Source: Streptomyces sp. NBC_01750 (GTDB lineage: Bacteria > Actinomycetota > Actinomycetes > Streptomycetales > Streptomycetaceae). From it: 64,000 nucleotides of DNA. This document shows positions 1-64,000 of this stretch, in pieces. Positions within the stretch are counted from its first letter, which is position 1; the number at the start of each line of letters is the position of its first letter. Where the stretch lies: positions 1,924,001 through 1,988,000 of the forward strand of contig NZ_CP109137.1 in the NCBI RefSeq assembly GCF_035918095.1, in the 5' to 3' direction. The notes below the pieces were generated by a model. The model made no database searches. It had not been told where the DNA came from and saw only the letters and a program-made list of their open reading frames with translations. A program made the translations under genes and the position numbers.

Positions 1-294
1 CGGTACGCCGACCGCAGTTCCACGACCCGCATGCGTACGCTGTCGGAACCCACCAACCACTCACCCGCCCTCGCCGCAACTGCCCTGGGTCTGCTGACCG
101 CCCTCGGGCTGCAGCGAGCGAGAGTCCGCGCCTTCGTGATCCGCGCCGACGGCCTGCTGCCAGCGAACAGTGCCTACCGCCAGCTCTCTCTGGATCCCAC
201 CGATGCCCGTGCCCGCGCAGTCGAAGCTGCCGCAGACCGTGCCCGTCGACGCTTCGGGCCCGAGGCTGTACGTCCAGCCGCTCTGGCTGACTGA
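1..294 (+). CDS. dinB: DNA polymerase IV, C-terminal end (partial at window edge)
   Basis: The reading frame is open from base 1 and ends at TGA 292-294; the N-terminus lies outside the window. The last ~97 residues look like the little-finger/tail region of a Y-family translesion polymerase: a TRMRTLSEPT strand, then LGLQRARVRAFVIRADGL, then a terminal helix with DARARAVEAAADRARRRFG. That order is typical of actinobacterial DinB. The catalytic palm cannot be seen. The stop codon touches a GH65 remnant, so the region just downstream is rearranged. Confidence 0.75.
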   Translation, partial: RYADRSSTTRMRTLSEPTNHSPALAATALGLLTALGLQRARVRAFVIRADGLLPANSAYRQLSLDPTDARARAVEAAADRARRRFGPEAVRPAALAD

Positions 295-612
295 CTGCTT
301 TCAGCGCGGACTGACCGATTTCGAGACACGGGCCGGGGCACTGTGGCTGGACCCCGTACGCCTGCCCGAACTCAGCGAATACAGCTTCGCCCTGCGCTAT
401 CGAGGCCACTGGGGCATCCGGCTCCGCATGCGGCCCGGACAGCTCGAAGTCGGCGTGCCGCCGTCCGACCGGTTGCCGTTCGCCATAGAGTTCCCGGACC
501 CGCGCGGTCTCCCTCGCACCCGGCAAATCCTGCTGGCTGACACTGCGGGATCACTGATCCCCCGGCGACCCCGGGCTCGGGCGCCACCCTGCTGTTCACC
601 GGTGCGCGATGA
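293..612 (+). pseudogene. GH65 glycoside phosphorylase, C-terminal remnant
   Basis: The translation from about 293 (FQRGLTDFETRAGALWLDPV, then LPELSEYSFALRYRGHWGIR) matches the last ~85 residues of the intact GH65 protein at 61132-63510. The frame shifts near 540, after which a second frame gives PGSGATLLFTGAR and a stop at 610-612, the expected family ending. The catalytic (alpha/alpha)6 barrel is absent. It directly abuts the DNA polymerase IV stop, so a deletion has joined the two genes. Its last bases overlap the 3' end of the convergent Usp gene. Confidence 0.8.
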
Positions 613-1474
613 CAGCGACGGGCGCGGCCGAGTGATGCAGGACGGCATGGGTGACCGGGCCGATATGCGCTGCGAGCGGCGCGTCTTGGATACGCCGACC
701 GATGACCATGAGCTCGGCGTCTGCCGACTCGTACACCAGCTGCCGAGAGGCCCCGCCGAACAGTGCTTGCTCCACGACGTTCACGGATGGGAACTTCTGT
801 CGCCATGGCATCAGCATGTCGCTCAGCGCCTGTGCGATCTCCTCTCCGGCGTCGACAGCTGCGTAGTCTGTGTAGACCGGCCGCATCGTCCAGCCGTGCA
901 CTACTCGAAGACTGGCGGCCCGCCTGGCTGCCGCATCGAAGGCGAAGGCTATGACCGCGTCGCAGTCCTGGCGGATGTCGACCCCGAGGACGACGTCACG
1001 GTACTCGCCCGACGCTTCGGCCGGTGCGGAGTCCGAGGGCGCGCCTGCTCGCCCCTTTGCCGCCCGTACGAGTACGACCGGCTGCTCGGTGGCGCTCACC
1101 GTGGCCAGACCGACCGAACCGAGGAGGAAGCCCGCGACGCTACCCAGCCCTCGCGAACCGAGTACGAGCACATCTGCTTCGCTGGCGGCGGTCGCCAGAC
1201 CGGCTGATGACTGCTGCCCCGCGAAGTGCCGAATGGTGACCTCCAGCTGCGGGTGGCGTTGCCGCACATCGGCGGCGGCCCTCTCCAGCATCTCCTCGGC
1301 CCAGGTGCGCCGCATCTCAGGGGTGATGGCGGGCCGGGTCAGTGCCGAAGGCCCTTCCTCTACGTGAACGAGGTGCAGCTGCACCCTGCGCAGCAGCGCC
1401 TCTCGCGCAGCCCACTCGGCGGCGGCGAGGCTTTCCGGTGTGCCGTCCAGACCGACGGCGACATTGCGCGTCAT
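596..1474 (-). CDS. Universal stress protein, two UspA domains
   Basis: A 292-residue tandem Usp protein. Domain 1 begins MTRNVAVGLDGTPESLAAAEWAA and keeps the ATP-binding signature G-2X-G-9X-G-S (GSRGLGSVAGFLLGS). Domain 2 starts near residue 160 (YRDVVLGVDI) and ends THAVLHHSAAPVAV; its glycine signature is degenerate. I chose ATG 1474 over an upstream start at 1507 because a GGAAGAGG ribosome-binding site precedes it. It is very close to the Usp at 45629-46534, so the two look like duplicates. It diverges from the Usp at 1921, and one GGGNC-N4-GNCCC box (1598-1611) lies 124 bp upstream. Confidence 0.93.
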   Translation of the reverse strand: MTRNVAVGLDGTPESLAAAEWAAREALLRRVQLHLVHVEEGPSALTRPAITPEMRRTWAEEMLERAAADVRQRHPQLEVTIRHFAGQQSSAGLATAASEADVLVLGSRGLGSVAGFLLGSVGLATVSATEQPVVLVRAAKGRAGAPSDSAPAEASGEYRDVVLGVDIRQDCDAVIAFAFDAAARRAASLRVVHGWTMRPVYTDYAAVDAGEEIAQALSDMLMPWRQKFPSVNVVEQALFGGASRQLVYESADAELMVIGRRIQDAPLAAHIGPVTHAVLHHSAAPVAVIAHR

Positions 1475-1597
1475 GATGAGAACCTCTTCCGGTTGGATGT
1501 CCGCCATGCGGGATGTGTCTCCGCGCGGTGCCCTATGGCCGCGCTTCCAGGGTCACTGACCGTCGGCCCTGGCACGAGAGGCCAAGGGGCCCTGGCC

Positions 1598-1611
1598 GGG
1601 TCGAACGGCCC
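1598..1611. promoter_or_regulatory. DosR-like box (GGGTCGAACGGCCC)
   Basis: A 14-bp imperfect inverted repeat 124 bp upstream of the minus-strand Usp at 1474. It fits GGGNC-N4-GNCCC exactly. Regulator assignment is inferred from resemblance to the mycobacterial DosR box. Confidence 0.5.
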
Positions 1612-1619
1612 CAGTGACG

Positions 1620-1701
1620 CTCGAGTCAGCCAGCCCGACAGCGGCGCGTCGAGCACCGCATCCGCTCTTACCGGGTTGTACGCCGACACAGCCGTTGTCA
1701 T
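1620..1701 (-). pseudogene. DUF4389-type protein, N-terminal remnant
   Basis: From ATG 1701 the frame reads MTTAVSAYNPVRADAVLDAP then LSGWL. This matches the first ~25 residues of the intact DUF4389 membrane protein at 44842-45495 (MTTTPAAYRPVRVEAALDAP). The similarity then stops and the frame runs into the box region. Only this start survives; the membrane segments are gone. It shows that a second copy of that gene once stood here. Confidence 0.6.
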
Positions 1702-1770
1702 GACCGTCAGCTGGTGCCAGCCGTGGTGGCCTCGTTGCCGAACGGTTTGGTACCGCTCGCCGTCCAGACA

Positions 1771-1784
1771 GGTCCGGTCGGCCC
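1771..1784. promoter_or_regulatory. DosR-like box (GGTCCGGTCGGCCC)
   Basis: A GGNCC-N4-GGCCC variant 136 bp upstream of the plus-strand Usp at 1921. Together with the 1598 box it divides the divergent Usp intergenic region. Confidence 0.5.
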
Positions 1785-1920
1785 TGGCGTCGCGTGGGCG
1801 GGGCGGGAAGGCTGGTATAGGAGCGCCAGCATTGCGACGACGTTGGCCGTCCGGGGACCGGCCTGCGACGCGCGGACGCCGTTGGCGCCGGTGACACCCC
1901 CATCGAAAGGGGAAGACGAC

Positions 1921-2793
1921 ATGAATCGGCCCGTCGTAGCAGCAATCGATGGTTCGCCGGCCAGCCTGGCGGCGGCGGACTGGGCGGCGAGGCAAGCTTT
2001 GTACCGCAAACTGTCGCTGTCCTTGGTGCACGTGAGTCCCGAGCGTCCCTCAGGAGAGGCAATACCGGTCTCGACCGCCGCGCCGCGGGACGGGGCGTCC
2101 CGGCTGATCTCTGAAGAGGCTCGTCGGGACATGGTCCACAGTGAGCTGGACATCTTGACGGTCCAGTTGGAGGGAAATCCGCGCGAGGTGCTTCTCCGTG
2201 AGTCGGCCGGTGCTGAAATGCTGGTACTCGGTTCGCGACCTCTCAGGGGTTTGGGGGGCTTCGTTCTTGGGGGCCTGGGTCTGCACCTGGCTGCTCACTC
2301 GGAACGGCCGGTGATCATCGTTCGACAGCCGGAGGAGGCCGAGGGGGGTCGTGTCGGGGAGTCCGTCCATGCTCCGATCATGGTGCTGGGCCTCGATACC
2401 GAGAATCAGGCCGACGACTTGATTGACTTCGCCTTCCACGCAGCACAGGCCGCTGGGGCCAGCCTCCGCATCGTTAGCGCGGCGGCTCTGCCGGTCTTCC
2501 CGCTTCACCATTTCGTGCCGGTGAGCCCCGAGGAGAGGGTTCGGCTGGAGGAGCGCGAGCGCCCGGCGCTGGAACGAGCGCTTGAGGGATGGGCCGAGAA
2601 GTTCCCAAAGGTGAAGGTCGACACCGCGATCGTCGTGGGGCATGCCGATGAGGTGCTCGTCGATGAGTCCCGGGGCGCTGACGTTGTCATTGTGGGACGT
2701 CGACGAGCCGTTGGCCCACATCATCTCGGAGCCGTCGCTCACGCGGTGGTTCATCACGCGCCGTGCTCGGTCGCGGTGGTTCCGCACAACTGA
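1921..2793 (+). CDS. Universal stress protein, two UspA domains
   Basis: A 290-residue tandem Usp. Domain 1 opens MNRPVVAAIDGSPASLAAAD; domain 2 opens near residue 157 (IMVLGLDTENQADDLIDFAF) and ends AHAVVHHAPCSVAVVPHN. The first-domain nucleotide motif is altered (GSRPLRGLGGFVLGG: proline replaces the second glycine), so ATP binding there is uncertain. ATG 1921 is preceded by AAGGGGAAGACGAC; the frame extends further upstream, but homology begins here. It is divergent from the Usp at 596-1474. Confidence 0.93.
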   Translation: MNRPVVAAIDGSPASLAAADWAARQALYRKLSLSLVHVSPERPSGEAIPVSTAAPRDGASRLISEEARRDMVHSELDILTVQLEGNPREVLLRESAGAEMLVLGSRPLRGLGGFVLGGLGLHLAAHSERPVIIVRQPEEAEGGRVGESVHAPIMVLGLDTENQADDLIDFAFHAAQAAGASLRIVSAAALPVFPLHHFVPVSPEERVRLEERERPALERALEGWAEKFPKVKVDTAIVVGHADEVLVDESRGADVVIVGRRRAVGPHHLGAVAHAVVHHAPCSVAVVPHN

Positions 2794-2875
2794 GTACGAC
2801 ACAGACGCCGCCTTGGACAGTGCAGCCCGGTGGTGACCTGGCAGGGGCAGATCAGTCCGGTCCGCGGCGGTCACG

Positions 2876-3297
2876 GTGTCCGCCAAGCAGGCTGCGGCAC
2901 GCCCGACCGCTCCCGAGGCGGCTCCGGCCGGGCGGGTGACGGAGTGCGCCGAGCCCGTGTCCGGTGCCGAACCCGCGCCTCTGCTGGTCCGTGACGTCAT
3001 GGACGTACCGGCCGCATCGGTGCGCGGCGACATGCCGTTCCTGGAGGGCCGCCTGGTCGGTGTCGTGCACAGGAACGCACTGCTCAACGCGCTGATACAC
3101 GATGATGCCTGGACTCGCGAGGAGATCGAGTCCCTCGCCGAATCCCGGCTGCCCGGAACACCGTCGAGGTCACCGTGCGCAATGGCGTCGTGGACGTCAG
3201 TGGCCGGATGGCGGAAGCCGATGTCCCGCGGCTCCTCACGGAGTCAAAGTCATCGACGACATGACCGTAGTGATCGATCACCTGAACCCTGTCACAG
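2876..3297 (+). pseudogene. CBS-BON protein, frameshifted remnant
   Basis: The N-terminal part reads APLLVRDVMDVPAASVRGDM, then GRLVGVVHRNALLNALIHDD, as in CBS domains with much of one repeat missing. From 3163 a second frame gives VEVTVRNGVVDVSGRMAEAD, the start of a BON domain. From 3249 a third frame gives VIDDMTVVIDHL, the usual end. At least two frameshifts and a CBS deletion separate these pieces, so it is not functional. Intact relatives lie at 18158, 32331, 36018, 41582 and 43526. Confidence 0.75.
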
Positions 3298-4023
3298 GGT
3301 GCCGCCGGAGTCCCGAACTCCGTCGGCAGGCACGCGATCCACGTCCTCGCTGTCCTGGCTCCGGCTCGGCCGGGTCCCAGAGCGGTCGCCCAGCATGATG
3401 GTGATCTCGGGAGGGACTTCGAGCGTGTTCTTGACGGTGCAGTGTGAGATCACCGCCTGGAACGCCCCGGCGCGGGCCGGGGGCAGTTCCGGGACGTCCA
3501 CGGAGATGCTCAGCGAACCGACCCGCGCCGGGCGCGCGGAAGCCATCTTGTAGTCAGCGGCGACGCGCAGTCCCTTCCGGGGGATGCCGTGCCGGTCGAG
3601 GAAGCGCCCGGCGTAGTGCGCGATGCACGACGTCGCTGCGGCCACGAGCAGCTCCACCGGTGTCGGGGCTGTGTCATGACCACCGTCCGCCACAGGCTGA
3701 TCAACCGTCAGTACGTGCCCTCGTACCGTTACTTCATAGGCGTCGCCTGAGATGGAAACGGCCTCGGCATGTCCCGGCACGCCCGGCTCGGGTGGAGCAA
3801 CGGCCTCGGCCTGGAACAGCAGAATCCCGGCGACGCGCCTCGCCTCCTCGGGCGTCAAGGAGGCCCAGACCTCGCTTCGGGCATAGGGCTCGCACACGGT
3901 GCCCAGCACCACGCGGCCCATCTCGGCGGGCGGCCCCTCGGGCACGAATCTGGAGACACTGATCGTGCGGCCACACCCTGTGCGCACGTATTCCGCCTGC
4001 GTAGCCTGCTGCTTCTCGGACAC
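3292..4023 (-). CDS. OsmC-family protein with N-terminal extension
   Basis: A 243-residue protein. Residues ~85-215 are an OsmC/Ohr-like fold, in which paired cysteines reduce organic or fatty-acid peroxides. The two expected cysteines are Cys133 (AAATSCIAHYAG) and Cys195 (VISHCTVKNTLEVPP). Residues 1-80 are extra; they contain YVRTGCGRTISVSRFVPEGP and SLTPEEARRVAGIL and I could not assign them to a family. The start is GTG 4023 and no strong ribosome-binding site is seen, so the N-terminus is uncertain. It overlaps the end of the preceding CBS-BON remnant region. Confidence 0.8.
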   Translation of the reverse strand: MSEKQQATQAEYVRTGCGRTISVSRFVPEGPPAEMGRVVLGTVCEPYARSEVWASLTPEEARRVAGILLFQAEAVAPPEPGVPGHAEAVSISGDAYEVTVRGHVLTVDQPVADGGHDTAPTPVELLVAAATSCIAHYAGRFLDRHGIPRKGLRVAADYKMASARPARVGSLSISVDVPELPPARAGAFQAVISHCTVKNTLEVPPEITIMLGDRSGTRPSRSQDSEDVDRVPADGVRDSGGTL

Positions 4024-4071
4024 GATGTCACCATCCGGAATCGTGAATTTCTCGCCTTGTGCCGACGGGCT

Positions 4072-4448
4072 TCAGCGCACTGGTAGCCCGACATCCAGCT
4101 GCGCGCCCACGTCCACGACCCGGCACAGCGCGGGCCAGCCGGACGAGCCGATCGATCAGCGAGCTGTTGGGGACGGTGCCGGTCAGAGTGACGGCGCCGT
4201 CCTGGACACGTACGTCCAGAGCTGATGAACCGGCCGGGATCAGACGGGCGACCAGTTCGCCGCGTACCTTCTCGGCAATGTCGGCGTCCGGGCGGAGACA
4301 GATCTTCAGCAGGTCGCCCCCGCTGACCACGCCCTTGAGGGCCCTTGTCGTCCACGACGGGAAGCCGCTTCAGACGGCCCCGGCCCATGAGCCGGGCGGC
4401 GCCGGCGATCGTGGCGTGCGGCGGCGCCGTAATGGCCGGGACCGTCAT
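4072..4448 (-). pseudogene. CBS-BON protein, 5'-truncated and frameshifted
   Basis: The upstream frame reads MTVPAITAPPHATIAGAARL, then MGRGRLKRLPVVDDKG: the second CBS repeat. One extra base near 4340 moves the frame to VVSGGDLLKICLRPDADIAE and a BON domain (VQDGAVTLTGTVPNSSLIDR). Another shift near 4120 is needed to reach VVDVGAQLDVGLPVR and the stop at 4072-4074. The first CBS repeat is missing. Confidence 0.75.
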
Positions 4449-4714
4449 CCTCGGTCACCGGGCCCCGGCCGGTGGGCGGCGAGGCGTTTGCGTGCCTCGG
4501 AGTACGTGTCCGCGTCGATCTCGCCGGAGGCGAAGCGGCGGTCAAGGATCTCCTCTGGCGTTTCCCTCGGTGTCTTCCGGGGGTCCGTGGCGTCGTGGCG
4601 ACCAGCCGAGTGCTGCGTCAGGCGCACGACCGCCCACACCACAAGGCCGATCAACGCGATCCACAGCAGCGGCATCAGGGTCATCCAGGCCCAGCCACCA
4701 TTCCAGTACGTCAC
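4445..4714 (-). CDS. Small membrane protein with SHOCT domain
   Basis: An 89-residue protein: one transmembrane helix at ~10-32 (MTLMPLLWIALIGLVVWAVV), a polar linker, and a C-terminal SHOCT motif at ~53-80 (EEILDRRFASGEIDADTYSE). SHOCT modules are short helical tails of unknown role, often on membrane proteins. The start is GTG 4714 with AGGAGG nine bases upstream. Box 4792-4805 lies 77 bp before the start, the same distance as for several Usp genes, so it probably belongs to the same regulon. Confidence 0.85.
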   Translation of the reverse strand: MTYWNGGWAWMTLMPLLWIALIGLVVWAVVRLTQHSAGRHDATDPRKTPRETPEEILDRRFASGEIDADTYSEARKRLAAHRPGPGDRG

Positions 4715-4791
4715 CGTGGCTCACCTCCTAGGACTCCTCTACTCTCCACGCGTACCGGGAAGGGCGCCAGTGCCCACCGGCCTCGCTCCCT

Positions 4792-4805
4792 GGGCCGCTC
4801 GGCCC
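4792..4805. promoter_or_regulatory. DosR-like box (GGGCCGCTCGGCCC)
   Basis: An exact GGGNC-N4-GNCCC match 77 bp upstream of the SHOCT gene at 4714. A half-match (TGGCTGCTCGGCCC, 4821-4834) follows. The 375-bp gap to the CBS gene at 5091 holds nothing else recognised. Confidence 0.55.
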
Positions 4806-5090
4806 TCTGTGGCCACTCGGTGGCTGCTCGGCCCCTCGCCGGTCACGGTGGTCGGGGCGCCGGGGATGCGGGTCTGGTCAGCCGCATCCGGCTGGGCTGT
4901 ACCGGAGCAGCCGTGACCTGGCGGCCGGCCTTCGCGCGGCGAAGGCACAGTGGTGGGTCGCCACCTCTTCGCTGGCATGCGTACGGGGTTCGCCGAACCC
5001 ACACTGGCCTTAAGGCGTTCCGGTCGGGGCGGGCCAGCTCTCTGTGCTTCCCGCGCAGATTGCGAGGCTCGAAGCTGGGAGGAGACGGTC

Positions 5091-5510
5091 ATGACCACTG
5101 CACGAGAGATCATGCATGCCGGTGCCATGTGCATCCAGGAGAGCGAGACCCTGGAGGACGCGGCGCGCCGGATGAGTGAGCTGGACGTCGGAGCCCTCCC
5201 GATCTGCGGGCCGGACGACCGGCTGCACGGGATTATCACCGACCGTGACATCGTGGTGAAGTGTCTTGCCAAGGGCAAGGACCCGAAGACCATGACTGCG
5301 GGCATGCTCGAGCAGGGCAAGCCGATCACGATCGACGCGGAGGCCGACACGGACCAAGTCCTCCAGGCCATGGAGGAGCACAAGATCCGGCGGCTGCCGG
5401 TCATCGACAACCATCGCCTGGTCGGCATGATCAGCGAAGCGGACCTCGCACGTCGTCTGCCGGAGGAACAGGTGGGCCATTTCGTGGAGGTGGTCTGCGC
5501 GACCCACTGA
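5091..5510 (+). CDS. HRP1-like protein of two CBS domains
   Basis: A 139-residue protein made only of a CBS pair. Repeat 1 (~5-60) has MHAGAMCIQESETLEDAARR and GIITDRDIVV; repeat 2 (~70-128) has KIRRLPVIDNHRLVGMISEA. Size and layout match mycobacterial hypoxic response protein 1 (Rv2626c, 143 residues), a DosR-regulon member. CBS pairs usually bind adenine nucleotides; the ligand here is unknown. ATG 5091 follows GGGAGGAGACGGTC. A TrkA remnant converges from the other strand. Confidence 0.88.
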   Translation: MTTAREIMHAGAMCIQESETLEDAARRMSELDVGALPICGPDDRLHGIITDRDIVVKCLAKGKDPKTMTAGMLEQGKPITIDAEADTDQVLQAMEEHKIRRLPVIDNHRLVGMISEADLARRLPEEQVGHFVEVVCATH

Positions 5511-5545
5511 CCACTCGGCCGTGCCCTTCGCCGGGCAGGCGACCG

Positions 5546-5990
5546 TCACTGGAAGGCGGCGTGGATCTCCTGCTCGGTGGCGGCGTGGGAGACGACGAGG
5601 AGTTGTCGCCGGGCTGGAGCCGCATCTCGGGGGAAGGGACAGTGGGTTGGCCGTCGCGGATGACGGTGGCGATGACGGTGCCTGCGGGGAGGGTGATCTC
5701 GGCGAGCGTGCGGCCTATGGCGCGGAACTGTGGCGTGATGGCGGTTTCGATGACGTCAACACCCGCTTTCCTCAGGCGCAGCAGGGCCACCGTGTCCGTG
5801 GCGCCGGTGGCTTCCTCGATGAGGGAGATCAGGGGGGTGGCTGCGGGAACTGCGGTGTCGACTCCCCAGTTCTGGTCGAAGAGCAAGGTGTTTTCCGCGT
5901 CGTTGACGCGTGCCGCGACGCGGGGGATATGACGATCACCGAAGCAGCGGAGCAGACCGTCAGGTACTACCGCACGGTGCATCTCGGTGT
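5546..5990 (-). pseudogene. TrkA-type potassium-uptake regulator, C-terminal remnant
   Basis: The frame reads PRVAARVNDAENTLLFDQNW, then GVDTAVPAATPLISLIEEAT, nearly identical to the intact TrkA protein at 51064-51720. The Rossmann NAD-binding start is missing. Near 5607 one base is lost, so the end (LLVVSHAATEQEIHAAFQ, stop 5546-5548) lies in another frame. It is another decayed duplicate of a right-hand cluster gene. Confidence 0.8.
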
Positions 5991-6006
5991 CTCGGTCGAC
6001 GACCAC

Positions 6007-6449
6007 GGCTGCTGACGCGAACCCGGCGAATACGGCACCATTCCGCCGGCTACGCGCCGGGCCGTTTGCTTTGTACCGGCAAGAAACTTCGATCCTTTTT
6101 GCCGGAGCATGGCAGTGCGGCGGACGTTTGCACTGATCACCATGGGTGAGTTGATCATGACGAGCGAGGCGGGGGCCGCTGTCGTTCGACCAGGAGTGGG
6201 CTCAAGCCCAAAGCGATGCAAGGGGCGCGGCAGTCGCCATGCGCCTGAACAAGGCCGACAGCACAGGTGGTTCGACGCCGAAGCCAGGGTCCGCGGACTA
6301 CGTGGTGGAGGACGACGAACTCGGCGACATCGGCCACGCCGCGCACGGGCTCTTCAGCGGACTGGAGTCCGGGGGCAAGCACGCCAGTGCCGCGAGCGAG
6401 ACGGCCGGTACGAGCCTGAAGGGTGACGGGTTCACGAGCGGCACGGCCC
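6007..6449. other. Intergenic stretch without recognised gene
   Basis: About 440 bases between the TrkA remnant and the truncated MFS gene. A plus-strand frame at 6239-6478 can be translated, but it matches nothing I recognise and lies against the lost C-terminal end of the MFS gene. I see no box of the 14-bp type here. Confidence 0.5.
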
Positions 6450-7432
6450 TCACCGAGGTGACGCGATCGAGAAGGTGACGAGCAGGGCGTACGGGCCCGG
6501 CGTGAACGCCAAGGCGGCGGTCGTGACGCTGCCGAGGGCGACCAGGGCGGTGGTCCGCATGGTCACTCCGGTTCGGCGGGCGAGCGTGGCGTACAGGGTT
6601 CGGCCGAGGGTCTGTCCTGCGCCGCCGAGTCCGAGGGCCCAGGCGGCCTGGGTGGTGGTGTAGCCGCGTTCGAGCAGGAGGGGGACGAGGGCAACGACGA
6701 CGGCGTACATGGCGAAGGCGGAGAGAGTGAGGGATGCGGCGAGCATCCAGAACGGTCGGCTGCGTGTAACGGATGCCGCACTGGAGTCGGTATGCGCGGT
6801 GGCGGGTGGAGGCGCCTTGGGCCAGGGGGTGTTCAGTGCGAGCGCGTGCGCAGGCACTGTGACGACGGCGAGGATCCCGCCGAGCACCAGGTAAGCGGCG
6901 CGCCAGGAGAGGTGGTTGGCGAGGGCGGCGGTCAGGGGGGCGAAGACAGTGGAGGCAAGGCCGCCGGCGAGGGTGACGATGGTCAGGGCGCGTACGTGGT
7001 CCGGTGCCCACCAGCGGGTCAATGCCGCGAAGGCGGGCAGGTAGAAGGTGGACGCCATCGCAAGGCCGGCGAGTAGCCACCCCGCTGTGAACACCGTCAG
7101 GTTGGGGGCGGTGGCGATGAGGAGAATGCTGAGGGCGCCAAGTATCGAGCCGGACGTCATGACGGTGCGTGGGCCTCGGTGGTCGAGGACTCGGCCGATG
7201 CGGATCCCGGCGAGCGCGGAGATGAGCAGGGCGGCGGAGAACGCCGCGGTCGTGGCGCTCGTCGGCCAGCCGGTGTCGGCGGTGATCTGTGGGTTCAGGA
7301 CGGGGAAGGCGTAGTAGAGGATGCCCCAGCTGGTGACCTGTGTCAGGCACAGGGCGGGGAGGGCGGCGCGGGGACGCGACCGGTCCGCTGTTCCGGTCGC
7401 GGCCCCGCGTTGTCGGCGTTGAGGTCGGTCAC
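6450..7432 (-). pseudogene. MFS transporter, frameshifted and truncated
   Basis: The presumed start is GTG 7432, which overlaps the preceding stop codon in a GTGA junction. That frame (MTDLNADNAGPRPEQRTGRV) stops after ~29 codons. One base later the MFS frame continues with LPALCLTQVTSWGILYYAFP and about nine membrane helices. The protein ends abruptly at 6450 after LLVTFSIASPR, so the last helices are lost. It is translationally coupled to the oxidoreductase upstream, which suggests efflux of that enzyme's product, perhaps an arsenical. A sequencing error could explain the frameshift but not the truncation. Confidence 0.7.
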
Positions 7433-8823
7433 GAGCCGCAGCATCCGCCGGACGTGGCCTCGGCGGGCTCGGTAGCCGCGGCGGTGCCGATCTGTACCAG
7501 GGCGGGCGCGGGGGCGCAGCCGCCGCCGGACGTCTCGCTGGTGTCGGGGGTGTTGAAGAGTCCGGCGCCTCCGCATACACCTGTTTCGGGGAGGGTGAGT
7601 TCGACGCGGTCGGCTGCTTCGATGTCCCCGGCGATGGCGGCGACGACGGAGCGGACCTGCTCGTATCCGGTCATGGCCAGGAAGGTGGGGGCGCGGCCGT
7701 AGGACTTCATGCCGACGAGGTAGACGCCCTGTTCGGGGTGGGACAGTTCGCGGTGGCCGTGCGGGTAGACGGTGCCGCAGGAATGCTGGTTGGGGTCGAT
7801 CAGCGGGGCGAGGTCCACCGGGGCCTGGAGGCGTTCGTCGAGGCCGAGGCGGATCTCGGAGAGGAACGTGAGGTCGGGGCGGAAGCCGGTCAGCACGATG
7901 ACCTCGTCGACGGGGTCCAGGCGGCGGCCGTCCTCAGCGACCAGCACCAGGCGGCCGTCGCCGTCCCGTTCCATCGCCTCGGTTCGGAAACCGGTGACCG
8001 CGTCGGCGTATCCCTGGTCGACAGCGGCCTTCGCCGCCATGCCAAGAGCGCCGCGCGCGGGCAGCTGGTCAGCCTCGCCGCCCCCGAAGGTCGAGCCGTT
8101 GATCCCGCGGCGCAGGACCCAGACCCCATGTGTTCCCGCACCGCCGTCGCCCTTGGCGAGGTCGGCCAGGTAGGCCAGGGCGGTGAAGGCGGAAGCGCCG
8201 GAGCCGATGACCGCAGTGCGCTTTCCGGCGTACCGGGTGCGGACAGCAGGGTCCTTGAGGTCGGGGACGCGGTAGGTGATCCGGTCGGCGGCGGCGCGCT
8301 CGCCCAGGGCCGGGAGGCCGCTGCCGCCCGCGGGGCTGGGGGTGGTCCAGGTGCCGGAGGCGTCGATGACGGCGCGGGCGAAGATGCGCTCCTCGCTGCC
8401 GTCGGCGTATTCGACGTGGACGACGAAGGGCTGGGCTTCGCGGTCGGCGTCGACGATGCGGTCGCGGCCGGTGCGGGAGACTCCGGTGACGGTGGCGCCG
8501 ACGCGAATCTTGTCGCCGAGGACATCGGCGAGGGGCTGGAGGTACTGCTCGGCCCAGTCTCCGCCGGACGGGTAGGTGGCGGCGTCCGGCTTCACCCAGC
8601 CGGTGGGGGCGAGGAGCTTCTCGACTGCCGGATCGGTGACCTCGCCCCAGGTGGAGAACAGCCGCACGTGCGACCACTCGCGGACCGCGGCGCCCGCGGC
8701 CGGGCCAGCCTCCAGAACCAACGGCTCGAGGCCGCGCTCGATCAGGTGGGCGGCGGCCGCCAAGCCGGCGGGCCCGGCACCAATCACGACAACGGGCAGC
8801 TCGGCGGTGGTGCTCTCACTCAT
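7429..8823 (-). CDS. FAD/NAD(P)-dependent oxidoreductase with Cys-rich tail
   Basis: A 464-residue flavoprotein. An N-terminal FAD-binding Rossmann motif (VVVIGAGPAGLAAAAHLIER) is followed near residue 200 by an NAD(P) motif (AVIGSGASAFTALAYLADLA). The last ~55 residues carry cysteines in ETGVCGGAGLF, SGGGCAPAPA and SGGCCGS, which suggests metal(loid) or thiol contact. ATG 8823 is preceded by GGAG. It sits between a Cys-rich peptide gene and an MFS gene, close to arsR, so a role in arsenical redox chemistry is inferred. The exact substrate is unknown. Confidence 0.8.
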   Translation of the reverse strand: MSESTTAELPVVVIGAGPAGLAAAAHLIERGLEPLVLEAGPAAGAAVREWSHVRLFSTWGEVTDPAVEKLLAPTGWVKPDAATYPSGGDWAEQYLQPLADVLGDKIRVGATVTGVSRTGRDRIVDADREAQPFVVHVEYADGSEERIFARAVIDASGTWTTPSPAGGSGLPALGERAAADRITYRVPDLKDPAVRTRYAGKRTAVIGSGASAFTALAYLADLAKGDGGAGTHGVWVLRRGINGSTFGGGEADQLPARGALGMAAKAAVDQGYADAVTGFRTEAMERDGDGRLVLVAEDGRRLDPVDEVIVLTGFRPDLTFLSEIRLGLDERLQAPVDLAPLIDPNQHSCGTVYPHGHRELSHPEQGVYLVGMKSYGRAPTFLAMTGYEQVRSVVAAIAGDIEAADRVELTLPETGVCGGAGLFNTPDTSETSGGGCAPAPALVQIGTAAATEPAEATSGGCCGS

Positions 8824-8876
8824 CACATGTCTCCGGACTCGTGCGAAGGGCAGGGGGCGGTGGTGGGGTCGGCTTG

Positions 8877-9095
8877 TCAGCAGCAGCCGGTGCCGGTGGC
8901 GACAGCTTCGCGCTTGGCCGCCGGGTCACAGCAGGCTTCGGCCGCCTTCGCGCCTTCGCTGGTGCCGCAGCACGGGGAGGGCTCGGCCGGAGCGGTCGCA
9001 TCGGCAGGCGGTGCGGGGGCCGGTCCGCAGCACGACGGCGCGGCCTCGGCGGAGTTGTGGGTGGTGCCGGTGGCGGGGGCGACGGGCTCGTTCAT
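8877..9095 (-). CDS. Small cysteine-rich protein of the ars region
   Basis: A 72-residue protein with four Cys-Cys pairs: APSCCGPAP, PSPCCGTSE, EACCDPAAK and the C-terminal GTGCC. The remainder is Ala/Pro/Glu-rich and low-complexity. No enzyme fold is evident. The cysteine pairs suggest binding of a soft metal or arsenite, as a sponge or carrier for the adjacent flavoproteins. ATG 9095 follows CGAGGAGTCGTT. It is first in a minus-strand operon with the oxidoreductase, 53 bp downstream, and the MFS gene. Confidence 0.75.
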   Translation of the reverse strand: MNEPVAPATGTTHNSAEAAPSCCGPAPAPPADATAPAEPSPCCGTSEGAKAAEACCDPAAKREAVATGTGCC

Positions 9096-9154
9096 AACGA
9101 CTCCTCGGTGTTTCGATATCTGTCGATGTCTTGCGCTGCCAGCATGGCACCTGA

Positions 9155-9187
9155 TTCGATGAACGTCAACATAGACATTTGTCGAAT
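9155..9187. promoter_or_regulatory. Probable ArsR operator 1
   Basis: A 33-bp element between the divergent Cys-rich and arsO-like genes. It begins TTCGAT and ends TGTCGAAT around the core GTCAACATAGA. 25 of 33 bases are shared with the element at 10288-10320 over the arsR start. The outer arms form an inverted repeat. Confidence 0.65.
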
Positions 9188-9201
9188 TGGAGGAGTTTTT
9201 C

Positions 9202-10261
9202 ATGGAGCACGTCGACGTCGCACTGATCGGTGGCGGCCAGTCGGGGCTCGCCACGGCACACGCCCTCATACGTCAGGGCCTCAGGCCGGTGGTGCTGGAG
9301 GCGCCTGAGCGGGCGGCCGGCTCGTGGCCGCGGTACTACGAAAGCCTCACCCTGTTCTCGCCAGCCCGGTACAGCTCCCTGCCCGGCATGCCCTTCGGCG
9401 GCGGTGCCCCCGGCCGGTATCCGCACCGCGACGAGGTCATCGACTACCTGACTGCCTACGCCTCCCGGCTCGATGCCGACATCCGCACCGGGCACCGCGT
9501 GACAGAGGTGCGCGCCGAGCCGCGCGGCTTCGTGGTCGGGCCTGGAGGGCGGCGACGAGCTGGCAGCGCGGGCTGTTGTTGCGGCATCCGGCACGTTCGG
9601 CCGCCCCCACCGTCCGACGCTGCCGGGTCTGGAGGGCTTCACCGGCACGGTGCTGCATGCCGCCGAGTACCGCAGCACCGCGCCGTTTGCCGGGCAGCGG
9701 ATCGTGGTGGTGGGCGCCGGTAACTCAGCGGTGCAGATCGCCGTCGAACTGGCCACCGTGGCACGGGTGACGCTCGCCGGCCGCCACCCGGTGAAGTTTG
9801 CGCCGCAGCAGATCCTCGGCCGGGACCTGCACTTCTGGCTGCGGCGGACCGGCCTGGACACCGCGCCGCTCGGCCGCCTCCTGAGCACCCCGCCCGCTCA
9901 GCCGGTGATCGACGACGGCCGCTACCGCGCCGCCCTCGGCGTCGGCATGCCGGACCGGTGCGCGATGTTCACCGGCATCGACGGCAGCAAGGTGACGTGG
10001 GCGGAAGGGACGGTGGAGGAGGTGGACACGATTCTGCTGGCCACCGGCTACCGCCCCGACCAGCCCTATCTCACCGGTCTCCGCGCGCTGGACGACGCCG
10101 GGCACCCCCGCCACCGCGACGGCCTCTCCCCGGTGCACCCGGGTGTGGCGTTCGTCGGGCTGGAGTGGCAGCGCAGCCTGTCCTCCGACTCCCTGCGCGG
10201 CGTCGGCCGGGACGCCGCCCGCTTCGCCCGGCGCCTTTCCGCCCACCTGACCCGCCGCTGA
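9202..10261 (+). pseudogene. ArsO-like flavoprotein monooxygenase with one frameshift
   Basis: The first frame encodes an FAD-binding start (DVALIGGGQSGLATAHALIR) and RYYESLTLFSPARYSSLPGM. Near 9540 an extra G shifts the frame, and the rest continues correctly: ELAARAVVAASGTFGRPHRP, then the NADPH motif IVVVGAGNSAVQIAVELATV, to the stop at 10261. Such proteins (ArsO) are common in actinobacterial ars clusters. The single shift in a G run may be real or a base-calling error. ATG 9202 has GGAGGAG upstream. Confidence 0.7.
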
Positions 10262-10287
10262 GCTGCACGGACCCCTCCACAGAATAG

Positions 10288-10320
10288 TTCGACGGGTGTC
10301 AACATAGATGCATGTCGAAT
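10288..10320. promoter_or_regulatory. Probable ArsR operator 2, overlapping the arsR start
   Basis: The second copy of the 33-bp element (TTCGAC...GTCAACATAGA...TGTCGAAT). It includes the arsR start codon at 10312, and no Shine-Dalgarno sequence is visible before it. That fits autoregulation of a leaderless or near-leaderless transcript. Confidence 0.6.
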
Positions 10321-10683
10321 GCGAAGGTGCTGCCGCTGCTGGAGCCCGACGAGGTCGTGGCGCCGTGCTGCCCGCCGCTGACCGAGCGCCCCATGCCTGC
10401 CGAAGAAGCCGAGATGGCCGCGAAGATGTTCAAGGCGCTCGGCGACCCGGTCCGGCTGCGGCTGTTCTCCGCGATCGCCTCCCACGAGGGCGGCGAGGCG
10501 TGCGTGTGCGACATCTCCGACGTCGGCGTCTCCCAGCCGACCGTGTCGCATCACCTGAAGAAGCTCAAGGAGGCCGGACTGCTGACCTCCGAGCGGCGCG
10601 GCACCTGGGTCTACTACCGCGTGGAGCCCTCCGTGCTCGCCGCCATGGGCAAGCTCCTCACCACCGCTGCGACGGCCGCCTGA
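10312..10683 (+). CDS. arsR: ArsR-family metalloregulator
   Basis: A 123-residue winged-helix repressor. The recognition region reads VCDISDVGVSQPTVSHHLKK at ~62-83, followed by a beta wing (LLTSERRGTWVYYRVE). Candidate arsenite ligands are the Cys pair in VVAPCCPPL (~19-20) and Cys-Val-Cys in EACVCDIS (~61-63). The family releases DNA when As(III) or Sb(III) binds. Both neighbouring promoters carry the same 33-bp element, so this protein probably controls both arms. No ribosome-binding site precedes ATG 10312. Confidence 0.9.
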   Translation: MSNAKVLPLLEPDEVVAPCCPPLTERPMPAEEAEMAAKMFKALGDPVRLRLFSAIASHEGGEACVCDISDVGVSQPTVSHHLKKLKEAGLLTSERRGTWVYYRVEPSVLAAMGKLLTTAATAA

Positions 10684-10705
10684 CCACCACGGGGGGTTCC
10701 AGCAC

Positions 10706-11086
10706 ATGTCCAGCCACACCGGTCCGTCGTCCACGGTCATCGTGCCGCTGTCCGCCGAGCACGCCGATCAAGTCCTGGCGACCTATCAGGCGGGCATCGA
10801 CGAGGGCAACGCCACGTTCGAGACCAGCGCCCCCAGCTGGGAAGACTTCGACGCCGCGAAGCTGCCCGGGCACCGCTTCGCCGCCCTCGACTCGAGCAGT
10901 GCGGTGCTCGGCTGGGTCGCCGCCACAGCTGATCCAGTCCGGGATCTTCCCCGAGAACACCGCCAGCCTCGCCCTGCACGAGCGCGCGGGCTTCCGCATC
11001 ATCGGCACCCGGGAGCGCGTTGGGCGCCACCACGGGTGTGGCGAGACGTGGTGTTGCTGGAGCGCCGCAGCCCGGCAATCAGCTGA
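10706..11086 (+). pseudogene. GNAT acetyltransferase (ArsN1/phosphinothricin-type), internally deleted
   Basis: The N-terminal half (VLATYQAGIDEGNATFETSA, then WEDFDAAKLPGHRFAAL) is typical of phosphinothricin/arsinothricin N-acetyltransferases. The acetyl-CoA-binding segment normally found after LGWVAA is missing, about 50 codons. The sequence resumes in another frame with SGIFPENTASLALHERAGFR, then shifts again before VWRDVVLLERRS. ArsN1 proteins detoxify arsinothricin in ars operons, and position after arsR supports that origin. It cannot be functional as read. Confidence 0.75.
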
Positions 11087-11155
11087 CCTCAGGCGCGTGC
11101 GGGGCTGCGGCTGTCGGCTCCGTGTGGCGTGTCGGCTCGCCTGTACCCAGGTGGG

Positions 11156-11695
11156 TTATTCGCCGTCGTCAAGGGTGAGCTGGCGGCGGTGGAAGTCGAA
11201 GTGCTGGGTCGGGTATCGGTAGATGTCCGCAAGCGTCATGAAGTCCCGGAAGAACGGGTCCCATCGGACGGGGTAGTGCATGCCCCGGGCCAGGTCCGCC
11301 TCGGATTCCCCTGCGAGCCGGCGGCGGAGGGAACCGATGACGCGGTCGAACATGGCAGCCATCCAGCGAGGCCCGCAGACCTTCGCCGCTCCCACAGGTC
11401 CGAGGTAGTTGATGAAGTGGAACGGCACCGTCGCCGCATTCAGTACGCGAGCGAACGCCTTGCCGACTCCCCGCGGAAGCCGCCCGAAGACCCGCACCAG
11501 GACCAGCAGCACGCGGACCAGCATGTAGCCGAAGAGCATGTGCCACAGCAGCTCCTTGTTGGTCCACCGGGTGCCGCGGGTGGCCCTGCCCAGATTGGCC
11601 GCGGTGGCCGTCTCGAGCAGGCGGTGGAAGGTCTGTCGGGCGCGTTCGTAGTCGTCGTACACGGCCTGCCGGTCCATCGGATGCACGCTCGCCAT
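11156..11695 (-). CDS. DinB-like four-helix protein
   Basis: A 179-residue protein with YERARQTFHRLLETATAANL, then GTRWTNKELLWHMLFGYMLV. This is the helix start and the histidine after WTNKELLWH typical of DinB/DUF664-like metal-binding bundles. A hydrophobic stretch follows at ~56-70. Such proteins are often thiol-dependent enzymes or unknown stress proteins; no substrate can be assigned. ATG 11695 is used. It is convergent with the GNAT remnant. Confidence 0.65.
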   Translation of the reverse strand: MASVHPMDRQAVYDDYERARQTFHRLLETATAANLGRATRGTRWTNKELLWHMLFGYMLVRVLLVLVRVFGRLPRGVGKAFARVLNAATVPFHFINYLGPVGAAKVCGPRWMAAMFDRVIGSLRRRLAGESEADLARGMHYPVRWDPFFRDFMTLADIYRYPTQHFDFHRRQLTLDDGE

Positions 11696-11836
11696 GGCCT
11701 GCTACTCCCGCTCGACACTGTGGGGCTGTGATGGCGCCCTGGCCACAAGGCCGGGACCGACAGCAAGTGTCACCGGCGACCAGCGCGGTGGGAAGGTTCC
11801 CCGGAAAGCTATTTACGCGTCAGAGGCCTGCACAGT

Positions 11837-11916
11837 GGGCGGGTGGGACTCGAACCCACGGCCGACGGATTATGAGTCCTTTGGGGATCTTGGCGGTCCT
11901 TGTCGATCTACGCCGA
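11837..11916. repeat. Direct repeat copy 1: tRNA-Met 3' half (att-like site)
   Basis: On the minus strand this reads the anticodon loop CTCATAA, variable region, T-arm (GTGGGTTCGAGTCCCAC) and acceptor 3' side of elongator tRNA-Met, but no 5' half. Its first 60 bp are identical to 23661-23720; over 80 bp there are three mismatches. Integrases often recombine in tRNA 3' halves, so this is probably the distal attachment end of an integrated element lying to its right. Confidence 0.7.
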
Positions 11917-11954
11917 GAGAGTGATCGCGCCAGCCCAAGAGGACCTCCGCGCAG

Positions 11955-12395
11955 CGGATTTCCCTTCTCACGCGAAGCAGTCCGGCGGGTAGAGGGCGCG
12001 GTACCTCGGCCATGTCGAAGGTGAAGTCGTCGATGCCGGACATCGCATCGACCAGCCACGAGGTCAGCTTCACCAGGTCGGTGCAGGTGCACTCGTGCCA
12101 GCCGGTCCGCTCCCGGATCGCGGTGCGGTGCGGTGCCGTTGCGCCTGCCGTGAGCTGAAGTCGTAGAGCGCCAGATCGGTGGCGGCAACACCGACCTGGC
12201 GGGCGACGTGCTCGACCGCGTCGCGCGGCAGCTCCAGCCGCACCGGCCGCGCCAGAGCAGGAACTTCAGCTGCACCGCGAAGCCGATCCGGGTGGCACCG
12301 GACTTGTTCCGCAGCCAGCTGGTCTCGTCGCCGTCCAGCGTGAACCGGTCGACGACCTCGTCCAAGCCCAGATCCCGCGCCACCCCAGGTGCCCC
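11955..12395 (-). pseudogene. Tn3-family transposase, N-terminal remnant (DUF4158)
   Basis: Minus-strand frames give RDLGLDEVVDRFTLDGDETS, WLRNKSGATRIGFAVQLKFL, then ELPRDAVEHVARQVGVAATD and KLTSWLVDAMSGIDDFTFDM. These are the conserved N-terminal DUF4158 segments of Tn3-family transposases, here spread over three frames. The DDE catalytic half is absent. It lies immediately inside the att-like repeat, as accretion of mobile DNA would predict. Confidence 0.75.
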
Positions 12396-12573
12396 CGCCC
12401 ACGCGACAACATACGGATCACGTCGTAGGCGCGGAGGGCGCCGGTGCGGACGGAGCCGATGGTCCTCCAATGAGATGAACGTTTGTACGTAGTTGGTGCG
12501 CGTGGTGGGCGCCAGGCGGGACTGTTGGGGGCATCCTGGAGGAGCCAGAGGCGGCCTGCCGAAGGGAGTCAGT

Positions 12574-14236
12574 ATGGACGACGACGCGGCCGCGCAGGGC
12601 ACCAGAGCAGCGGCGCCGCAGATGCACCTTGACGAACTGTTGGAAGATCTGCAGACGCAGGTCAGGCGGGTTCGCTCCACCCGGGACCGGGTGCATGCGC
12701 TGCTGGAGGCGGTCTTGGCCGTTGGCGGCGACCTCGACCTGGGTGTCGTGCTGCGGCAGATCGTGCAGTCTGCGGCCGACCTGGTCGACGCCGAGTACGG
12801 GGCGCTGGGTGTGCTCGGCGAGGAGGGCGGACTCAAGCAGTTCATCACGGTCGGCATGGACGAGGAGACCATCGCCGATCTTGGGCACACTCCGGAAGGC
12901 GAGGGCATCCTGGGGCTGCTGATCCGCGAGCCGCACGCATTGCGGCTGGTGGACCTCAACGAGCACATGGACGCCGTCGGCTTCCCGGCGGGTCATCCGC
13001 CGATGCGGACTTTCCTCGGTGCCCCCATCCGGGTGAGTGCGAAGGTGTTCGGCAACCTGTATCTGTCCAACAAGCACGGTGGGGCCGCCTTCGACGCCGA
13101 TGACGAGGCGGTGCTGGGCACCCTGGCCGCCGCGGCCGGGGTGGCGATCGACAATGCCCGGCTCTACGGCGCCGTGCACCGCCGCGAACGCTGGCTGATG
13201 GCCAGCAGTGAACTGACCCGCAGTCTGCTGTCCGGCACCGACCCCGCCGAGGTGCTGAAGACCTTCACTGCCACCGTCCGTGACATGGCCGACGCCGACC
13301 TGATCACCCTCGCCGTACCCGTTCCCCACACCGGCGACCTGGTCATCGAAGCCGCCGTCGGCCAGGACGCGGACCGCGTACACGGGCTGGTCCTGCCCGA
13401 GACCACCCTGGCCGGGAAGGTCTACAGCTCCGGCGAGACGATCACTACCGGGGACTGGGATGCCGACCCCCGCACACGTACGCGGCGTCCTGCAGGTCGC
13501 CGGCCTCTCTGGCCGTCCCGCATTCGCCGACGCGACCGTCTCCATGATCGCCGGATTCGCCAACCACGCGGCACTCGCCCTGGAGATCGCCGAACACCGC
13601 CGCGCCGCCGAACAGCTTCTCCTCCTCGGAGACCGCGACCGCATCGCCCGCGACCTGCACGACCTGGCCATCCAACGCCTGTTCACCGACGGACTTACCC
13701 TGCAGTCCACCCTCGCCCAAGTCGCCGACCGTCCACAGGTCGCCGACCGCATCCAGCAGGTCGTGGACGGCCTCGACGACACCATCAAGATCATCCGCTC
13801 CACCATCTACGCCCTGCACCAACGCCCCAGTCACGAGGACACCGGCCTGCGGGCCCGACTGGTGGCCGAGACAGGCCAGGCGGCCGAGGCCCTGGGCTTC
13901 ACCCCGGCCCTGCGTATGACCAGTCTGCCGGACACCCTCGTCACCAACGACGTGGCCGACCAGCTGCTCTCCGTGCTCCGCGAAGCCCTCGCCAACGCCG
14001 CCCGCCACGCCCACGCCACCGCCGTGGACGTCACCGCCGAGGCCACCGCCACGCACCTGCGGCTTCGAGTGGCCGACAACGGCCGCGGCACCGACCCCGC
14101 CGGCACCCGCGGCAGCGGACTGGCCAACCTCCAGGCTCGCGCCACCGACCTCGGCGGCACCCTCACCCTCACCCCTAACCAGCCCGCCGGTACCGTCCTG
14201 CACTGGGCCGTCCCCCTCCCCGCCGACAACGGCTGA
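12574..14236 (+). pseudogene. DevS/DosS-type GAF sensor histidine kinase, split
   Basis: The first frame (12574 to ~13470) carries two GAF domains. The DosS heme ligand pattern is conserved: His141 in HPPMRTFLG and the distal tyrosine Tyr163, 22 residues later. The second frame (from ~13460) carries HisKA_3 with RDLHDLAIQRLFTDGLTLQS and an HATPase domain (VADNGRGTDPAGTRGSGLAN). Relative to the intact kinase at 52843, about 20 codons near the end of GAF-B are deleted and the frame changes. ATG 12574 follows GAAGGGAG. Confidence 0.8.
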
Positions 14237-14900
14237 CCCGCGGAGGAGGGAACCCACAGTTACATCGTTCCGCCAGGGGCACACGGACTGGTTCCGGGAC
14301 CCGACGGGGCACGAGGAGGCGCCCTGGCTGATGTGAGCTCCGCAGTCTGAGCAGAGCTTCGTCGTCCCGGGCGTGCCAGCAGGCTCGCCTGATCCACTAC
14401 AGCGTCCTCTGGCCGCCAACGTGCTCCCACACGACCAGGCCGACAAGCCTCCGAAGCACGGCTGGCTGACGTCGGGTCAGAAATGTCTGGAGGTACACCC
14501 GGGAAGACGTCACAGCGTAGCTTCCGCGAAAGCGGCCCTCCGCCCCCGCCAAGTCCTCGTCCCACCGCGGCGAACAGCACACGGTGCCCAGGTGAGCGCC
14601 CGGCCTCCGCCCGGCGGTGACGGCTCATCACGCGGAAGAACCGCTGTGAGAAACAGAGGTTGACACGGCGCTTCGGGGACCGTTCGGCCCTGCCGCGCGC
14701 ATCCGCAGCAAGCGATGCTGGAGGCACGGTAGTCCGCGGTCCTCGAAACCTCCGGGCGCCCTGCTCAGATGGGCCCGCGAACGTCGCGACGGGGCCACGG
14801 GCACAGCCAAGCAGTCGGTACCCATGGCATCACCCGTTGTGCCGACGCATTCCCGGGACCTCGGGCAGGTCGACGCGGTCCTCAACCTGAGGAGCAACAC
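14237..14900. other. Gene-poor interval before the SPFH gene
   Basis: No convincing gene is seen. A minus-strand stretch near 14300-14370 reads KLCSDCGAHISQGASSCPVG, zinc-ribbon-like, but without a supported start or family. One 14-bp box lies at 14677-14690, with TTGACA at 14660-14665 just before it. Confidence 0.45.
14677..14690. promoter_or_regulatory. DosR-like box (GGACCGTTCGGCCC)
   Basis: A GGNCC-N4-GGCCC variant 210 bp upstream of the SPFH gene at 14901. That is further than at most other genes, so its target is less certain. Confidence 0.4.
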
Positions 14901-15743
14901 ATGGAAGTTCTGATCCTTCTCCTGGTCATCGCCGTCGTCCTAGCTCTGGTGGCGCTCGCCATGGCCATCAAGGTCGTCAAGCAGTACGAGATGGGGGTGC
15001 TGTTCCGTTTCGGCCGCCTGGTGGGAACCCGTTCCCCGGGGCTGCGGTTCATCATCCCTGTCGTGGATGTCCTGCACCGGGTGTCGCTGCGGATCGTCAC
15101 CATGCCGATCCAGTCCCAGGGCATCATCACGCGCGACAACGTGAGTGTGGACGTGTCCGCGGTTGCCTACTTCCGGGTCGTCGACGCAGTGAAGTCCGTC
15201 ATCGCGATCGAGAACGCCCACGCGGCGATCAACCAGATCGCCCAGACCACCCTGCGCAAGGTCGTCGGCCAGCACACCCTCGACGAGACGCTCTCCGAGA
15301 CCGACCGCATCAATCTGGATATCCGCCAGATCCTCGATGTGACCACCGCCGAATGGGGTGTCGAGGTCACCCTGGTCGAGCTCAAGGACATCCAGCTGCC
15401 CGACAGCATGAAGCGCGCGATGGCCAAGCAGGCGGAAGCCGAACGCGAGAAGAGGGCGAAGATCATCAACGCCGAGGGAGAATCGCTCGCCGCCGCCGCG
15501 CTCGGCGACGCCTCGGACACAATGATGGCCCACCCGCTTGCCCTGCAACTCCGCAACCTGCAGAGCCTGGTGGAGATCGGCGTGGACAAGAACACCACCG
15601 TCGTCTTCCCCGCCCCCCTCATGAGCACCATCGGCGAACTCGGCTCCTTCCTCGCCCGGGAAACAGCAGCGGCCGCACCGCCCGTCAACATCACTAAAAC
15701 GGTCCCCGCACCGGCGCTCAACGGAGTGGCCGAGACCGTGTGA
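14901..15743 (+). CDS. SPFH/band 7 (slipin-type) membrane protein
   Basis: A 280-residue protein. An N-terminal transmembrane helix (~3-25) is followed by the SPFH domain (~26-180: [60 protein letters not shown]). A coiled region follows ([20 protein letters not shown]). Slipins/stomatins form oligomeric membrane scaffolds and often act with NfeD proteins or proteases; no NfeD gene is adjacent. ATG 14901 has TGAGGAG upstream. Length is normal for the family. Confidence 0.92.
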
Positions 15744-15797
15744 TCAGCACGCTTCGCCGGTGGCCCACCGGGCCACGAGCCCCGATGGGCCACCGGC

Positions 15798-16975
15798 CCC
15801 CTGGAACTCGGCATCGACGTAGGCGACTTGGACCGCGTCATCGAGATCGATGCGCCCGCCACCGTGGCTTCCTTCCTCCAGCGGCGTGGCCGTACCGGCC
15901 GGCGGCGAGGTTTCACCCGTACCTGCCTGTTCCTCACCGTCGACGAGGGCGGACTGATCGGTGCGGCAGCCCTGCTACTGCTGTGGTCACGCGGCTGGGT
16001 GGAGCCAGTGACGGCCCCACCAGCGCCCCGGCACATCGTCGCCCAACAAGTACTGGCCCTCTGCCTCCAGGAGCACCGGGTCGGAGACCGACTGTGGCAG
16101 GAATGGTGGGGAGGGCTTGGCCCCTTCGGAACTTCGGCCGAGCCCCTCGTGCGCCACCTGATCGAGGAAGGGTTCCTGGACCGGGACGGAGGGATGCTGT
16201 TCATCGGCCCCGAGGCTGAACGCCGCTTCGGCTACCGGCACTTCATGGACCTCACCGCGGTGTTCACCGCGGCTACAGAGTTCACGTTGCCCTCGGGCCG
16301 CACCGAGATCGGCACGACCAATCCCGCGCTGCTGACCGAAGAGGTGGCGGGTCCTCAGCGCCTGCTCCTCGCCGGACAGAGCTGGCAGGTGACGTACATC
16401 GACTGGTCCCGGCGGCGATGCTTCGTCGAACCGGTCGACGGCGGCGGCAAGGCGCGCTGGGGAGGAGCAGGTTCCGGCCGGACCGCCTCGTACGAACTGA
16501 CTCAGGCGGCACGGAAAGTACTCCTCGGCACCGACCCGCCGGTCACGCTCACCAGACGCGCCAAGACCGCTGGTGGACCTGGGCCCGCTACCGGGCCAAC
16601 GCCACCCTGGCCGCCACACTCACCACGATCGCCGATCCCCTCCAGAGGCCAACAGACACCGGCATCCGACCTCGCCAGGACGTGACTCCCGCGGAATGGA
16701 GGAAGGTCATTTCGGAGGCCGCCGATCAACTGTGCCTTCCCGCAGGGGACGCGCGTGCACTGAACGGCCTCAAGTTCAGCGCCGCACTGCCAACCCGGCT
16801 CGCGGAGGCCACCCTGGCCGCACGACTCGCAGATCTGGACGGTGCGACGGCTGCGCTCAGGAACCGACCAGGTTCACAGTCCCGGGACAGTGACTTGGAC
16901 ATCGCTCAACAAGAGGCCAACAGGCCGACAGCGTGGACCGGCCCAGGAGATCAGGCTCGTACGTCTCGCTGCTGA
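15798..16975 (+). pseudogene. Lhr-type DEAD/DEAH helicase, C-terminal remnant
   Basis: The similarity starts abruptly with LELGIDVGDLDRVIEIDAPA, then VASFLQRRGRTGRR, which are helicase motifs V and VI of Lhr-like superfamily 2 enzymes. The ATPase motifs I-IV are missing. The C-terminal region (IDWSRRRCFVEPVDGGGKAR) continues until a frameshift near 16560, after which the second frame gives RWWTWARYRANATLAATLTT. Its end overlaps vapC on the other strand. Confidence 0.75.
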
Positions 16976-17358
16976 ACTTCCTTGAGTACTCCGGCCACCA
17001 TCGCGAAGTCGTTGTCCACATGGAGGACGGTATGCCCGTGGTGGACCGCGGTCGCACACACCAACAGGTCGATCGCTCCTGCCGCGCGATGCTGACCCCG
17101 CTGGGTCAGTTTGTACTGGGCGGTGTCGACCCAACGCCAGGCATTCTTCGGAACGGGAGAGAGATGGCAGAGTGCGTCCAACTCCTCCGCGAGCTCGTCC
17201 CGGTGGGGCGGGCTGGTTGCCGAGTAGAGAAATTCGGCGCGTGCCGGCTCGCAGAGGTGGAACACCCCGGCGGCGATGTGCCCCTCCCAGGGCGGCAATG
17301 CTCCGGGGGTGCGGAACAGGTGCCACAGGGCGGAGGTGTCAAGCAGGTATGTGATCAC
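16951..17358 (-). CDS. vapC: VapC-type PIN-domain toxin
   Basis: A 135-residue PIN ribonuclease. The acidic residues are visible: Asp7 (MITYLLDTSALWHLF), Glu in ARAEFLY, Asp in GAIDLLVCATAVHHGHTVLH, and Asp in VDNDFAMVAG. The family cleaves RNA, often tRNA. The start is GTG 17358, overlapping the antitoxin stop as GTGA, so the pair is translationally coupled. Confidence 0.92.
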   Translation of the reverse strand: MITYLLDTSALWHLFRTPGALPPWEGHIAAGVFHLCEPARAEFLYSATSPPHRDELAEELDALCHLSPVPKNAWRWVDTAQYKLTQRGQHRAAGAIDLLVCATAVHHGHTVLHVDNDFAMVAGVLKEVQQRDVRA

Positions 17359-17588
17359 TCGAAGGCCTCGCGTCGGGCACGCTTGCCTGCGTCATGCGCC
17401 GCCGCGGCCTGCTCGAACTCGCCACGCGCACCGCGCGCGGCCAGCTTCTCGGCGGCATCGAGCCGCTTGATCCGTGCCACGTAGTCCCGCAGGGCCGCGT
17501 TGACCGTCTCCTTCTTCGTCGTGACACCCATCAGCCGCATGGCCTCGGCGAGTGCCTCGTCATCGAGATCAATCTGTGTGACGGACAT
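17355..17588 (-). CDS. vapB: VapB-type antitoxin
   Basis: A 77-residue protein. The N-terminal ribbon-helix-helix (SVTQIDLDDEALAEAMRLMG, then TTKKETVNAALRDYVARI) binds DNA; the acidic/basic C-terminal helix should wrap the PIN toxin. ATG 17588 is preceded by GGAGGTGCTCG. It is followed directly by vapC. A 7-bp inverted repeat lies just upstream and is the likely autoregulatory operator. Confidence 0.9.
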   Translation of the reverse strand: MSVTQIDLDDEALAEAMRLMGVTTKKETVNAALRDYVARIKRLDAAEKLAARGARGEFEQAAAAHDAGKRARREAFE

Positions 17589-17607
17589 CGAGCACCTCCA
17601 GCATCCA

Positions 17608-17632
17608 TGATGTATGCCATCAAAGTACATCA
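17608..17632. promoter_or_regulatory. vapBC operator (inverted repeat)
   Basis: Perfect 7-bp arms TGATGTA and TACATCA are separated by 11 bases, 20-44 bp upstream of the vapB start. This is a typical place for ribbon-helix-helix binding by VapB or the VapBC complex. Confidence 0.6.
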
Positions 17633-17639
17633 CCAACAT

Positions 17640-18157
17640 TGGAGCGCGCCACCGCTTAGGACCGCCTGCCGGAGGTGGTGGGGTGAGGTCAGGGCAGTTC
17701 CCTGTACGCGCCGTTGCCCAGTGGGTATCAACCGACGCAGTCCTGCGGGGGGAAAGCCCTGCCCTGCAACGGTCCCTTATTCCGGCCTGACCTGAAGGTC
17801 AGCCTTGGAACTGTTGAGGTCGCATGCTGAGGTGTCGCCCATTCGCGGCTGAAGCCCGCAGCTCAATGACGCTGAGTGAGCAGTCAGGGGGCGACCTGAT
17901 CATCCCCTCGACAAGCGCAACGGCAAGGCGCCCAGCGTCGCCAGCATTCGCCCTCGGCCGCACCCTTTGGCCGTGGGACCGCCGGCCCTCCCCGCCAGGC
18001 CGAACGTCACTGGTCGCCGGAGCGGCGCAGTGCTGTCATGGGTAGGGAAGACGGCGTGGACGAGCACGGCAGGGCCGCGGAGGCCGGCGCGCCGCGTCGT
18101 CCGCCCGGGCAGTCCGACCGCGGCTGCCTCGTCGCAATGCGGAGGAGGGCCGATGCC
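17640..18157. other. Intergenic stretch with one box
   Basis: Apart from the box at 17975-17988 I see only a small hairpin, TGACC-TGAA-GGTCA (17788-17801). No coding frame with family resemblance and a start site was found. Confidence 0.45.
17975..17988. promoter_or_regulatory. DosR-like box (GGGACCGCCGGCCC)
   Basis: An exact GGGNC-N4-GNCCC match 169 bp upstream of the CBS-BON gene at 18158. The distance is longer than at most targets. Confidence 0.45.
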
Positions 18158-18802
18158 ATGCTGCACCGCCGCACGGTCGGCGACGTGATGACCGAGGAGG
18201 TCGTCACCCTTCGCCCCAACACACCGATCCAGGAGGTCGCCGCCCTGCTGGACGCGAACGACATCGTCGCGGCCCCGGTCGTCGACGAGGTTGGCGCCCC
18301 CATCGGCGTCGTGTCCGCGTCCGACATGCTGCGGCACGAGACCGGCATGCCCGATCCGCAGGGGCGGCACGGGAACGACGAGCGCGCCTGGGGCAAGGCC
18401 CGGGCCCGGACCGCGGGCGCGCTCATGAGCAGCCCCGTCTTCACCGCCCGCGCCGACTGGACGATCCCCCGGGCCGCGCGGGAACTCCGCAGTCGCCACG
18501 TCAAGCAACTGCCGGTGGTCGGCGACGACGGGCTCCTCACCGGCATCGTCAGCCGCAGCGACCTGCTCGACGCCTTCATCCGCTCCGACGTCGAGATCCG
18601 CAGCGAGGTCGAGCAGGACGTCCTGGGACGCATCCTCGGCCTGGACGAAGGCACCGTCGCGGTCGAGGTCCACGACGGGGTCGTCACCCTGCGGGGCCAC
18701 GTTCCGGAACCGCGTCTCGTCCCAGTGGTCGTGGGCCTCTGCCAGGGCGTCGACGGCGTCGTCGCCGTGGACGCCCACCTCGCCGCCACCCGACAGGGCT
18801 AG
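18158..18802 (+). CDS. CBS-CBS-BON protein
   Basis: A 214-residue protein. CBS 1 (~4-60) has RRTVGDVMTEEVVTLRPNTP; CBS 2 (~85-140) has HVKQLPVVGDDGLLTGIVSR. A BON domain (~150-210) has VAVEVHDGVVTLRGHVPEPR. CBS pairs sense adenine nucleotides and BON domains bind membranes or other macromolecules. ATG 18158 was chosen because GGAGGAGGG lies just upstream and all relatives start M-x-HRxV. Confidence 0.9.
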   Translation: MLHRRTVGDVMTEEVVTLRPNTPIQEVAALLDANDIVAAPVVDEVGAPIGVVSASDMLRHETGMPDPQGRHGNDERAWGKARARTAGALMSSPVFTARADWTIPRAARELRSRHVKQLPVVGDDGLLTGIVSRSDLLDAFIRSDVEIRSEVEQDVLGRILGLDEGTVAVEVHDGVVTLRGHVPEPRLVPVVVGLCQGVDGVVAVDAHLAATRQG

Positions 18803-18959
18803 CTAGCCCTGTCGTCAAACTCCCGCCCCTCGGGGCCTGCCCGGCCCTCGGGAGACTGGTGGCCTCGCATGGGCGCGCTTCCTTGCAGGTTGCCCGTCTC
18901 ATCCGTGGGTGCCAGCTCCCCGCGACACAGCTTTCCGGCCGCACCGACGGCCGTTGGTA

Positions 18960-19829
18960 TCAGTCGTGCGGTACGACCGCGACGGGGGCCACGGAGTGGT
19001 GCAGAACCCCGTGAGTGACAGCGCCGATGTGGGTGTCGATCCGCGAGCGGCGGTTCCGGCGTCCCACCACGACCAGCCGGGCGTCGCGGGATGCCTCGGC
19101 CAGATCTTGCGCCGCCCGTCCCTGGCTGCTCCGACGGAAGACGGGTACGGCGGGGTACTTCTCCGTCCAGGGCGCGAGCGCGTCGTCAAGCGCCTGCTGC
19201 CGCTCCTGCCCGATGTCGGCCAACAACGTCGGCAGGAGGCCCGCCATGTCGGGCCCGTGCACAGCAGGCATTTGCCAGCTGTGCAGCACGTGCAGGCGGC
19301 AGCCGTATCGTTCGGCTGCGGTGAAGGCGAACTCGATCGTCTCGTCGCTCGGCGGGTACACGTCCAGTCCCAGGAGGACATCACCGGCCGGCCGAGAGTT
19401 CCCGGGCGCCGGGGCGTTGTGAGCACGTACGAGGATGGCCGGACGCCGCATCCGGGCGAGCACCGCCAGGGATACGGACCCGGCGAGGAAGCCGACCAGT
19501 CCACTCAGACCGCGCGAGCCCAGCACAAGCAGGTCTGATTCGTCTCCGGCGGCGCACAGAGCGTCGGCCGAGTCACCCGGGACCCACGCGGTCACCACGC
19601 TCAGTCCGCAGTGGCGGCGCCGCAGACGCCGCTCCGTGATTCGCAGGGTCCGCTGCCCCCATCCACGTGCTGTCGCCGGATCGACACGTGCGCGGCGTTC
19701 TTCGTCCTTGCTCCACACGTGCAGGAGCTTCAGCGGAATCCCGCGCCGTAGCGCCTCCTCGGCCGCCCAGTCGACGGCGGCCAGGCTTTCTCGGGATCCG
19801 TCGAAGCCGACGGTGACAGTGCGGGACAT
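18960..19829 (-). CDS. Universal stress protein, two UspA domains
   Basis: A 289-residue tandem Usp. Domain 1 starts MSRTVTVGFDGSRESLAAVD and carries an intact nucleotide signature GSRGLSGLVGFLAGS. Domain 2 starts near residue 152 (DVLLGLDVYPPSDETIEFAF) and ends HGVLHHSVAPVAVVPHD. ATG 19829 follows AGGGAG. Two boxes 20 bp apart lie 73 bp upstream, with a further pair beyond them, the richest box array in the window. Confidence 0.93.
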   Translation of the reverse strand: MSRTVTVGFDGSRESLAAVDWAAEEALRRGIPLKLLHVWSKDEERRARVDPATARGWGQRTLRITERRLRRRHCGLSVVTAWVPGDSADALCAAGDESDLLVLGSRGLSGLVGFLAGSVSLAVLARMRRPAILVRAHNAPAPGNSRPAGDVLLGLDVYPPSDETIEFAFTAAERYGCRLHVLHSWQMPAVHGPDMAGLLPTLLADIGQERQQALDDALAPWTEKYPAVPVFRRSSQGRAAQDLAEASRDARLVVVGRRNRRSRIDTHIGAVTHGVLHHSVAPVAVVPHD

Positions 19830-19902
19830 GGCTGGCTCCCTGGAGGAATAGGGGGACGGGCCGACGTCTCCCACAGTGGTCGACCCTTGCCGCTCTGCTC
19901 AG

Positions 19903-19936
19903 GGGCCACAGGTCCCTGCCCGGGGCCGGTGGGCCC
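19903..19936. promoter_or_regulatory. Tandem DosR-like boxes, 20 bp apart
   Basis: GGGCCACAGGTCCC (19903-19916) and GGGCCGGTGGGCCC (19923-19936) both match GGGNC-N4-GNCCC exactly. They start 20 bp apart, two helical turns, and end 73 bp before the Usp start at 19829. Confidence 0.65.
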
Positions 19937-20033
19937 GGGACGGCACCTGCGCTCCCACGAAGAGCCCCTCCCGCCGCGACCGAGTCGTCAGCGGGGACTG
20001 TCCCGATCGGGCGGCGGTGCCAGGCGGGCATCC

Positions 20034-20069
20034 CGGCCGAACGGGTCCGCATGCCGGGCCGACCGGCCC
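20034..20069. promoter_or_regulatory. Second tandem box pair
   Basis: CGGCCGAACGGGTC (20034-20047, degenerate) and GGGCCGACCGGCCC (20056-20069, exact). They lie between the adhE remnant and the Usp at 19829, about 205 bp upstream of the latter. Confidence 0.45.
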
Positions 20070-20129
20070 TCGTCGAACAGCTCCCGGCTCCGTGAGATCG
20101 AAGGACCCGAGGGCGGCCGGAGCGGCCGT

Positions 20130-20270
20130 GTGCTGGTCCAGGGCGGCGACCGACGCCTTGGCGACGATGTGGTCTACCTGCTCCTGGGTGAGAGGTTCGA
20201 AGTCGGCGAGTGCCTTCGAGGCGTTGTCCACCAGCCGGTTCACGGCGATGACCGTGTCGGAAGGGGGGTC
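20130..20270 (-). pseudogene. AdhE-type aldehyde/alcohol dehydrogenase, N-terminal remnant
   Basis: The minus-strand frame reads NRLVDNASKALADFEPLTQE, then QVDHIVAKASVAALDQHT, which closely resembles the first helices of the CoA-dependent aldehyde dehydrogenase domain of AdhE. The similarity stops after ~45 residues and the catalytic cysteine region is absent. AdhE ferments acetyl-CoA to ethanol under anoxia, so this is a relic of a hypoxic gene. Confidence 0.65.
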
Positions 20271-20446
20271 CTCGGGCGGCCAATGTCCCTGCGCGGGCGG
20301 CGCGGGCCATGGGGGCGAACGGACCACTCCACGCCGCCAACAGTCCTTCGGGATCCGGCTGTTCATATCCGTTCCCGGGAACAGCGGCAGGGGACAAAGC
20401 CAGTGCAGTGCGCCCTTGCCGCCGGCGAGGGCTGTATGGCGCGCAC

Positions 20447-20464
20447 AGGGGCCAACAGGCCCCT
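20447..20464. promoter_or_regulatory. DosR-like box within an 18-bp inverted repeat
   Basis: AGGGGCC-AACA-GGCCCCT has perfect 7-bp arms around a 4-base centre. It is the most symmetrical box here. It lies 80 bp before ATG 20545 and upstream of the divergent adhE remnant. Confidence 0.65.
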
Positions 20465-20544
20465 GGGAGCGCCCCGGGGCCTTCGGAACAGTAAAGGCGG
20501 CACTGGGCACGGAGCCCGTTGACGACAGACAAAGGGGGTGTGCC

Positions 20545-20739
20545 ATGGCGGGGTTGCTTTCCATCGGCGCCATCACTTCGATCGGTTTCGGCGCCATCCT
20601 CACCTTCGCCGTGGACTGGCAATGGCGCAGCGCCGACCGGCCGCTCGTCGGACTGATCATGATGGCCGTCGGGGCCATCGCGCTCGCTGCCGCCACGAGC
20701 GCGGACCGCCGGGGCAGCGGGACGGGGAAATCGCCCTGA
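20545..20739 (+). CDS. Small two-helix membrane protein (DUF6458-like)
   Basis: A 64-residue protein with two hydrophobic helices (LLSIGAITSIGFGAILTFAV at ~4-23 and PLVGLIMMAVGAIALAAATS at ~33-52) separated by DWQWRSADR. The layout resembles the DUF6458 family of short actinobacterial membrane proteins. Its function is unknown. ATG 20545 has AAAGGGGG upstream and the box at 20447 is well placed to control it. A broken CBS-BON gene follows two bases later. Confidence 0.7.
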   Translation: MAGLLSIGAITSIGFGAILTFAVDWQWRSADRPLVGLIMMAVGAIALAAATSADRRGSGTGKSP

Positions 20740-20741
20740 GC

Positions 20742-21215
20742 ATGCTCGACGTGGGTGCGGACCACCCACGGCGGACATCGCCGAACGCTCCTCACGAGCC
20801 ACGTACCCGGGTCCACGCCTCGCCGCGCCACGGGATCCGGCGTCTCTTGCGCAGATGGTGGCGTCCGGCCGCCAAGGCCGAAACCAAAGCGCACGCTCGC
20901 ATGGCAAGCGCGCTGCTGACCGCTCCCGCCGTCACCGTGCGGGTGGACGCCACGATTTCCGAAGCGCCCGATGACGCCATCGGCCGGGCGATCGTCAAGG
21001 ACGTGATCGAGGACAGTCTTTGAATCGCCCCCCAGGCGATCGATGTGTCCGTCGCGCACGGTGTCATCACTCCGTCCGGCGAGTTGAAACGGCGGAGAAT
21101 GAAGGCGGTCGCCTTTCGGATGACCGAGTGGGTCGACGGCGTGGCGGCCAGTCATCTACGGACTGACCTACGCCGTCGACGACCGCGACGTACGCACGGC
21201 AAATCCGGCTGCAGT
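20742..21215 (+). pseudogene. CBS-BON protein, deleted and interrupted
   Basis: From ATG 20742 a frame gives HARMASALLTAPAVTVRVDA, the start of a second CBS repeat, then jumps to PDDAIGRAIVKDVIEDSL and a TGA. Beyond the stop, BON-like residues continue (IDVSVAHGVITPSGELKRR, RMTEWVDGVAA). About 45 codons of CBS 2 are missing, as is CBS 1, and the frame breaks again near 21110. Confidence 0.7.
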
Positions 21216-21352
21216 GGGGCGTGGGCGGCAGGGCCACAGGCAGTGGCCAGCACATGGTCAATGAGCGCCCGGCCACCTTGCGACCTGGGGTTCCGTCGCC
21301 CGCGAGAGCGGTGGAGACCCACACCAAGGGGCGTGCATCCGTCCCGCGTTGT

Positions 21353-21366
21353 GGACCGAAGGTCCC
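21353..21366. promoter_or_regulatory. DosR-like box (GGACCGAAGGTCCC)
   Basis: The core GGACC-GAA-GGTCC is perfectly symmetrical. It lies 130 bp upstream of the hibernation-factor gene at 21497. Confidence 0.5.
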
Positions 21367-21496
21367 TCCTGAGTGGCCGAACAGCCCGCGAAACCCAGGT
21401 GGCCAGGTACTGGTGGGCCCGGGGCTGGGGCCGGACGGCACTGACCTCGGACGGCGGGCGGAAGCAAGGCTGGGGACGACCAAGAAGGAGTCTTCC

Positions 21497-22294
21497 ATGA
21501 ACCGTCTCAAGTCCAGTCCGATCGTCGATGTCCTGGTGAACAGCCGTGGGCCAGTACCCGAGGGCGCATCCGAGTACGCCCAGGAGAAGGTGCTTGCGGC
21601 GATCGCGCACGTGAGTTCGCCGGTCCTGGCCGTTCGGGCGCAGCTCACCCAGGCGGCCAATCCGTCGGCGAGCCGTCCGGCCACAGCTCAGGCGGTGGTG
21701 GACGTGAACGGGCACCCGGTGCGCGCTCACGTTGCCGCGGACACGATGTTCGAGGCGGTCGACCTCCTGCAAGACCGGCTGACCGCACGACTGGCCCGTA
21801 CCCGGCGGCACATCGGCCCGGAGCACCGCGGCGGCCCGGCCGCCGAGGGGACGTCGCGGGAGAGCCGCCGTCACGGGCACTACCCCGACCGGCAGCAGCC
21901 GCCGACCGAGGAACGTCGCATCGTGCGGCACAAGTCGTTCAGTGTGGGCTGGCAGACGCCCGAGGACGCCGTCATCGACCTGGAGTCCATGAGCTACGAC
22001 TTCTGGTTGTTCACCGACATGACGTCGGGACGTGACAGCGTCGTCTACCGCGACGGCCGTACCGGCCGGCATCGCGTGGCTTCGGTCGGCGCGGGCAGCC
22101 CGGCACACGAAGCCGGACCCCTTTTGAGTGTGAGTTCGGCTCCGGTGCCCGAGTGCAGCGTCGACGAGGCCGTCCAGCGTATGCGTCTCACCGGACTTCC
22201 GTTCGTCTTCTTCTCCGACTCCGCCACCGGCCGGGGACGCGTGCTTTACCACAGGTACGACGGCAACTACGGGTTGATCACTCCCGCCCGGTAG
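21497..22294 (+). CDS. hpf: Ribosome hibernation-promoting factor, long form with two C-terminal modules
   Basis: A 265-residue protein. Residues ~9-103 form an S30AE/HPF-like N-domain (PIVDVLVNSRGPVPEGASEY ... VNGHPVRAHVAADTMFEAVD). Two S30AE_C-type dimerisation modules follow: RIVRHKSFSVGWQTPEDAVI at ~142, and CSVDEAVQRMRLTGLPFVFF ending in YHRYDGNYGLITPAR. Usual long HPF has one such module, so the duplication is notable. These factors silence ribosomes as dimers in dormancy. ATG 21497 follows AAGGAG. Confidence 0.88.
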   Translation: MNRLKSSPIVDVLVNSRGPVPEGASEYAQEKVLAAIAHVSSPVLAVRAQLTQAANPSASRPATAQAVVDVNGHPVRAHVAADTMFEAVDLLQDRLTARLARTRRHIGPEHRGGPAAEGTSRESRRHGHYPDRQQPPTEERRIVRHKSFSVGWQTPEDAVIDLESMSYDFWLFTDMTSGRDSVVYRDGRTGRHRVASVGAGSPAHEAGPLLSVSSAPVPECSVDEAVQRMRLTGLPFVFFSDSATGRGRVLYHRYDGNYGLITPAR

Positions 22295-22489
22295 AACCCC
22301 CGCGGAACAGCAGCCACACCGCAGCGTCGCCCTCCGCAGCCGTGCTCCCACCGCCTTCGGCGTGAGGCGGCCGACTGCCCCACCGCGCGATTCACAGCCG
22401 CCTCGGACACGGCCGTCCCGGCCACGGAAGGGCGGGTGGGCGCACCCATACCCACGCCAGGCCGTCGTGCCGGGCCCCAACCTCACAAC

Positions 22490-22702
22490 TCCCGTGGCGC
22501 CGCGACTTCCCCGGCATCGAGGTGAAGCCAGTGCCTCGTGGGCCATGCCCAGGACCACCTCGTCGATGCCTCGAAGGACGCCTCCTTGCTGGTCGTCGGA
22601 CGCCGCATACGCCGCTCGGCGATCGGCACACACATCGGACCCGTCACACGAGCGGTGCTGCGCCGCGCGACCGCCCCCGTGGCGGTCGTCCCGCACAACT
22701 GA
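22490..22702 (+). pseudogene. Universal stress protein, C-terminal remnant
   Basis: The frame from ~22535 reads LVGHAQDHLVDASKDASLLV, then VGRRIRRSAIGTHIGPVTRA, and ends VAVVPHN before TGA 22700-22702, exactly like Usp domain 2. A slightly different frame just upstream gives DFPGIEVKPV, the preceding strand. The first ~220 residues are missing. Confidence 0.75.
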
Positions 22703-23660
22703 CCTTCCCCACCGCGTTCTCCAACTGAGCGCACCGCGGCGCACTCGCCTCCCGTCGGTCCGCGCGAGGGCAGGGTTTCGGCCCGGAAGCACCACCACGG
22801 CGCTTCCGGGCCCTCCTGCGTTCCACATTCGGCCGCTACCCGAACTTTTCCGCACACCGAGGCTCTGCGCTGCCGGCGCAGACGGCATGCACATCCGCCA
22901 CCGCACGGCACCGATGCCGCCCCGTCCGAAGGGCGGAACGGCAGTGGGCCGGGTCCGTGGAGAACACGGGTCGCTGGGGCACGGTGAGGATGACGGAGCC
23001 CGGCGTGCGGGTCGGGACAAGCGCCCAAGGCCCTTGCCGTCCCCCCAACTCGTGCGCTTGTCGGGTAGCAATGCGGTGCTTCGCCGTCGGCGAGGTGAGG
23101 GGGCACTGCAGGGTGTCGGACAGACGGCTGGGAGGCGCATCGAGATCACGCGTGCGAGGGACAGTCGGACAGCCTGGTGCCGAGCATGGGCTCGCATCCG
23201 CAGGCCGACAGCGAAAGGCGTTACTGAGGGTGACTCCGCGGGGCCGTTTTCGTTCGGACCGCTTCAGGCGCCCAGCGCTCTCGTCTGCTCCCGCTCGGGT
23301 ACCGATGCCGGAGGCGAGCAGCCCGCGAAGGTGACCTGCTCTCCGGCGTCTCCGGACGACCACACAGCACCCGCCGATCCACCCCCAGAACGGGCACACG
23401 AGACGGGGTCGCGGATCCACTACCGACGCCCTGCGTCCCCTGTACGTCCCCTCGATCTTGAATTCGAGCCCGACAGAGGCAGTCCCTCCAGCCAGCAACG
23501 ACCTTGATCGCCCACATCATCGCAGGCCAGAGTCCTCTACTCCACGAGGAACAGGAGCTGCACTACGCTCCAAAGCCGTGAGCAGCGGATTCTCTCCTTT
23601 GAGCCCGAGTTCGCGCCCCAACACTGGGACGTTTCTGCAGGTCAGGGCACTACTGGAGTG
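22703..23660. other. Gene-poor interval up to the second att-like repeat
   Basis: About 960 bases with no gene I can support. Long frames exist on both strands, but their composition is arginine/proline-rich and matches no family I recognise. No box of the 14-bp type is found. Confidence 0.5.
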
Positions 23661-23740
23661 GGGCGGGTGGGACTCGAACCCACGGCCGACGGATTATGAG
23701 TCCTTTGGGGATCTTGGCGGCCCTTGTAAATCTACGCCGA
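23661..23740. repeat. Direct repeat copy 2: tRNA-Met 3' half (att-like site)
   Basis: Same orientation and content as 11837-11916: tRNA-Met from the anticodon arm to the acceptor end on the minus strand, without a 5' half. The next ~150 bases also resemble the flank of copy 1 with an insertion, e.g. GATCGCGCC and CTCCGCGCAGC. Two element ends therefore seem to lie in tandem. Confidence 0.7.
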
Positions 23741-24194
23741 TCCACAACGTTTTGGCAGGTCAGATGGGGCGAGCCGTTGTCGGTGCTGATTCGTCTTTGT
23801 CGGTCTGTTCCTGTCCTTGTGTCCTGACCGCGTCCTGACCGCGTCCCGGTTGGACAGATTCGAAGTGCACGAGAGCGATCGCGCCGGCTCGGCAAAGGGG
23901 CTCGAACCTCCGCGCAGCTGATGCCCCTTCCAACGCGCAGAGGCTCCGCCCGCGGATCCGGGGGGCGGAGGCTCGTGGCCATTACCGCGCCAGAACGTCT
24001 GCGCGCAGCCTACGTCCGCCTCGGGAGCGGCTCCTTCAGTCCTTATCGCACGTGTGGCATCGCGACCCGACCGGCAGGTGGTCGATCTACGTCGGGGAGC
24101 GACTCGACAGGGCATGCCGCTACGTCAGTGCACAAGCCTTGCCGCTGCAAGCATGCGGCCAGTCGGCCGTACCGGTGGTTGGCGCGGCCTGGTG
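23741..24194. other. Non-coding flank of att-like repeat with short tandem repeats
   Basis: No gene is recognised. GTCCTGACCGC occurs twice head to tail (23821-23842) and is followed by a partial third copy. Such arm-type repeats often flank attP sites of tyrosine integrases. No integrase gene is visible. Confidence 0.45.
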
Positions 24195-25463
24195 TCAGTT
24201 GCGTGGGTGGGTCTCGTACATGCGTACTGCGACGAGGAGGCCGGAGGCTGCGGTGAGGGCGGCGATGGCCCAGATGGCGGTGGTGAGGCTGAAGGCGTCG
24301 GCGAGGACTCCGGCGAGGAGGGCGCCGACGGCGAAGCCGCCGTCGCGCCACAGGCGGTAGACGCCGACGGCGCGGGCGCGCCAGGCGGGGTGGGCGACGT
24401 CGCCGATGACGGCGAGCAGGGTGGGGTAGACCAGGGCGGTGCCGACGCCGAGGAGGACTTGGGCGGTGGCCCAGACACCGAAGGTGGTACCGGCGGCGAC
24501 GACTGCGATGGCGGCGGCCTGCAGCAGCATCCCCGCGGTGATCAGGTGTTTGCGGCCGATGTGGTCGGACCACCAGCCGGTGAGCATCTGCCCGGCGCCC
24601 CAGACGGCGGGGTAGAGGGCGGCGAGGATGCCGATCTGGGCGATCGAGAGGCCGTGCGCGGCGAACAGGAGGGGGAAGATGCCCCAGGCGAGGGCGTCGT
24701 TGAGGTTGTTGACCATGCCGGCCTGGCTGGCGGCGGACAGGGCCTTGTCGCGAAGGCTGGTGAGGCGCGCGATCTGGCTCGTGGTCAGTTCCCCGTCGTG
24801 CTCGCTGCCCGTGGGACTGACGTGGCGGGCGGCTTCGAAGCGGGCGTGGTCGCGGGTCTCGCGTACCGCGAAGGTGGACAGGCCCAGGGCCAGGACGAGA
24901 TAGGCGGCACCGAGCAGGAACGGCTCGGGTCGCAGTCCGGCGTGTTCGGCGATGGCGCCGGTGGCCATGGCGGTTGCGGCGACGGCGGCATAGCCGGCGG
25001 CCTCGTTGAAGCCCATGGCCAGGCCGCGTCGTTCGGGGCCGACCAGGTCGATCTTCATGATGACCGTGGTGGACCAGGTCAGTCCCTGGTTGACGCCGAG
25101 CAGGATGTTGGCGGCGATGATCCAGCCCCAGGTCGGCCCCCAGGCGAGCATGGCCGGTATCGGCAGGGCGATCAGCCACCCGGCGATCAGTACTGGTTTG
25201 CGGCCGAAGCGGTCCGACCAGGTGCCGGCGAAGAAGTTGGTGACGGCCTTGGTGGCGCCGAAGGCGAGGATGTAGGTCAGCGCGGAGGTGTAGGCGGACA
25301 GGTGGAAGACGTCGTCGGCCAACAGCGGCAGGACGGTGCGTTCCTGGCCGAGCATGCCGCCGACCAGGGCGTTGACGGCGACGAGCAGGCTGAACTGGGC
25401 CAGGTTGGCGCGCAGTCCGAGACGTATGCCCGAGCCGGTCTCACCGGTGGCGTGGGTGGTCAC
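24195..25463 (-). CDS. MFS transporter of the persulfide module
   Basis: A 422-residue, 12-helix transporter. The MFS signature between helices 2 and 3 is present (GTWSDRFGRKPVLIAGW), with its half-repeat later (GWWSDHIGRKHLITAGM). The start is GTG 25463, overlapping the stop of the MBL-rhodanese gene as GTGA. Coupling to a persulfide dioxygenase suggests export of sulfite or another sulfur product; this is inference from context only. Confidence 0.85.
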   Translation of the reverse strand: MTTHATGETGSGIRLGLRANLAQFSLLVAVNALVGGMLGQERTVLPLLADDVFHLSAYTSALTYILAFGATKAVTNFFAGTWSDRFGRKPVLIAGWLIALPIPAMLAWGPTWGWIIAANILLGVNQGLTWSTTVIMKIDLVGPERRGLAMGFNEAAGYAAVAATAMATGAIAEHAGLRPEPFLLGAAYLVLALGLSTFAVRETRDHARFEAARHVSPTGSEHDGELTTSQIARLTSLRDKALSAASQAGMVNNLNDALAWGIFPLLFAAHGLSIAQIGILAALYPAVWGAGQMLTGWWSDHIGRKHLITAGMLLQAAAIAVVAAGTTFGVWATAQVLLGVGTALVYPTLLAVIGDVAHPAWRARAVGVYRLWRDGGFAVGALLAGVLADAFSLTTAIWAIAALTAASGLLVAVRMYETHPRN

Positions 25464-26824
25464 GCGGTCTTCTCCAGGGGGTGGCCGGTGGCCTTGGACC
25501 AGTCGCCCGGTCCGCCGTCGAGGACAGCGAGATCCCGGTGCCCGGCGCGCTGCAGCAGGCTGGCGGCGGTCATGGCGCGCTCGCCGTGCCCGCAGTGGAC
25601 CACCGCGCTGTCCGGCGCTTCATCGGCACGTGCGGGGAGGTCGCCGAGTTCGATGTGGACCGCGTCGGCGATGTGGCCGGTGGTGTGCTCGGCCCGCTGG
25701 CGTACGTCGAGGACCGGGCGACCGGCGATACGCTCGGCGGTGACCAGCGCGACGGTCTGCTGCGGTCCGCCGTCGGCGGTCCAGGCGGCCATGCCGCCGT
25801 CGAGGTGCCCGGCCAGCCGCTCGTATCCGATCTTCAGGGACTGCCAGGTGAGTTCGGCGAGGTCCTGTCCTGGGGCGGTGACGAAGACGAGCGGGACCTC
25901 GTCGGGGAGCAACCAGCCCAGCCAGGTGGCGAACTGGTCGCGCAACGGGATGGAGATGGCGCCGGGGATGTGGCCGACGGCGAAGTCCGCGATCGGGCGT
26001 ACGTCGACGAGCTGTGCGCCCTGGCCCAGCAGTTGGCGTGTCTCGGCCGTCGTGAGTGCGCCGAGTGTGGGAGCGGAGCCGATCACCGCGGGCCCGCGCC
26101 GGTTCACCTCGCCCAGGCGGTCGAAGTAGGCCGGGTAGGAGCCGAGGCTGCCGAGCAACTCCCGTACGAAGGCGTCCTCGTCGGGCGCGGCCAGCAGCAG
26201 GTTGGCCTGCTTCTGCGCGGCGATGGTGGTGGTGCGTTCCGCGCCGGGCGGGGCGGAGCAGAAGGATCCGGCGCCGTGCGTGGGCCACACCGCGGTCGCG
26301 TCCGGCAGCTGGGCCAGGCGCTTGAGCGAGCGGTACTGGGCCCGGGCCAGCTCCTCCGCTCGGTCGGCACCGAGCAAGTCCGTGCGGGCTGCCGAGCCGA
26401 CGATCAGCGAGCCGCCGGTGAAGACTCCGAGCTCGCGTGCGCCGTCCAGGAGCAGGAAGGACAGGTGTTCGTCGGTGTGCCCGGGGGTGGCCAGAGCCCG
26501 CAGGGTCAGTCCGCCGAGGTCGATCTCGTCTCCGTCGGCGAGCGCGGTGTGTTCGAAGGCGCGGTTCCCGGCGGCGGAGGCGAGTACGGCGGCGCCGTCG
26601 TCGGCGGCCAGCTGCACCGCACCGGACAGGAAGTCGGCGTGCAGATGGGTGTCGGCGGCGAAGGCGACCGTGAGCCCGCGCCGCGCGGCAGCTGTCCGCA
26701 GGGCGCGCAGATCTCGGTTCGCGTCCACGGCAAGGGCCCGTCCGTCGCCGAGGTCGACGAGGTAGGCGCTGTTGCCCAGCCCCTCATCGACCAGCGGTAT
26801 CAAGTGATCGTTGGCGAAGCCCAT
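25460..26824 (-). CDS. MBL-fold persulfide dioxygenase with two rhodanese domains
   Basis: A 454-residue protein. The N-terminal metallo-beta-lactamase fold (~1-240) has THLHADFLSG (His60, His62, Asp64), ATPGHTDEHLS and WPTHGAGSFC, the iron-ligand pattern of ETHE1/CstB-like persulfide dioxygenases. Rhodanese 1 (~260-355) lacks a cysteine in its active loop (FVTAPGQDLAEL). Rhodanese 2 (~365-450) has Cys in VVHCGHGERAM. It should oxidise glutathione- or thiol-persulfide to sulfite and move sulfane sulfur. ATG 26824 follows TGGAGGATCCG. It is divergent from its likely regulator. Confidence 0.92.
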   Translation of the reverse strand: MGFANDHLIPLVDEGLGNSAYLVDLGDGRALAVDANRDLRALRTAAARRGLTVAFAADTHLHADFLSGAVQLAADDGAAVLASAAGNRAFEHTALADGDEIDLGGLTLRALATPGHTDEHLSFLLLDGARELGVFTGGSLIVGSAARTDLLGADRAEELARAQYRSLKRLAQLPDATAVWPTHGAGSFCSAPPGAERTTTIAAQKQANLLLAAPDEDAFVRELLGSLGSYPAYFDRLGEVNRRGPAVIGSAPTLGALTTAETRQLLGQGAQLVDVRPIADFAVGHIPGAISIPLRDQFATWLGWLLPDEVPLVFVTAPGQDLAELTWQSLKIGYERLAGHLDGGMAAWTADGGPQQTVALVTAERIAGRPVLDVRQRAEHTTGHIADAVHIELGDLPARADEAPDSAVVHCGHGERAMTAASLLQRAGHRDLAVLDGGPGDWSKATGHPLEKTA

Positions 26825-26884
26825 CGGATCCTCCAGGTGTCACGGAAGGTGCAGGTCGCTTCAGCGCCCGCCCTTAGCTACAAT

Positions 26885-26896
26885 ATTCCATGGAAT
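26885..26896. promoter_or_regulatory. Palindromic operator ATTCCATGGAAT
   Basis: A perfect 12-bp palindrome in the 85-bp gap between the divergent persulfide dioxygenase and ArsR-rhodanese genes, next to a TACAAT hexamer. It is the likely binding site of the adjacent ArsR-type sensor, controlling both directions. Confidence 0.65.
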
Positions 26897-26909
26897 GATG
26901 GAGGATGCT

Positions 26910-27578
26910 ATGGGAGACCCTGCGCGCAAAGCCGCGCTGTACGACGCCTTCGCACGCACCGGCAAGGCGCTAAGCAATGGAAAGCGCCTGGAACTGCTCG
27001 ATCTGCTGGCGCAGGGCGAGCGCCCCGTCGACGCGCTCGCCAAGGCTGCGGGGCTGAACCTGACCACCGCCTCGGCGCATCTTCAGACCCTCAGGCAGGC
27101 GGGACTCGTGGCCACCCGCCGCGACGGCGTACGCATCTACTACCGGCTGGCCGGCGACGATGTCGCAGCCCTCTACGCGCTCCTGCGCCAGGTCGCCCAG
27201 AGGCATCAGACCGATGTCGAGCCCGCCCGCACCGCCTACCTCGGAACGGACGAAGCCGAGGAGGTCGACCGCGAGGATCTCCTGGCCCGCGCCCAGGCGG
27301 GCGGGGTCGTCGTCCTCGACGTCCGGCCGGCCGAGGAGTACGCCGCCGGGCACATCCCCGGCGCGGTGTCCATCCCGATCGACGAACTCGCTGAGCGCAT
27401 CGCGGAGTTGCCGGCAGATGTCGAGGTGGTCGCCTACTGCCGTGGCGCCTACTGTGTCCTCGCCTACGACGCCGTACGCCTGCTGCACGAGCATGACCGC
27501 AAGGCGGTCCGGCTGACCGACGGGATGCTGGAGTGGCGTCTGGCCGCGCTGCCCGTGGACAGCGGGGCCGCCGCGTGA
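26910..27578 (+). CDS. ArsR-rhodanese fusion regulator (sulfane-sulfur sensor)
   Basis: A 222-residue protein. An ArsR winged helix (~10-95: NGKRLELLDLLAQGERPVDA, LNLTTASAHLQTLRQAGLVA) is fused to a rhodanese domain (~115-215). Its active loop is CRGAYC (VVAYCRGAYCVLAYDAVRLL), with two cysteines that can hold persulfide. ATG 26910 was chosen over 26895/26898 because GGAGG is five bases upstream. It probably represses the divergent dioxygenase operon until sulfane sulfur modifies it. Confidence 0.88.
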   Translation: MGDPARKAALYDAFARTGKALSNGKRLELLDLLAQGERPVDALAKAAGLNLTTASAHLQTLRQAGLVATRRDGVRIYYRLAGDDVAALYALLRQVAQRHQTDVEPARTAYLGTDEAEEVDREDLLARAQAGGVVVLDVRPAEEYAAGHIPGAVSIPIDELAERIAELPADVEVVAYCRGAYCVLAYDAVRLLHEHDRKAVRLTDGMLEWRLAALPVDSGAAA

Positions 27579-27589
27579 TTCCCGCACTC

Positions 27590-27883
27590 GACGGCAGCCC
27601 GGTCTACCTGGACCCGCAGCTCACCGGGCAGATACCCAAGTGTCGGCGTCAGCCGGAGGTGGTCGGCAATGGGATCCAGGCCCAGCACACGGACCCGCCC
27701 GGACGTCGGCCGCAGGAGCCCGGCCAGGCAGCGGATGGTCGCGTCTTGCCCGCCCCATTGGGGCCGAGGAATCCGAACACCTCGCCCCTGTTCACGGTGA
27801 TGTCCAGCCGCTCGACGCCGACGGTCCTCCCGTACCGTTTCGTCAGGGGCATTGAGTTCGATCGCCGGTGTCGCGCTCTGCAC
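27590..27883 (-). pseudogene. ABC transporter ATPase, N-terminal remnant
   Basis: Pieces in two or three frames give [34 protein letters not shown] (Walker A), then [20 protein letters not shown] and LGYLPGELRV. The protein normally continues to the signature and Walker B motifs, which are missing. The start would be GTG 27883 with GAGGGAGG upstream. It is convergent with the ArsR-rhodanese gene. Confidence 0.75.
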
Positions 27884-27956
27884 TGTCCCGCCTCCCTCTT
27901 GCCGACGAAGGCGCCGTTCGCCGTCCCCCTGCCGGGCAGGACGCAGGCAACGTGGC

Positions 27957-28427
27957 TCAGGCGGCCTCGGTCGGGCCGACTCCTGCCTTGCTGTCCGGCC
28001 GGATAATGACCACCGGACACGTGGCGTGCAGAGCACATTGCTGGCTCACAGAGCCCAGGAGAGCACGGGCGAAACCACCCCGCCCCCGGCTGCCCACCAC
28101 CAGCACCTCAGCCCCCTCCGCCGCGGCCAGCAGCACCGCCACCGGATTGCCACGCACCAGACTTTGCCGCACCTCCACAGACGGCGCGTCCCCGACCACA
28201 CCGCGCAGCTCTTCGACGAACCCGGAGCGCGCCACCTCCTCGTCGAGATCGGCGTCCACCGCCGGAGCAGACCAGCCGTGCATCCCCGGAAGCTCCCACG
28301 CACCCACTGCCTCCACGAAGCCCCCGATGAGACCGGCGTACCTGATCGCCCACCGCAGAGCCGTCTGCGACGACGGCGAACCATCGACACCCACCACAAC
28401 CCGGCCCGCCGATGCATTGCTCTCCAT
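27957..28427 (-). CDS. Universal stress protein, single UspA domain
   Basis: A 156-residue, one-domain Usp, the only single-domain copy here. It starts [20 protein letters not shown] and has an intact ATP signature ([15 protein letters not shown]), then [18 protein letters not shown] 28427 was chosen by homology to the first beta strand; ACAGGG precedes it. No 14-bp box was found upstream, so its regulation may differ from the tandem forms. Confidence 0.92.
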
Positions 28428-28600
28428 ACCCTGTCGCCTTTCTCGCACGGACCCCTGTAATCCACGCTGCCCGCCCTCAGCGAAGCCCGCCACGCGAAGA
28501 GCGGCCCCGGCACCGCCACGCAGACCCGCAGGGTGGCGTGCTCAGTCGTGCCCACCGCGGGATCGTGCACCGTCCCGTCCCGCTCGGTCCAGCGAACCCG

Positions 28601-29110
28601 TCACGGGGTGCAAAGCTCCCTGGCAATCCCATCCGCCCAGGCGTCAATGGCCGGCCAGTCGCGGTAGTCGCCGTACCTGAGGCCCATCAGCCGGAAGATC
28701 ACTCGCCCGGTGACGGGCAGCTGGCTGGGCTTGATGACACCCGACAGGAGGCGATGGGTCCTGTAGGGGATGTGATCAGGGAGGTCGTCGATGATGACCG
28801 CTTCCTCCTCGCCAGCCAAGCGCCTCCACGGGCCGCGCATCGCGCCGGGCATCCCCACGCTGAAAATCCACACGGGGCGGACCCGGAACAGATCGCTGTT
28901 GCGGTGCACAAAGTCCTTCGCCGCGTCCAGCCAGGCCTGCCCATGGACCGCGCTGCCGAGCACGAAAGCCTCGTACGCGTCCTCGTCCTCGACCTCGCTC
29001 ATGGGCCGCACGTCGGCCTTCAGACCCGCCTCGCCGAGTCGTGCCCCGATGCGCTCCGCGATCTCCCGTGTGGAGCCGTGTGCGGTGGCGTATCCCACCA
29101 GAACGTTCAT
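28601..29110 (-). CDS. Flavodoxin-domain protein
   Basis: A 169-residue protein with the FMN phosphate loop ATAHGSTREIAERIG near the N-terminus (MNVLVGYATAHGSTREIAER) and FVLGSAVHGQAWLDAAKDFV. Size and layout recall HemG-type protoporphyrinogen oxidases and other actinobacterial stress flavodoxins. It may carry electrons or reduce quinones in low oxygen; the partner is unknown. ATG 29110 follows GAGAGGCGAAG. A broken relative lies at 35085-35296. Confidence 0.85.
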   Translation of the reverse strand: MNVLVGYATAHGSTREIAERIGARLGEAGLKADVRPMSEVEDEDAYEAFVLGSAVHGQAWLDAAKDFVHRNSDLFRVRPVWIFSVGMPGAMRGPWRRLAGEEEAVIIDDLPDHIPYRTHRLLSGVIKPSQLPVTGRVIFRLMGLRYGDYRDWPAIDAWADGIARELCTP

Positions 29111-29279
29111 GGCTTCGCCTCTCTGTTGTGCCCGTGCGCGGCGTGGCGGTGATCGTCAAGACGGTGCGGCTGACCGTCAACCGCTGACGCGCTGGACCGT
29201 TCGAGCGACAGGAACGGCATCGGCGAGGGCCGGTGAGTGGGGATAGTCACCCTCATCAATGGGTACGCCCGTGCGATCG

Positions 29280-29500
29280 GACATAAGTGCAGCAGTACAC
29301 GTCGTCCGGGCCCGCATCCAGGACGTACGCGGCGGTGATTGTGCGGGCGACGACGGCTTCGTGGACATGGACCGCGCCCTTGGGGACATCGGTGGTGCCG
29401 ATGGTGAAGTGCAGCAGCGCGGCAGCGCGGCCCTCTCGTCGGGGCCCGTGCGCGGCACGGTGAAGTCCTCGTCCGCCTCCGCGAGCAGCGTTCCAGGAAA
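29280..29500 (-). pseudogene. Acetyl-CoA synthetase-like (AMP-binding) remnant
   Basis: The frames give [20 protein letters not shown] (joined over a shift near 29425), then [20 protein letters not shown] and [13 protein letters not shown]. This is the A3 core of AMP-forming acetate-CoA ligases, with the usual SGTTGxPKG loop degraded to IGTTDVPKG. Sequence before and after is missing. It is a relic only. Confidence 0.7.
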
Positions 29501-29619
29501 AGGGTGCCTCCAGGTCCTGTCGGCGCTCCCCGGCAATCAGCACACATTCAACGCAAGCGCTCCCACAGAGGCGACCGACGCGCCGACCGTGTGACGGGGC
29601 TCCGGACGTAAGGCCGCGA

Positions 29620-30495
29620 TCACACCGGCTGCGGTACGACGGCCACGGGGCAGTCGGCGTGGTGCAGCACGGCATGCGCCACCCGGCCGAGCTCGAGACC
29701 GAAGTGGCCCTGGCGCCGCTGTGCGCCGACGACGAGCAGATCCGCAGCGGCCGAGCGCTGCACCAACACCTTGTGGGCCGGGCCTTCGACCGTGGTCCGG
29801 TGCACTTGCACGGCCGGGTTGTCACGGACGGACTCCCCAAGCGCCTCGTCCAGCAGCGTCGCGGCCTGCTCCTCGTAATAGCGGGCAGGATCGTCGGCGA
29901 GCAGCGGATGGTCCGTTGTCTCTTGCGCCGGGCGGCGCCAGGCACGGACCGCATCGACGTTGCAGCCGCGGGCTTCGGCCTCGCGCAGGGCGTACGTGAC
30001 CGCCGCCCGTCCCCCGGCGGTGTCGGCCACGCCGAGGAGGATCCGCCCGTGCGTGCTCCCGAGTGCCGCCTTGTCGCCGCGCACCACGATGACCGGGCAG
30101 TGCGCCCGGGCCGCCACGGCCAGACCGACCGAGCCCAGCAGCAGCCCCCTCAACTCCCCACGGCCGCGCGATCCCGTGACCACCGCCGAGGCTTTGCGGC
30201 TTTCGCGAAGAAGCACGGTTACCGGGTCGTCGGTAAGTACCTCTGCCGAAACCTTCACATCCGGGTTCCGTCGGCCGGCTCGTTCGGCGGCCGATCCGAC
30301 GATGTTCTCCGCGAAGACCTGCTCGTGAGGACGTCCGAGGCTCCCGGCAAGAGCGACGCCCTCGTAATGCTCCCACTTGGAGGCGTACACCAGCCGCAGT
30401 GGCACTCCATAACGCGCTGCCTCGTCCACCGACCAGTCGAGTGCCTGGAGGCTGGACTCGGATCCGTCGACACCCACGACCAAGGGCAGCTCCAT
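29620..30495 (-). CDS. Universal stress protein, two UspA domains
   Basis: A 291-residue tandem Usp. Domain 1 ([20 protein letters not shown]) carries [15 protein letters not shown]; domain 2 begins near residue 150 ([20 protein letters not shown]) and ends [18 protein letters not shown] with a degenerate glycine loop. ATG 30495 is preferred to an upstream in-frame GTG at 30504, whose ribosome-binding site would be too close. Two boxes exactly 20 bp apart start 79 bp upstream. Confidence 0.92.
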
Positions 30496-30573
30496 CGTGC
30501 CCACCGCCTTCCGTTCGGCTGAGGGGAGACGTTCCCGTTGTCACCGTCGCACTCGGGGCGGGCCGCTCGGGAG

Positions 30574-30607
30574 GGGCGGTTCGGCCCTGGTACGGGCTCT
30601 TCGGCCC
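30574..30607. promoter_or_regulatory. Tandem DosR-like boxes, 20 bp apart
   Basis: GGGCGGTTCGGCCC (30574-30587) and GGGCTCTTCGGCCC (30594-30607). Each has one change at the fifth base. They are phased by exactly 20 bp and lie 78 bp before the Usp start. Confidence 0.6.
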
Positions 30608-30706
30608 AACCCCGCCGCGAACCTTCGCACCCGGATCTCTCGGCACCGTCCGCCGGGCGGAGCGGCGCTGTCGGAGGCGGGGCCGCCGCTGAACCGTCGA
30701 CTCGGC

Positions 30707-32260
30707 TCAGTCCGTTTCCATATAGGGGCGGCGGAAGACAGGGGCTTGGCCGGTGCCGTTGGGGCGTACGGCTGCCAGCGCCTGGACGACCGCGGCCTCC
30801 AAGGGACCGCTGGTGTCGACCGTGACGGCTTCCGTCCATGGCGGCTCTTTGCTTGCCATGGCAGTGGCCACGTCGAGGTCGGCGTCGGATGCTCCGGGGG
30901 CGCGCGTACGCAGGCGGGCCGCCGACACGGCGTCCGGCACCTGGCAGTGCAGGGCCACCAGGTCGGCGCTGACGCGTTCGGCCATACGCAGGGCAGCTTC
31001 GCGCTGTTCCGCATCGGACCAGGTAGCGTCCAGGACGACGGACTCGCCCGAGGACAACAGGGCGGATGCGCGGTCGAGCAGGGCCGTGTAGGTCTTGGCG
31101 GTCCACTCGGGTGTGTACAGGCCTTCGCCGTAGCCGGTCGCGGCGGACACCTCTGCGGGGATGCCCGCCAGCTCTTTGCGGAGACGGTCACTGCTGAGGA
31201 GCGTGACGCCGAGGCGATCGGCCAGCGCGCCGGAGAGTGTGGACTTGCCGCTGCCCGGCAGCCCGCCGACGAGCGTGAGGCCGACAGCGGACGTCCTCAG
31301 GTGACGCAGCGCTGTCAGGACCAGTCGCCGTGACGCGGCCTCAGCGCCGGGCGCGCCCTGCCGGGCCTGGATCAGCGAGACTTTGGCACGGACGAAGGCG
31401 CGATAGGCGACATAGTGGTGCCGCAGGGACGGCGGTGCCGGGTCGCCGGAGTACTCGCTGTACTGGGCAAGGAAGAACCCCGCGGCCTCCGGGGCTCCCA
31501 GCTGCTCCAGGTCCATGGCAAGGAAGGCGGCGTCGTCAAGGCCGTCGACGTAGCGCAGGTGGTCGTCGAACTCCAGGCAGTCCAGGAGGCGGGGGCCGTC
31601 GTCGAGGCAGAAGATGTCCTCTGCGAGCAGGTCGCCGTGGCCGTCGACGATCCGCCCCTGCGCGATGCGTGTGTCGAACAGCTGCTTGCGGCCGACGAGG
31701 TAGCGGCGCACCAGTCGCTCGACCTCCTCCACCTCGTCGGAAGCGTGTGCGTCGTCGGCCAGCGCGTGTACCTGCGCGAAGCTCGCTTCCCAGCGCGAGG
31801 ACAGCGCGTCTCGGGTGCCCTGCTCGTCCACGTCCGCGCTGCGGGGCGCATCCGCGTGATGGGTGGCGAGCTGCCGGGCGACAGTCCGCAGGGCACCGTC
31901 GACGACGACGCCCTCGCTTATCAGCCGGGAGAGGCGGCGCTCCGCCGGCATGCGGCGCATCACGACGAGGGGTTCTGGGGTGTCCGCGCCCGGGCTGCGA
32001 AATTCTCCCAGGCCCAGGTAGACGTCGGGGGCGAAGCGACGGTTGAGAGCCAGTTCCCGCTCGCACGCCGCACGCCGAGCCGCCACGGTGGAGTAGTCCA
32101 GGAATTCCAGGTCCACCGGCTTCTTGACCTTGTAGGCGCGGTCGCCGACGAAGAAAACGACCGCCGTATGGGTTTCGCAGACCTCTGCTCGCGGGAGCGG
32201 CGTTGCATCGATGCCGGTGCATGTCCGGAGCACGGATGCGTCGGTTCGGAGTGTGGACAT
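30707..32260 (-). CDS. Phosphotransferase/AAA fusion protein (Rv2004c-like)
   Basis: A 517-residue protein. The N-terminal ~330 residues resemble aminoglycoside-phosphotransferase-like kinases (VVFFVGDRAYKVKKPVDLEF and the catalytic loop VDGHGDLLAEDIFCLDDGPR). The C-terminal ~170 residues are a P-loop kinase with Walker A GGLPGSGKST. The same fusion is known from mycobacterial Rv2004c, a DosR-regulon gene. The substrate is unknown. ATG 32260 follows GGGAGGATCAC. It lies 70 bp downstream of a CBS-BON gene on the same strand. Confidence 0.88.
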   Translation of the reverse strand: MSTLRTDASVLRTCTGIDATPLPRAEVCETHTAVVFFVGDRAYKVKKPVDLEFLDYSTVAARRAACERELALNRRFAPDVYLGLGEFRSPGADTPEPLVVMRRMPAERRLSRLISEGVVVDGALRTVARQLATHHADAPRSADVDEQGTRDALSSRWEASFAQVHALADDAHASDEVEEVERLVRRYLVGRKQLFDTRIAQGRIVDGHGDLLAEDIFCLDDGPRLLDCLEFDDHLRYVDGLDDAAFLAMDLEQLGAPEAAGFFLAQYSEYSGDPAPPSLRHHYVAYRAFVRAKVSLIQARQGAPGAEAASRRLVLTALRHLRTSAVGLTLVGGLPGSGKSTLSGALADRLGVTLLSSDRLRKELAGIPAEVSAATGYGEGLYTPEWTAKTYTALLDRASALLSSGESVVLDATWSDAEQREAALRMAERVSADLVALHCQVPDAVSAARLRTRAPGASDADLDVATAMASKEPPWTEAVTVDTSGPLEAAVVQALAAVRPNGTGQAPVFRRPYMETD

Positions 32261-32330
32261 CGTGATCCTCCCTGCGGTGGTCGCGAACAACATCTGGTCG
32301 ACCACGCGTGCGGTGCCACATTCGGACGGC

Positions 32331-33005
32331 CTACGTGCCGCTGGTGGAACTCGTGCTGTCGTCGGTCCGGTACGTGATGTGTTCCGAGACCGAAACCACG
32401 CCGTCCACACTCCGGCACAGCCGCACAATGATCGGGATCAGACTCCTGACATCGACGGAGCCACCGAGCGTGACCTGCCCTTCGTCCACCTCAACCGTCA
32501 TCTCCGAAGGGCCGAGGCGCATTGTCGAATGCAGCACATCCCGGTTGATCTCATCGCGGATGGCGTCGTCGCGGCGAAGGAAGATCCGCAGCAAGTCGCT
32601 CCGGCCGAGGATGCCCTGGAGCCTGTCCGCCGCGTCCACCACGGGCAGCCGCTTGACGTTCTGTACTGCCATGAGGCGCGCCGCCTCGACAACAGTCCAC
32701 TCCGGACGCGCGCAAACGGCCGGAGCCGACATCAGCTCTTCGGCGCAGGCTCCCTCGGCCTTGGCCCGCTGCCACGCCTCCAGATGCGGCATCGGCACCC
32801 GACCCGACGGGTCGGACTGACCGGACGACTTGCGCAGTAGGTCGGCCTCGGACACCACACCCATCGGGCGGTCCAGTTCGTCCACGACGGGTACGGCGGT
32901 GACATCGTTCTCGGCAAGCAGCCTGACGATCTCCTTGAACGGCACATCACGCCGTACCCGGACAACATTCCGGGTCATGAGCTCTCCGACTGTTCGGTGG
33001 TGCAT
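32331..33005 (-). CDS. CBS-CBS-BON protein
   Basis: A 224-residue protein. CBS 1 (~1-60: MHHRTVGELMTRNVVRVRRD), a linker with HLEAWQRAKAEGACAEELMS, CBS 2 (~90-150: KRLPVVDAADRLQGILGRSD), and a BON domain (~165-215: MTVEVDEGQVTLGGSVDVRS). ATG 33005 has AGGGAGGGCGGA upstream. It is probably the first gene of an operon with the Rv2004c-like gene. Two boxes start 94 bp upstream. Confidence 0.92.
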   Translation of the reverse strand: MHHRTVGELMTRNVVRVRRDVPFKEIVRLLAENDVTAVPVVDELDRPMGVVSEADLLRKSSGQSDPSGRVPMPHLEAWQRAKAEGACAEELMSAPAVCARPEWTVVEAARLMAVQNVKRLPVVDAADRLQGILGRSDLLRIFLRRDDAIRDEINRDVLHSTMRLGPSEMTVEVDEGQVTLGGSVDVRSLIPIIVRLCRSVDGVVSVSEHITYRTDDSTSSTSGT

Positions 33006-33098
33006 TCCGCCCTCCCTTCGGCGTCGTGACTGTCACCGTCACGGATCAAGCCTGTCAGGAGCCTGGCATCCTCGGATGAGCCGTCCGGCCCCCCTTTG

Positions 33099-33131
33099 GG
33101 GCCGATCGGGCCGAGACCGGCCGAACGGCCC
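33099..33131. promoter_or_regulatory. Tandem DosR-like boxes, 19 bp apart
   Basis: GGGCCGATCGGGCC (33099-33112) and CGGCCGAACGGCCC (33118-33131), each one base off GGGNC-N4-GNCCC. They lie 93 bp before the CBS-BON start at 33005. Confidence 0.55.
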
Positions 33132-33198
33132 TCCGACTCGGGCTTCGCGCGCGTGGCAGGTTGGGGGTCAGCGACGCTTCGCAGGAGCGGTGACGCTC

Positions 33199-33300
33199 AT
33201 GCGAGCTCACCTTGGCGATCAACTCGTCGTCGAAGCCCGTCGTGTTCCCCGGGCGGGACGCGCACATCCATCACATCTCAGGCGACGGCCGCCCCGGATG
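33199..33300 (+). pseudogene. DUF1918 protein, internally deleted remnant
   Basis: From ATG 33199 the frame gives MRAHLGDQLVVEA. One frame over it continues VVFPGRDAHIHHISGDG. Both match the DUF1918 part of the intact fusion at 59968-60897 (MRAQLGDQLVVES and LVFPGPDAHVQHIEHG), with about 33 codons missing between. The same upstream context is conserved in both copies. Confidence 0.7.
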
Positions 33301-33436
33301 CGGCCCCCGCGAAGGACTCCACGATGAAGGCATGGTGAACCTCCGCGACCAGCTCGCGGGCGATGTCGGCCTCGTCGCGCATCACCGAGGGCGCCGTGCC
33401 GTGGTCGGCCACCGCGTCGTAGTCCGCGAGGTCCAT
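33278..33436 (-). CDS. Small hypothetical protein, 52 residues
   Basis: The frame encodes MDLADYDAVADHGTAPSVMR, then DEADIARELVAEVHHAFIVE, ending in GAASGAAVA. ATG 33436 is preceded by a strong GGCAGGAGGCGGCAGCC. It is short, acidic and helical, with no family I recognise. Its end overlaps the DUF1918 remnant on the opposite strand, so the C-terminus may have been altered by rearrangement. It is divergent from the alcohol dehydrogenase, and the boxes at 33490-33536 could serve both. Confidence 0.45.
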   Translation of the reverse strand: MDLADYDAVADHGTAPSVMRDEADIARELVAEVHHAFIVESFAGAASGAAVA

Positions 33437-33489
33437 GGCTGCCGCCTCCTGCCGTTGTCTCCGGCTTCACCATCACACCATGTGCCCTT

Positions 33490-33536
33490 GTGCCGATCGG
33501 GCCGGTGAACCCCCCACCGAGGGACCGATCGGCCCC
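33490..33536. promoter_or_regulatory. DosR-like boxes upstream of alcohol dehydrogenase
   Basis: GTGCCGATCGGGCC (33490-33503, weak) and GGGACC-GATC-GGCCCC (33521-33536), a strong near-perfect 16-bp inverted repeat. The strong one ends 79 bp before ATG 33616. Confidence 0.6.
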
Positions 33537-33541
33537 TGTGC

Positions 33542-33585
33542 GTCTGTTGTCTCTCCACCACAGGCTGGGTGGAGAGACAACAGAC
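33542..33585 (+). promoter_or_regulatory. 18-bp perfect inverted repeat in the adh leader
   Basis: GTCTGTTGTCTCTCCACC (33542-33559) is repeated inverted without mismatch at 33568-33585, with an 8-base loop (ACAGGCTG). It begins five bases after the strong box and ends 30 bases before the start codon. In RNA it would form a very stable hairpin close to the ribosome-binding site; as DNA it could be an operator. Confidence 0.75.
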
Positions 33586-33615
33586 ACACATCGGACAGCT
33601 GAGGAGAGGAACGTC

Positions 33616-34683
33616 ATGAAGGCACTCGTTTTTCACGGCCCCGGCCAGGCCTCTTGGGACAAGGTGGCAGATCCGGGCATCCAAGCGCCCACGGACATCG
33701 TCGTCCGCATCGACACCACGACCATCTGCGGAACAGACCTGCACATCCTCAAGGGAGACGTACCTGAAGTGACCCCAGGGACCGTCCTCGGGCACGAGGC
33801 CGTCGGCGAGGTCGTCGAGGCGGGAAGCGATGTCAGCACGGTCCGCCCCGGCGACCGGGTGCTCGTCTCCTGCATCTCCCCCTGCGGCCGCTGCCGCTAC
33901 TGCCGCGAGCAGATGTACGGGCAGTGCCGGGGCAACGGGGGATGGGTGCTCGGCCACCTGATCAACGGCACGCAGGCCGAGTACGTACGCGTTCCCTTCG
34001 CCGATTTCTCCGTCCATCCGCTTCCCGCAGCAGTGAGCAGCAGCGACGCCGTGTTGCTGTCCGACATCTTCCCCACTGCGTACGAGGTGGGCGTCCTCAA
34101 CGGAGGAGTCCGGCCCGGCGACACCGTCGTGGTCGTGGGAGCCGGCCCCATCGGGCTCGCCACCATCGCCACGGCACGGCTGTTCTCGCCCGGCAGGATC
34201 ATCGCGGTGGACCTGGCCAAGTCGCGGCTGGACGCCGCCCGCGAACTCGGTGCGGACGCCGTCGTCAACGCGGCGGAAGACCCTGAGCAGCTGGTGTCGG
34301 ATCTGACCGAGGGGCTCGGGGCCGATGTGGCCATCGAGGCCGTCGGAGTACCGGAAAGCTTTGAACTCTGCACGCGTGTGGTACGGCCGGGAGGCCACGT
34401 GGCCAACGTGGGCGTGCACGGCAAACCCGCCACGCTCCACCTGGAAGACCTCTGGATCAAGAACGTAACGATCAGGACCGGCCTGGTGGACACCTACTCC
34501 ACACCGGTTCTGCTGGGCATGCTGGCTGCCGGTCGACTGCCCGCGGCTGCGATCGCGACCCATCGCTTCGAACTGGGACAGATCGAGGAGGCGTACGACG
34601 TGTTCTCACGCGCGGCCGACACGGGTGCGCTCAAGGTCGTGCTCGGTGGCCCTGAGCACAAGGACGTGGAACGCACGAGCTGA
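33616..34683 (+). CDS. Zinc-dependent alcohol dehydrogenase
   Basis: A 355-residue medium-chain dehydrogenase. Catalytic zinc ligands are Cys38 (TTICGTDLHILKG) and His60-Glu61 (VLGHEAVGEV). Structural zinc cysteines are at 90, 93, 96 and 104 (SPCGRCRYCREQMYGQC). The NAD loop is VVVVGAGPIGLATIA. It should interconvert aldehydes and alcohols to balance NADH; an OsdR-controlled alcohol dehydrogenase (SCO0199) sits in the corresponding S. coelicolor cluster. ATG 33616 follows GAGGAGAGGAACGTC. Confidence 0.95.
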   Translation: MKALVFHGPGQASWDKVADPGIQAPTDIVVRIDTTTICGTDLHILKGDVPEVTPGTVLGHEAVGEVVEAGSDVSTVRPGDRVLVSCISPCGRCRYCREQMYGQCRGNGGWVLGHLINGTQAEYVRVPFADFSVHPLPAAVSSSDAVLLSDIFPTAYEVGVLNGGVRPGDTVVVVGAGPIGLATIATARLFSPGRIIAVDLAKSRLDAARELGADAVVNAAEDPEQLVSDLTEGLGADVAIEAVGVPESFELCTRVVRPGGHVANVGVHGKPATLHLEDLWIKNVTIRTGLVDTYSTPVLLGMLAAGRLPAAAIATHRFELGQIEEAYDVFSRAADTGALKVVLGGPEHKDVERTS

Positions 34684-34720
34684 CGCCCCTGCCGAGCCGG
34701 GCGCCTCGGCCGATGGCCCG

Positions 34721-34921
34721 TCACATCGGCATCAAGCGGATCAGTCGTCCGTCCCCGAGGGCTTGTCCGCTGTCGCCGGGGCGTCGCCGCCCAGAGCCCA
34801 CTCGACATCCACGACGCCCGCAAAGGAAGGCGAAGGTGCCCAGGGGCACACCGAGCGCCAGTGCGCCGACGAGCGCGATGGCGGCCGCAATTGCATACAG
34901 GCCGTTCCGGTTGTTCCTCAT
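34721..34921 (-). CDS. Small membrane protein (DUF2933-like), possibly frameshifted end
   Basis: A 66-residue frame from ATG 34921 with a strong GGAGGAGGATCGGCC upstream. One transmembrane segment (GLYAIAAAIALVGALALGVP, then LGTFAFL) resembles DUF2933-type short membrane proteins. The normal second hydrophobic stretch is replaced by arginine-rich CGRRGCRVGSGRRR, suggesting a frameshift. It lies just downstream of a SHOCT remnant on the same strand. Confidence 0.5.
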   Translation of the reverse strand: MRNNRNGLYAIAAAIALVGALALGVPLGTFAFLCGRRGCRVGSGRRRPGDSGQALGDGRLIRLMPM

Positions 34922-34947
34922 GGCCGATCCTCCTCCGTGGGCGGGCG

Positions 34948-35077
34948 TCAGTGTTTGGTGAGGGGACTGGGGGAGCGCAGGGCCGCACGACGCCGCTGGT
35001 ACTCCTCTTCGTCGATGTCGCCGCGGGCGAACCGCTCGGCGAGCAGCTGCTCGGGCGAGGGCCCGGCGTGCCACCGC
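34948..35077 (-). pseudogene. SHOCT-domain protein, C-terminal remnant
   Basis: The frame ends with PSPEQLLAERFARGDIDEEE, then YQRRRAALRSPSPLTKH, a complete SHOCT motif. The membrane helix that normally precedes it, as in the gene at 4445-4714, is absent. At 35085 the sequence changes to a flavodoxin remnant on the opposite strand. Confidence 0.65.
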
Positions 35078-35084
35078 CATGCTC

Positions 35085-35296
35085 TGGCCGGGCGGCCGCT
35101 GTGGCTGTTCAGCAGCGGCCCCCTCGACCCGTCGGCGCTGGAACGGGATTTCCCTGCCGTGCGCGGCGTCCGCCAAGTCGAGCGTCGACTGGGAGCGCTG
35201 GAGCACGTCACGTTCGGCGGACGGCCGGCGGACGGAGCGCGAGGACGCATCGCCCGGGTGATCCTGGAGGAGGACGGCGACGACTGCCGCGACTAA
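35085..35296 (+). pseudogene. Flavodoxin-domain protein, C-terminal remnant
   Basis: The frame reads RPLWLFSSGPLDPSALERDF, then PAVRGVRQVERRLGALEHVT and FGGRPADGARGRIARVILEE. This is the second half of the flavodoxin-domain proteins found in these clusters. The FMN-binding start is absent. Confidence 0.65.
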
Positions 35297-35365
35297 AAAC
35301 GGATTGCCCTGTGGGCCGAAAGCATCGCCGCCTGCCTGACCGCGACACCAAAGCGGGGCAGAACT

Positions 35366-35400
35366 GGGCCTGTCGGGCCGCGGACAGGGCCGCCCGGCCC
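35366..35400. promoter_or_regulatory. Tandem DosR-like boxes, 21 bp apart
   Basis: GGGCCTGTCGGGCC (35366-35379) and GGGCCGCCCGGCCC (35387-35400, exact). They lie 131 bp before the cyclic-nucleotide-binding protein gene at 35532. Confidence 0.55.
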
Positions 35401-35531
35401 TTCCCCAGCGCCGATCGGGTGACTGAAGCTGAGCACAGACAGCGGCCCCGCAGGAGAAACCGGCGAGTGCGGCCCGGACGGCTCACCGGTCATCAGCGAG
35501 GAAGCCGCGCGCTCGAAACGGAGGCCCAGCA

Positions 35532-35996
35532 ATGAGCACCCCCTCCCCCACCCGTATGACCGCCGTTCTGTCCCCCGAGCACCGTGCCCGGCTGCTGGGC
35601 ATCACCCGGGACGTCAAATTCCCTGAGGGGACCCGCATCTTCGAAGAAGGCCGCCCCGCCGACCGGTTCTGGATCATCCAGTCCGGCACTATCACTCTCG
35701 ACATCCAAGTTCCGGGACGGCGCCCGGCAGTGATCGAGAACCTGGGCTTCGGTGAACTCGTGGGCTGGTCCTGGCTGTTCTCACCGTATGTGTGGCAGTT
35801 CGGCGCCGAGGCCATGACACCCGTACGCGCTCAGGAGTTCGACGCGTCGACGGTGCGGATGATGATGGATGCCGACCCTGCCTTCGGCTCCGCGATCGGA
35901 CACTGGGTCGGCAGGGTGCTTGCTCACCGGCTGCATGCCGCCCGTATCCGCCTGCTCGATCTGTACGCGCCTCACGGCAGCGGCATGACTCTGTGA
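35532..35996 (+). CDS. Stand-alone cyclic-nucleotide-binding domain protein
   Basis: A 154-residue protein made of a cNMP-type beta barrel (VKFPEGTRIFEEGRPADRFW, IIQSGTITLDIQVPGRRPAV, ENLGFGELVGWSWLFSP). It has no HTH, so it is not a Crp regulator. The phosphate-binding cassette is atypical (GFGELVGWSWLFSP), so ligand binding is uncertain. ATG 35532 follows CGGAGGCCCAGCA. A CBS-BON gene starts 21 bases after its stop, indicating an operon. Confidence 0.85.
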   Translation: MSTPSPTRMTAVLSPEHRARLLGITRDVKFPEGTRIFEEGRPADRFWIIQSGTITLDIQVPGRRPAVIENLGFGELVGWSWLFSPYVWQFGAEAMTPVRAQEFDASTVRMMMDADPAFGSAIGHWVGRVLAHRLHAARIRLLDLYAPHGSGMTL

Positions 35997-36017
35997 CCGG
36001 CGTCCGGGAGGCCCGCC

Positions 36018-36665
36018 ATGCCCGATTCCCCGCACACAGTGAGCGATGTCATGACTCACACCGCAGTCGCGGTGGGGCGCCATGCGACCTATAAGGAGAT
36101 CGTGGAGCTGATGGAGCAGTGGCAGGTCAGTGCTTTGCCGGTGCTGGAGGGCGAGAGCCGTGTGATCGGCGTGGTCTCGGAGGCCGATCTGCTCCCCAAG
36201 GAGGAGTACCGCCTCGACAACCCCGCACAGGCAGACCGGCCGCTGTCCGACATGGCGAAGGCGAGGGCGGTCTCCGCAGAGGAGCTGATGTCGAGCCCGG
36301 CCATCACCGTTCACGCGAGCGCCACGGTCGCCGAGGCCGCACGCATCATGGCGCGCCGTCGCGTCAAGCGCCTGCCCGTGGTCGACGAGGTCGGCCTGCT
36401 GGAAGGTGTCGTCAGCCGCAGCGACCTGCTGAAGGTGTTCCTCAGGCCCGACGAGGCCATCGCCGACGAGATCCGTCGTACCGTCATCCAGCACTTTCCG
36501 CCCGCGGCACAAGTGGAAGTCTCCGTCACCGACGGCGTGGTCACCCTTCACGGCAACCTCAGGGACCGGGCGCTGGTCTCCCTGCTTGCCCGGGCCGCCC
36601 GCGCGGTCGAAGGTGTCGTGAACGTCCGCCTGAGCCGCAACAACCAGGCACCCGCAGCGCCCTGA
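36018..36665 (+). CDS. CBS-CBS-BON protein
   Basis: A 215-residue protein. CBS 1 (~5-60: HTVSDVMTHTAVAVGRHATY), linker (DMAKARAVSAEELMSSPAIT), CBS 2 (~95-150: RRRVKRLPVVDEVGLLEGVV), BON (~160-207: VEVSVTDGVVTLHGNLRDRA). ATG 36018 follows GGGAGGCCCGCC. It is in the same operon as the cNMP-binding protein, which pairs two candidate nucleotide sensors. Confidence 0.92.
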   Translation: MPDSPHTVSDVMTHTAVAVGRHATYKEIVELMEQWQVSALPVLEGESRVIGVVSEADLLPKEEYRLDNPAQADRPLSDMAKARAVSAEELMSSPAITVHASATVAEAARIMARRRVKRLPVVDEVGLLEGVVSRSDLLKVFLRPDEAIADEIRRTVIQHFPPAAQVEVSVTDGVVTLHGNLRDRALVSLLARAARAVEGVVNVRLSRNNQAPAAP

Positions 36666-36890
36666 GGCATCAGCACGACAACCTCGGTCCGGGCACGTCA
36701 AGGCGAAAAGGGCCCATCCGCTTCTCGCGGATCCTGATTGCGTGGTGCACGGCCACGAGCCGCTTCTCCACGTCCTCGTCAGGGCCCTTTCCGTCAATTC
36801 CATGGAAACACGGGGCGTGCGCTGCTGCCAGGGCCGAACAGTCCCACCTTCGGTGCCGTTCGGCCCCACCTCTCCCATACCGCTTGACGA
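36666..36890. other. Convergent gap with box-like repeats and an unclear small frame
   Basis: Box-like repeats lie at 36831-36845 (GGGCCGAACAGTCCC) and 36853-36866 (GTGCCGTTCGGCCC). Downstream on the minus strand a frame reads VEKRLVAVHHAIRIREKRMG, then PFRLDVPGPRLSC, with a possible start in another frame at ATG 36803. It may be a broken small gene of this regulon; I do not recognise it. Confidence 0.4.
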
Positions 36891-39512
36891 CTACTGCTTG
36901 ACGACCAACCGCCGCAGCCATGGCTGCCTGCTGAGCCTGGCGGCGGCGAAACCGGCCAGACCCATGACCGCGGCCACAGCGACATCCGTCCCGCCGAGCG
37001 GCTCGGTCTCAAGTACCGAACGCAGGAACGGTACATACAGAGCCGCCGCCGCGAGACCGGCCGAGGCGAGCACCGCCGCCGGCAGGAAGAGGTTTTCCCG
37101 CGTGAGAAGGCGGTCCCGCAGCCCCATGACGACCCCGAGCTGTGCGGCCAGCAGGGACAGGAACAGCACGCTCTGCCAGGGGGCATCCACGGCACGGGCC
37201 GAGAGGCCTGCAGCGAGGCTTGCCATGGTGACCACGGCTGCGAGGAAGAGCACCCGTTGCCACAGGCCGTGCCCCAACACGTGCTGATGCGGCGGGCGCG
37301 GGGGCCGGTGCATGGCGCGCGGGGACACTGGCTCTGCCCCCATCGCCACCCCGGTCAGACCATGGGTGAGGAGATTGATCCACAGGATCTGCCCCGCCCT
37401 CAGCGGCAGTGACAATCCGAGCAGGGGGCCGACGAGCATCACCAGGATCTCTGCGGTGCCCCCGGCGAGTCCGTAGACGAGGAAGCGCCGGATGTTGTCA
37501 TACACGCGGCGCCCCTCCTCGACCGCCGCGACCACGGTGGACAACTCGTCGTCGGTGAGCACCAGATCGGCCGACTGTCTCGCCACCTCGGTGCCTCGCC
37601 GCCCCATGGCGACGCCGATGTCCGCTTGTCGTAGTGCGGGTCCGTCGTTGACGCCGTCACCGGTCATCGCCGTCACGTCCCCGTGGTCGCGCCAGGCTTC
37701 GACGATGTCCAGCTTCTGCTGCGGGTCCGTACGGGCGAACACCCTTACCGCCGTGAGGTCGTCCACGGCTCCCGCCGCCAGGGACTGACCTGTGACGACC
37801 TCGCCCGGCTCGCTGTCCGGGGACAGCAGACCGACGCGCGTGGCGATGGCCCGTGCGGTGGCGGGATGGTCACCGGTGATGAGCACGGGCGTGATGCCCG
37901 CGGCCCGGCACGCGGCCAGCGTGGCGGCTGCCGCCGGCTTCGGAGGATCGTTGATCGCCGCCAGGCCTAGTAGCCGCAGCTCCGATTCGGCGTCCTCTGC
38001 CCGCGCCGGAGCCTCGGTCCGCTCGCCGCAGGCCACGGCCAGCACCCGGTATCCCCGCGCGGCGAGCAGCGCTGCCTCGTCCCGGGCCCGATCGAGGAGC
38101 TGCGCGGGCTCGTCGAGCACAGCGGGGTCGAGGACTGCTTCCGGAGCGCCTTTCAGACACACCATCACTTGCCCTGACAGCGTACCGTGGAGTGTGCTCA
38201 TGCGCTTGCGCAGGCTGTCGAACGGCGCTTCGTCGGTCCTCGGGTAGGTCTGGTGGAGTGTGCTCGGTTCCTCGCAGCGTGCCTTGGCCGCGGCCGTCAG
38301 CAGCGCGGCCTCGGTGGGGTCGCCGAGGGCAGTCCAGCGGGTGCCGGTGTCTTCGGGCGGTTCGTCCGGTGGGCGCAGCGCGGCGTCGTTGCACAGCGCT
38401 GCGGTGGTCAACAGCTTTTGTACGGGCCTGAGTTCGGCGGGCTCCGCTGCCCGGCCGTCGACGCGTACGTCGCCAAAAGGCTCATACCCGGTGCCTGTGA
38501 AGTCGACGGCGCCTTCAGGTGTCCATACGCGTTCGACGACCATGCGGCCTTCGGTGAGCGTGCCGGTCTTGTCCGTCGCGAGTACGGTCACCGATCCGAG
38601 CGTCTCCACGGCGGGGAGGCGTCGCACGACGGCGTGACGTGCCGCCATGCGCCGCGCGCCCAGGGCCAGAGCCAGCGTGACAACGGCAGGGAGCGACTCG
38701 GGTACCGCGGCCACGGCGAGGCTGATCGCGGTCACCGCCATGGTGCCCGGTGCCAGGCCACGGATCAGTCCCAGGGCGAACACCAGCAGGCACAGTGCCA
38801 GGGTCGCCACGGCGAGAACCCGTCCCAGTGCGGCGAGCCGCCGCTGCAGAGGTGTCGCCTCGAGTCGCCCTTCGAGCAGCGCGGCGATACGGCCCAGAGC
38901 GCTGGCGGCCCCGGTGTCTGTCACCGTGGCGATGCCCCTGCCCCGGACCACGACGGTGCCCGCGCTCAGCGTCGCAGCCCCCGGCCGTCCGGAGCGCGGG
39001 TCCTTGTCCACGGGTACGGATTCACCGGTCAGCATGGATTCGTCGAGGAGCAGCGCCGACGCCTGCGTGAGGAGCGCGTCGGCGGGAACAATGTCCCCTT
39101 CGCCGAGTGCCAGCACATCGCCAGGGACAACTTCGGCCGCGGGCACCTCCCGCTCGGAACCGCCGCGCAGGACACGTGCGTTCGGTGCTGACATGGCGGA
39201 GAGTGCGGCGACAGCGTTGTCGGCTCTGACCTCCTGGATCACTCCCACCGTTGTGTTCACGACGATCACGAGGGCGATGACGACGGAGTCGGCGTGGTCC
39301 CCGATCGCCACGGTCAGTGCCACGGCCCCGAGGAGGACCATGATCAGCGGATCCCTGAGCTGTGCAACCACACGCGTGTGCAGGCGCACGGTGTGCCGGG
39401 CGGCCACCTCGTTGCGGCCGTATTCGGCGAGGCGGCGCGTCGCATCCTCTTCAGTGAGCCCTGGACGGCGCTCGTCGGTGGCCGGCGGTGTGCGGACGGG
39501 GCGCGAGGTCAC
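36891..39512 (-). CDS. P-type ATPase, type II (calcium/cation, CtpF-like)
   Basis: An 873-residue pump. An N-terminal cation-ATPase domain is followed by TGES (162-165) in the actuator, the ion-site helix with PESLP (271-275), phosphorylated Asp314 in DKTGTLT, the hinge MTGDGVNDGPALRQADIGVA, and six C-terminal helices. The family moves Ca2+ or other cations; in M. tuberculosis ctpF belongs to the DosR regulon. The start is GTG 39512 with GGAG seven bases upstream. It lies 74 bp after a Usp gene on the same strand, so USP-USP-pump forms one transcription unit. Confidence 0.93.
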   Translation of the reverse strand: MTSRPVRTPPATDERRPGLTEEDATRRLAEYGRNEVAARHTVRLHTRVVAQLRDPLIMVLLGAVALTVAIGDHADSVVIALVIVVNTTVGVIQEVRADNAVAALSAMSAPNARVLRGGSEREVPAAEVVPGDVLALGEGDIVPADALLTQASALLLDESMLTGESVPVDKDPRSGRPGAATLSAGTVVVRGRGIATVTDTGAASALGRIAALLEGRLEATPLQRRLAALGRVLAVATLALCLLVFALGLIRGLAPGTMAVTAISLAVAAVPESLPAVVTLALALGARRMAARHAVVRRLPAVETLGSVTVLATDKTGTLTEGRMVVERVWTPEGAVDFTGTGYEPFGDVRVDGRAAEPAELRPVQKLLTTAALCNDAALRPPDEPPEDTGTRWTALGDPTEAALLTAAAKARCEEPSTLHQTYPRTDEAPFDSLRKRMSTLHGTLSGQVMVCLKGAPEAVLDPAVLDEPAQLLDRARDEAALLAARGYRVLAVACGERTEAPARAEDAESELRLLGLAAINDPPKPAAAATLAACRAAGITPVLITGDHPATARAIATRVGLLSPDSEPGEVVTGQSLAAGAVDDLTAVRVFARTDPQQKLDIVEAWRDHGDVTAMTGDGVNDGPALRQADIGVAMGRRGTEVARQSADLVLTDDELSTVVAAVEEGRRVYDNIRRFLVYGLAGGTAEILVMLVGPLLGLSLPLRAGQILWINLLTHGLTGVAMGAEPVSPRAMHRPPRPPHQHVLGHGLWQRVLFLAAVVTMASLAAGLSARAVDAPWQSVLFLSLLAAQLGVVMGLRDRLLTRENLFLPAAVLASAGLAAAALYVPFLRSVLETEPLGGTDVAVAAVMGLAGFAAARLSRQPWLRRLVVKQ

Positions 39513-39586
39513 GTGGGTGCTCCGATCGACGGCGACGGGGCCGGTGTGAAGCGGATCAGGTCATGGCGTCTGTCGGGGGCCGCCGT

Positions 39587-40447
39587 TCACGGCGTGGGAA
39601 CCGTGATGACCGGGCAGAGCGCTCGGTGCAGCACGCCGTGGACGACCGATCCCAGCCGCATGCCGGTGTACCCGCCCCGGCCCCGGCGGCCGACCACGAT
39701 GGCCAGTGCATGCTCGGAGGCCCGCGCAAGCTTCTCGACCGGATGTCCGCGGACCACCTCGTGCGTCAGAGCCACATCCGGGTACTTCTCCGACCAGCCC
39801 GCCGTTGTTTCCGACAGCAGCCGTCGGCGTTCGTGCACCGCCTCCGCCTCGCCCGTGAACGAGACCACCGGTGGCGGCCAGATCCAGAGGGCACGCAGGC
39901 CGGCCCCCCGCAGGCTTGCTTCCTCGAAGGCCTGGGCGACAGCGGCACGCGAAGCCTGACTGCCGTCGACGCCGACAACCAGGTAGGGCGGCTGCTGCGT
40001 CACATGCTCGGGCTCTCCAACGACGACGACCGGGCAGTCGGCCTGTGCGCTGACCGGCACCACCACCGAACTCGCGCTGAAGAACTCCTCCGCCCGGCCC
40101 AGCCGACGCGAGCCGAGGACCACCATCCGGGCCTGCTCCGAGTGGCGGCAGAGCGCCGGGGCGGGAACCCCGTCGAGCAAGTCCGTCATCACCTCAAGCT
40201 TCCCGTGCCGAGCCCGTGCCCATGAGGCAGCGGAAGTGAGCGCCTCGGCTCCTCGCCGCCGAAGGTCGATGTGGTGCGCGGTGGCATCGGCGTGGCGTGT
40301 GTCGTGCAACGGTGGCACGGCCAGCAGCAGCCGAAGGGCAAGGTGCCTGCGGTGGGCCTCGTCGGCAGCCCAGGCAAGTGCGGGGCGGGACTGGTGCTGC
40401 GGGTCGACGCCGACGATCATCTCGCGGCGCTCTGCGAGGGCTGTCAC
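39587..40447 (-). CDS. Universal stress protein, two UspA domains
   Basis: A 286-residue tandem Usp with the usual pattern reversed. The first domain (MIVGVDPQHQSRPALAWAAD) has a degenerate loop (GSRRLGRAEEFFSAS). The second ([20 protein letters not shown]) has the intact ATP signature GRRGRGGYTGMRLGS. The start is GTG 40447, preceded by GGGAGGAACA and overlapping the upstream stop as GTGA. Confidence 0.9.
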   Translation of the reverse strand: MTALAERREMIVGVDPQHQSRPALAWAADEAHRRHLALRLLLAVPPLHDTRHADATAHHIDLRRRGAEALTSAASWARARHGKLEVMTDLLDGVPAPALCRHSEQARMVVLGSRRLGRAEEFFSASSVVVPVSAQADCPVVVVGEPEHVTQQPPYLVVGVDGSQASRAAVAQAFEEASLRGAGLRALWIWPPPVVSFTGEAEAVHERRRLLSETTAGWSEKYPDVALTHEVVRGHPVEKLARASEHALAIVVGRRGRGGYTGMRLGSVVHGVLHRALCPVITVPTP

Positions 40448-41349
40448 TGTTCCTCCCGGTGTTTTTTGCTCTCGCGCGGGATGAGCTCCACGGGGCAATC
40501 GGCGTGATGCAGAACCGCATGCGCCACCCGTCCCAGCGTGGGGCCGAAGGCATCGGGCGGCCGCCGGCCGCCCACGACGAGCAGGTCGGCGCGACGCGAT
40601 GCCTCGACGAGAGCGCCGGCGACGGATGTGCCCTCCTCCACGTCCGCGGCCACGGTGAGCTCGGGGAATTCATCCCGAATCCGGTCGGCCACCGCCGAAA
40701 CACGGTGCAGGTGCTGCTGGGCGATCTCGTCGACATCGTCCAGCATGGTGGCCACCATGCCCACATACCGCAGCACCTGCCAGATGCTCAGCAGACGCAG
40801 CGACGCCTTACGGAGTTCCGCGCCGCGCGCCGCGTGGCGGACACAGTCGAGGTCGTCCTCGTCCCGCACGGCGGCGACGACCACACCGGTCTCCGCCCCT
40901 GCTGCTGCGCGCCTGACCACCACGACGGGGACCGTCGCGCCCGCCGCCACGCGGAGCCCGACGGAGCCGAGCAGCAACGCGGCGAACCCTCCGTAGCCGC
41001 GGTTCCCCACGACGATCGTGCCGTCGCTGCCAGCAGCGTCGTGCAGGCTGACGGTCGGCTCCCGTTGGCTCAATTCCTTGTTGATCTGCAGTTCGGGGTA
41101 CTGCTCCGCCAGCCGGTCCGCCGTGTCCTTGAGCACGTCGCGCCCGCGCTGGCGCTCGCGCTCGACGGTCTCGACCGAGGCGTACAGGGCTCTCCGGTAG
41201 GTGTTGGCGGCGTACAGGAGGCGCAGCGGCCTCCCCCGCCGGTCGGCCTCGGCCGCGGCCCAGTCTGCAGCCGTCGCTGCATTCGCCGAACCGTCCACGC
41301 CCACGACCACTATCCCGAGTTCCGGGCCGCCCGCAGCGCTGCCGCCCAT
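40444..41349 (-). CDS. Universal stress protein, two UspA domains
   Basis: A 301-residue tandem Usp. Domain 1 starts at residue ~15 ([20 protein letters not shown]) and has GNRGYGGFAALLLGS. Domain 2 (GVVVAAVRDEDDLDCVRHAA) ends [16 protein letters not shown]. It resembles the Usp at 56448-57362 most closely (shared TMLDDVDEIAQQHL / PMFDDASEIASAQL segment). ATG 41349 follows GAGGAGGAGCC. It is first in the USP-USP-ATPase operon. Confidence 0.93.
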   Translation of the reverse strand: MGGSAAGGPELGIVVVGVDGSANAATAADWAAAEADRRGRPLRLLYAANTYRRALYASVETVERERQRGRDVLKDTADRLAEQYPELQINKELSQREPTVSLHDAAGSDGTIVVGNRGYGGFAALLLGSVGLRVAAGATVPVVVVRRAAAGAETGVVVAAVRDEDDLDCVRHAARGAELRKASLRLLSIWQVLRYVGMVATMLDDVDEIAQQHLHRVSAVADRIRDEFPELTVAADVEEGTSVAGALVEASRRADLLVVGGRRPPDAFGPTLGRVAHAVLHHADCPVELIPRESKKHREEQ

Positions 41350-41417
41350 GGCTCCTCCTCGCCGAGTTCCATCGGGGATCACTCCTCACGGTGTCACCAC
41401 GAGATCAGCATGGAGAG

Positions 41418-41454
41418 AGCCACAGGGGCCCCTGACAGGGCCGAAGGTCCCTGT
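41418..41454. promoter_or_regulatory. DosR-like box (ACAGGGCC-GAAG-GTCCCTGT) with partial neighbour
   Basis: The exact box GGGCCGAAGGTCCC (41438-41451) extends to 20 bp of near-symmetry. A half-matching site (41418-41431) and AGGGGCCCCT (41424-41433) precede it by 20 bp. It lies 88 bp before the Usp start at 41349. Confidence 0.65.
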
Positions 41455-41487
41455 CCGGCCGAGGCTGATCCATTCGGTCCGCTCCGA

Positions 41488-41501
41488 GGACCTCTCGGCC
41501 C
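41488..41501. promoter_or_regulatory. DosR-like box (GGACCTCTCGGCCC)
   Basis: Lies 80 bp before the CBS-BON gene at 41582, in the divergent region shared with the Usp operon. Confidence 0.55.
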
Positions 41502-41581
41502 TGTGCATGAGGGCGGGATTCGTTCCACGCTGGCATTCAGGACGGCCTGATCCGGCAGGTGAAGGAAAGGACTGGCGCGCC

Positions 41582-42208
41582 ATGAGGCACCGCAGTGTTG
41601 CCGACCTGATGACCCCCACGGCCGTGAGCGTGCAGCGGGGCACCCCGTTCAAAGAGATCGCCCGCCTCCTCGACGAATACGGCATCACCGCCGTACCGGT
41701 GATCGACGACCACGAGCGGCCGGTAGGCGTTGTCTCCGAGGCAGATCTGCTGCGCAGACAGACATCGCGAGGCACATCCAGCGCGGCGGAGGGCCTCATG
41801 TCCAGTCCTGCGATCGTCGCGCAGCCGGAGTGGAGCGCGGTCCGGGCGGCCAGGGTCATGGAGAAGAACAGGGTCAAACGGCTGCCGGTCGTCGACGAGT
41901 CGGGCCGTCTGGTCGGTGTGATCAGCCGCAGTGACCTCCTGCAGTTGTTCCTGCGGCGGGACCGGGCGATCCAGGAGGAAATCCTTGAGGACGTCGTCAC
42001 CCACACCCTTGAGTTGCCGCCCTCTGCGCTGACGGTCGAGGTCGCCGACGGCAGGGTCACTCTCAGCGGCACTGTGACGCGCAAGAGCCTCATCCCCATC
42101 ACTCTGCGACTGTGCGAGAGCGTCGACGGAGTGGTGGATGTGATCGAGCGACTCACCTACGACGTGGACGACTCCGCGGCTGCGAAGGGCGGCGACCGCC
42201 ATGTCTGA
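41582..42208 (+). CDS. CBS-CBS-BON protein
   Basis: A 208-residue protein. CBS 1 (MRHRSVADLMTPTAVSVQRG ... GVVSEADLLRRQ), short linker, CBS 2 (NRVKRLPVVDESGRLVGVIS), BON (LTVEVADGRVTLSGTVTRKS). ATG 41582 is used, with AAGGAAAGGA further upstream. Its end overlaps the pncB start by eight bases, so expression is coupled to NAD salvage. Confidence 0.92.
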   Translation: MRHRSVADLMTPTAVSVQRGTPFKEIARLLDEYGITAVPVIDDHERPVGVVSEADLLRRQTSRGTSSAAEGLMSSPAIVAQPEWSAVRAARVMEKNRVKRLPVVDESGRLVGVISRSDLLQLFLRRDRAIQEEILEDVVTHTLELPPSALTVEVADGRVTLSGTVTRKSLIPITLRLCESVDGVVDVIERLTYDVDDSAAAKGGDRHV

Positions 42209-43529
42209 GGTGACCACGACCGATCTGTACGAAGTGACGATGGCCATGTCCTACCTGCGGGAAGGGATGCGCGCTCCGGCCACTTTCAGTTTGTTCGTGC
42301 GGGACTTGCCGCCCGGCCGCGGGTTCCTGGTGGCCGCCGGCCTGGAGCCGTCGCTCGACTACCTGTCCCGTTTCCGCGTCGGTCCGCACGACGTGGAGGT
42401 ATTCGCCGAGGCCCTGCACCGGCCGGCCCTGGACCTTGAGCTGCTGCTCGGCCTTGGATTCGACGGCGAGGTGCGTGCTGTCCCCGAGGGGCGGCTCGTG
42501 TTCGCCGGAGAGCCGCTGCTGGAAGTGACCGCGCCACTGCCGCAGGCACAGCTCGTCGAGACCTTCCTGCTCACTCAGCTGTGCCATCAGACGGCGGTCG
42601 CCTCCAAGGCGGCCCGCTGTGTCATCGCAGCCGCGGGGCGGCCCGTAGTGGACTTCTCACTGCGTCGCGCGCACGGGCCGCAGGCAGGATTCCAGGCTGC
42701 CCGGCTGGGCGCATTGGTCGGCTTCGTGGGCACCAGCAACGTGGCCGCGGCGACGAGGCTCGGCATACCCGCTTCGGGCACCATGGCTCACTCGTACATT
42801 GAGGCCTTCCCGGGCGAGGAGGAGGCGTTCCGGGGATTCGCGCGTACCCATCCCGGACCGGTGACCTTCCTCGTCGACACGTACGACACCGAGGGCGGAG
42901 TCGCGATCGCGGCACGGGTGCTCAAGGAGCTCGGGCGCGGTCCCGGCTGCGCCATTCGTCTCGACAGCGGTGACCTCGGGGCTCTCGCGTGCCGGGCACG
43001 GAACATTCTCGACGCCGGCGGCCTCACGGACGTCGGCATCATCGCCAGCGGTGGCCTGGACGAGTACGCAGTGGACGAGCTCGTGCGGGCCGGCGTCCCG
43101 ATCGACGTGTATGCGGTGGGTACCCGGGTCGGCGTGGCCGCGGACGCGCCCTTCCTCGACGCAGCGTACAAACTGGTCGAGTACGACGGGCGGCCGGTCA
43201 TGAAGCTCTCCTCGGCGAAGGTGACGGCCCCCGCGCCGAAGCAGGTCTTCCGCCGGTCCGGCCGCGCCGACGTGATCGGCGTGTGGAACGAGGACCCGCC
43301 GCCCGGCGCCGAACCGCTGCTCAGCACTGTGATGCGAGGGGGCCGCAGGACGGGGACGCCGGACCGCCTGTCGGACGCCCGCACGCGGTTCGACGCCGAT
43401 GTCGCCGCTCTCCCGGCATCAGCACGGCGCATCCACGGCCCCGAACCACTCCGCCCGGTCACATCCGGGCGGCTGGCGGCCCTGACGGCCGCGGTGCGTC
43501 ATCGTATCGAGGAGGAGATACGGACATGA
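42201..43529 (+). CDS. pncB: Nicotinate phosphoribosyltransferase
   Basis: A 442-residue enzyme that makes nicotinate mononucleotide from nicotinate and PRPP, the entry to NAD salvage. Seen: TTDLYEVTMAMSYLREGMRA at the start, VVDFSLRRAHGPQAGFQAAR (phospho-acceptor loop region), FVGTSNVAAATRLGIPASGT, and IRLDSGDLGALACRARNILD. The M. tuberculosis homologue pncB2 (Rv0573c) is DosR-regulated and likewise neighbours a hypoxia gene set. It overlaps CBS-BON genes at both ends (eight bases, then ATGA). Confidence 0.95.
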   Translation: MSEVTTTDLYEVTMAMSYLREGMRAPATFSLFVRDLPPGRGFLVAAGLEPSLDYLSRFRVGPHDVEVFAEALHRPALDLELLLGLGFDGEVRAVPEGRLVFAGEPLLEVTAPLPQAQLVETFLLTQLCHQTAVASKAARCVIAAAGRPVVDFSLRRAHGPQAGFQAARLGALVGFVGTSNVAAATRLGIPASGTMAHSYIEAFPGEEEAFRGFARTHPGPVTFLVDTYDTEGGVAIAARVLKELGRGPGCAIRLDSGDLGALACRARNILDAGGLTDVGIIASGGLDEYAVDELVRAGVPIDVYAVGTRVGVAADAPFLDAAYKLVEYDGRPVMKLSSAKVTAPAPKQVFRRSGRADVIGVWNEDPPPGAEPLLSTVMRGGRRTGTPDRLSDARTRFDADVAALPASARRIHGPEPLRPVTSGRLAALTAAVRHRIEEEIRT

Positions 43530-44242
43530 AACTCAGCAAGGTCGCAAGCCTGATGGTGGGCGAGGTCATCTCGGTCACGCCTGCCACGCCGTTCAAGGAT
43601 GTCGCCAAACTGCTCGCGGAGCACGACATCACCGGGCTGCCCGTCCTCGACGACGACGGCACCGTGCTGGGCGTCGTCTCCGAGAGCGACCTCCTCGTCC
43701 GTCAGGCGTCAGCCGGAGGGGCGGACGAGGAACAACGGGGACCTCAGCACGGCCGGACCGCCCGCTCGGCTGCGGACACGCGGGACGACAAGCGGGAAGG
43801 CCTCACCGCCGGCCTGCTGATGTCCGCGCCCGCGATCACCGTCAAAGCCGAAGACACCGTGGCCAAGGCCGCCCGGACGATGCTCCGGCGCGGCGTCGAA
43901 CGGCTTCCGGTGGTGGACGCCGAAGACCGCCTGGTCGGCATCGTCACACGGCGCGATCTCCTCCAGGTGTTCTTGCGCCCCGACTCCGAAATCCGCCGCC
44001 ACGTGATCGAAGACGTGCTGACGGACGTGCTGGGACTGGCGCCGAACCTGATCGATGTCCATGTCGTCGACGGGGTGGTCACTCTGGAGGGGCAACTGGA
44101 GCGGCACAGTCAGATCCCTGTCGTACTGCAGCTCACTCAGCGGTTGGACGGAGTGGTGTCAGTGGTGGACCGTCTCTCTTCACGCGTCAACGATGCCGGG
44201 CTCACATCACCGGAGGGCGCGGAGCACGGGTGGCCCTGGTGA
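43526..44242 (+). CDS. CBS-CBS-BON protein
   Basis: A 238-residue protein, the longest of the set because of a charged linker (GGADEEQRGPQHGRTARSAA). CBS 1: MKLSKVASLMVGEVISVTPA; CBS 2: RGVERLPVVDAEDRLVGIVT; BON: IDVHVVDGVVTLEGQLERHS. ATG 43526 overlaps the pncB stop as ATGA and has GGAGGAGATACGGAC upstream. It completes a three-gene unit of two candidate adenylate sensors around an NAD-salvage enzyme. Confidence 0.92.
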   Translation: MKLSKVASLMVGEVISVTPATPFKDVAKLLAEHDITGLPVLDDDGTVLGVVSESDLLVRQASAGGADEEQRGPQHGRTARSAADTRDDKREGLTAGLLMSAPAITVKAEDTVAKAARTMLRRGVERLPVVDAEDRLVGIVTRRDLLQVFLRPDSEIRRHVIEDVLTDVLGLAPNLIDVHVVDGVVTLEGQLERHSQIPVVLQLTQRLDGVVSVVDRLSSRVNDAGLTSPEGAEHGWPW

Positions 44243-44245
44243 CCC

Positions 44246-44279
44246 CGGACAACTGGCCCTAGCTAGGGCCGACCGGCCC
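44246..44279. promoter_or_regulatory. Tandem DosR-like boxes, 20 bp apart, with 16-bp palindrome between
   Basis: CGGACAACTGGCCC (44246-44259) and GGGCCGACCGGCCC (44266-44279). The inner half-sites join into the perfect palindrome GGCCCTAGCTAGGGCC (44255-44270). They lie 59 bp before the ABC remnant at 44339 and start four bases after the CBS-BON stop. Confidence 0.6.
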
Positions 44280-44338
44280 TGTCGGAGCAGCCCGCCCGGC
44301 CCTCGTGTCACCGCCCATACCGGGCCCAGCCTGGAGCC

Positions 44339-44836
44339 ATGACCGCCGCACCAGCAACGCCTCACGCGCCGCCGCGAGCGGAGTCCGCGGTGCTGCGATG
44401 CACCGACCTCGTCCGGCCCTTCGGTGAGCGCACCGTCGTCGACGGGGTGAGCTTCGGCGTGGCGCCGGGCAGGACCGCCCGGACCAAGCGGCTGATCGGC
44501 TTTGTGCCCTACGTCCTTCTCGATGTGCTCCTTGTCCCAACCCACCACCGGTGCCATCAGCTCCGCACACTCGCTGTCGGCGCCGGCGTTGGCATGCTGG
44601 GCGGCTGCATGTGGCCGCTCGCCCTCGTGGCCGGGTGGCTGCGCACCGCCGGTCATGCCGTGCCGCACGCATGGGCCGTCGACGCCTGGACCGTCCTGCT
44701 GTCCCAGAACGGCGGCGTCACCGACATCCTGCGCAATCTCATCATTCTGTCTGCTTTCGCCGCGGCACTGCTGACCCTGGCCTCGTTCGGGCTTCGCCGG
44801 CAGCTGACCGGGGCGGCACCCGGCACAAGGAGCTGA
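44339..44836 (+). pseudogene. ABC transporter ATPase/permease deletion fusion
   Basis: The frame stays open (165 codons) but joins unrelated parts. The start is an ABC ATPase (CTDLVRPFGERTVVDGVSFG) that breaks off before Walker A. A middle piece (KRLIGFVPYVLLDVLLVP) follows. The end is an ABC-2 permease (GVGMLGGCMWPLALVAGWLR, then AWTVLLSQNGGVTDILRNLI). Internal deletions have removed most of both genes while keeping the promoter boxes and the coupling to the DUF4389 gene five bases on. Confidence 0.7.
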
Positions 44837-44841
44837 CTGCC

Positions 44842-45495
44842 ATGACGACGACTCCCGCGGCGTACCGGCCCGTCAGAGTGGAGGCGGCGCTCGATGCGCC
44901 GCTGTCGCGCTGGCTGTGGCTGGTGAAGTGGCTCCTCGTGATCCCGCACTACCTCGTGCTGTTCTTCCTGTGGATCGCCTTCGTCCTCGTCACCATCGTC
45001 GCGTTCTTCGCGATCCTGTTCACCGAGCGATATCCGATGGCGCTGTTCGACTTCAACGTCGGAGTGCTGCGCTGGACCTGGCGGGTCTCGTACTACGCGT
45101 ACGGAGCACTGGGCACCGACCGCTACCCACCGTTCAGCCTCGCCGAGGAGCCCGGCTATCCGGCCCGACTGGACATCGCCTACCCGGAGCGGCTGTCACG
45201 GGGCCTGGTTCTGGTGAAGTGGTGGCTGCTCGCCATCCCGCACTACATCGTGATCGGCTTCTTCATGGGCGGCTTCCACGCCGCATGGTGGAACGTGGGC
45301 CTGATCTCCGTGTTCGCCGTCATCGCGGCCGTCGTCCTGGCCTTCACCGAGAAGTACCCGCGCGACATCTTCGACCTGATCATGGGGCTGAACCGGTGGG
45401 TGCTGCGGGTCGCCGCGTACGCGGGTCTGATGACGGACGAGTACCCGCCGTTCCGGCTGGACATGGGTGGCGCGGATCCGGCCGGCCGACCGTGA
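44842..45495 (+). CDS. DUF4389 membrane protein
   Basis: A 217-residue protein with two similar halves. Each half has a long hydrophobic hairpin (WLVKWLLVIPHYLVLFFLWI; VKWWLLAIPHYIVIGFFMGG) followed by ERYPMALFDFNVGVLRWTWR or EKYPRDIFDLIMGLNRWVLR and a YPPF motif. This is the DUF4389 layout; function is unknown. ATG 44842 follows AAGGAGCTGACTGCC. A truncated copy starts at 1701 on the other strand. Confidence 0.9.
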   Translation: MTTTPAAYRPVRVEAALDAPLSRWLWLVKWLLVIPHYLVLFFLWIAFVLVTIVAFFAILFTERYPMALFDFNVGVLRWTWRVSYYAYGALGTDRYPPFSLAEEPGYPARLDIAYPERLSRGLVLVKWWLLAIPHYIVIGFFMGGFHAAWWNVGLISVFAVIAAVVLAFTEKYPRDIFDLIMGLNRWVLRVAAYAGLMTDEYPPFRLDMGGADPAGRP

Positions 45496-45522
45496 TCAGA
45501 GGAGGTCCCGCGCGGGGCACCA

Positions 45523-45556
45523 GGGCCGGTCGGTCCCATCGGGGGCCCCTCGGCCC
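45523..45556. promoter_or_regulatory. Tandem DosR-like boxes, 20 bp apart
   Basis: GGGCCGGTCGGTCC (45523-45536) and GGGCCCCTCGGCCC (45543-45556, exact). They lie 72 bp before the first gene of the Usp-nitroreductase-ATPase-TrkA operon. Confidence 0.65.
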
Positions 45557-45628
45557 CTCCTGCGACAGCGGCCGGACCAAGACGCTGGAACTGTGGCCGC
45601 ACGCGCGGCCCCTGAGGAGGTCCGCACC

Positions 45629-46534
45629 ATGACTCGCAACGTGACCGTCGGCCTGGACGGGTCGCCCGAGAGCCGTGGCGCCGCCGCATGGGCTGCCCGG
45701 GAGGCATTGCTGCGCGAAGTGCCCCTGCACCTCGTTCACGCCGAGGAGTGGCCCACGACCGCCGCCATACCCATGGTCGGACCCGAAGTGCAGCAGCAGT
45801 GGGCCGACAAGATTCTGGCCGATGCCGCCGACGAGCTGAGGCAGCGCCATCCCGGACTGGAGATCACCACACGACGGCTCTCCGGAAGGACCGCTGCCGC
45901 CCTGCCCATCGAGGCGGGTGAGGCGGAGATGCTGGTGCTCGGCTCCCGGGGTCTTGGCAGCATCATGGGCTTCCTCATCGGCTCGGTAGGCATGGCCACG
46001 GTCAGTGCCACCGAGCAGCCGGTCGTGCTGGTACGGGCCCCCAAGCACCACGACAAGGAGTCCCGCACCAGGTCCGGCGGCGCCGAGCAGACCGACGCCG
46101 CATCCGTGTACCGCGACGTGGTCGTCGGCCTGGACATCTACCAGCCCTGCGACAAACTCCTGGCCTTCGCCTTCGACGAGGCCGCACGGCGTGGCTGCAC
46201 TCTTCGCGCCGTACACGGCTGGACGCTCCCTCTCCTGTTCAGCTACGCGCCGACGCTCGACCCCGGCATCCAGCTGGAAGTGGGCCGGCAAGTCGAGCAG
46301 GCCCTCAGCGACATGCTGCTGCCATGGCGGCAGAAGTTCCCGTCGGTGCAGGTTGTCGAGCGGGCTCTCATCGGTTCGCCTGCGCAGCAGTTGGTGTACT
46401 CGGCGGCCGACGCCGATCTTGTGGTCGTCGGCCGACGCCTGCGCCGGGCTCCCCTGGGTTCGCACATCGGTCCCGTCGCCCACGCGGTCATGCACCACAG
46501 CGCCGCACCTGTCGCCGTCGTCACCCACGACTGA
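45629..46534 (+). CDS. Universal stress protein, two UspA domains
   Basis: A 301-residue tandem Usp, closely similar to the one at 596-1474 (both open MTRNV-VGLDG-PES and share ALSDMLxPWRQKFPSV). Domain 1 has GSRGLGSIMGFLIGS; domain 2 has a degenerate loop and ends AHAVMHHSAAPVAVVTHD. ATG 45629 follows TGAGGAGGTCCGCACC. It is the first gene of a five-gene operon. Confidence 0.93.
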   Translation: MTRNVTVGLDGSPESRGAAAWAAREALLREVPLHLVHAEEWPTTAAIPMVGPEVQQQWADKILADAADELRQRHPGLEITTRRLSGRTAAALPIEAGEAEMLVLGSRGLGSIMGFLIGSVGMATVSATEQPVVLVRAPKHHDKESRTRSGGAEQTDAASVYRDVVVGLDIYQPCDKLLAFAFDEAARRGCTLRAVHGWTLPLLFSYAPTLDPGIQLEVGRQVEQALSDMLLPWRQKFPSVQVVERALIGSPAQQLVYSAADADLVVVGRRLRRAPLGSHIGPVAHAVMHHSAAPVAVVTHD

Positions 46535-46556
46535 CCCCTCTCGGCAGGAGGATCAA

Positions 46557-47546
46557 GTGCCCTCACCACCGCTCGACTCGACCATCGTGACAGCCCTCGT
46601 CGAGGACGCCACGGCAGCCCCGTCCATGCACAACGCACAACCCTGGAAGTTCCGGTACCTGAGCAGCACCGGAACGATGCAGCTGCGCGCCGATCCGGAG
46701 CGCACGATGCCCAAGTCGGACCCAACGCACCGTGCCGTCCATCTCGGCTGTGCCGCCGCGCTGTTCAACCTGCGGGTGGCCGCCGTGCACGCCGGCCGGG
46801 AACCGGTCACCGCACTGCTCCCCGACCCCGCCGATCCGTGGCTGCTCGCCGAGGTGAACCTTGCCGAACCCGCGGGCCCTGAGCACGATCTCGCCCTATT
46901 CCACCCCGCTGTCCGCCAACGACACTCCAGCCGCCACCCCTTCACCGACGAGGAGATCCCGGACGACATCCTGGACGGGCTGCGCGGCGCCGCCCTGCTC
47001 GAAGGCGCCCGGCTGTACGTTCCCGACGCATGGCATGTGAAGTCCGTGCTGAACCTGGTGCACGACGCCGAGGGCCGCGAAGCGCTCCACCCCGAAGTGC
47101 GGGATGAGCTGGCTCGCTGGACCGACACGGGCGCCAAGGGTGACGCTTCGCGGCGGGAGGGAATCCCCGCGTATGCCTTCGGCCCCCGTCAGCACGATGT
47201 CACCGCTCCCGTGCGGGACTTCGCCGGCCGGCATCCCGTTCCCGGTCGTGGCTCGGCCACCTTCGAAAAGCAGCCCCGCCTCGCGCTGCTCGGTACGGCC
47301 GGCGACCGGCCGGAGGACTGGCTGCGAGCGGGTCAGGCGATGGAGCGAGTTCTGCTCCAGGCCACCCTGGACGGCCTGGTCACGTCCCTGACGTCGCAGG
47401 CCCTCGAATGGCCGGAACTGCGGTGGGCCGTACGCGACCCGGGGTCGGCGATGGGTCACGTGCAGATGGTGATCCGCCTCGGATACGGCCCCGAAGGTCC
47501 CGTGACCCCGCGCCGGTCGGTGAGTGATGTCCTCGACATCATGTGA
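46557..47546 (+). CDS. Acg-family nitroreductase-like protein
   Basis: A 329-residue protein of the two-lobed FMN nitroreductase type found in the DosR regulon (Acg/Rv2032, Rv3131). N-terminal motif: ATAAPSMHNAQPWKFRYLSS; later RQRHSSRHPFTDEEIPDDIL and LQATLDGLVTSLTSQALEWP. In Acg the active site is lidded and the protein may store FMN rather than reduce nitro compounds, so no reaction is claimed. The start is GTG 46557 with GGCAGGAGGATCAA upstream, 22 bases after the Usp stop. Confidence 0.88.
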   Translation: MPSPPLDSTIVTALVEDATAAPSMHNAQPWKFRYLSSTGTMQLRADPERTMPKSDPTHRAVHLGCAAALFNLRVAAVHAGREPVTALLPDPADPWLLAEVNLAEPAGPEHDLALFHPAVRQRHSSRHPFTDEEIPDDILDGLRGAALLEGARLYVPDAWHVKSVLNLVHDAEGREALHPEVRDELARWTDTGAKGDASRREGIPAYAFGPRQHDVTAPVRDFAGRHPVPGRGSATFEKQPRLALLGTAGDRPEDWLRAGQAMERVLLQATLDGLVTSLTSQALEWPELRWAVRDPGSAMGHVQMVIRLGYGPEGPVTPRRSVSDVLDIM

Positions 47547-47600
47547 CCCGCACCAGTGCCCGGCCCGCCGCCCGGGGCGGCGCGCTTCAGGGACGCAGTA

Positions 47601-50411
47601 GTGACCACCCCGACGGATGTACTGACTCCCGACGGCTCCGACGGGAAAGCTGCGGCGGCAGATGCCGACGGCCTCGCCATACGGACGCTGTCGCCCACCA
47701 TTGTGTACTCCGCACTGGACACCTCGCCCCGTGGACTGACGACCGCCGCAGCCGACGCCAGGCTCCGGCAGTTCGGGTCCAATGAACTCCCGCGCGCAGC
47801 GCACCCGGCCATGTGGCGGCAATTGGCAGCCCAGTTCACGGACCTCTTCGCGGTAGTCCTGCTCATCGCTTCAGCAATCACATTCCTCGCGTACGCACTC
47901 CAGGAGCCACGGGACGTCGGCACCCTGCAACTCGCCGTGGCGATCCTGGGCGTGGTGGCACTGAACGCGTCCATCGGGTTCGCCCAGGAGTACTCGGCCG
48001 AGCGGACGGCGGAGTCGCTTCAGGCGATGGTGCCGCACACCTGCCGGGTGCTGCGCGACGCCGTGCTGCGGGAACTGCCCGCGCGGGAGCTGGTGCACGG
48101 GGACGTGGTGCTTCTCGAGGCCGGGGATGCGGTCTCCGCCGACTGCCGCCTGGTGGAGGCGCACGACATCACCGTGAACAACGCCGCGATCACCGGGGAG
48201 AGCGACGCCGTCGGCCGAAGCCACGAGCCCGAGCGCCAGGGCCCGGTCCTGGAGGCGCGCAACTGTGTCTTCATGGGCACCGATGTCGTGGCGGGAACCG
48301 CAAAGGCCGTGGTCTTCGCCACCGGCCGGTCGACCGAGTTCGGGCGGATCTTCCAGCTCACCGCCGCCGCACCGCGGCAGAAGACCCCGTTGCAGCACCA
48401 GGTCGCCTCGATGGCGCGCCGGGTGGCAGGTACGGCACTGGCCGTGGGTGCGCTTCTGTTCGCCGTGCGGCTGCCTGCGGGGCAGGGCCTCGTGTCGGCG
48501 TTCGTCTTCGCGCTCGGTGTGATGGTCGCGCTGGTCCCCGAAGGGCTGCCCGCCACGCTCTCCGTGTCCCTCGCGATCGGCGTCCGGCGCATGGCCCGCC
48601 GCCATGCGCTGGTGAAGCAACTGCTCGCCGTCGAGGCTCTGGGCTCGACAACAGTGGTGTGCACGGACAAGACCGGGACACTGACGCAGGCGGAGATGAC
48701 TGTCGTCCAGGTCTGGGTCGGAGGCGTGATGCACGCCGTGTCCGGGGTGGGTTACGAGCCGGCCGGTGAGGTCGCAGACCCCGAACCGGTTCGCGCAGTC
48801 CTGCGGACCGCGGCGCTGTGCAGCAACGCTCGTCTGGTGCCGCCCTCCGAGGGCGGTCGATGGCACGTGCTCGGGGACACCACCGAGGGTGCGCTGCTCG
48901 TCGCCGCCGCCAAGGCCGGACTCGATGGGGTCGCCGAAGAAGGGGCCGCTCCGCGCGTCGGCGAGCATCCCTTCGACTCCGTACGCAAGTTGATGAGCAC
49001 GGTGCACTCCGGGGCCGACGGTTACCACGCCTGTGTGAAGGGCGCTCCCCAGGAGCTGCTCGAACGGTGCACGGCCATCGACCGGCAGAGCGAAGTGATC
49101 GCGTTGACCGACGCGCTGCGTGCGGAGGTGATGGATGTCAATGACGAGCTGGCCAAGCAGGGACTGCGGGTCCTGGCCGCCGCCCGGCGGGAACTCTCAG
49201 GCCCGCATCCCGACCGGGAGTGTGTCGAGTCGGGGCTGACCTTCCTGGGGCTCGTCGGCATGCTGGACCCGCCGAGGCCCGAGGTACGGGAGGCGGTTAC
49301 CGCCTGCCATCGGGCCGGTATCCGGGTCGTGATGGTGACCGGGGACCATCCGCTGACCGCTGAGGCGGTCGCCCGCCGTGTGGGAATCGTGCAGCGTGCT
49401 GATCCGACGGTCATGACCGGTGCCCGGCTGAACGAGTTGGACGACGACGCCCTCGACGAGCTGCTGGCCGGCCAAGGCGAGCTGTTGCTGTGCCGGGTCA
49501 GCCCCGAACACAAGATGCGTGTGGTCACCGCCTTCCAGCGGCGTCACGAGGTGGTCGCTGTCACGGGCGACGGCGCCAATGACGCCCCGGCCCTGAAGCA
49601 CGCCGACATCGGTGTGGCCATGGGCGCGTCGGGAACGGATGTGGCCCGGGAAGCCGCCGTCATGGTGCTGCTCGACGACTCGTTCGCCTCCATCGCCACG
49701 GCGGTGCGGCTGGGCCGTTCCGTCTACCAGAACATCAGGAAGTTTCTGGTCTACCTCTTCAGCCACAACATCGGGGAACTCGTCCCAATCCTCGCCGCGA
49801 CCTTCGCAGGTTTCCCTCTGGTCCCGATCAGTGCCGTCCAGATCCTGGCCATCGACCTCGGCTCGGACGTCCTGCCCGCTCTCGCGCTCGGCGCCGAGCC
49901 CCCGGAGGACGACGTCATGGACCATCCGCCGCGCTCACGGGACGAACGGCTGTTCTCTCCCGCAGTGATGGGCCGCATCCTCTTCCTGGGCGGAATCCAG
50001 GCAGCCGGGGTCTGCGCGGTGTTCTTCTGGCACATCAACGCTTCCGGTATCCCCTATGCCGACTTCACCGAGGACAGCGTCGCCTATCGGGAGGCGATCA
50101 CCCTGGTGCAGGCCGGGATCGTGGTCAGCCAGTTCTTCAATGCCCTGGCGGTGCGCACTGAACGCGAGAGCGTCTTCCGGGCCGGTCTGCTGAGCAACCT
50201 GTGGCTGCTGGCAGCCGGATTCTTCGGGATCGGTCTGATGGCAGCCATCAGCTATCTGCCCCCACTCCAGGAGGTGTTCAACACGGCCCCGCTCACCGTC
50301 ACCGACTGGGCCGTCCTCGGCGGGCTCGGAGTCGTGCTTCTGGCCGCAGAGGAAGCCCGCAAGGCCTGGCTGCGCCACCGCGCCGCACGAGACAACGGAG
50401 GAGAGCGATGA
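47601..50411 (+). CDS. P-type ATPase, type II cation pump
   Basis: A 936-residue pump. TGES at 198-201, PEGLP at 313-317 in the ion-binding helix, phosphorylated Asp356 (VVCTDKTGTLTQAEM), hinge AVTGDGANDAPALKHADIGV, then six C-terminal helices. The GANDAPALKHADIG hinge and PEGLPAT are like Na+/K+- and H+/K+-type (IIC/IID) pumps. With two TrkA genes directly downstream, K+ or Na+ is the likely ion. GTG 47601 with CAGGGACGCAGTA is preferred to a GTG at 47556. Confidence 0.93.
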   Translation: MTTPTDVLTPDGSDGKAAAADADGLAIRTLSPTIVYSALDTSPRGLTTAAADARLRQFGSNELPRAAHPAMWRQLAAQFTDLFAVVLLIASAITFLAYALQEPRDVGTLQLAVAILGVVALNASIGFAQEYSAERTAESLQAMVPHTCRVLRDAVLRELPARELVHGDVVLLEAGDAVSADCRLVEAHDITVNNAAITGESDAVGRSHEPERQGPVLEARNCVFMGTDVVAGTAKAVVFATGRSTEFGRIFQLTAAAPRQKTPLQHQVASMARRVAGTALAVGALLFAVRLPAGQGLVSAFVFALGVMVALVPEGLPATLSVSLAIGVRRMARRHALVKQLLAVEALGSTTVVCTDKTGTLTQAEMTVVQVWVGGVMHAVSGVGYEPAGEVADPEPVRAVLRTAALCSNARLVPPSEGGRWHVLGDTTEGALLVAAAKAGLDGVAEEGAAPRVGEHPFDSVRKLMSTVHSGADGYHACVKGAPQELLERCTAIDRQSEVIALTDALRAEVMDVNDELAKQGLRVLAAARRELSGPHPDRECVESGLTFLGLVGMLDPPRPEVREAVTACHRAGIRVVMVTGDHPLTAEAVARRVGIVQRADPTVMTGARLNELDDDALDELLAGQGELLLCRVSPEHKMRVVTAFQRRHEVVAVTGDGANDAPALKHADIGVAMGASGTDVAREAAVMVLLDDSFASIATAVRLGRSVYQNIRKFLVYLFSHNIGELVPILAATFAGFPLVPISAVQILAIDLGSDVLPALALGAEPPEDDVMDHPPRSRDERLFSPAVMGRILFLGGIQAAGVCAVFFWHINASGIPYADFTEDSVAYREAITLVQAGIVVSQFFNALAVRTERESVFRAGLLSNLWLLAAGFFGIGLMAAISYLPPLQEVFNTAPLTVTDWAVLGGLGVVLLAAEEARKAWLRHRAARDNGGER

Positions 50412-51067
50412 GAATCATCATCGTGGGCTGCGGCCGGACGGGATCCGCACTCGCCGTCCGGCTCACCGAGGAGCGCCATGACGTACGGCTCGTCGACCGC
50501 GAAGAGAGCAGCCGACGGCGGCTGCCCGCAGGGTTCCCCGGCCAGTTCCTCGAAGGGAACGGATTCAGCCGGGCCGTCCTGGAGCAAGCGGGTATCGAGC
50601 ACGCCGACGCGCTCGTCGCCGTCACCTCCGGGGACAACAGCAACATCGTCACCGCGCGGACCGCGAAGGACACGTACCGAGTACCCATCGTGCTCGCCCG
50701 CATCTACGACCCATGGCGCGCCGACATGTACCGGGAACTGGGCATCCCCACCATCGCGAGTGTCCGCTGGACGGTGAACCAGATCCATCAGATGCTGCTG
50801 CACCGCCATCTCACACCGGAACTCACCTTCGGCAACGGCGAAACGCTCCTGGTCCGTTCGCAGCTCCCGGCCTACCTCACCGGGCGCCGGCTCGCCGAGT
50901 TCGACGTCGACAGTGAGATCCGTGTCGTGGAAGTGACCAGAGCGGGCCGCTCGCTGGTGCCCGCCCACGGCACGGCAGCCGAGCCCGGAGATCTCGTCAC
51001 CTTCGCCGTCGCCGCCACCGCGCTCGGTCGTCTGCGTGGCTTTCTCGACAAGGAGCTGGGAACATGA
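50408..51067 (+). CDS. TrkA-type potassium regulator (first of pair)
   Basis: A 219-residue protein. The Rossmann NAD(H)-binding RCK-N domain (MRIIIVGCGRTGSALAVRLT ... VRLVDREE) is followed by a TrkA-C domain (~140-215). ATG 50408 overlaps the ATPase stop (ATGA). It corresponds to CeoB of the mycobacterial CeoBC pair. RCK proteins gate K+ uptake in response to NAD(H) or nucleotides. No Trk membrane channel is seen, so it may act on the ATPase or on a distant channel. Confidence 0.92.
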   Translation: MRIIIVGCGRTGSALAVRLTEERHDVRLVDREESSRRRLPAGFPGQFLEGNGFSRAVLEQAGIEHADALVAVTSGDNSNIVTARTAKDTYRVPIVLARIYDPWRADMYRELGIPTIASVRWTVNQIHQMLLHRHLTPELTFGNGETLLVRSQLPAYLTGRRLAEFDVDSEIRVVEVTRAGRSLVPAHGTAAEPGDLVTFAVAATALGRLRGFLDKELGT

Positions 51068-51720
51068 AGGCCCTCATCGTCGGCGCCGGGCGACTGGGCA
51101 CCCAGATCGCGCAGGTGCTCGCCGCCGCCGGGAACGACGTCACTGTGGTGGACGCGGACGCCGACCGCATCAATGCGCTTCAGGGACAGCTCGCCGTACA
51201 CCTCATGCTGGGGGACGCCTGCGAACCTGCGGTTCTGGACCAGGCCGGCGCCCACACAGCCGACCTCGTCATCGCTGCCACCGGAAAAGACGAGGACAAC
51301 CTCGTCATCAGCCTGCTTGCCAAACGGCAGTGTGCCGCGCCACGTGTCGTTGCCCGCATCAACGATGCTGAGAACGCCTGGCTGTTCGACCAGCGCTGGG
51401 GTGTCGACATCGCCGTCCCTGTTGCCACTCCGCTGATCTCCCTCATCGAGGAGGCAACCGGTGCCACCGATACCGTGGCACTGCTGCGCCTCAGCAAGGC
51501 GGGCGTCGACATCATCGAAACCGTGATCACCACGCGCTCTCGCGCAGTCGGCAAACCCCTCTCGGACATCCCTCTGCCCGACGGAACCGTCGTCGCCACC
51601 GTCATACGAGACGGCCGGCCGACCGTGCCCGGACCGGCTGTCCGCCTCCAGCCCGGTGACGCGTTGCTCCTCGTCTCGCACAGCGCCACCGAGCAGGAGA
51701 TCCACGCGGCGTTCCAGTGA
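51064..51720 (+). CDS. TrkA-type potassium regulator (second of pair)
   Basis: A 218-residue protein. RCK-N with MKALIVGAGRLGTQIAQVLA and VTVVDADADRINAL; RCK-C with ATPLISLIEEATGATDTVAL and VRLQPGDALLLVSHSATEQE. It overlaps its partner by ATGA and ends a tightly coupled operon (Usp, nitroreductase, ATPase, TrkA, TrkA). A 5'-truncated, frameshifted duplicate lies at 5546-5990. Confidence 0.93.
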   Translation: MKALIVGAGRLGTQIAQVLAAAGNDVTVVDADADRINALQGQLAVHLMLGDACEPAVLDQAGAHTADLVIAATGKDEDNLVISLLAKRQCAAPRVVARINDAENAWLFDQRWGVDIAVPVATPLISLIEEATGATDTVALLRLSKAGVDIIETVITTRSRAVGKPLSDIPLPDGTVVATVIRDGRPTVPGPAVRLQPGDALLLVSHSATEQEIHAAFQ

Positions 51721-51843
51721 GTGCGGCCACTGGGCCGAAGCGAGGCCGGACGACCTTGCGGCCGGGACCTGTCGGCTCATCCGAACGAGACGCCCGGAGT
51801 GTGACAGTGGAGGCCCACTCCGCGAAGCGAGGAGGGTGCAGCC

Positions 51844-52625
51844 ATGGAAGACGAGACAGTCTCGAACCCGGCAGCGGCGCCGACGGCCCGGCCGAGGCCG
51901 GCACTGCTGTCCTTTCTCGGCGGTGCAGGCACCGTCACGGGCAGCAAGTTCCTCGTCGAGAGCGACAACGCCCGGATCCTGCTCGACTGTGGCCTCTTCC
52001 AGGGGCTCGCCGACCTCCGGCGCGAGGGCGTGCTGCCGACCGCGGTTCCCGTGTACGTGGACAGCCCGATGGCACTGGCCGCACTGGACGTGTACCGCGA
52101 TGCGATCCTCGCCCGCGCTCCCGAGCTGCACCCTTCCGTCATCGCCCAGGGCATGGCCGCGATCAGCCCGGACCCCTTCCTCGCGGCCCGTTCGGTCCAG
52201 GAGTCGATCGACATCAACGACGCCCCGGGCCTGCCGTGATCGTGTCTTCGGCGGGCATGGCCACCGGCGGACGCGTCCTGCACCATCTGCGGCGTGTGCT
52301 TCCCGATTCACGCAACGCAGTCGTGATCGTGGGGTTCGCTGCCGAGGGCACCCGGGCCCGGGACCTGGTCGACGGCGCCCGAACGCTCAAGATGTTCGGC
52401 CAGTACGTGCCCGTGCGGGCCGAGATCGCCAATGTGCCGCACTTCTCGGCGCACGCCGACGCGGGACAGATCGTCGACTGGCTTCGTGGCGCTCCCGCGC
52501 CCAGCACGACATACATGGTCCACGGTGAGCCCGGCGCCGCCGGGGCCCTTCGCGGCCGTATCGACCAGGAGCTCGGCTGGACCACAGTCGTGCCCCGCTC
52601 CGGTGAGGCCGTTCTGGTCCGCTGA
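51844..52625 (+). pseudogene. MBL-fold RNA-processing (CPSF-like) hydrolase, core deleted
   Basis: The first frame starts [20 protein letters not shown], then [20 protein letters not shown] and [16 protein letters not shown]. It jumps straight to [20 protein letters not shown]. The HxHxDH metal site and most of the hydrolase core, normally between these, are missing. Near 52235 a one-base shift leads to [20 protein letters not shown] and the RMMBL end (PHFSAHADAGQIVDWLRGAP). The nuclease cannot be active. Confidence 0.8.
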
Positions 52626-52842
52626 TTCCGACCGCTCGAAGGCCCGCGCCATGACCCACCCTGCCCTCTGCCGCACACAGTGTCAGTCTGCGCGCCCGCA
52701 GTCGCCGCCCGACGAGACGCCCGACCGGTAACCCAGCAGCCGACCACAGCTCCCCATGCCGCCGCGCCAACTGGCCCGGTACGGTAGCCATGTCGCCAGA
52801 GTCAGCCGTCGGCCCGTCGAGGCACACCTGGAGGGAGCAGCG

Positions 52843-54558
52843 GTGGCAAGCTCGGAGGACGGCCGCGTACGGCTGCCGCATCTAAGGCTGGACGAGCTGC
52901 TGGAGGAGCTGCAGGCCCGCCTGGACGCGGCGCGTGGCACCCGGGACCGGGTGCACAGCCTGCTGGAGGCCGTGCTGTCGGTCGGGCGCGAGCTGGACCT
53001 GGAGCAGGTGCTGCACAGCATCGTCGAGGCGGCGGCCGTACTGGTCGACGCCGAATACGCCGCGCTCGGTGTGATCGCGCCGAGCGGGACGTCTCTCTCG
53101 CAGTTTCTGACGGTCGGGGTCAGCGACGAGGAGATCGCCGCGATCGGCCCGTACCCCTCCGGGCACGGCATCCTCGGCGAGCTGATCAGGAATCCCCGGC
53201 CGCTGCGGCTGCCGAAGATCTCCGAGCACCCTTCGTCGTACGGTTTCCCGCCCCATCACCCGCCGATGAACACCTTCCTCGGCGTCCCGATCCGGGTGCG
53301 CGACCACGTCTTCGGCAATCTCTATCTGACTGAGAAGCGGGGCGGGGCTCAGTTCGACGATGAGGACGAGTCAGTGCTGTCCACCTTGGCTGTCGCCGCC
53401 GGGGTGGCGATCGACAATGCCCGGCTGTACGAGGAGGTCAAGCTGCGCGAGCGCTGGCTGCGCGCGAACGCGGACATCACGCACAGCCTTATGTCGGGCA
53501 GCCCCCGCAGCGAGGTTCTCACTCTGATCGCCGAACGGGCCAAGGAGATCGCGGGCGCCGAACTGGCCGTGGTGGCGCTGCCGATGCCCGACACCGGCAC
53601 GCTGGCGATCGAGCTGGCGATCGGGCCGAACGCGGACGCTCACCGTGGGCTGGTGCTGCCGGTGGAGGGAAGCCTGAGCGGCGCCGCTTTCACCGCGGGC
53701 GCGCCGGTAACGAGCGCGGATGTCACCCACGACGAGCGTGTTACGGCCGGGCCGCCGCGGTTCGCCGGGCTGGGGCCCGCGGTGGCTGTGCCTATTGGCA
53801 CCGCGGACGGGGTACGAGGAGTGCTGCTGCTGGCCCGTGAGGCGGGCGCTACGGTCTTCGCGGACGAGGAGACCGACCCGCTGCGGAGTTTCGCCGGTCA
53901 GGCGGCGGTGGCGATGGAGCTGGCGGAGCGACGCAGCGACGCGGAGCAGATCGCCTTGCTGGAGGACCGCGACCGGATCGCCCGTGACCTGCACGACCTG
54001 GCGATCCAACGGCTCTTCGCGACCGGCATGACACTCCAGAGCGCGGGGCGTCTGATCGAGGACTCCCCGGCTTCGGAGCGTGTGCTGCGCGCGGTTGACG
54101 ACCTGGACGAGACCATCAAGATCATCCGCTCGACCATCTTCGGGCTGCGCTCACATGAGGCGGGGACCGGGCAGGGCCTGCGGGCACGCGCCGTGCGGAC
54201 GGTCGGAGAAGCGGCTCCGGTGCTGGGCTTCGCGCCGAGCCTCCGGATGGAAGGGCTGCTGGACACCGACGTGCCGCGGGAGATTGCCGACCACCTGGTG
54301 GCGGTTCTCTCCGAGGCGCTGACCAATGTCTGCCGCCATGCGCACGCCACCCGGGCTGACGTGGCCCTGGAGACGGACGGACGGGAAGTGGTGCTGACGG
54401 TCGCCGACAATGGTGTGGGGCTCCCTCCCGACCGGCGCAGCAGCGGCCTGGCCAACATCTCGGAGCGGGCCAAGCAGCTGGGCGGCGAGCTGGAGTTGAC
54501 CTGCCCGTCCGGTGGCGGAACCTCGCTGGTCTGGCGCGTACCCGTAGGCACCCCCTGA
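52843..54558 (+). CDS. DevS/DosS-type heme-GAF sensor histidine kinase
   Basis: A 571-residue kinase: GAF-A (~55-200), GAF-B (~215-365), HisKA_3 with phospho-acceptor His384 (IARDLHDLAIQRLFATGMTL) and HATPase_c (ALTNVCRHAHATRADVALET, VADNGVGLPPD). His139 in HHPPMNTFLG and Tyr161, 22 residues later, match the heme ligand and distal tyrosine spacing of mycobacterial DosS (His149/Tyr171), so it should sense O2, NO, CO or redox. GTG 52843 follows GGAGGGAGCAGCG. Its response regulator is not in this window. A weak box-like site, GCGCCAACTGGCCC, lies at 52764. Confidence 0.92.
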   Translation: MASSEDGRVRLPHLRLDELLEELQARLDAARGTRDRVHSLLEAVLSVGRELDLEQVLHSIVEAAAVLVDAEYAALGVIAPSGTSLSQFLTVGVSDEEIAAIGPYPSGHGILGELIRNPRPLRLPKISEHPSSYGFPPHHPPMNTFLGVPIRVRDHVFGNLYLTEKRGGAQFDDEDESVLSTLAVAAGVAIDNARLYEEVKLRERWLRANADITHSLMSGSPRSEVLTLIAERAKEIAGAELAVVALPMPDTGTLAIELAIGPNADAHRGLVLPVEGSLSGAAFTAGAPVTSADVTHDERVTAGPPRFAGLGPAVAVPIGTADGVRGVLLLAREAGATVFADEETDPLRSFAGQAAVAMELAERRSDAEQIALLEDRDRIARDLHDLAIQRLFATGMTLQSAGRLIEDSPASERVLRAVDDLDETIKIIRSTIFGLRSHEAGTGQGLRARAVRTVGEAAPVLGFAPSLRMEGLLDTDVPREIADHLVAVLSEALTNVCRHAHATRADVALETDGREVVLTVADNGVGLPPDRRSSGLANISERAKQLGGELELTCPSGGGTSLVWRVPVGTP

Positions 54559-54583
54559 GTCCCACTCCCAGGTCCAACCGGGA

Positions 54584-55042
54584 TCACGGGGCGGACTGCT
54601 GCTCGTGCGACGCGCGCGCGTCCGAACGGAATTCATTGCGGTCCACAACACGTCCGGTCACCAGCTCGGGACGGATCCGGATGAATACTCCGTCCGGCAC
54701 CGGCACCCACGAGCGCGGTCCGGTCCGCAGCAGCCGTTCGCGCTCCCCCGGGTCAGTGACCTGGTTCGCCGGGCCCATGACGACGACACTCCACCCGGTG
54801 CCGGCCGCCTCGTCGAACCGGTCCACCTCGAACGCCACCACGGCCTGGCCCACGGCGCGGGCCACGCGGGAGGCCGCCGAAGTTCGCAGCAGCACGGAGA
54901 AGTCGTGGTCCAGGGAGAAGTTCACCGGCAGGACCGCAGGCAGGGCCTGGTCCGTGTAGACGATGCGGCCGATCGACACCTGCCCCAGCAGACGCAGGCA
55001 CTCCTGCCGGTCGAGCTCTCGGAAGCCGTCGTGGTGGTGCAT
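54584..55042 (-). CDS. Pyridoxamine 5'-phosphate oxidase-fold protein (Rv0080-like)
   Basis: A 152-residue split-barrel flavin-binding protein. ECLRLLGQVSIGRIVYTDQA and PAVLPVNFSLDHDFSVLLRT form the barrel; VVAFEVDRFDEAAGTGWSVV is the usual family signature. Relatives bind FMN or F420, and Rv0080 is in the DosR regulon. ATG 55042 follows AAGGATGGACGCC. It is convergent with the sensor kinase, and two boxes lie 127-162 bp upstream. Confidence 0.88.
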   Translation of the reverse strand: MHHHDGFRELDRQECLRLLGQVSIGRIVYTDQALPAVLPVNFSLDHDFSVLLRTSAASRVARAVGQAVVAFEVDRFDEAAGTGWSVVVMGPANQVTDPGERERLLRTGPRSWVPVPDGVFIRIRPELVTGRVVDRNEFRSDARASHEQQSAP

Positions 55043-55168
55043 GGCGTCCATCCTTGGGGCGGTCCGCCCGGATTGAGGTAGGGCACGCAAGGCCTCGTCG
55101 ATACCTCCCTTGCCCCGAACTGCGGTTGTATGCACCCAACGCTCCGGCGTCGGCCGGTGCTTGGGAAT

Positions 55169-55204
55169 GGGCCGAGAGTCCCTGGCAGGCGGGGCGAACG
55201 GCCC
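55169..55204. promoter_or_regulatory. Tandem DosR-like boxes, 22 bp apart
   Basis: GGGCCGAGAGTCCC (55169-55182) and GGGGCGAACGGCCC (55191-55204), both exact matches to GGGNC-N4-GNCCC. Upstream of the PNPOx gene at 55042. Confidence 0.6.
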
Positions 55205-55306
55205 GCGCCGGGCGGTGTGAGCAGCAATGTTCACGGATAGAAGCGCCCGCGCGCTCTGGTGCCCATGGCGCGCGGGTGCGAGATGTGCGGCACGGGCCGT
55301 CGGCCC

Positions 55307-55720
55307 TCAGCCTTGCCGCACGGGGATGGTCCTGGTACCCGACTTCGGCACCGGCACCGGATGGTGAGCACGCCCGTCCTTGAGGTCGGCAGTCGCATCG
55401 TCGCCGCGCGCTCCGGCGGGCAGCCGGACCGAGCGGGCGAAAGTGCCGTAGCGGATTCTGTGTGGTGCCTCTCGGTCGTCTCCTCGCTGCGCGCAGGGTC
55501 AGCACACCCTCCGCGACACTGATCTCGATGTCGCTGTCGGGGGGATGCCCGGGAGCTCAGCCCGTGAGACGTACGTACCGTCCGTGAAGCTCTCCTCGAT
55601 GCGGATGCTGTGCAGTCCGGGGATCTGGTGCAGACCCGGAACTCCGCCCTCGACCCACCCGAACGGGTCCGGCAGAAGTGGTGGCCAGGCAGGCAGCCGT
55701 TCGATCATTGCACTCATCAT
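55307..55720 (-). pseudogene. Hsp20/alpha-crystallin (HspX-like) small heat-shock protein, frameshifted
   Basis: The first frame (MMSAMIERLPAWPPLLPDPF ... IRIEESFTDGTYVSRAELPG) is the start of an HspX/Acr-type chaperone. Further pieces in other frames give DIEISVAEGVLTLRA, TFARSVRLPAGARGDDATAD and SGTRTIPVRQG with stop 55307-55309. At least three small shifts separate them. HspX is a hallmark DosR-regulon protein. The promoter box 60 bp upstream is intact. Confidence 0.8.
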
Positions 55721-55779
55721 GCGCTCCCGCGGGTGGGCCTACCGTCGCTTCCAGCCTCCCGCTCCTGGTCCGTACTCCA

Positions 55780-55793
55780 GGACCGACCGGCCC
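55780..55793. promoter_or_regulatory. DosR-like box (GGACCGACCGGCCC)
   Basis: Lies 60 bp before the broken hsp20-like gene at 55720, which suggests that this gene belonged to the regulon before decaying. Confidence 0.55.
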
Positions 55794-55816
55794 CGTCGGG
55801 GACCGGCTGGGGCGGA

Positions 55817-56398
55817 TCAGGTGGTCCTGCGCCGCCACGCCGGGCCGACCTCGGCCCACTCCTTCGCCCACTGGTCCATGCGGATGCGGTCAAGGCGCCC
55901 GCGCGCGGCAAAGCCGACGGCCACCACCAGGCCACCCCAGGCGCCGAGGGCCAGTGCTCCGGCGGCAAGCGTCTGAGCCGCCACCCCCGCGCCGGTGACC
56001 GGCGGCGTGGTCGGAGTCCCCCAGCGATCCGTCCAGAACACGACCTTCGATCCGGCAGGGCCGCTTGCCTCGACACTCACGGTCGCGGTTTGGACCACGC
56101 CGTATCGGTCCCTCCAGCGCACCGGCGCCCGGACTTGCGCCTTCACACCGTCTGCCGTGGGCATAGCGGCCGGCACGGCCTCGGTGAGCTCGGCCTGGAC
56201 GGCATAGCGTTCCGCCCGATGCCGCTCATGGGTGTGCACGACGGTCGAGCCCGCCGCGAGGGTGACCGCTGCTCCGCCGACCAGCGCCAGCACCCATAGG
56301 GCCAGCACGATCCAGGCCTCGACCACGTCGCTGCGGCGCCTGAGCGGGCTGCGCCGCCATCGCCAGAACCTCGTACTTCTAGGCCCGTTGCTCCTCAT
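55817..56398 (-). CDS. Rv1733c-like two-helix membrane protein
   Basis: A 193-residue protein. A basic N-terminus (RSTRFWRWRRSPLRRRSDVV) precedes helix 1 (~32-55: AWIVLALWVLALVGGAAVTL). A large outside domain follows (~60-125, with VRWRDRYGVVQTATVSVEAS and KVVFWTDRWGTPTTPP), then helix 2 (~145-165: LALGAWGGLVVAVGFAARGR). The layout is that of Rv1733c, a DosR-regulon antigen of unknown function. ATG 56398 follows GTGTGGAGTGAAG. Confidence 0.85.
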   Translation of the reverse strand: MRSNGPRSTRFWRWRRSPLRRRSDVVEAWIVLALWVLALVGGAAVTLAAGSTVVHTHERHRAERYAVQAELTEAVPAAMPTADGVKAQVRAPVRWRDRYGVVQTATVSVEASGPAGSKVVFWTDRWGTPTTPPVTGAGVAAQTLAAGALALGAWGGLVVAVGFAARGRLDRIRMDQWAKEWAEVGPAWRRRTT

Positions 56399-56447
56399 CT
56401 TCACTCCACACCCCTGGTGAGCGGGGACGACCGTGACACCAGACCGT

Positions 56448-57362
56448 TCAGCCCTCGTGCGCCCGAGGCGTCGCGTCCCGGTGGGGCACGACAGCCACTG
56501 GGCAGGGCGCGTGGTGCAGGACCGCGTGGGCGACAGGTCCCAGACGTGAACCGATCGCATGCGTTGGCCTGCGGGCACCCACCACCAGCAGGTCTGCGTC
56601 CGCAGCCGCCTCCACCAGCGCCCCTGCAGCGGACACCGCCCGGACGATGTGCTCCGTCACCGCAAGGTCCGGGAACTCCTTGCGGACTGGGGCGACGATG
56701 CGAGCTGTCTCAGCGAGCTGCGCCGAAGCGATTTCACTCGCGTCGTCGAACATCGGCGCCATGCTCCCGACGTTCTGCAGGAACATCCACGCACTCAGCA
56801 CACGTAGCAACGCCTTGCGCTGCTGGGCGGTCCACGCGGCGAAGCGGAGCGCGTCGAGGTCCCGGTCGTCCCGGATCCCGACAACCACGACGCCCGTCGC
56901 CGCGGGCTCGGCATCGCCCCGCACGACGATCACCGGGCCCTCCGCCCGCGCCGCGACCCGCAGACCCACCGATCCCAGGAGCAGCGCTGAGAATCCGCCG
57001 AGCCCGCGTGAGCCGACGACGATCGTGCCGTCGGCTCCGGCCGCCGTCAGCAGGGACTCCGCAGCACCTGCTTCGCTGAGTGTCATAGCCACAGGTACGC
57101 CTGGGAAAGCACCGCGCACCTCGCCGGCCGCCCCGTCCAGCAGGCCGCCGCCGGAGTCGTGGACGAGCCGAACGGCGTCAGAGGACAAGTGCCGTGCTCT
57201 GGCCTCAGTATCTGTCGCGTGAACGATGTTGAGAGGCTGTTTCCGGGCTTCGGCCTCGCCTGCGGCCCAGAGCACGGCCTTCGTCGCATGGGCCGAGCCG
57301 TCCGTGCCGACCACTACGGGCCCGGGTGTCTCCGTACCCGGCGCGGAAGCAATGTTGGCCAT
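56448..57362 (-). CDS. Universal stress protein, two UspA domains
   Basis: A 304-residue tandem Usp. Domain 1 (GPVVVGTDGSAHATKAVLWA) has GSRGLGGFSALLLGS. Domain 2 (GVVVVGIRDDRDLDALRFAA) ends [18 protein letters not shown]. It is most like the Usp at 40444-41349. ATG 57362 follows GAGGAGGAGGACACC. Boxes lie 75 and 96 bp upstream. Confidence 0.93.
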   Translation of the reverse strand: MANIASAPGTETPGPVVVGTDGSAHATKAVLWAAGEAEARKQPLNIVHATDTEARARHLSSDAVRLVHDSGGGLLDGAAGEVRGAFPGVPVAMTLSEAGAAESLLTAAGADGTIVVGSRGLGGFSALLLGSVGLRVAARAEGPVIVVRGDAEPAATGVVVVGIRDDRDLDALRFAAWTAQQRKALLRVLSAWMFLQNVGSMAPMFDDASEIASAQLAETARIVAPVRKEFPDLAVTEHIVRAVSAAGALVEAAADADLLVVGARRPTHAIGSRLGPVAHAVLHHAPCPVAVVPHRDATPRAHEG

Positions 57363-57436
57363 GGTGTCCTCCTCCTCGTGTCGCGGTTGGCGGGGGGACA
57401 TATGCTGACGCTGCCACGGTGTCCGCGAGGCCGGGA

Positions 57437-57472
57437 GGGCCGCTGAGGCCCGACTCAGGGGCCAAACGTCCC
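57437..57472. promoter_or_regulatory. Tandem DosR-like boxes, about 21 bp apart
   Basis: GGGCCGCTGAGGCCC (57437-57451, 15-bp variant) and GGGCCAAACGTCCC (57459-57472, exact). Upstream of the minus-strand Usp at 57362. Confidence 0.55.
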
Positions 57473-57708
57473 CCCTCCGCGCAAAGGAGCCGCCCCCCGG
57501 TGCCCGTGCTGCCCGCGACAGCAACGAGCTTGGGGCGGCCGCGACGGCCAACCGCCACGGCGTCGTCGAACACACCCGGCGCCATTGAAGCCATCGAACT
57601 GGGCAACGGACTTTGCTGTGCGGGACCGTGCTGTCGGTGCTCTCTGGCATCGGTCCGCATCGGAGCTGTCGCCGCTTCAGCCGTGGCAGCCGAACGGGTA
57701 CCAGTGTT

Positions 57709-57722
57709 GGGCCGACCGGCTC
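57709..57722. promoter_or_regulatory. DosR-like box (GGGCCGACCGGCTC)
   Basis: One mismatch to GGGNC-N4-GNCCC, 87 bp before the Usp gene at 57810; GGCCC follows shortly after at 57725. Confidence 0.45.
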
Positions 57723-57809
57723 TCGGCCCGGCTGCCCCGGTTCCGAGATGCTGAAGGGCATGGGCCGGTTCAGGTGACCGTGCCCTCTACCCGGTACGGA
57801 GGCAGCCTC

Positions 57810-58682
57810 ATGGCCCGCGCAATCGCTGTAGGAGTGGACGGTTCCCCGGAGAGCTTGGCCGCGGCCGACTGGGCAGCCCGCGAAGCGACACTTCGGGGGC
57901 TGCCGGTCCGGATCGTGCACGCCTGGCTCTGGCAGCCCCTCGACGTGCCCGTGGTCCAGGACAGGGAGGCACTGTCGCAATCGGCGAACGCTGTGGTGCG
58001 GGAAGCCGAGACGCATGTGGCCGCCCGGTATCCCGACCTGTCGATGTCCGCCGAGGTGGTGCCCGACACCGCGGTTGCGGCGCTGCTCGGCGCCGACGAG
58101 CAGGCCGAGATGCTGGTATTGGGATCACGGGGGCACGGCGCCCTCGTCGGCTTCATGCTCGGCTCGTACGGTCAGCAAGTGATCGCTGCCGCCACGCGTC
58201 CGGTGGTCTCGGTCCGGGCGCAGGCAGGGGACGCAGGCGAGCCGGAGGGCGCTGAGATCGTCGTGGGGCAGCAGGGCGGGGCGGAGTACAGCGACGCGGT
58301 GCTGGGATTCGCCTTCGAGGCCGCGGCGGTACGGGGGGCGACCGTGCGAGCGGTGCGGGCCTGGAGTCTGCCGCCCGTCTTCGCCTACAGCCCTGGTTCG
58401 ATGCGCCTTGCCGACGAGGCAGGAGGGCTGGAACCGTTCGAGAAGAAGGCACTGGAGCAGGCACTCGCCCCCTGGCGCGAGCGGTTTCCGGACGTGCCGG
58501 TGATCGAGCATGTCGAAATCGGGAGCGCGGGGCAGGTGCTCCTGTCGGCCGCCTCTCGTGCGCGGTTGCTCGTGGTCGGCCGCCGCGCACGCCGCTCCCC
58601 CATCGGTACGCGCATCGGGTCCGTCGCCCATGCCGTCCTCCACCATGCGACCTGCCCCGTCGCGGTAGTTCCGCACGAATGA
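57810..58682 (+). CDS. Universal stress protein, two UspA domains
   Basis: A 290-residue tandem Usp. Domain 1 (MARAIAVGVDGSPESLAAAD) has GSRGHGALVGFMLGS. Domain 2 (EYSDAVLGFAFEAAAVRGAT) ends HAVLHHATCPVAVVPHE. ATG 57810 follows TACGGAGGCAGCCTC. A D-lactate-dehydrogenase-like gene starts 109 bp after its stop on the same strand and has no clear box of its own, so the two may be co-transcribed. Confidence 0.93.
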   Translation: MARAIAVGVDGSPESLAAADWAAREATLRGLPVRIVHAWLWQPLDVPVVQDREALSQSANAVVREAETHVAARYPDLSMSAEVVPDTAVAALLGADEQAEMLVLGSRGHGALVGFMLGSYGQQVIAAATRPVVSVRAQAGDAGEPEGAEIVVGQQGGAEYSDAVLGFAFEAAAVRGATVRAVRAWSLPPVFAYSPGSMRLADEAGGLEPFEKKALEQALAPWRERFPDVPVIEHVEIGSAGQVLLSAASRARLLVVGRRARRSPIGTRIGSVAHAVLHHATCPVAVVPHE

Positions 58683-58791
58683 GAGCCTGCCGGCCTCCGT
58701 AACGTGGGGCCCCGCGCAGTGCCGGTTCATGCCGGCTTGGCACCACGCACGGCAGACTCCGCCGCATCCGCCGAAATCGAGGAGGACAGGG

Positions 58792-59790
58792 ATGGACATC
58801 ATCGCGTTCGGGGTGCTCGCCGATGAGCGCCCGCAGCTGGAGCAGGCGTTCGCCGACCAACACGCGGTGCGCTGTCTCGAACTGTTCCTCAACCCGGACA
58901 CCGCGCCGGCGGCCCGCGGATACGAGGTCGTCTCCAGCAGCGTCAATGACGTCCTGGACGCGGACGTCCTCGCTGCCCTCGCCGACGGCGGCACCCGGAT
59001 GATTGCCCAGCGCTCGACCGGCTACAACAACATCGATCTGGACCGGGCCAGGGAGCTGGGCCTGACCGTGGCACGAGTCTCCTCCTACTCCCCGTACTCG
59101 GTCGCCGAGTTCGCCTGGTCTCTCGCCCTGGCCCTCAACCGCCGTACCGTCCGCGCTGTCGGGCGCACCCGGGAGTTCGACTTTCGCCTCAACGGTCTGA
59201 TGGGCAGGGACTTCCACGACCGAACCGTCGGCGTCATGGGGACGGGAAAGATCGGCACCGCGTTCAGCCGCATCGCCCACGGTTTCGGAATGCGCCTGCT
59301 GGGCTGGGACGTGCAGGAGAACAGGGACTGCCTGGCACTCGGCATGGAGTACGTGGACAAAGAGCGCCTGTTCGGCGAAGCCGACCTGATCAGCCTGCAT
59401 GTCCCCCTGCTGCCCGCGACTCACCACATCGTGGACGCCGACGCCCTGGGAAGGATGAAAGGCGACGCAATCCTGATCAACACCAGCCGCGGCGGGCTCA
59501 TCGACGCGGCCGCGCTGGTGGCAACGCTGCGCGAGGGCCGACTCGACGGGGTGGGACTGGACGTCTACGAAGAAGAGGCCGGGGTGTTCTTCGTCGACCA
59601 CTCCCTGGAGGTGATGACGGACGACACCCTCGCCCGCCTAATGACCTTCCGGAACGTCCTGGTGACCTCCCATCAGGCGTACTTCACCAGGGACGCGGTC
59701 GGCCAGATCATCGACACTACGGTGCGAAACGTCGCGGACTATCTCGCCGGACGCACCAGCGACAACGTCCTCGTCCGACCCGAGGAGTAG
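58792..59790 (+). CDS. D-2-hydroxyacid dehydrogenase (fermentative D-lactate dehydrogenase type)
   Basis: A 332-residue enzyme. The NAD loop is GVMGTGKIGTAFSRIAHGFG; the catalytic arginine is in INTSRGGLIDAAALVATLRE, the glutamate in LDVYEEEAGVFF, and the histidine in VTSHQAYFTRDA. The VYEEE-FFxDHS segment is typical of LdhA-type D-lactate dehydrogenases, which reduce pyruvate and regenerate NAD+ without oxygen. ATG 58792 follows GAGGAGGACAGGG. Confidence 0.92.
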   Translation: MDIIAFGVLADERPQLEQAFADQHAVRCLELFLNPDTAPAARGYEVVSSSVNDVLDADVLAALADGGTRMIAQRSTGYNNIDLDRARELGLTVARVSSYSPYSVAEFAWSLALALNRRTVRAVGRTREFDFRLNGLMGRDFHDRTVGVMGTGKIGTAFSRIAHGFGMRLLGWDVQENRDCLALGMEYVDKERLFGEADLISLHVPLLPATHHIVDADALGRMKGDAILINTSRGGLIDAAALVATLREGRLDGVGLDVYEEEAGVFFVDHSLEVMTDDTLARLMTFRNVLVTSHQAYFTRDAVGQIIDTTVRNVADYLAGRTSDNVLVRPEE

Positions 59791-59967
59791 CCCACGGTCC
59801 GGCGCCTTGAAAGTAACTGCAGCGCCACGGCTGCGCGTTGTTCAGCAACGGGACGGCAGCAGCGTCCCGTCACACGCTCACCGGAGCCTATTTGGCGTGC
59901 TACCACATGCGGGCCCGTTTCTTCGGCCGTCAGGGGATCGTGGCCGTGGGAGGCACCCGGCGGCCAC

Positions 59968-60897
59968 TCACTGATCAGATGGAGTGATGCGGCGTCCCGT
60001 GAGGCGCGTCGGCTGGATCGACACCCACAGCTCGCGGTTGCCCCCTGCCCACGGTTCGGTGTGGGCCCGCTCGGCCAGCCGGCGCACGTCGTCGGGCTCG
60101 GTAACCGCCCGCGCGGGGCCGACGGCGAGCACGCTCCAGCCCCGGCTCATGGCCTCGTCCACATGGTCCACCTCGAAGGCGACGTCTGTTCCCACAGCCA
60201 CTGCCGGGCTGGAGCCAGGGGCGGTCCTGAAGAGGATCGCGTCGTCGATGACCTCGTAGTTCACCGGGATGACCGCCGGGCCATCGGGCGTGGATACCGC
60301 GACGCGCCCGACGCCATGTGTGGAGAGCCGGGAGCGGCATTCCTCCGCGGTCAGGTCCTGCAGCCGGGGGTGGAGGAGCGCCTGTCCCTGGCCGGGCGGC
60401 AGATCGATGCCGGCTCCGCGTAGGTCGGCGACCCTGGTCCCCAGGGCGCCGGCCAGCCTGATGAGAGTCGCCGGGCTCGGGTCGGCCGGCCGCTCTTCGA
60501 GATACTTCAGGTACGCCGGTGCCATTCCGGCGCGGCGAGCCGCTTCCGCCTGGGTAAGTCCCTGGCGTTTGCGTTCGAGGGCCACGCGCCGGCCGATGTC
60601 GCCGGGGTCGGGCGCTCGTTGTGACGGGGTCGTGTCGGACCCGGCGACCGCCTCCCCTCCTGAATCGTCCGTCCTCGGGAAGGACAGGTGTCGGGGCGCT
60701 TTGGGCCCGTGCTCGATGTGTTGTACATGCGCGTCGGGCCCGGGGAACACCAGCGTGATCCGTTCGGTATCCGACCAGCGAACGTCGTAGGGAGGCGTGC
60801 CGTCCTCGTGGTGGAGTCCGACGATCTCGCCGTCCCGTCCGGTTACGCCCGTGGTCGGGCTTTCCACCACGAGTTGATCACCGAGTTGGGCTCGCAT
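59968..60897 (-). CDS. DUF1918 - XRE helix-turn-helix - PNPOx fusion protein
   Basis: A 309-residue, three-part protein. DUF1918 (~1-60: MRAQLGDQLVVESPTTGVTG, LVFPGPDAHVQHIEHG); an XRE-type helix-turn-helix (~100-162: GLTQAEAARRAGMAPAYLKY, PATLIRLAGALGTRVADL); and a PNPOx split barrel (~180-305: GRVAVSTPDGPAVIPVNYEV, VAFEVDHVDEAMSRGWSVLA). The last part suggests a flavin- or F420-bound redox sensor attached to a DNA-binding domain. ATG 60897 has GGAAGG 13 bases upstream; a nearby GTG is too close. Two boxes lie 84 bp upstream. It could be a local regulator. Confidence 0.85.
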   Translation of the reverse strand: MRAQLGDQLVVESPTTGVTGRDGEIVGLHHEDGTPPYDVRWSDTERITLVFPGPDAHVQHIEHGPKAPRHLSFPRTDDSGGEAVAGSDTTPSQRAPDPGDIGRRVALERKRQGLTQAEAARRAGMAPAYLKYLEERPADPSPATLIRLAGALGTRVADLRGAGIDLPPGQGQALLHPRLQDLTAEECRSRLSTHGVGRVAVSTPDGPAVIPVNYEVIDDAILFRTAPGSSPAVAVGTDVAFEVDHVDEAMSRGWSVLAVGPARAVTEPDDVRRLAERAHTEPWAGGNRELWVSIQPTRLTGRRITPSDQ

Positions 60898-60980
60898 GAC
60901 CGTCACCGCCTTCCGGCTCATCGCACCCAACGTGCCACGCCCTAGCATGCCGACGCATGAGGCGACATGCCCTGCTGAAA

Positions 60981-61014
60981 GGGCCGACCGGACCTACATC
61001 GGGCCGACCGGGCC
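60981..61014. promoter_or_regulatory. Tandem DosR-like boxes, 20 bp apart
   Basis: GGGCCGACCGGACC (60981-60994) and GGGCCGACCGGGCC (61001-61014) are near-identical copies exactly 20 bp apart, 84 bp before the fusion-protein start at 60897. Confidence 0.65.
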
Positions 61015-61131
61015 CCGAACTGGCGCCGGGCAGCTCATCCGATGTCTACGCTCCGAAGCAATGCTTCCGTCGCGAGGCCACGCGGTCACGCACCGTGCCC
61101 GGTGGGCTGTCGCACCGTCCATGTCCTGGCG

Positions 61132-63510
61132 CTACTCCTGGGGCAGGATGAGCGTGCAGGATTCCCCGGGCGCCACCGAGACCGTCCGGTCCGGCAGGGC
61201 GATGTCGATCGGGGAGCGGTCGGATTCGGGCACGGTGATCTGCAGCTCCCCCGCGCGCAGCCGGAGCCGTACGCCCCAGTGGCCCTGGTAACGGATCGCG
61301 AAGCCGTACTCCGACAGCTCCGGCAGCGGCACCGGGTTGAGCCGCAGCGCACCGCCCCGGGTCTCCAGGCCGGTCAGTCCTCGTTGCACGAGATCGAGGG
61401 TGCCGGCCATGGCGCCGAGGTGAATGCCCTCGCCGGTGGTGCCACCCTGCAGATCGGCGATGTCTCCTGCCAGTGCCTCCTGGCAGAACGTCCAGGCTTC
61501 CGCGCGCCGCACTCTCGCCAGCACCCAGCCGTGCACGAGGCTGCTGAGCGTCGAGCCGTGACTGGTGCGGCGCAGGTAGTAGTCGACGGTCCGCTGCCAG
61601 ACGGTGTCGTCCACCTCGTAGCCGAGCTGACGGAAGAGCCCCTGGAGCTCGGCCGGTGAGAAGAGATATCCGAGCATCAGCACGTCGGCCTGCTTCGATG
61701 CCTGGTACCGGTTGACCGTGTCGCCCTCGGCCTCAAGAATCCGGTCGAGGCGCCGGATGTCGCCGTAGCGGTCCCGGTAGCTGTCCCAGTCGAGTTCAGC
61801 GAGCTCGCCATAGCCCTCGAACTGGCTGATCACCCCGGCATGGAAGGGGACATGCAACTTGCGGGAGACCTCCTCCCACGCATCGGGCTCGCCGTCGGCG
61901 AGCCCGATGCGCTCGGCCAAGTCTCGGCGGCGCGGTTCCGCGAGAGAGTGCAGCACGTCGAGGGCGCGGGCGAGCACCCAGGCCGCGGTGACATTGGTGT
62001 ACGTGTTGTCGTCGAGGCCCGGCTCCTTCGCCCCGGGATAGGCGTCGTGATACTCGTCGGGGCCGACGACTCCGCGGATCCGGTAGCGGCCCAGCGTCTC
62101 GTCGTACACCGCCGCGTCCGCCCAGAACCGGGCGATCTGCAGCAGCATCTCGGCGCCCTTGGTGTGCAGGAACTCCGTGTCGCCACTCGCCTCGCAGTAC
62201 TGCCACACGTTGTACGCGATCGCCGAGCCGACATGGTGCTGGAGCCGGGAGTGGTCGGGCAGCCAGCGCCCCGAGCGCGGATTGAGGTGCAGCTGCTGGG
62301 TCTCCTCGCGGCCGTTGCTGCCGCTCTGCCAGGGGTACATGGCCCCGGCCCGTCCCGCGTCACGGGCTGCGAAGCAAGCTCGTTCCAGACGCCGGTGGCG
62401 GTAGCCGAGCAGGGCCCGGGAGACCTCGGGGAAGTGGAGGTTCAGAAAGGGCAGGACGAACAGTTCGTCCCAGAAGACGTGCCCTCGGTAGGCCTCGCCG
62501 TGCAGCCCGCGGGCCGGGACACCGACGTCCAGGTCCGCGGTGTGCGGGGACAGGGTCTGCAGGACGTGGAAGAGGTGGAACCGCAGGATGGGGCCCGCGC
62601 TGTTCGGCACGTCGAGTTCGGCGGTGCGCCACAGCTGCTGCCAGGCCGTGCGGTGCGAGGCCAGCAGGGCATCGAAGTCCGGGGCACGGCCCACCCGGTC
62701 GACGGCGGCGTGCAGCGGATCGCTGATCGCCCGGTCCCGGGAGGTGTGCAGGGCGGCCGTCTTGTCGACGGTGACGGTCCGGCCCGCGGCCAGGGGAAGG
62801 CGCAGGACGTGGGCAACCCGCAGGTCCTCGTGGCGGGTGGTGGCCTGGGCCGGGACGTCAGCCACGGTGCGGGCGGCCAGGCCCACCCGGATGTCGGAGG
62901 TACTGGTGCGGCAGCGCATCCACACGGTGTCCGACGCGGAGGTCCCCGTGTGAACGTGGGTGAGATGACGGCTGGCCAGTTGTCCGTAGCGCTCGACGCC
63001 GGTGTTGGCGATCGCTCCATCGAGCGCCGACTCGACCTCGATCTCCCCGGACCAGCCCTCGGCAGTGAACTCGGTGCGCAGCAAGGCAAGATGAGGGTGG
63101 GCCATGTGGACCACGCGCAGCTGTCGTACAGCGACGCGCCGGCCGTTCTCATCCTCGTACCGCAGCGTGCGCTCCAGCGTGCCTGCGTGCAGGTCCAGCG
63201 CCTGGTGGTGGTCGAGGAGCTTGTGGGTGTCAGGGGAGAGCCAATTCCCGGAGCCCGTACGGAAACGCAGCGGCAGCCAGTTGGGCAGATTGGCCATGTC
63301 CTCGTTCTCGACGTGCCGTCCCGCCACGTCCGAGGTCAGCCGGTTGTAGCAGCCGGCCACGTACGTGCCCGGATAGTGGACGGAGTCCGCCGTGCACTCG
63401 GGCGCCGCGCCACGGGTCGCGAAGTAGCCGTTGCCGAGCGTGCACAGCGACTCGCGCAGCCGCTCCTGTGCCGGGTCGTAGCCTTCGTACTCCCAGGTCC
63501 AGTCGCGCAT
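61132..63510 (-). CDS. GH65 family glycoside phosphorylase
   Basis: A 792-residue inverting phosphorylase of the maltose/trehalose/kojibiose type. N-terminal beta-sandwich: SLCTLGNGYFATRGAAPE. Catalytic barrel: GHVFWDELFVLPFLNLHFPE, and the general acid Glu486 in VVGPDEYHDAYPGAKEPG. Phosphate-binding region: YYLRRTSHGSTLSSLVHGWV. It cleaves an alpha-linked disaccharide with phosphate to give beta-glucose 1-phosphate; which disaccharide is not visible. It follows the HAD gene by two bases, as in the mycobacterial Rv3400-Rv3401 pair. A C-terminal relic is at 293-612. Confidence 0.92.
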   Translation of the reverse strand: MRDWTWEYEGYDPAQERLRESLCTLGNGYFATRGAAPECTADSVHYPGTYVAGCYNRLTSDVAGRHVENEDMANLPNWLPLRFRTGSGNWLSPDTHKLLDHHQALDLHAGTLERTLRYEDENGRRVAVRQLRVVHMAHPHLALLRTEFTAEGWSGEIEVESALDGAIANTGVERYGQLASRHLTHVHTGTSASDTVWMRCRTSTSDIRVGLAARTVADVPAQATTRHEDLRVAHVLRLPLAAGRTVTVDKTAALHTSRDRAISDPLHAAVDRVGRAPDFDALLASHRTAWQQLWRTAELDVPNSAGPILRFHLFHVLQTLSPHTADLDVGVPARGLHGEAYRGHVFWDELFVLPFLNLHFPEVSRALLGYRHRRLERACFAARDAGRAGAMYPWQSGSNGREETQQLHLNPRSGRWLPDHSRLQHHVGSAIAYNVWQYCEASGDTEFLHTKGAEMLLQIARFWADAAVYDETLGRYRIRGVVGPDEYHDAYPGAKEPGLDDNTYTNVTAAWVLARALDVLHSLAEPRRRDLAERIGLADGEPDAWEEVSRKLHVPFHAGVISQFEGYGELAELDWDSYRDRYGDIRRLDRILEAEGDTVNRYQASKQADVLMLGYLFSPAELQGLFRQLGYEVDDTVWQRTVDYYLRRTSHGSTLSSLVHGWVLARVRRAEAWTFCQEALAGDIADLQGGTTGEGIHLGAMAGTLDLVQRGLTGLETRGGALRLNPVPLPELSEYGFAIRYQGHWGVRLRLRAGELQITVPESDRSPIDIALPDRTVSVAPGESCTLILPQE

Positions 63511-63512
63511 CG

Positions 63513-64000
63513 TCAGCCCTCCGGGCAGTCGCTGTCGGTGAGGAGTTCCGCGAGGTCGCGGACCACGATGTCCGCGCCGTGCTTCAGCAGTTCAGCGCGG
63601 CTCTGCGGCGTACGTGCCCGGTCCACGCCGATGACCAGGCCGAAGCCGCCGCGCTGCCCGGCCTCGACTCCGGCCAGGGCGTCCTCGACGACCGCGGTAC
63701 GGGAGGCGGAGGCGCCGAGGCGGCGGGCTGCCTCCAGGAAGAGGGCGGGGTCGGGTTTGCCGGGCAGATGCAGGCGTGCCGCTTCGCCGCCGTCCACAAG
63801 AGCGTCGAAGAGGCTCAGCACTCCCGCGTGCTCGAGGAGTTCGCGGGCGTGCCGGGAGGCGGAGGCGGCGGCCAGGGGTACGCCGGCGGAGCGCAGGGTG
63901 TGCAGCAGCCGGACCGTGCCCGGGTAGGCGTCGACGCCGTGCTCACGCAGCCGCGTGGTGAACAGTCGCTCCTTGCTTGCGGCGACTTCCTGCACTTCCG
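63513..64000 (-). CDS. Beta-phosphoglucomutase-like HAD hydrolase (partial at window edge)
   Basis: The frame is open to base 64000, so the N-terminal nucleophile motif lies outside. Seen here are a cap segment (KERLFTTRLREHGVDAYPGT), motif II (GVPLAAASASRHARELLEHA), LHLPGKPDPALFLEAARRLG with the motif III lysine, and VVEDALAGVEAGQRGGFGLV with the motif IV acidic pair. It should convert beta-glucose 1-phosphate from the GH65 enzyme into glucose 6-phosphate. The stop is two bases before the GH65 start. Confidence 0.88.
   Translation of the reverse strand, partial: EVQEVAASKERLFTTRLREHGVDAYPGTVRLLHTLRSAGVPLAAASASRHARELLEHAGVLSLFDALVDGGEAARLHLPGKPDPALFLEAARRLGASASRTAVVEDALAGVEAGQRGGFGLVIGVDRARTPQSRAELLKHGADIVVRDLAELLTDSDCPEG

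Follow-up and report, generated by a model that had tools for sequence, protein, structure and literature searches.

Introduction

OsdR is a relative of the tuberculosis dormancy switch. According to the main text of Urem et al. 2016 (PMC5069765), OsdR of Streptomyces coelicolor binds to the sequence AGGGCCGATCGGCCCT and turns on usp genes in the neighbourhood of its own locus, for which the evidence comprises a consensus, EMSA and promoter-probe data; it is phosphorylated OsdR that was shown to bind the boxes and activate genes. In the mycobacterial DevR/DosR regulon, as described in the main text of PMC3029386, a homologous regulator and kinase operate on close-packed boxes, with cooperative binding and a proximal box that overlaps the −35 position.

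We have analysed a window of 64,000 nucleotides of Streptomyces sp. NBC_01750 (NZ_CP109137.1, positions 1,924,001 to 1,988,000), in which a preliminary description had noted a recurring 14-bp inverted repeat upstream of stress genes. Judged from the sequence, these repeats very probably serve a response regulator of the OsdR/DevR type as its operators, within a dormancy/stress island of Streptomyces. The published OsdR consensus holds the same 14-bp core (PMC5069765). The link between regulator and box has thus already been published for S. coelicolor, and the window is another instance of it. In common with the S. coelicolor regulon (SCO0204/SCO0203) as presented in PMC5069765 are the 16-bp palindrome, overlapping kinds of gene (usp, alcohol dehydrogenase, PNPOx and Crp-like/cNMP), an island around osdR, and an osdR box about 80 bp upstream of the start. 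Unlike S. coelicolor, the nearest osdR and the kinase in the window form no operon, there are four OsdR-like regulators, and the targets extend beyond Table 1 of that paper to CBS-BON, SHOCT-like, Band-7 and hpf-like genes. The cooperative binding and the overlap with −35 of mycobacterial DevR are predicted alike here, whereas box composition, organism and most of the target set differ (PMC3029386).

What is added to the known OsdR sites is a promoter grammar, comprising paired boxes, a fixed distance to the −10 element, the lack of a −35 hexamer and a scarcity of T at −12. We found no description of promoter layout for OsdR in the main texts of the open-licence literature, and neither 'transcription start' nor 'spacing' occurs in the main text of PMC5069765.

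Candidate OsdR boxes in the window

The only input to the weight matrix was the set of 26 OsdR sites published for S. coelicolor, and the threshold was at least 12 bits. The window contains 20 such predicted sites, which conform to the operator palindrome AGGGCCGATCGGCCCT, and on a gene map with chosen start codons all 20 are noncoding, lying upstream of genes rather than inside them. This tally depends on the start codons: the longest open frames would put 5 of the 20 (1770, 21427, 33521, 45522 and 57458) into the 5′ ends of the frames. The later starts were set from Pfam domain limits, ribosome-binding sites or a gene caller, Pfam being run on 53 reading frames of the window. A second gene finder took the place of one whose codon-usage training had used only the window and, because the second misses several Pfam-supported genes, 10 gene spans with hand-chosen starts were added to the coding mask. 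The predicted boxes, with matrix scores in bits and a strand where one was assigned, are as follows.

1597..1612, box (11.6) upstream of usp 596-1507 (− strand); no −10 at the standard place
1770..1813, + strand, box (16.5) and −10 AAGGCT (1808-1813); usp in ORF 1714-2793, Usp domain from about 1921 (Pfam)
4741..4806, − strand, box pair 4769 (8.6) and 4791 (13.3), 22 bp apart, −10 GAGAGT at 4741-4746; SHOCT-like gene 4445-4714
14676..14719, + strand, box (16.0) and −10 GATGCT; Band-7/SPFH gene 14769-15743
17974..18011, box pair 17974 (10.9) and 17996 (10.3), 22 bp apart, ahead of CBS-BON (start 18158), towards which no standard −10 lies
19902..19937, − strand, box pair 19902 (<7.5) and 19922 (12.4); usp 18960-19829
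20055..20070, strong box (17.2); no gene start at the usual distance
20448..20492, + strand, box (9.6) and −10 AACAGT; small gene 20545-20739 without Pfam match
21352..21471, + strand, boxes 21352 (10.0), 21373 (7.8) and 21427 (14.3), −10 AAGGCT; hpf-like gene 21497-22294
30543..30608, − strand, box pair 30573 (15.8) and 30593 (8.1), 20 bp apart, −10 GACGGT; usp 29620-30495
33049..33132, − strand, boxes 33077 (9.5), 33098 (13.7) and 33117 (14.5), −10 CAGGCT; CBS-BON gene 32331-33005
33521..33566, + strand, box (14.9) and −10 CAGGCT; zinc alcohol dehydrogenase gene 33616-34683
35386..35430, + strand, box (15.0) and −10 GAAGCT; cNMP-binding gene 35532-35996
36830..36867, box pair 36830/36852 (12.3, 14.3), 22 bp apart, between convergent genes; no standard −10
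41407..41452, − strand, box (17.0) and −10 CATGCT; usp 40444-41349
41487..41531, + strand, box (9.3) and −10 CACGCT; CBS-BON gene 41582-42208
44265..44280, highest-scoring box in the window (20.2), preceding remnant-like reading frame 44339-44836; no standard −10
45522..45586, + strand, box pair (14.9 and 10.2), 20 bp apart, −10 GACGCT; usp 45629-46534
55139..55205, − strand, box pair 55168 (8.4) and 55190 (10.3), 22 bp apart, −10 GAGCGT; PNPOx gene 54584-55051
55779..55794, − strand, box (14.9) upstream of short Hsp20-like reading frame 55499-55720 (label by eye)
57458..57473, − strand, box (13.2) upstream of usp gene in ORF 56448-58016; no standard −10
57708..57752, + strand, box (11.7) and −10 GATGCT; usp 57810-58682
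60980..61015, − strand, box pair (16.5 and 12.1) at 20-bp spacing, ahead of the DUF1918-XRE-PNPOx fusion gene 59968-60948, with no standard −10

At two of these places no obvious gene follows the box. The preliminary description had listed 15 coordinates, all of which do hold a GC palindrome. Ten strictly match its pattern GGGNC-N4-GNCCC and three more (33522, 41488 and 55780) the variant GGNCC-N4-GGCCC, so that the patterns as written fit 13 of the 15, while 30574 (GGGCGGTTCGGCCC) and 61001 (GGGCCGACCGGGCC) lie outside both. Four listed sites score weakly by the matrix, at 19903 (<7.5), 55169 (8.4), 41488 (9.3) and 20449 (9.6), and strong boxes that went unlisted begin, as 16-mers, at 1770, 14676, 20055, 21427, 33098, 33117, 36830, 36852, 45522, 57708 and 60980. 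Its figure of about twenty promoters is roughly right, with 14 having a box and −10 facing the gene among 21 hand-assigned rows, and the clustering of distances is real, 13 of 21 site–gene pairs with an assigned start falling at 71-87 bp. The gene kinds stand for Usp, CBS-BON, hpf-like, Adh, cNMP and PNPOx; DUF6458 is unsupported by Pfam, the SHOCT match is slightly under the cut-off (25.4 against 27 bits), and Hsp20 is a label given by eye alone. The promoters said to lack the repeat do so where we looked: no box of at least 7.5 bits lies between 22930 and 29512, the persulfide stretch, and none is closer than 385 bp to vapB (start 17588).

The regulators and a candidate kinase

Four OsdR-like regulators are encoded in the genome, with pairwise identities of 69-81%; their identity to other regulators is at most 46% among the matches listed, in which 31 of the 54 LuxR-type proteins were compared. 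All four carry the DNA-reading helix EKTVKN and, with this helix identical or nearly so, they may share one operator code. The nearest, osdR1 (C1:2007487, + strand), is 19.5 kb beyond the end of the window. Its best solved relative is DevR (3c3w, E 5.3e-77), so that full-length homology for osdR1, and the helix for all four, point to the DevR/DosR family. Upstream of osdR1, 78 bp from the first homologous codon, is a box of 20.2 bits that is one base off the published consensus; an osdR with its own box thus lies in the same island, although outside the window. At two of the four osdR genes even the top-scoring box is weak (8.7 and 7.2 bits). A kinase resembling DevS/DosT is encoded in the window.

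52843..54558, + strand, DevS/DosT/OsdK-like histidine kinase (GAF domains, HisKA_3, HATPase)

Its first GAF domain (GAF-A) matches DevS/DosT (2vzw, E 1.7e-47), and the histidine of the HPPM motif is kept (HHPPM near 53257), as expected of a DevS/DosT/OsdK-type protein with a predicted heme-binding GAF-A. The kinase is about 29-31 kb from osdR1 and not in one operon with it, and no match to a DevS-like kinase was found next to osdR1, so the osdR-osdK operon of S. coelicolor type is not seen at this locus. Among 55 fetched loci with a kinase match there are 6 adjacent RR-HK operons, 16 adjacent convergent and 2 adjacent divergent arrangements, and 31 in which the genes are distant.

How general is the association of box and regulator? 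We fetched 80 loci, mostly from Streptomyces and representing fewer than 80 genomes, as some strains occur twice; one was too short upstream of osdR to be counted for its box. A box of at least 12 bits is present 20-260 bases upstream of the osdR-like gene in 67 of 79 cases (median 82), and absent at 12. Homologues of window genes in these loci have such a box in 139 of 421 cases. The rate is 0.43% in 6438 control stretches, each 180 bases long, and 1 of 29 among homologues of box-less window genes. In this test 26 of 41 query proteins had any homologue in the fetched loci, and matches were dropped if they started after query residue 25 or had too little upstream DNA. The 282 homologues without a box of 12 bits are unsorted, many lying within operons or distant from OsdR islands. 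Support for hpf-like and SHOCT-like genes as targets comes from the window only.

It could be that the sites serve not OsdR but some other regulator that recognizes a similar palindrome, either another NarL/LuxR protein or a dimeric activator of a different kind. The genome has 54 LuxR-type domains, and the standard layout is missing at some sites. Yet the sites are found by an independent OsdR matrix, and a box precedes osdR itself in the great majority of loci. Each of the stretches with the four OsdR-like genes contains 5-7 sites of at least 12 bits per 20 kb, whereas 58 control stretches together contain 28; we consider this alternative improbable. The OsdR/DevR class of regulator, already put forward in the preliminary description, is supported by the fit to the OsdR matrix and by the OsdR-like genes with the DevR helix.

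Promoter layout around the boxes

Searching for words enriched at fixed offsets from a box at first returned mainly a second box. The boxes are often paired at 20-22 bp, equivalent to two helical turns: spacings of 20, 21 and 22 bp occur 11, 15 and 11 times, every other distance from 8 to 100 bp at most 5 times, and the control stretches gave 1 box pair in all in this spacing test. ANNNT is found at offset 23 in 77 and at offset 24 in 81 of 690 directions; measured from the distal box, a further peak stands at 44-47, and 22-23 bases run from the box to position −12 of the ANNNT −10 element. This fixed distance centres the proximal box near −42.5, at the place expected of a −35 hexamer; no −35 hexamer was detected between box and −10 in the box-bearing promoter directions compared. 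Only directions with complete flanks entered the −10 statistics, and those of identical sequence were counted once for the −12 base and were not collapsed for offset and spacing counts. The grammar was found again in the 80 loci of other genomes.

The TANNNT motif is reported at 80.4% of Streptomyces start sites (PMC4895711). As in those housekeeping promoters the −11 A and −7 T are kept, here by site selection, but unlike them the box-bearing promoters lack a −35 hexamer in the interval from box to −10 and carry T at −12 in just 3 of 174 (3 of 142 after clustering). For this genome alone the figure is 0 of 16, which is not significant (p 0.14). TTGAC-type promoters have T at −12 in 13 of 51, and in 9 of 18 with an 18-base spacer, a set too mixed for a clean control. 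The standard −10 is absent at several boxes of the window (1597, 17974/17996, 20055, 36830/36852, 44265, 57458 and 60980). With start sites inferred, the layout would have the class II, activator-dependent anatomy of mycobacterial DevR promoters.

Chance and RNA structure

In a genome of 70% G+C, GC palindromes might arise by chance and be seen by looking upstream of genes. Counts of the loose pattern lean that way. Its two forms, including the reverse complement of the variant, occur 28 times in the window (4 coding). Control stretches from elsewhere in this genome, 1160 kb in total, contain 157, which predicts 8.7 for the window, an enrichment of only about 3-fold (Poisson p 1.4e-7). Genome-wide, GGGNC-N4-GNCCC is rarer (590) than the pattern read backwards (889), and for that reason the loose IUPAC pattern was dropped as a measure. 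GGGCCGNNCGGCCC is likewise rarer (29) than its backward control (37), with 10 of the 29 within C1:1928792-2034799, and GGGCCNNNNGTCCC, at 81 over both strands, is scattered and also rarer than its control. Against this, the 20 matrix sites of the window compare with 1.5 expected per 64 kb from the 58 control stretches (1160 kb; 19 sites coding, 9 noncoding), taken without the 22 stretches adjoining islands or window (L001, L002, L059-L078), and with a mean of 1.16 and a maximum of 4 per run in 100 first-order Markov simulations of the window. The preliminary description had named equal density inside genes as fatal to its claim; densities are not equal, even allowing for the choice of start codons, and a Fisher test of noncoding against coding DNA within the window gives p 6.5e-12. 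Its argument from position and spacing is also borne out, since the pairing at 20-22 bp and the −10 distance are fixed and replicated in 80 loci. The coding/noncoding and spacing tests thus largely refute chance, to which we give very little credence.

That the palindromes act in the transcript as RNA hairpins or terminators might be thought from their GC-rich inverted repeats and from the pair 36830/36852 between convergent genes, but it is most unlikely, as most boxes lie upstream of a −10-like element and hence outside the transcript, if the −10 reading is right, and tandem copies at a 20-22 bp phase fit protein dimers better.

Discussion

With the repeats read as OsdR operators, a heme-GAF kinase of the OsdK type would phosphorylate OsdR at low oxygen or in a changed redox state. 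Dimers of OsdR~P would bind the paired boxes cooperatively, and the proximal dimer, in contact with RNA polymerase, would act as an activator of class II. Promoters that lack both a −35 hexamer and T at −12 would otherwise be nearly silent.

Does this amount to an anti-consensus code throughout Streptomyces? We put the chances as evenly balanced. In such a code the box would replace the −35 element, ANNNT would serve as −10 under selection against T at −12, and a second box would frequently lie two helical turns upstream. The loss at −12 would hold promoters silent unless OsdR~P is present, and several OsdR paralogues, under different kinases, would meet in this single code. If true, one regulon would answer several gas or redox signals.

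The window indicates that the published OsdR code is legible from raw sequence in another Streptomyces, and it extends the list of likely targets to CBS-BON, hpf-like, Band-7 and SHOCT-like genes. In GC-rich genomes the promoter rule helps to distinguish genes directly controlled by OsdR from palindromes that arise by chance, and the −12 rule bears on how activator dependence is built in.

RESULTS

Probable OsdR boxes are concentrated in the window

All 15 of the coordinates listed in the preliminary description are palindromes; 13 of the 15 match its two patterns, GGGNC-N4-GNCCC and the variant GGNCC-N4-GGCCC, and the other two do not strictly do so. These loose patterns are moderately in excess over chance: the window (C1:1924001-1988000 within the 8.98-Mb genome, C1 being contig NZ_CP109137.1) has 28, where the background of this genome predicts 8.7. 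The excess is clear for sites scored by an OsdR matrix, built solely from the 26 Streptomyces coelicolor sites printed by Urem et al. (PMC5069765): 20 sites of at least 12 bits lie in the 64-kb window, compared with 28 in 1160 kb (58 control stretches). The equal density inside genes that would have spoken against regulatory sites is not seen. Coding DNA holds 0 of the 20 sites; with the longest starts five of the 20 would fall within the 5′-terminal parts of frames, the Pfam domains of which start downstream of the sites. The next 20 kb downstream contains a further six sites of this strength, the 20 kb upstream none.

The highest-scoring box in the window, at 20.2 bits, precedes a frame at 44339-44836 that had no match in a Pfam search and by eye looks like the start of an ABC ATPase fused to the end of a permease. 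A good box lies upstream of an Hsp20-like reading frame (by eye, 55231-55720) that consists of short frames and seems broken, and a flavin monooxygenase-like gene (9187-10261) may be spread over two frames. Several window genes appear frameshifted, by decay or assembly indels. Strong boxes at 36830-36867 and 20055-20070, one of these places being a box pair between convergent genes, have no gene start at the usual distance, and are perhaps small RNAs or orphan sites.

Regulators and kinases

The genome encodes 54 LuxR-type domains, including four OsdR-like regulators. The kinase of the window is listed with them.

C1:2007487, + strand, OsdR-like regulator
C1:4772836, + strand, OsdR-like regulator
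C1:4794941, − strand, OsdR-like regulator
C1:8010618, − strand, OsdR-like regulator
Window 52843-54558, kinase, GAF-A DevS/DosT-like

The four share 69-81% identity, and the remaining regulators are at most 46% identical to them among the matches listed (31 of the 54 compared). That at C1:2007487 aligns with DevR (3c3w) over 216 residues. The nearest osdR genes in the named collection are from Streptomyces species (protein identity up to 87%). Across the genus, 94 of 101 genomes contain between one and five matches at E ≤ 1e-70, a cut-off that also admits a group of ∼60% identity. Around the other OsdR-like genes there are seven (C1:4.76-4.78 Mb), six (4.78-4.80 Mb) and five (8.00-8.02 Mb) sites of at least 12 bits. 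Stretch L084 (C1:1100001-1120000), drawn as a control, contains four boxes of 11-18 bits (at 7051, 7269, 17499 and 17815) and is probably a further OsdR target cluster.

Of the kinase matches within six stretches examined, four carry an HPPM histidine motif, near 12994 and 53257 in the window and in stretches L052 and L053 of the same genome. The second DevS-like kinase of the window (12493-14236) has its GAF part in one frame and its HisKA_3/HATPase part in another, and is apparently a broken gene. Two OsdR/OsdK-like pairs (L052, L053, L068, L073) are convergent, tail to tail, rather than operons; there is one TAG inside the L053 kinase match.

Conservation of targets

In 80 loci around osdR-like genes, homologues were found for 26 of the 41 window proteins queried, and for none of the SHOCT-like, hpf-like and 20545 genes. 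A box of at least 12 bits lies 20-200 bases upstream of 139 of 421 homologues, in loci whose selection for osdR biases them towards OsdR islands. The frequency is 1/29 for homologues of box-free window genes, and 0.43% of 6438 control stretches of 180 bases.

Homologues with a box of at least 12 bits (numbers in gene names are window positions)
PNPOx, 25/35
usp45629, 22/43
CBS43526, 11/21
nitroreductase, 12/31
cNMP, 13/39
usp29620, 16/45
adh, 9/29
kinase, 9/55
CBSBON36018, 3/38
usp18960, 0/6

Promoter layout

For window boxes of at least 9 bits, ANNNT is found at an offset (box to −10) of 23-25 in 15 of 64 directions, each palindrome being read both ways. Elsewhere, any three consecutive offsets yield 0-8, the exceptions being those flanking the peak and those of a further rise (11-12) near 43-46 that reflects the distal box. 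The layout recurs in the 80 loci (1.56 Mb; Streptomyces, Kitasatospora, Actinacidiphila and one Actinomadura), with ANNNT at offset 23 in 77/690 directions and at 24 in 81/690; other offsets reach at most 21, save for 44-47, where the counts rise again to 21-45. In an expectation-maximisation fit (offsets 17-28) 92% of −10 elements fall on two adjoining offsets, an element being present in about 22% of 823 directions, a total that counts two per palindrome and includes distal boxes. With −12 defined as the base preceding the A, the box occupies −50 to −35, and no −35 hexamer is seen in the aligned stretch separating the box from the −10. T is scarce at −12 (3/174, against 10.5% T nearby; p = 7e-6), as it is when like promoters are clustered and counted once (3/142; p = 1.3e-4), which only partly remedies the non-independence of related promoters. 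Box pairs have a spacing peak at 20-22 bp.

DISCUSSION

The operator, the regulator, the kinds of target and the relation to DevR are already known. As far as searches of open-licence main texts show, the spacing rule, the rarity of T at position −12 and the setting with several regulators are new. The published passages on S. coelicolor describe binding of OsdR∼P to such boxes, lowered by point changes within them, and uspA, osdR and SCO0207 promoters whose expression is weak or absent when osdR is missing (PMC5069765). Those on mycobacterial DevR describe a TSP-proximal site overlapping the −35, and close-packed sites bound cooperatively (PMC3029386). The promoter anatomy predicted here agrees with both systems so far as those passages describe them, and this agreement points to a mechanism in which paired dimers would bring about class II activation.
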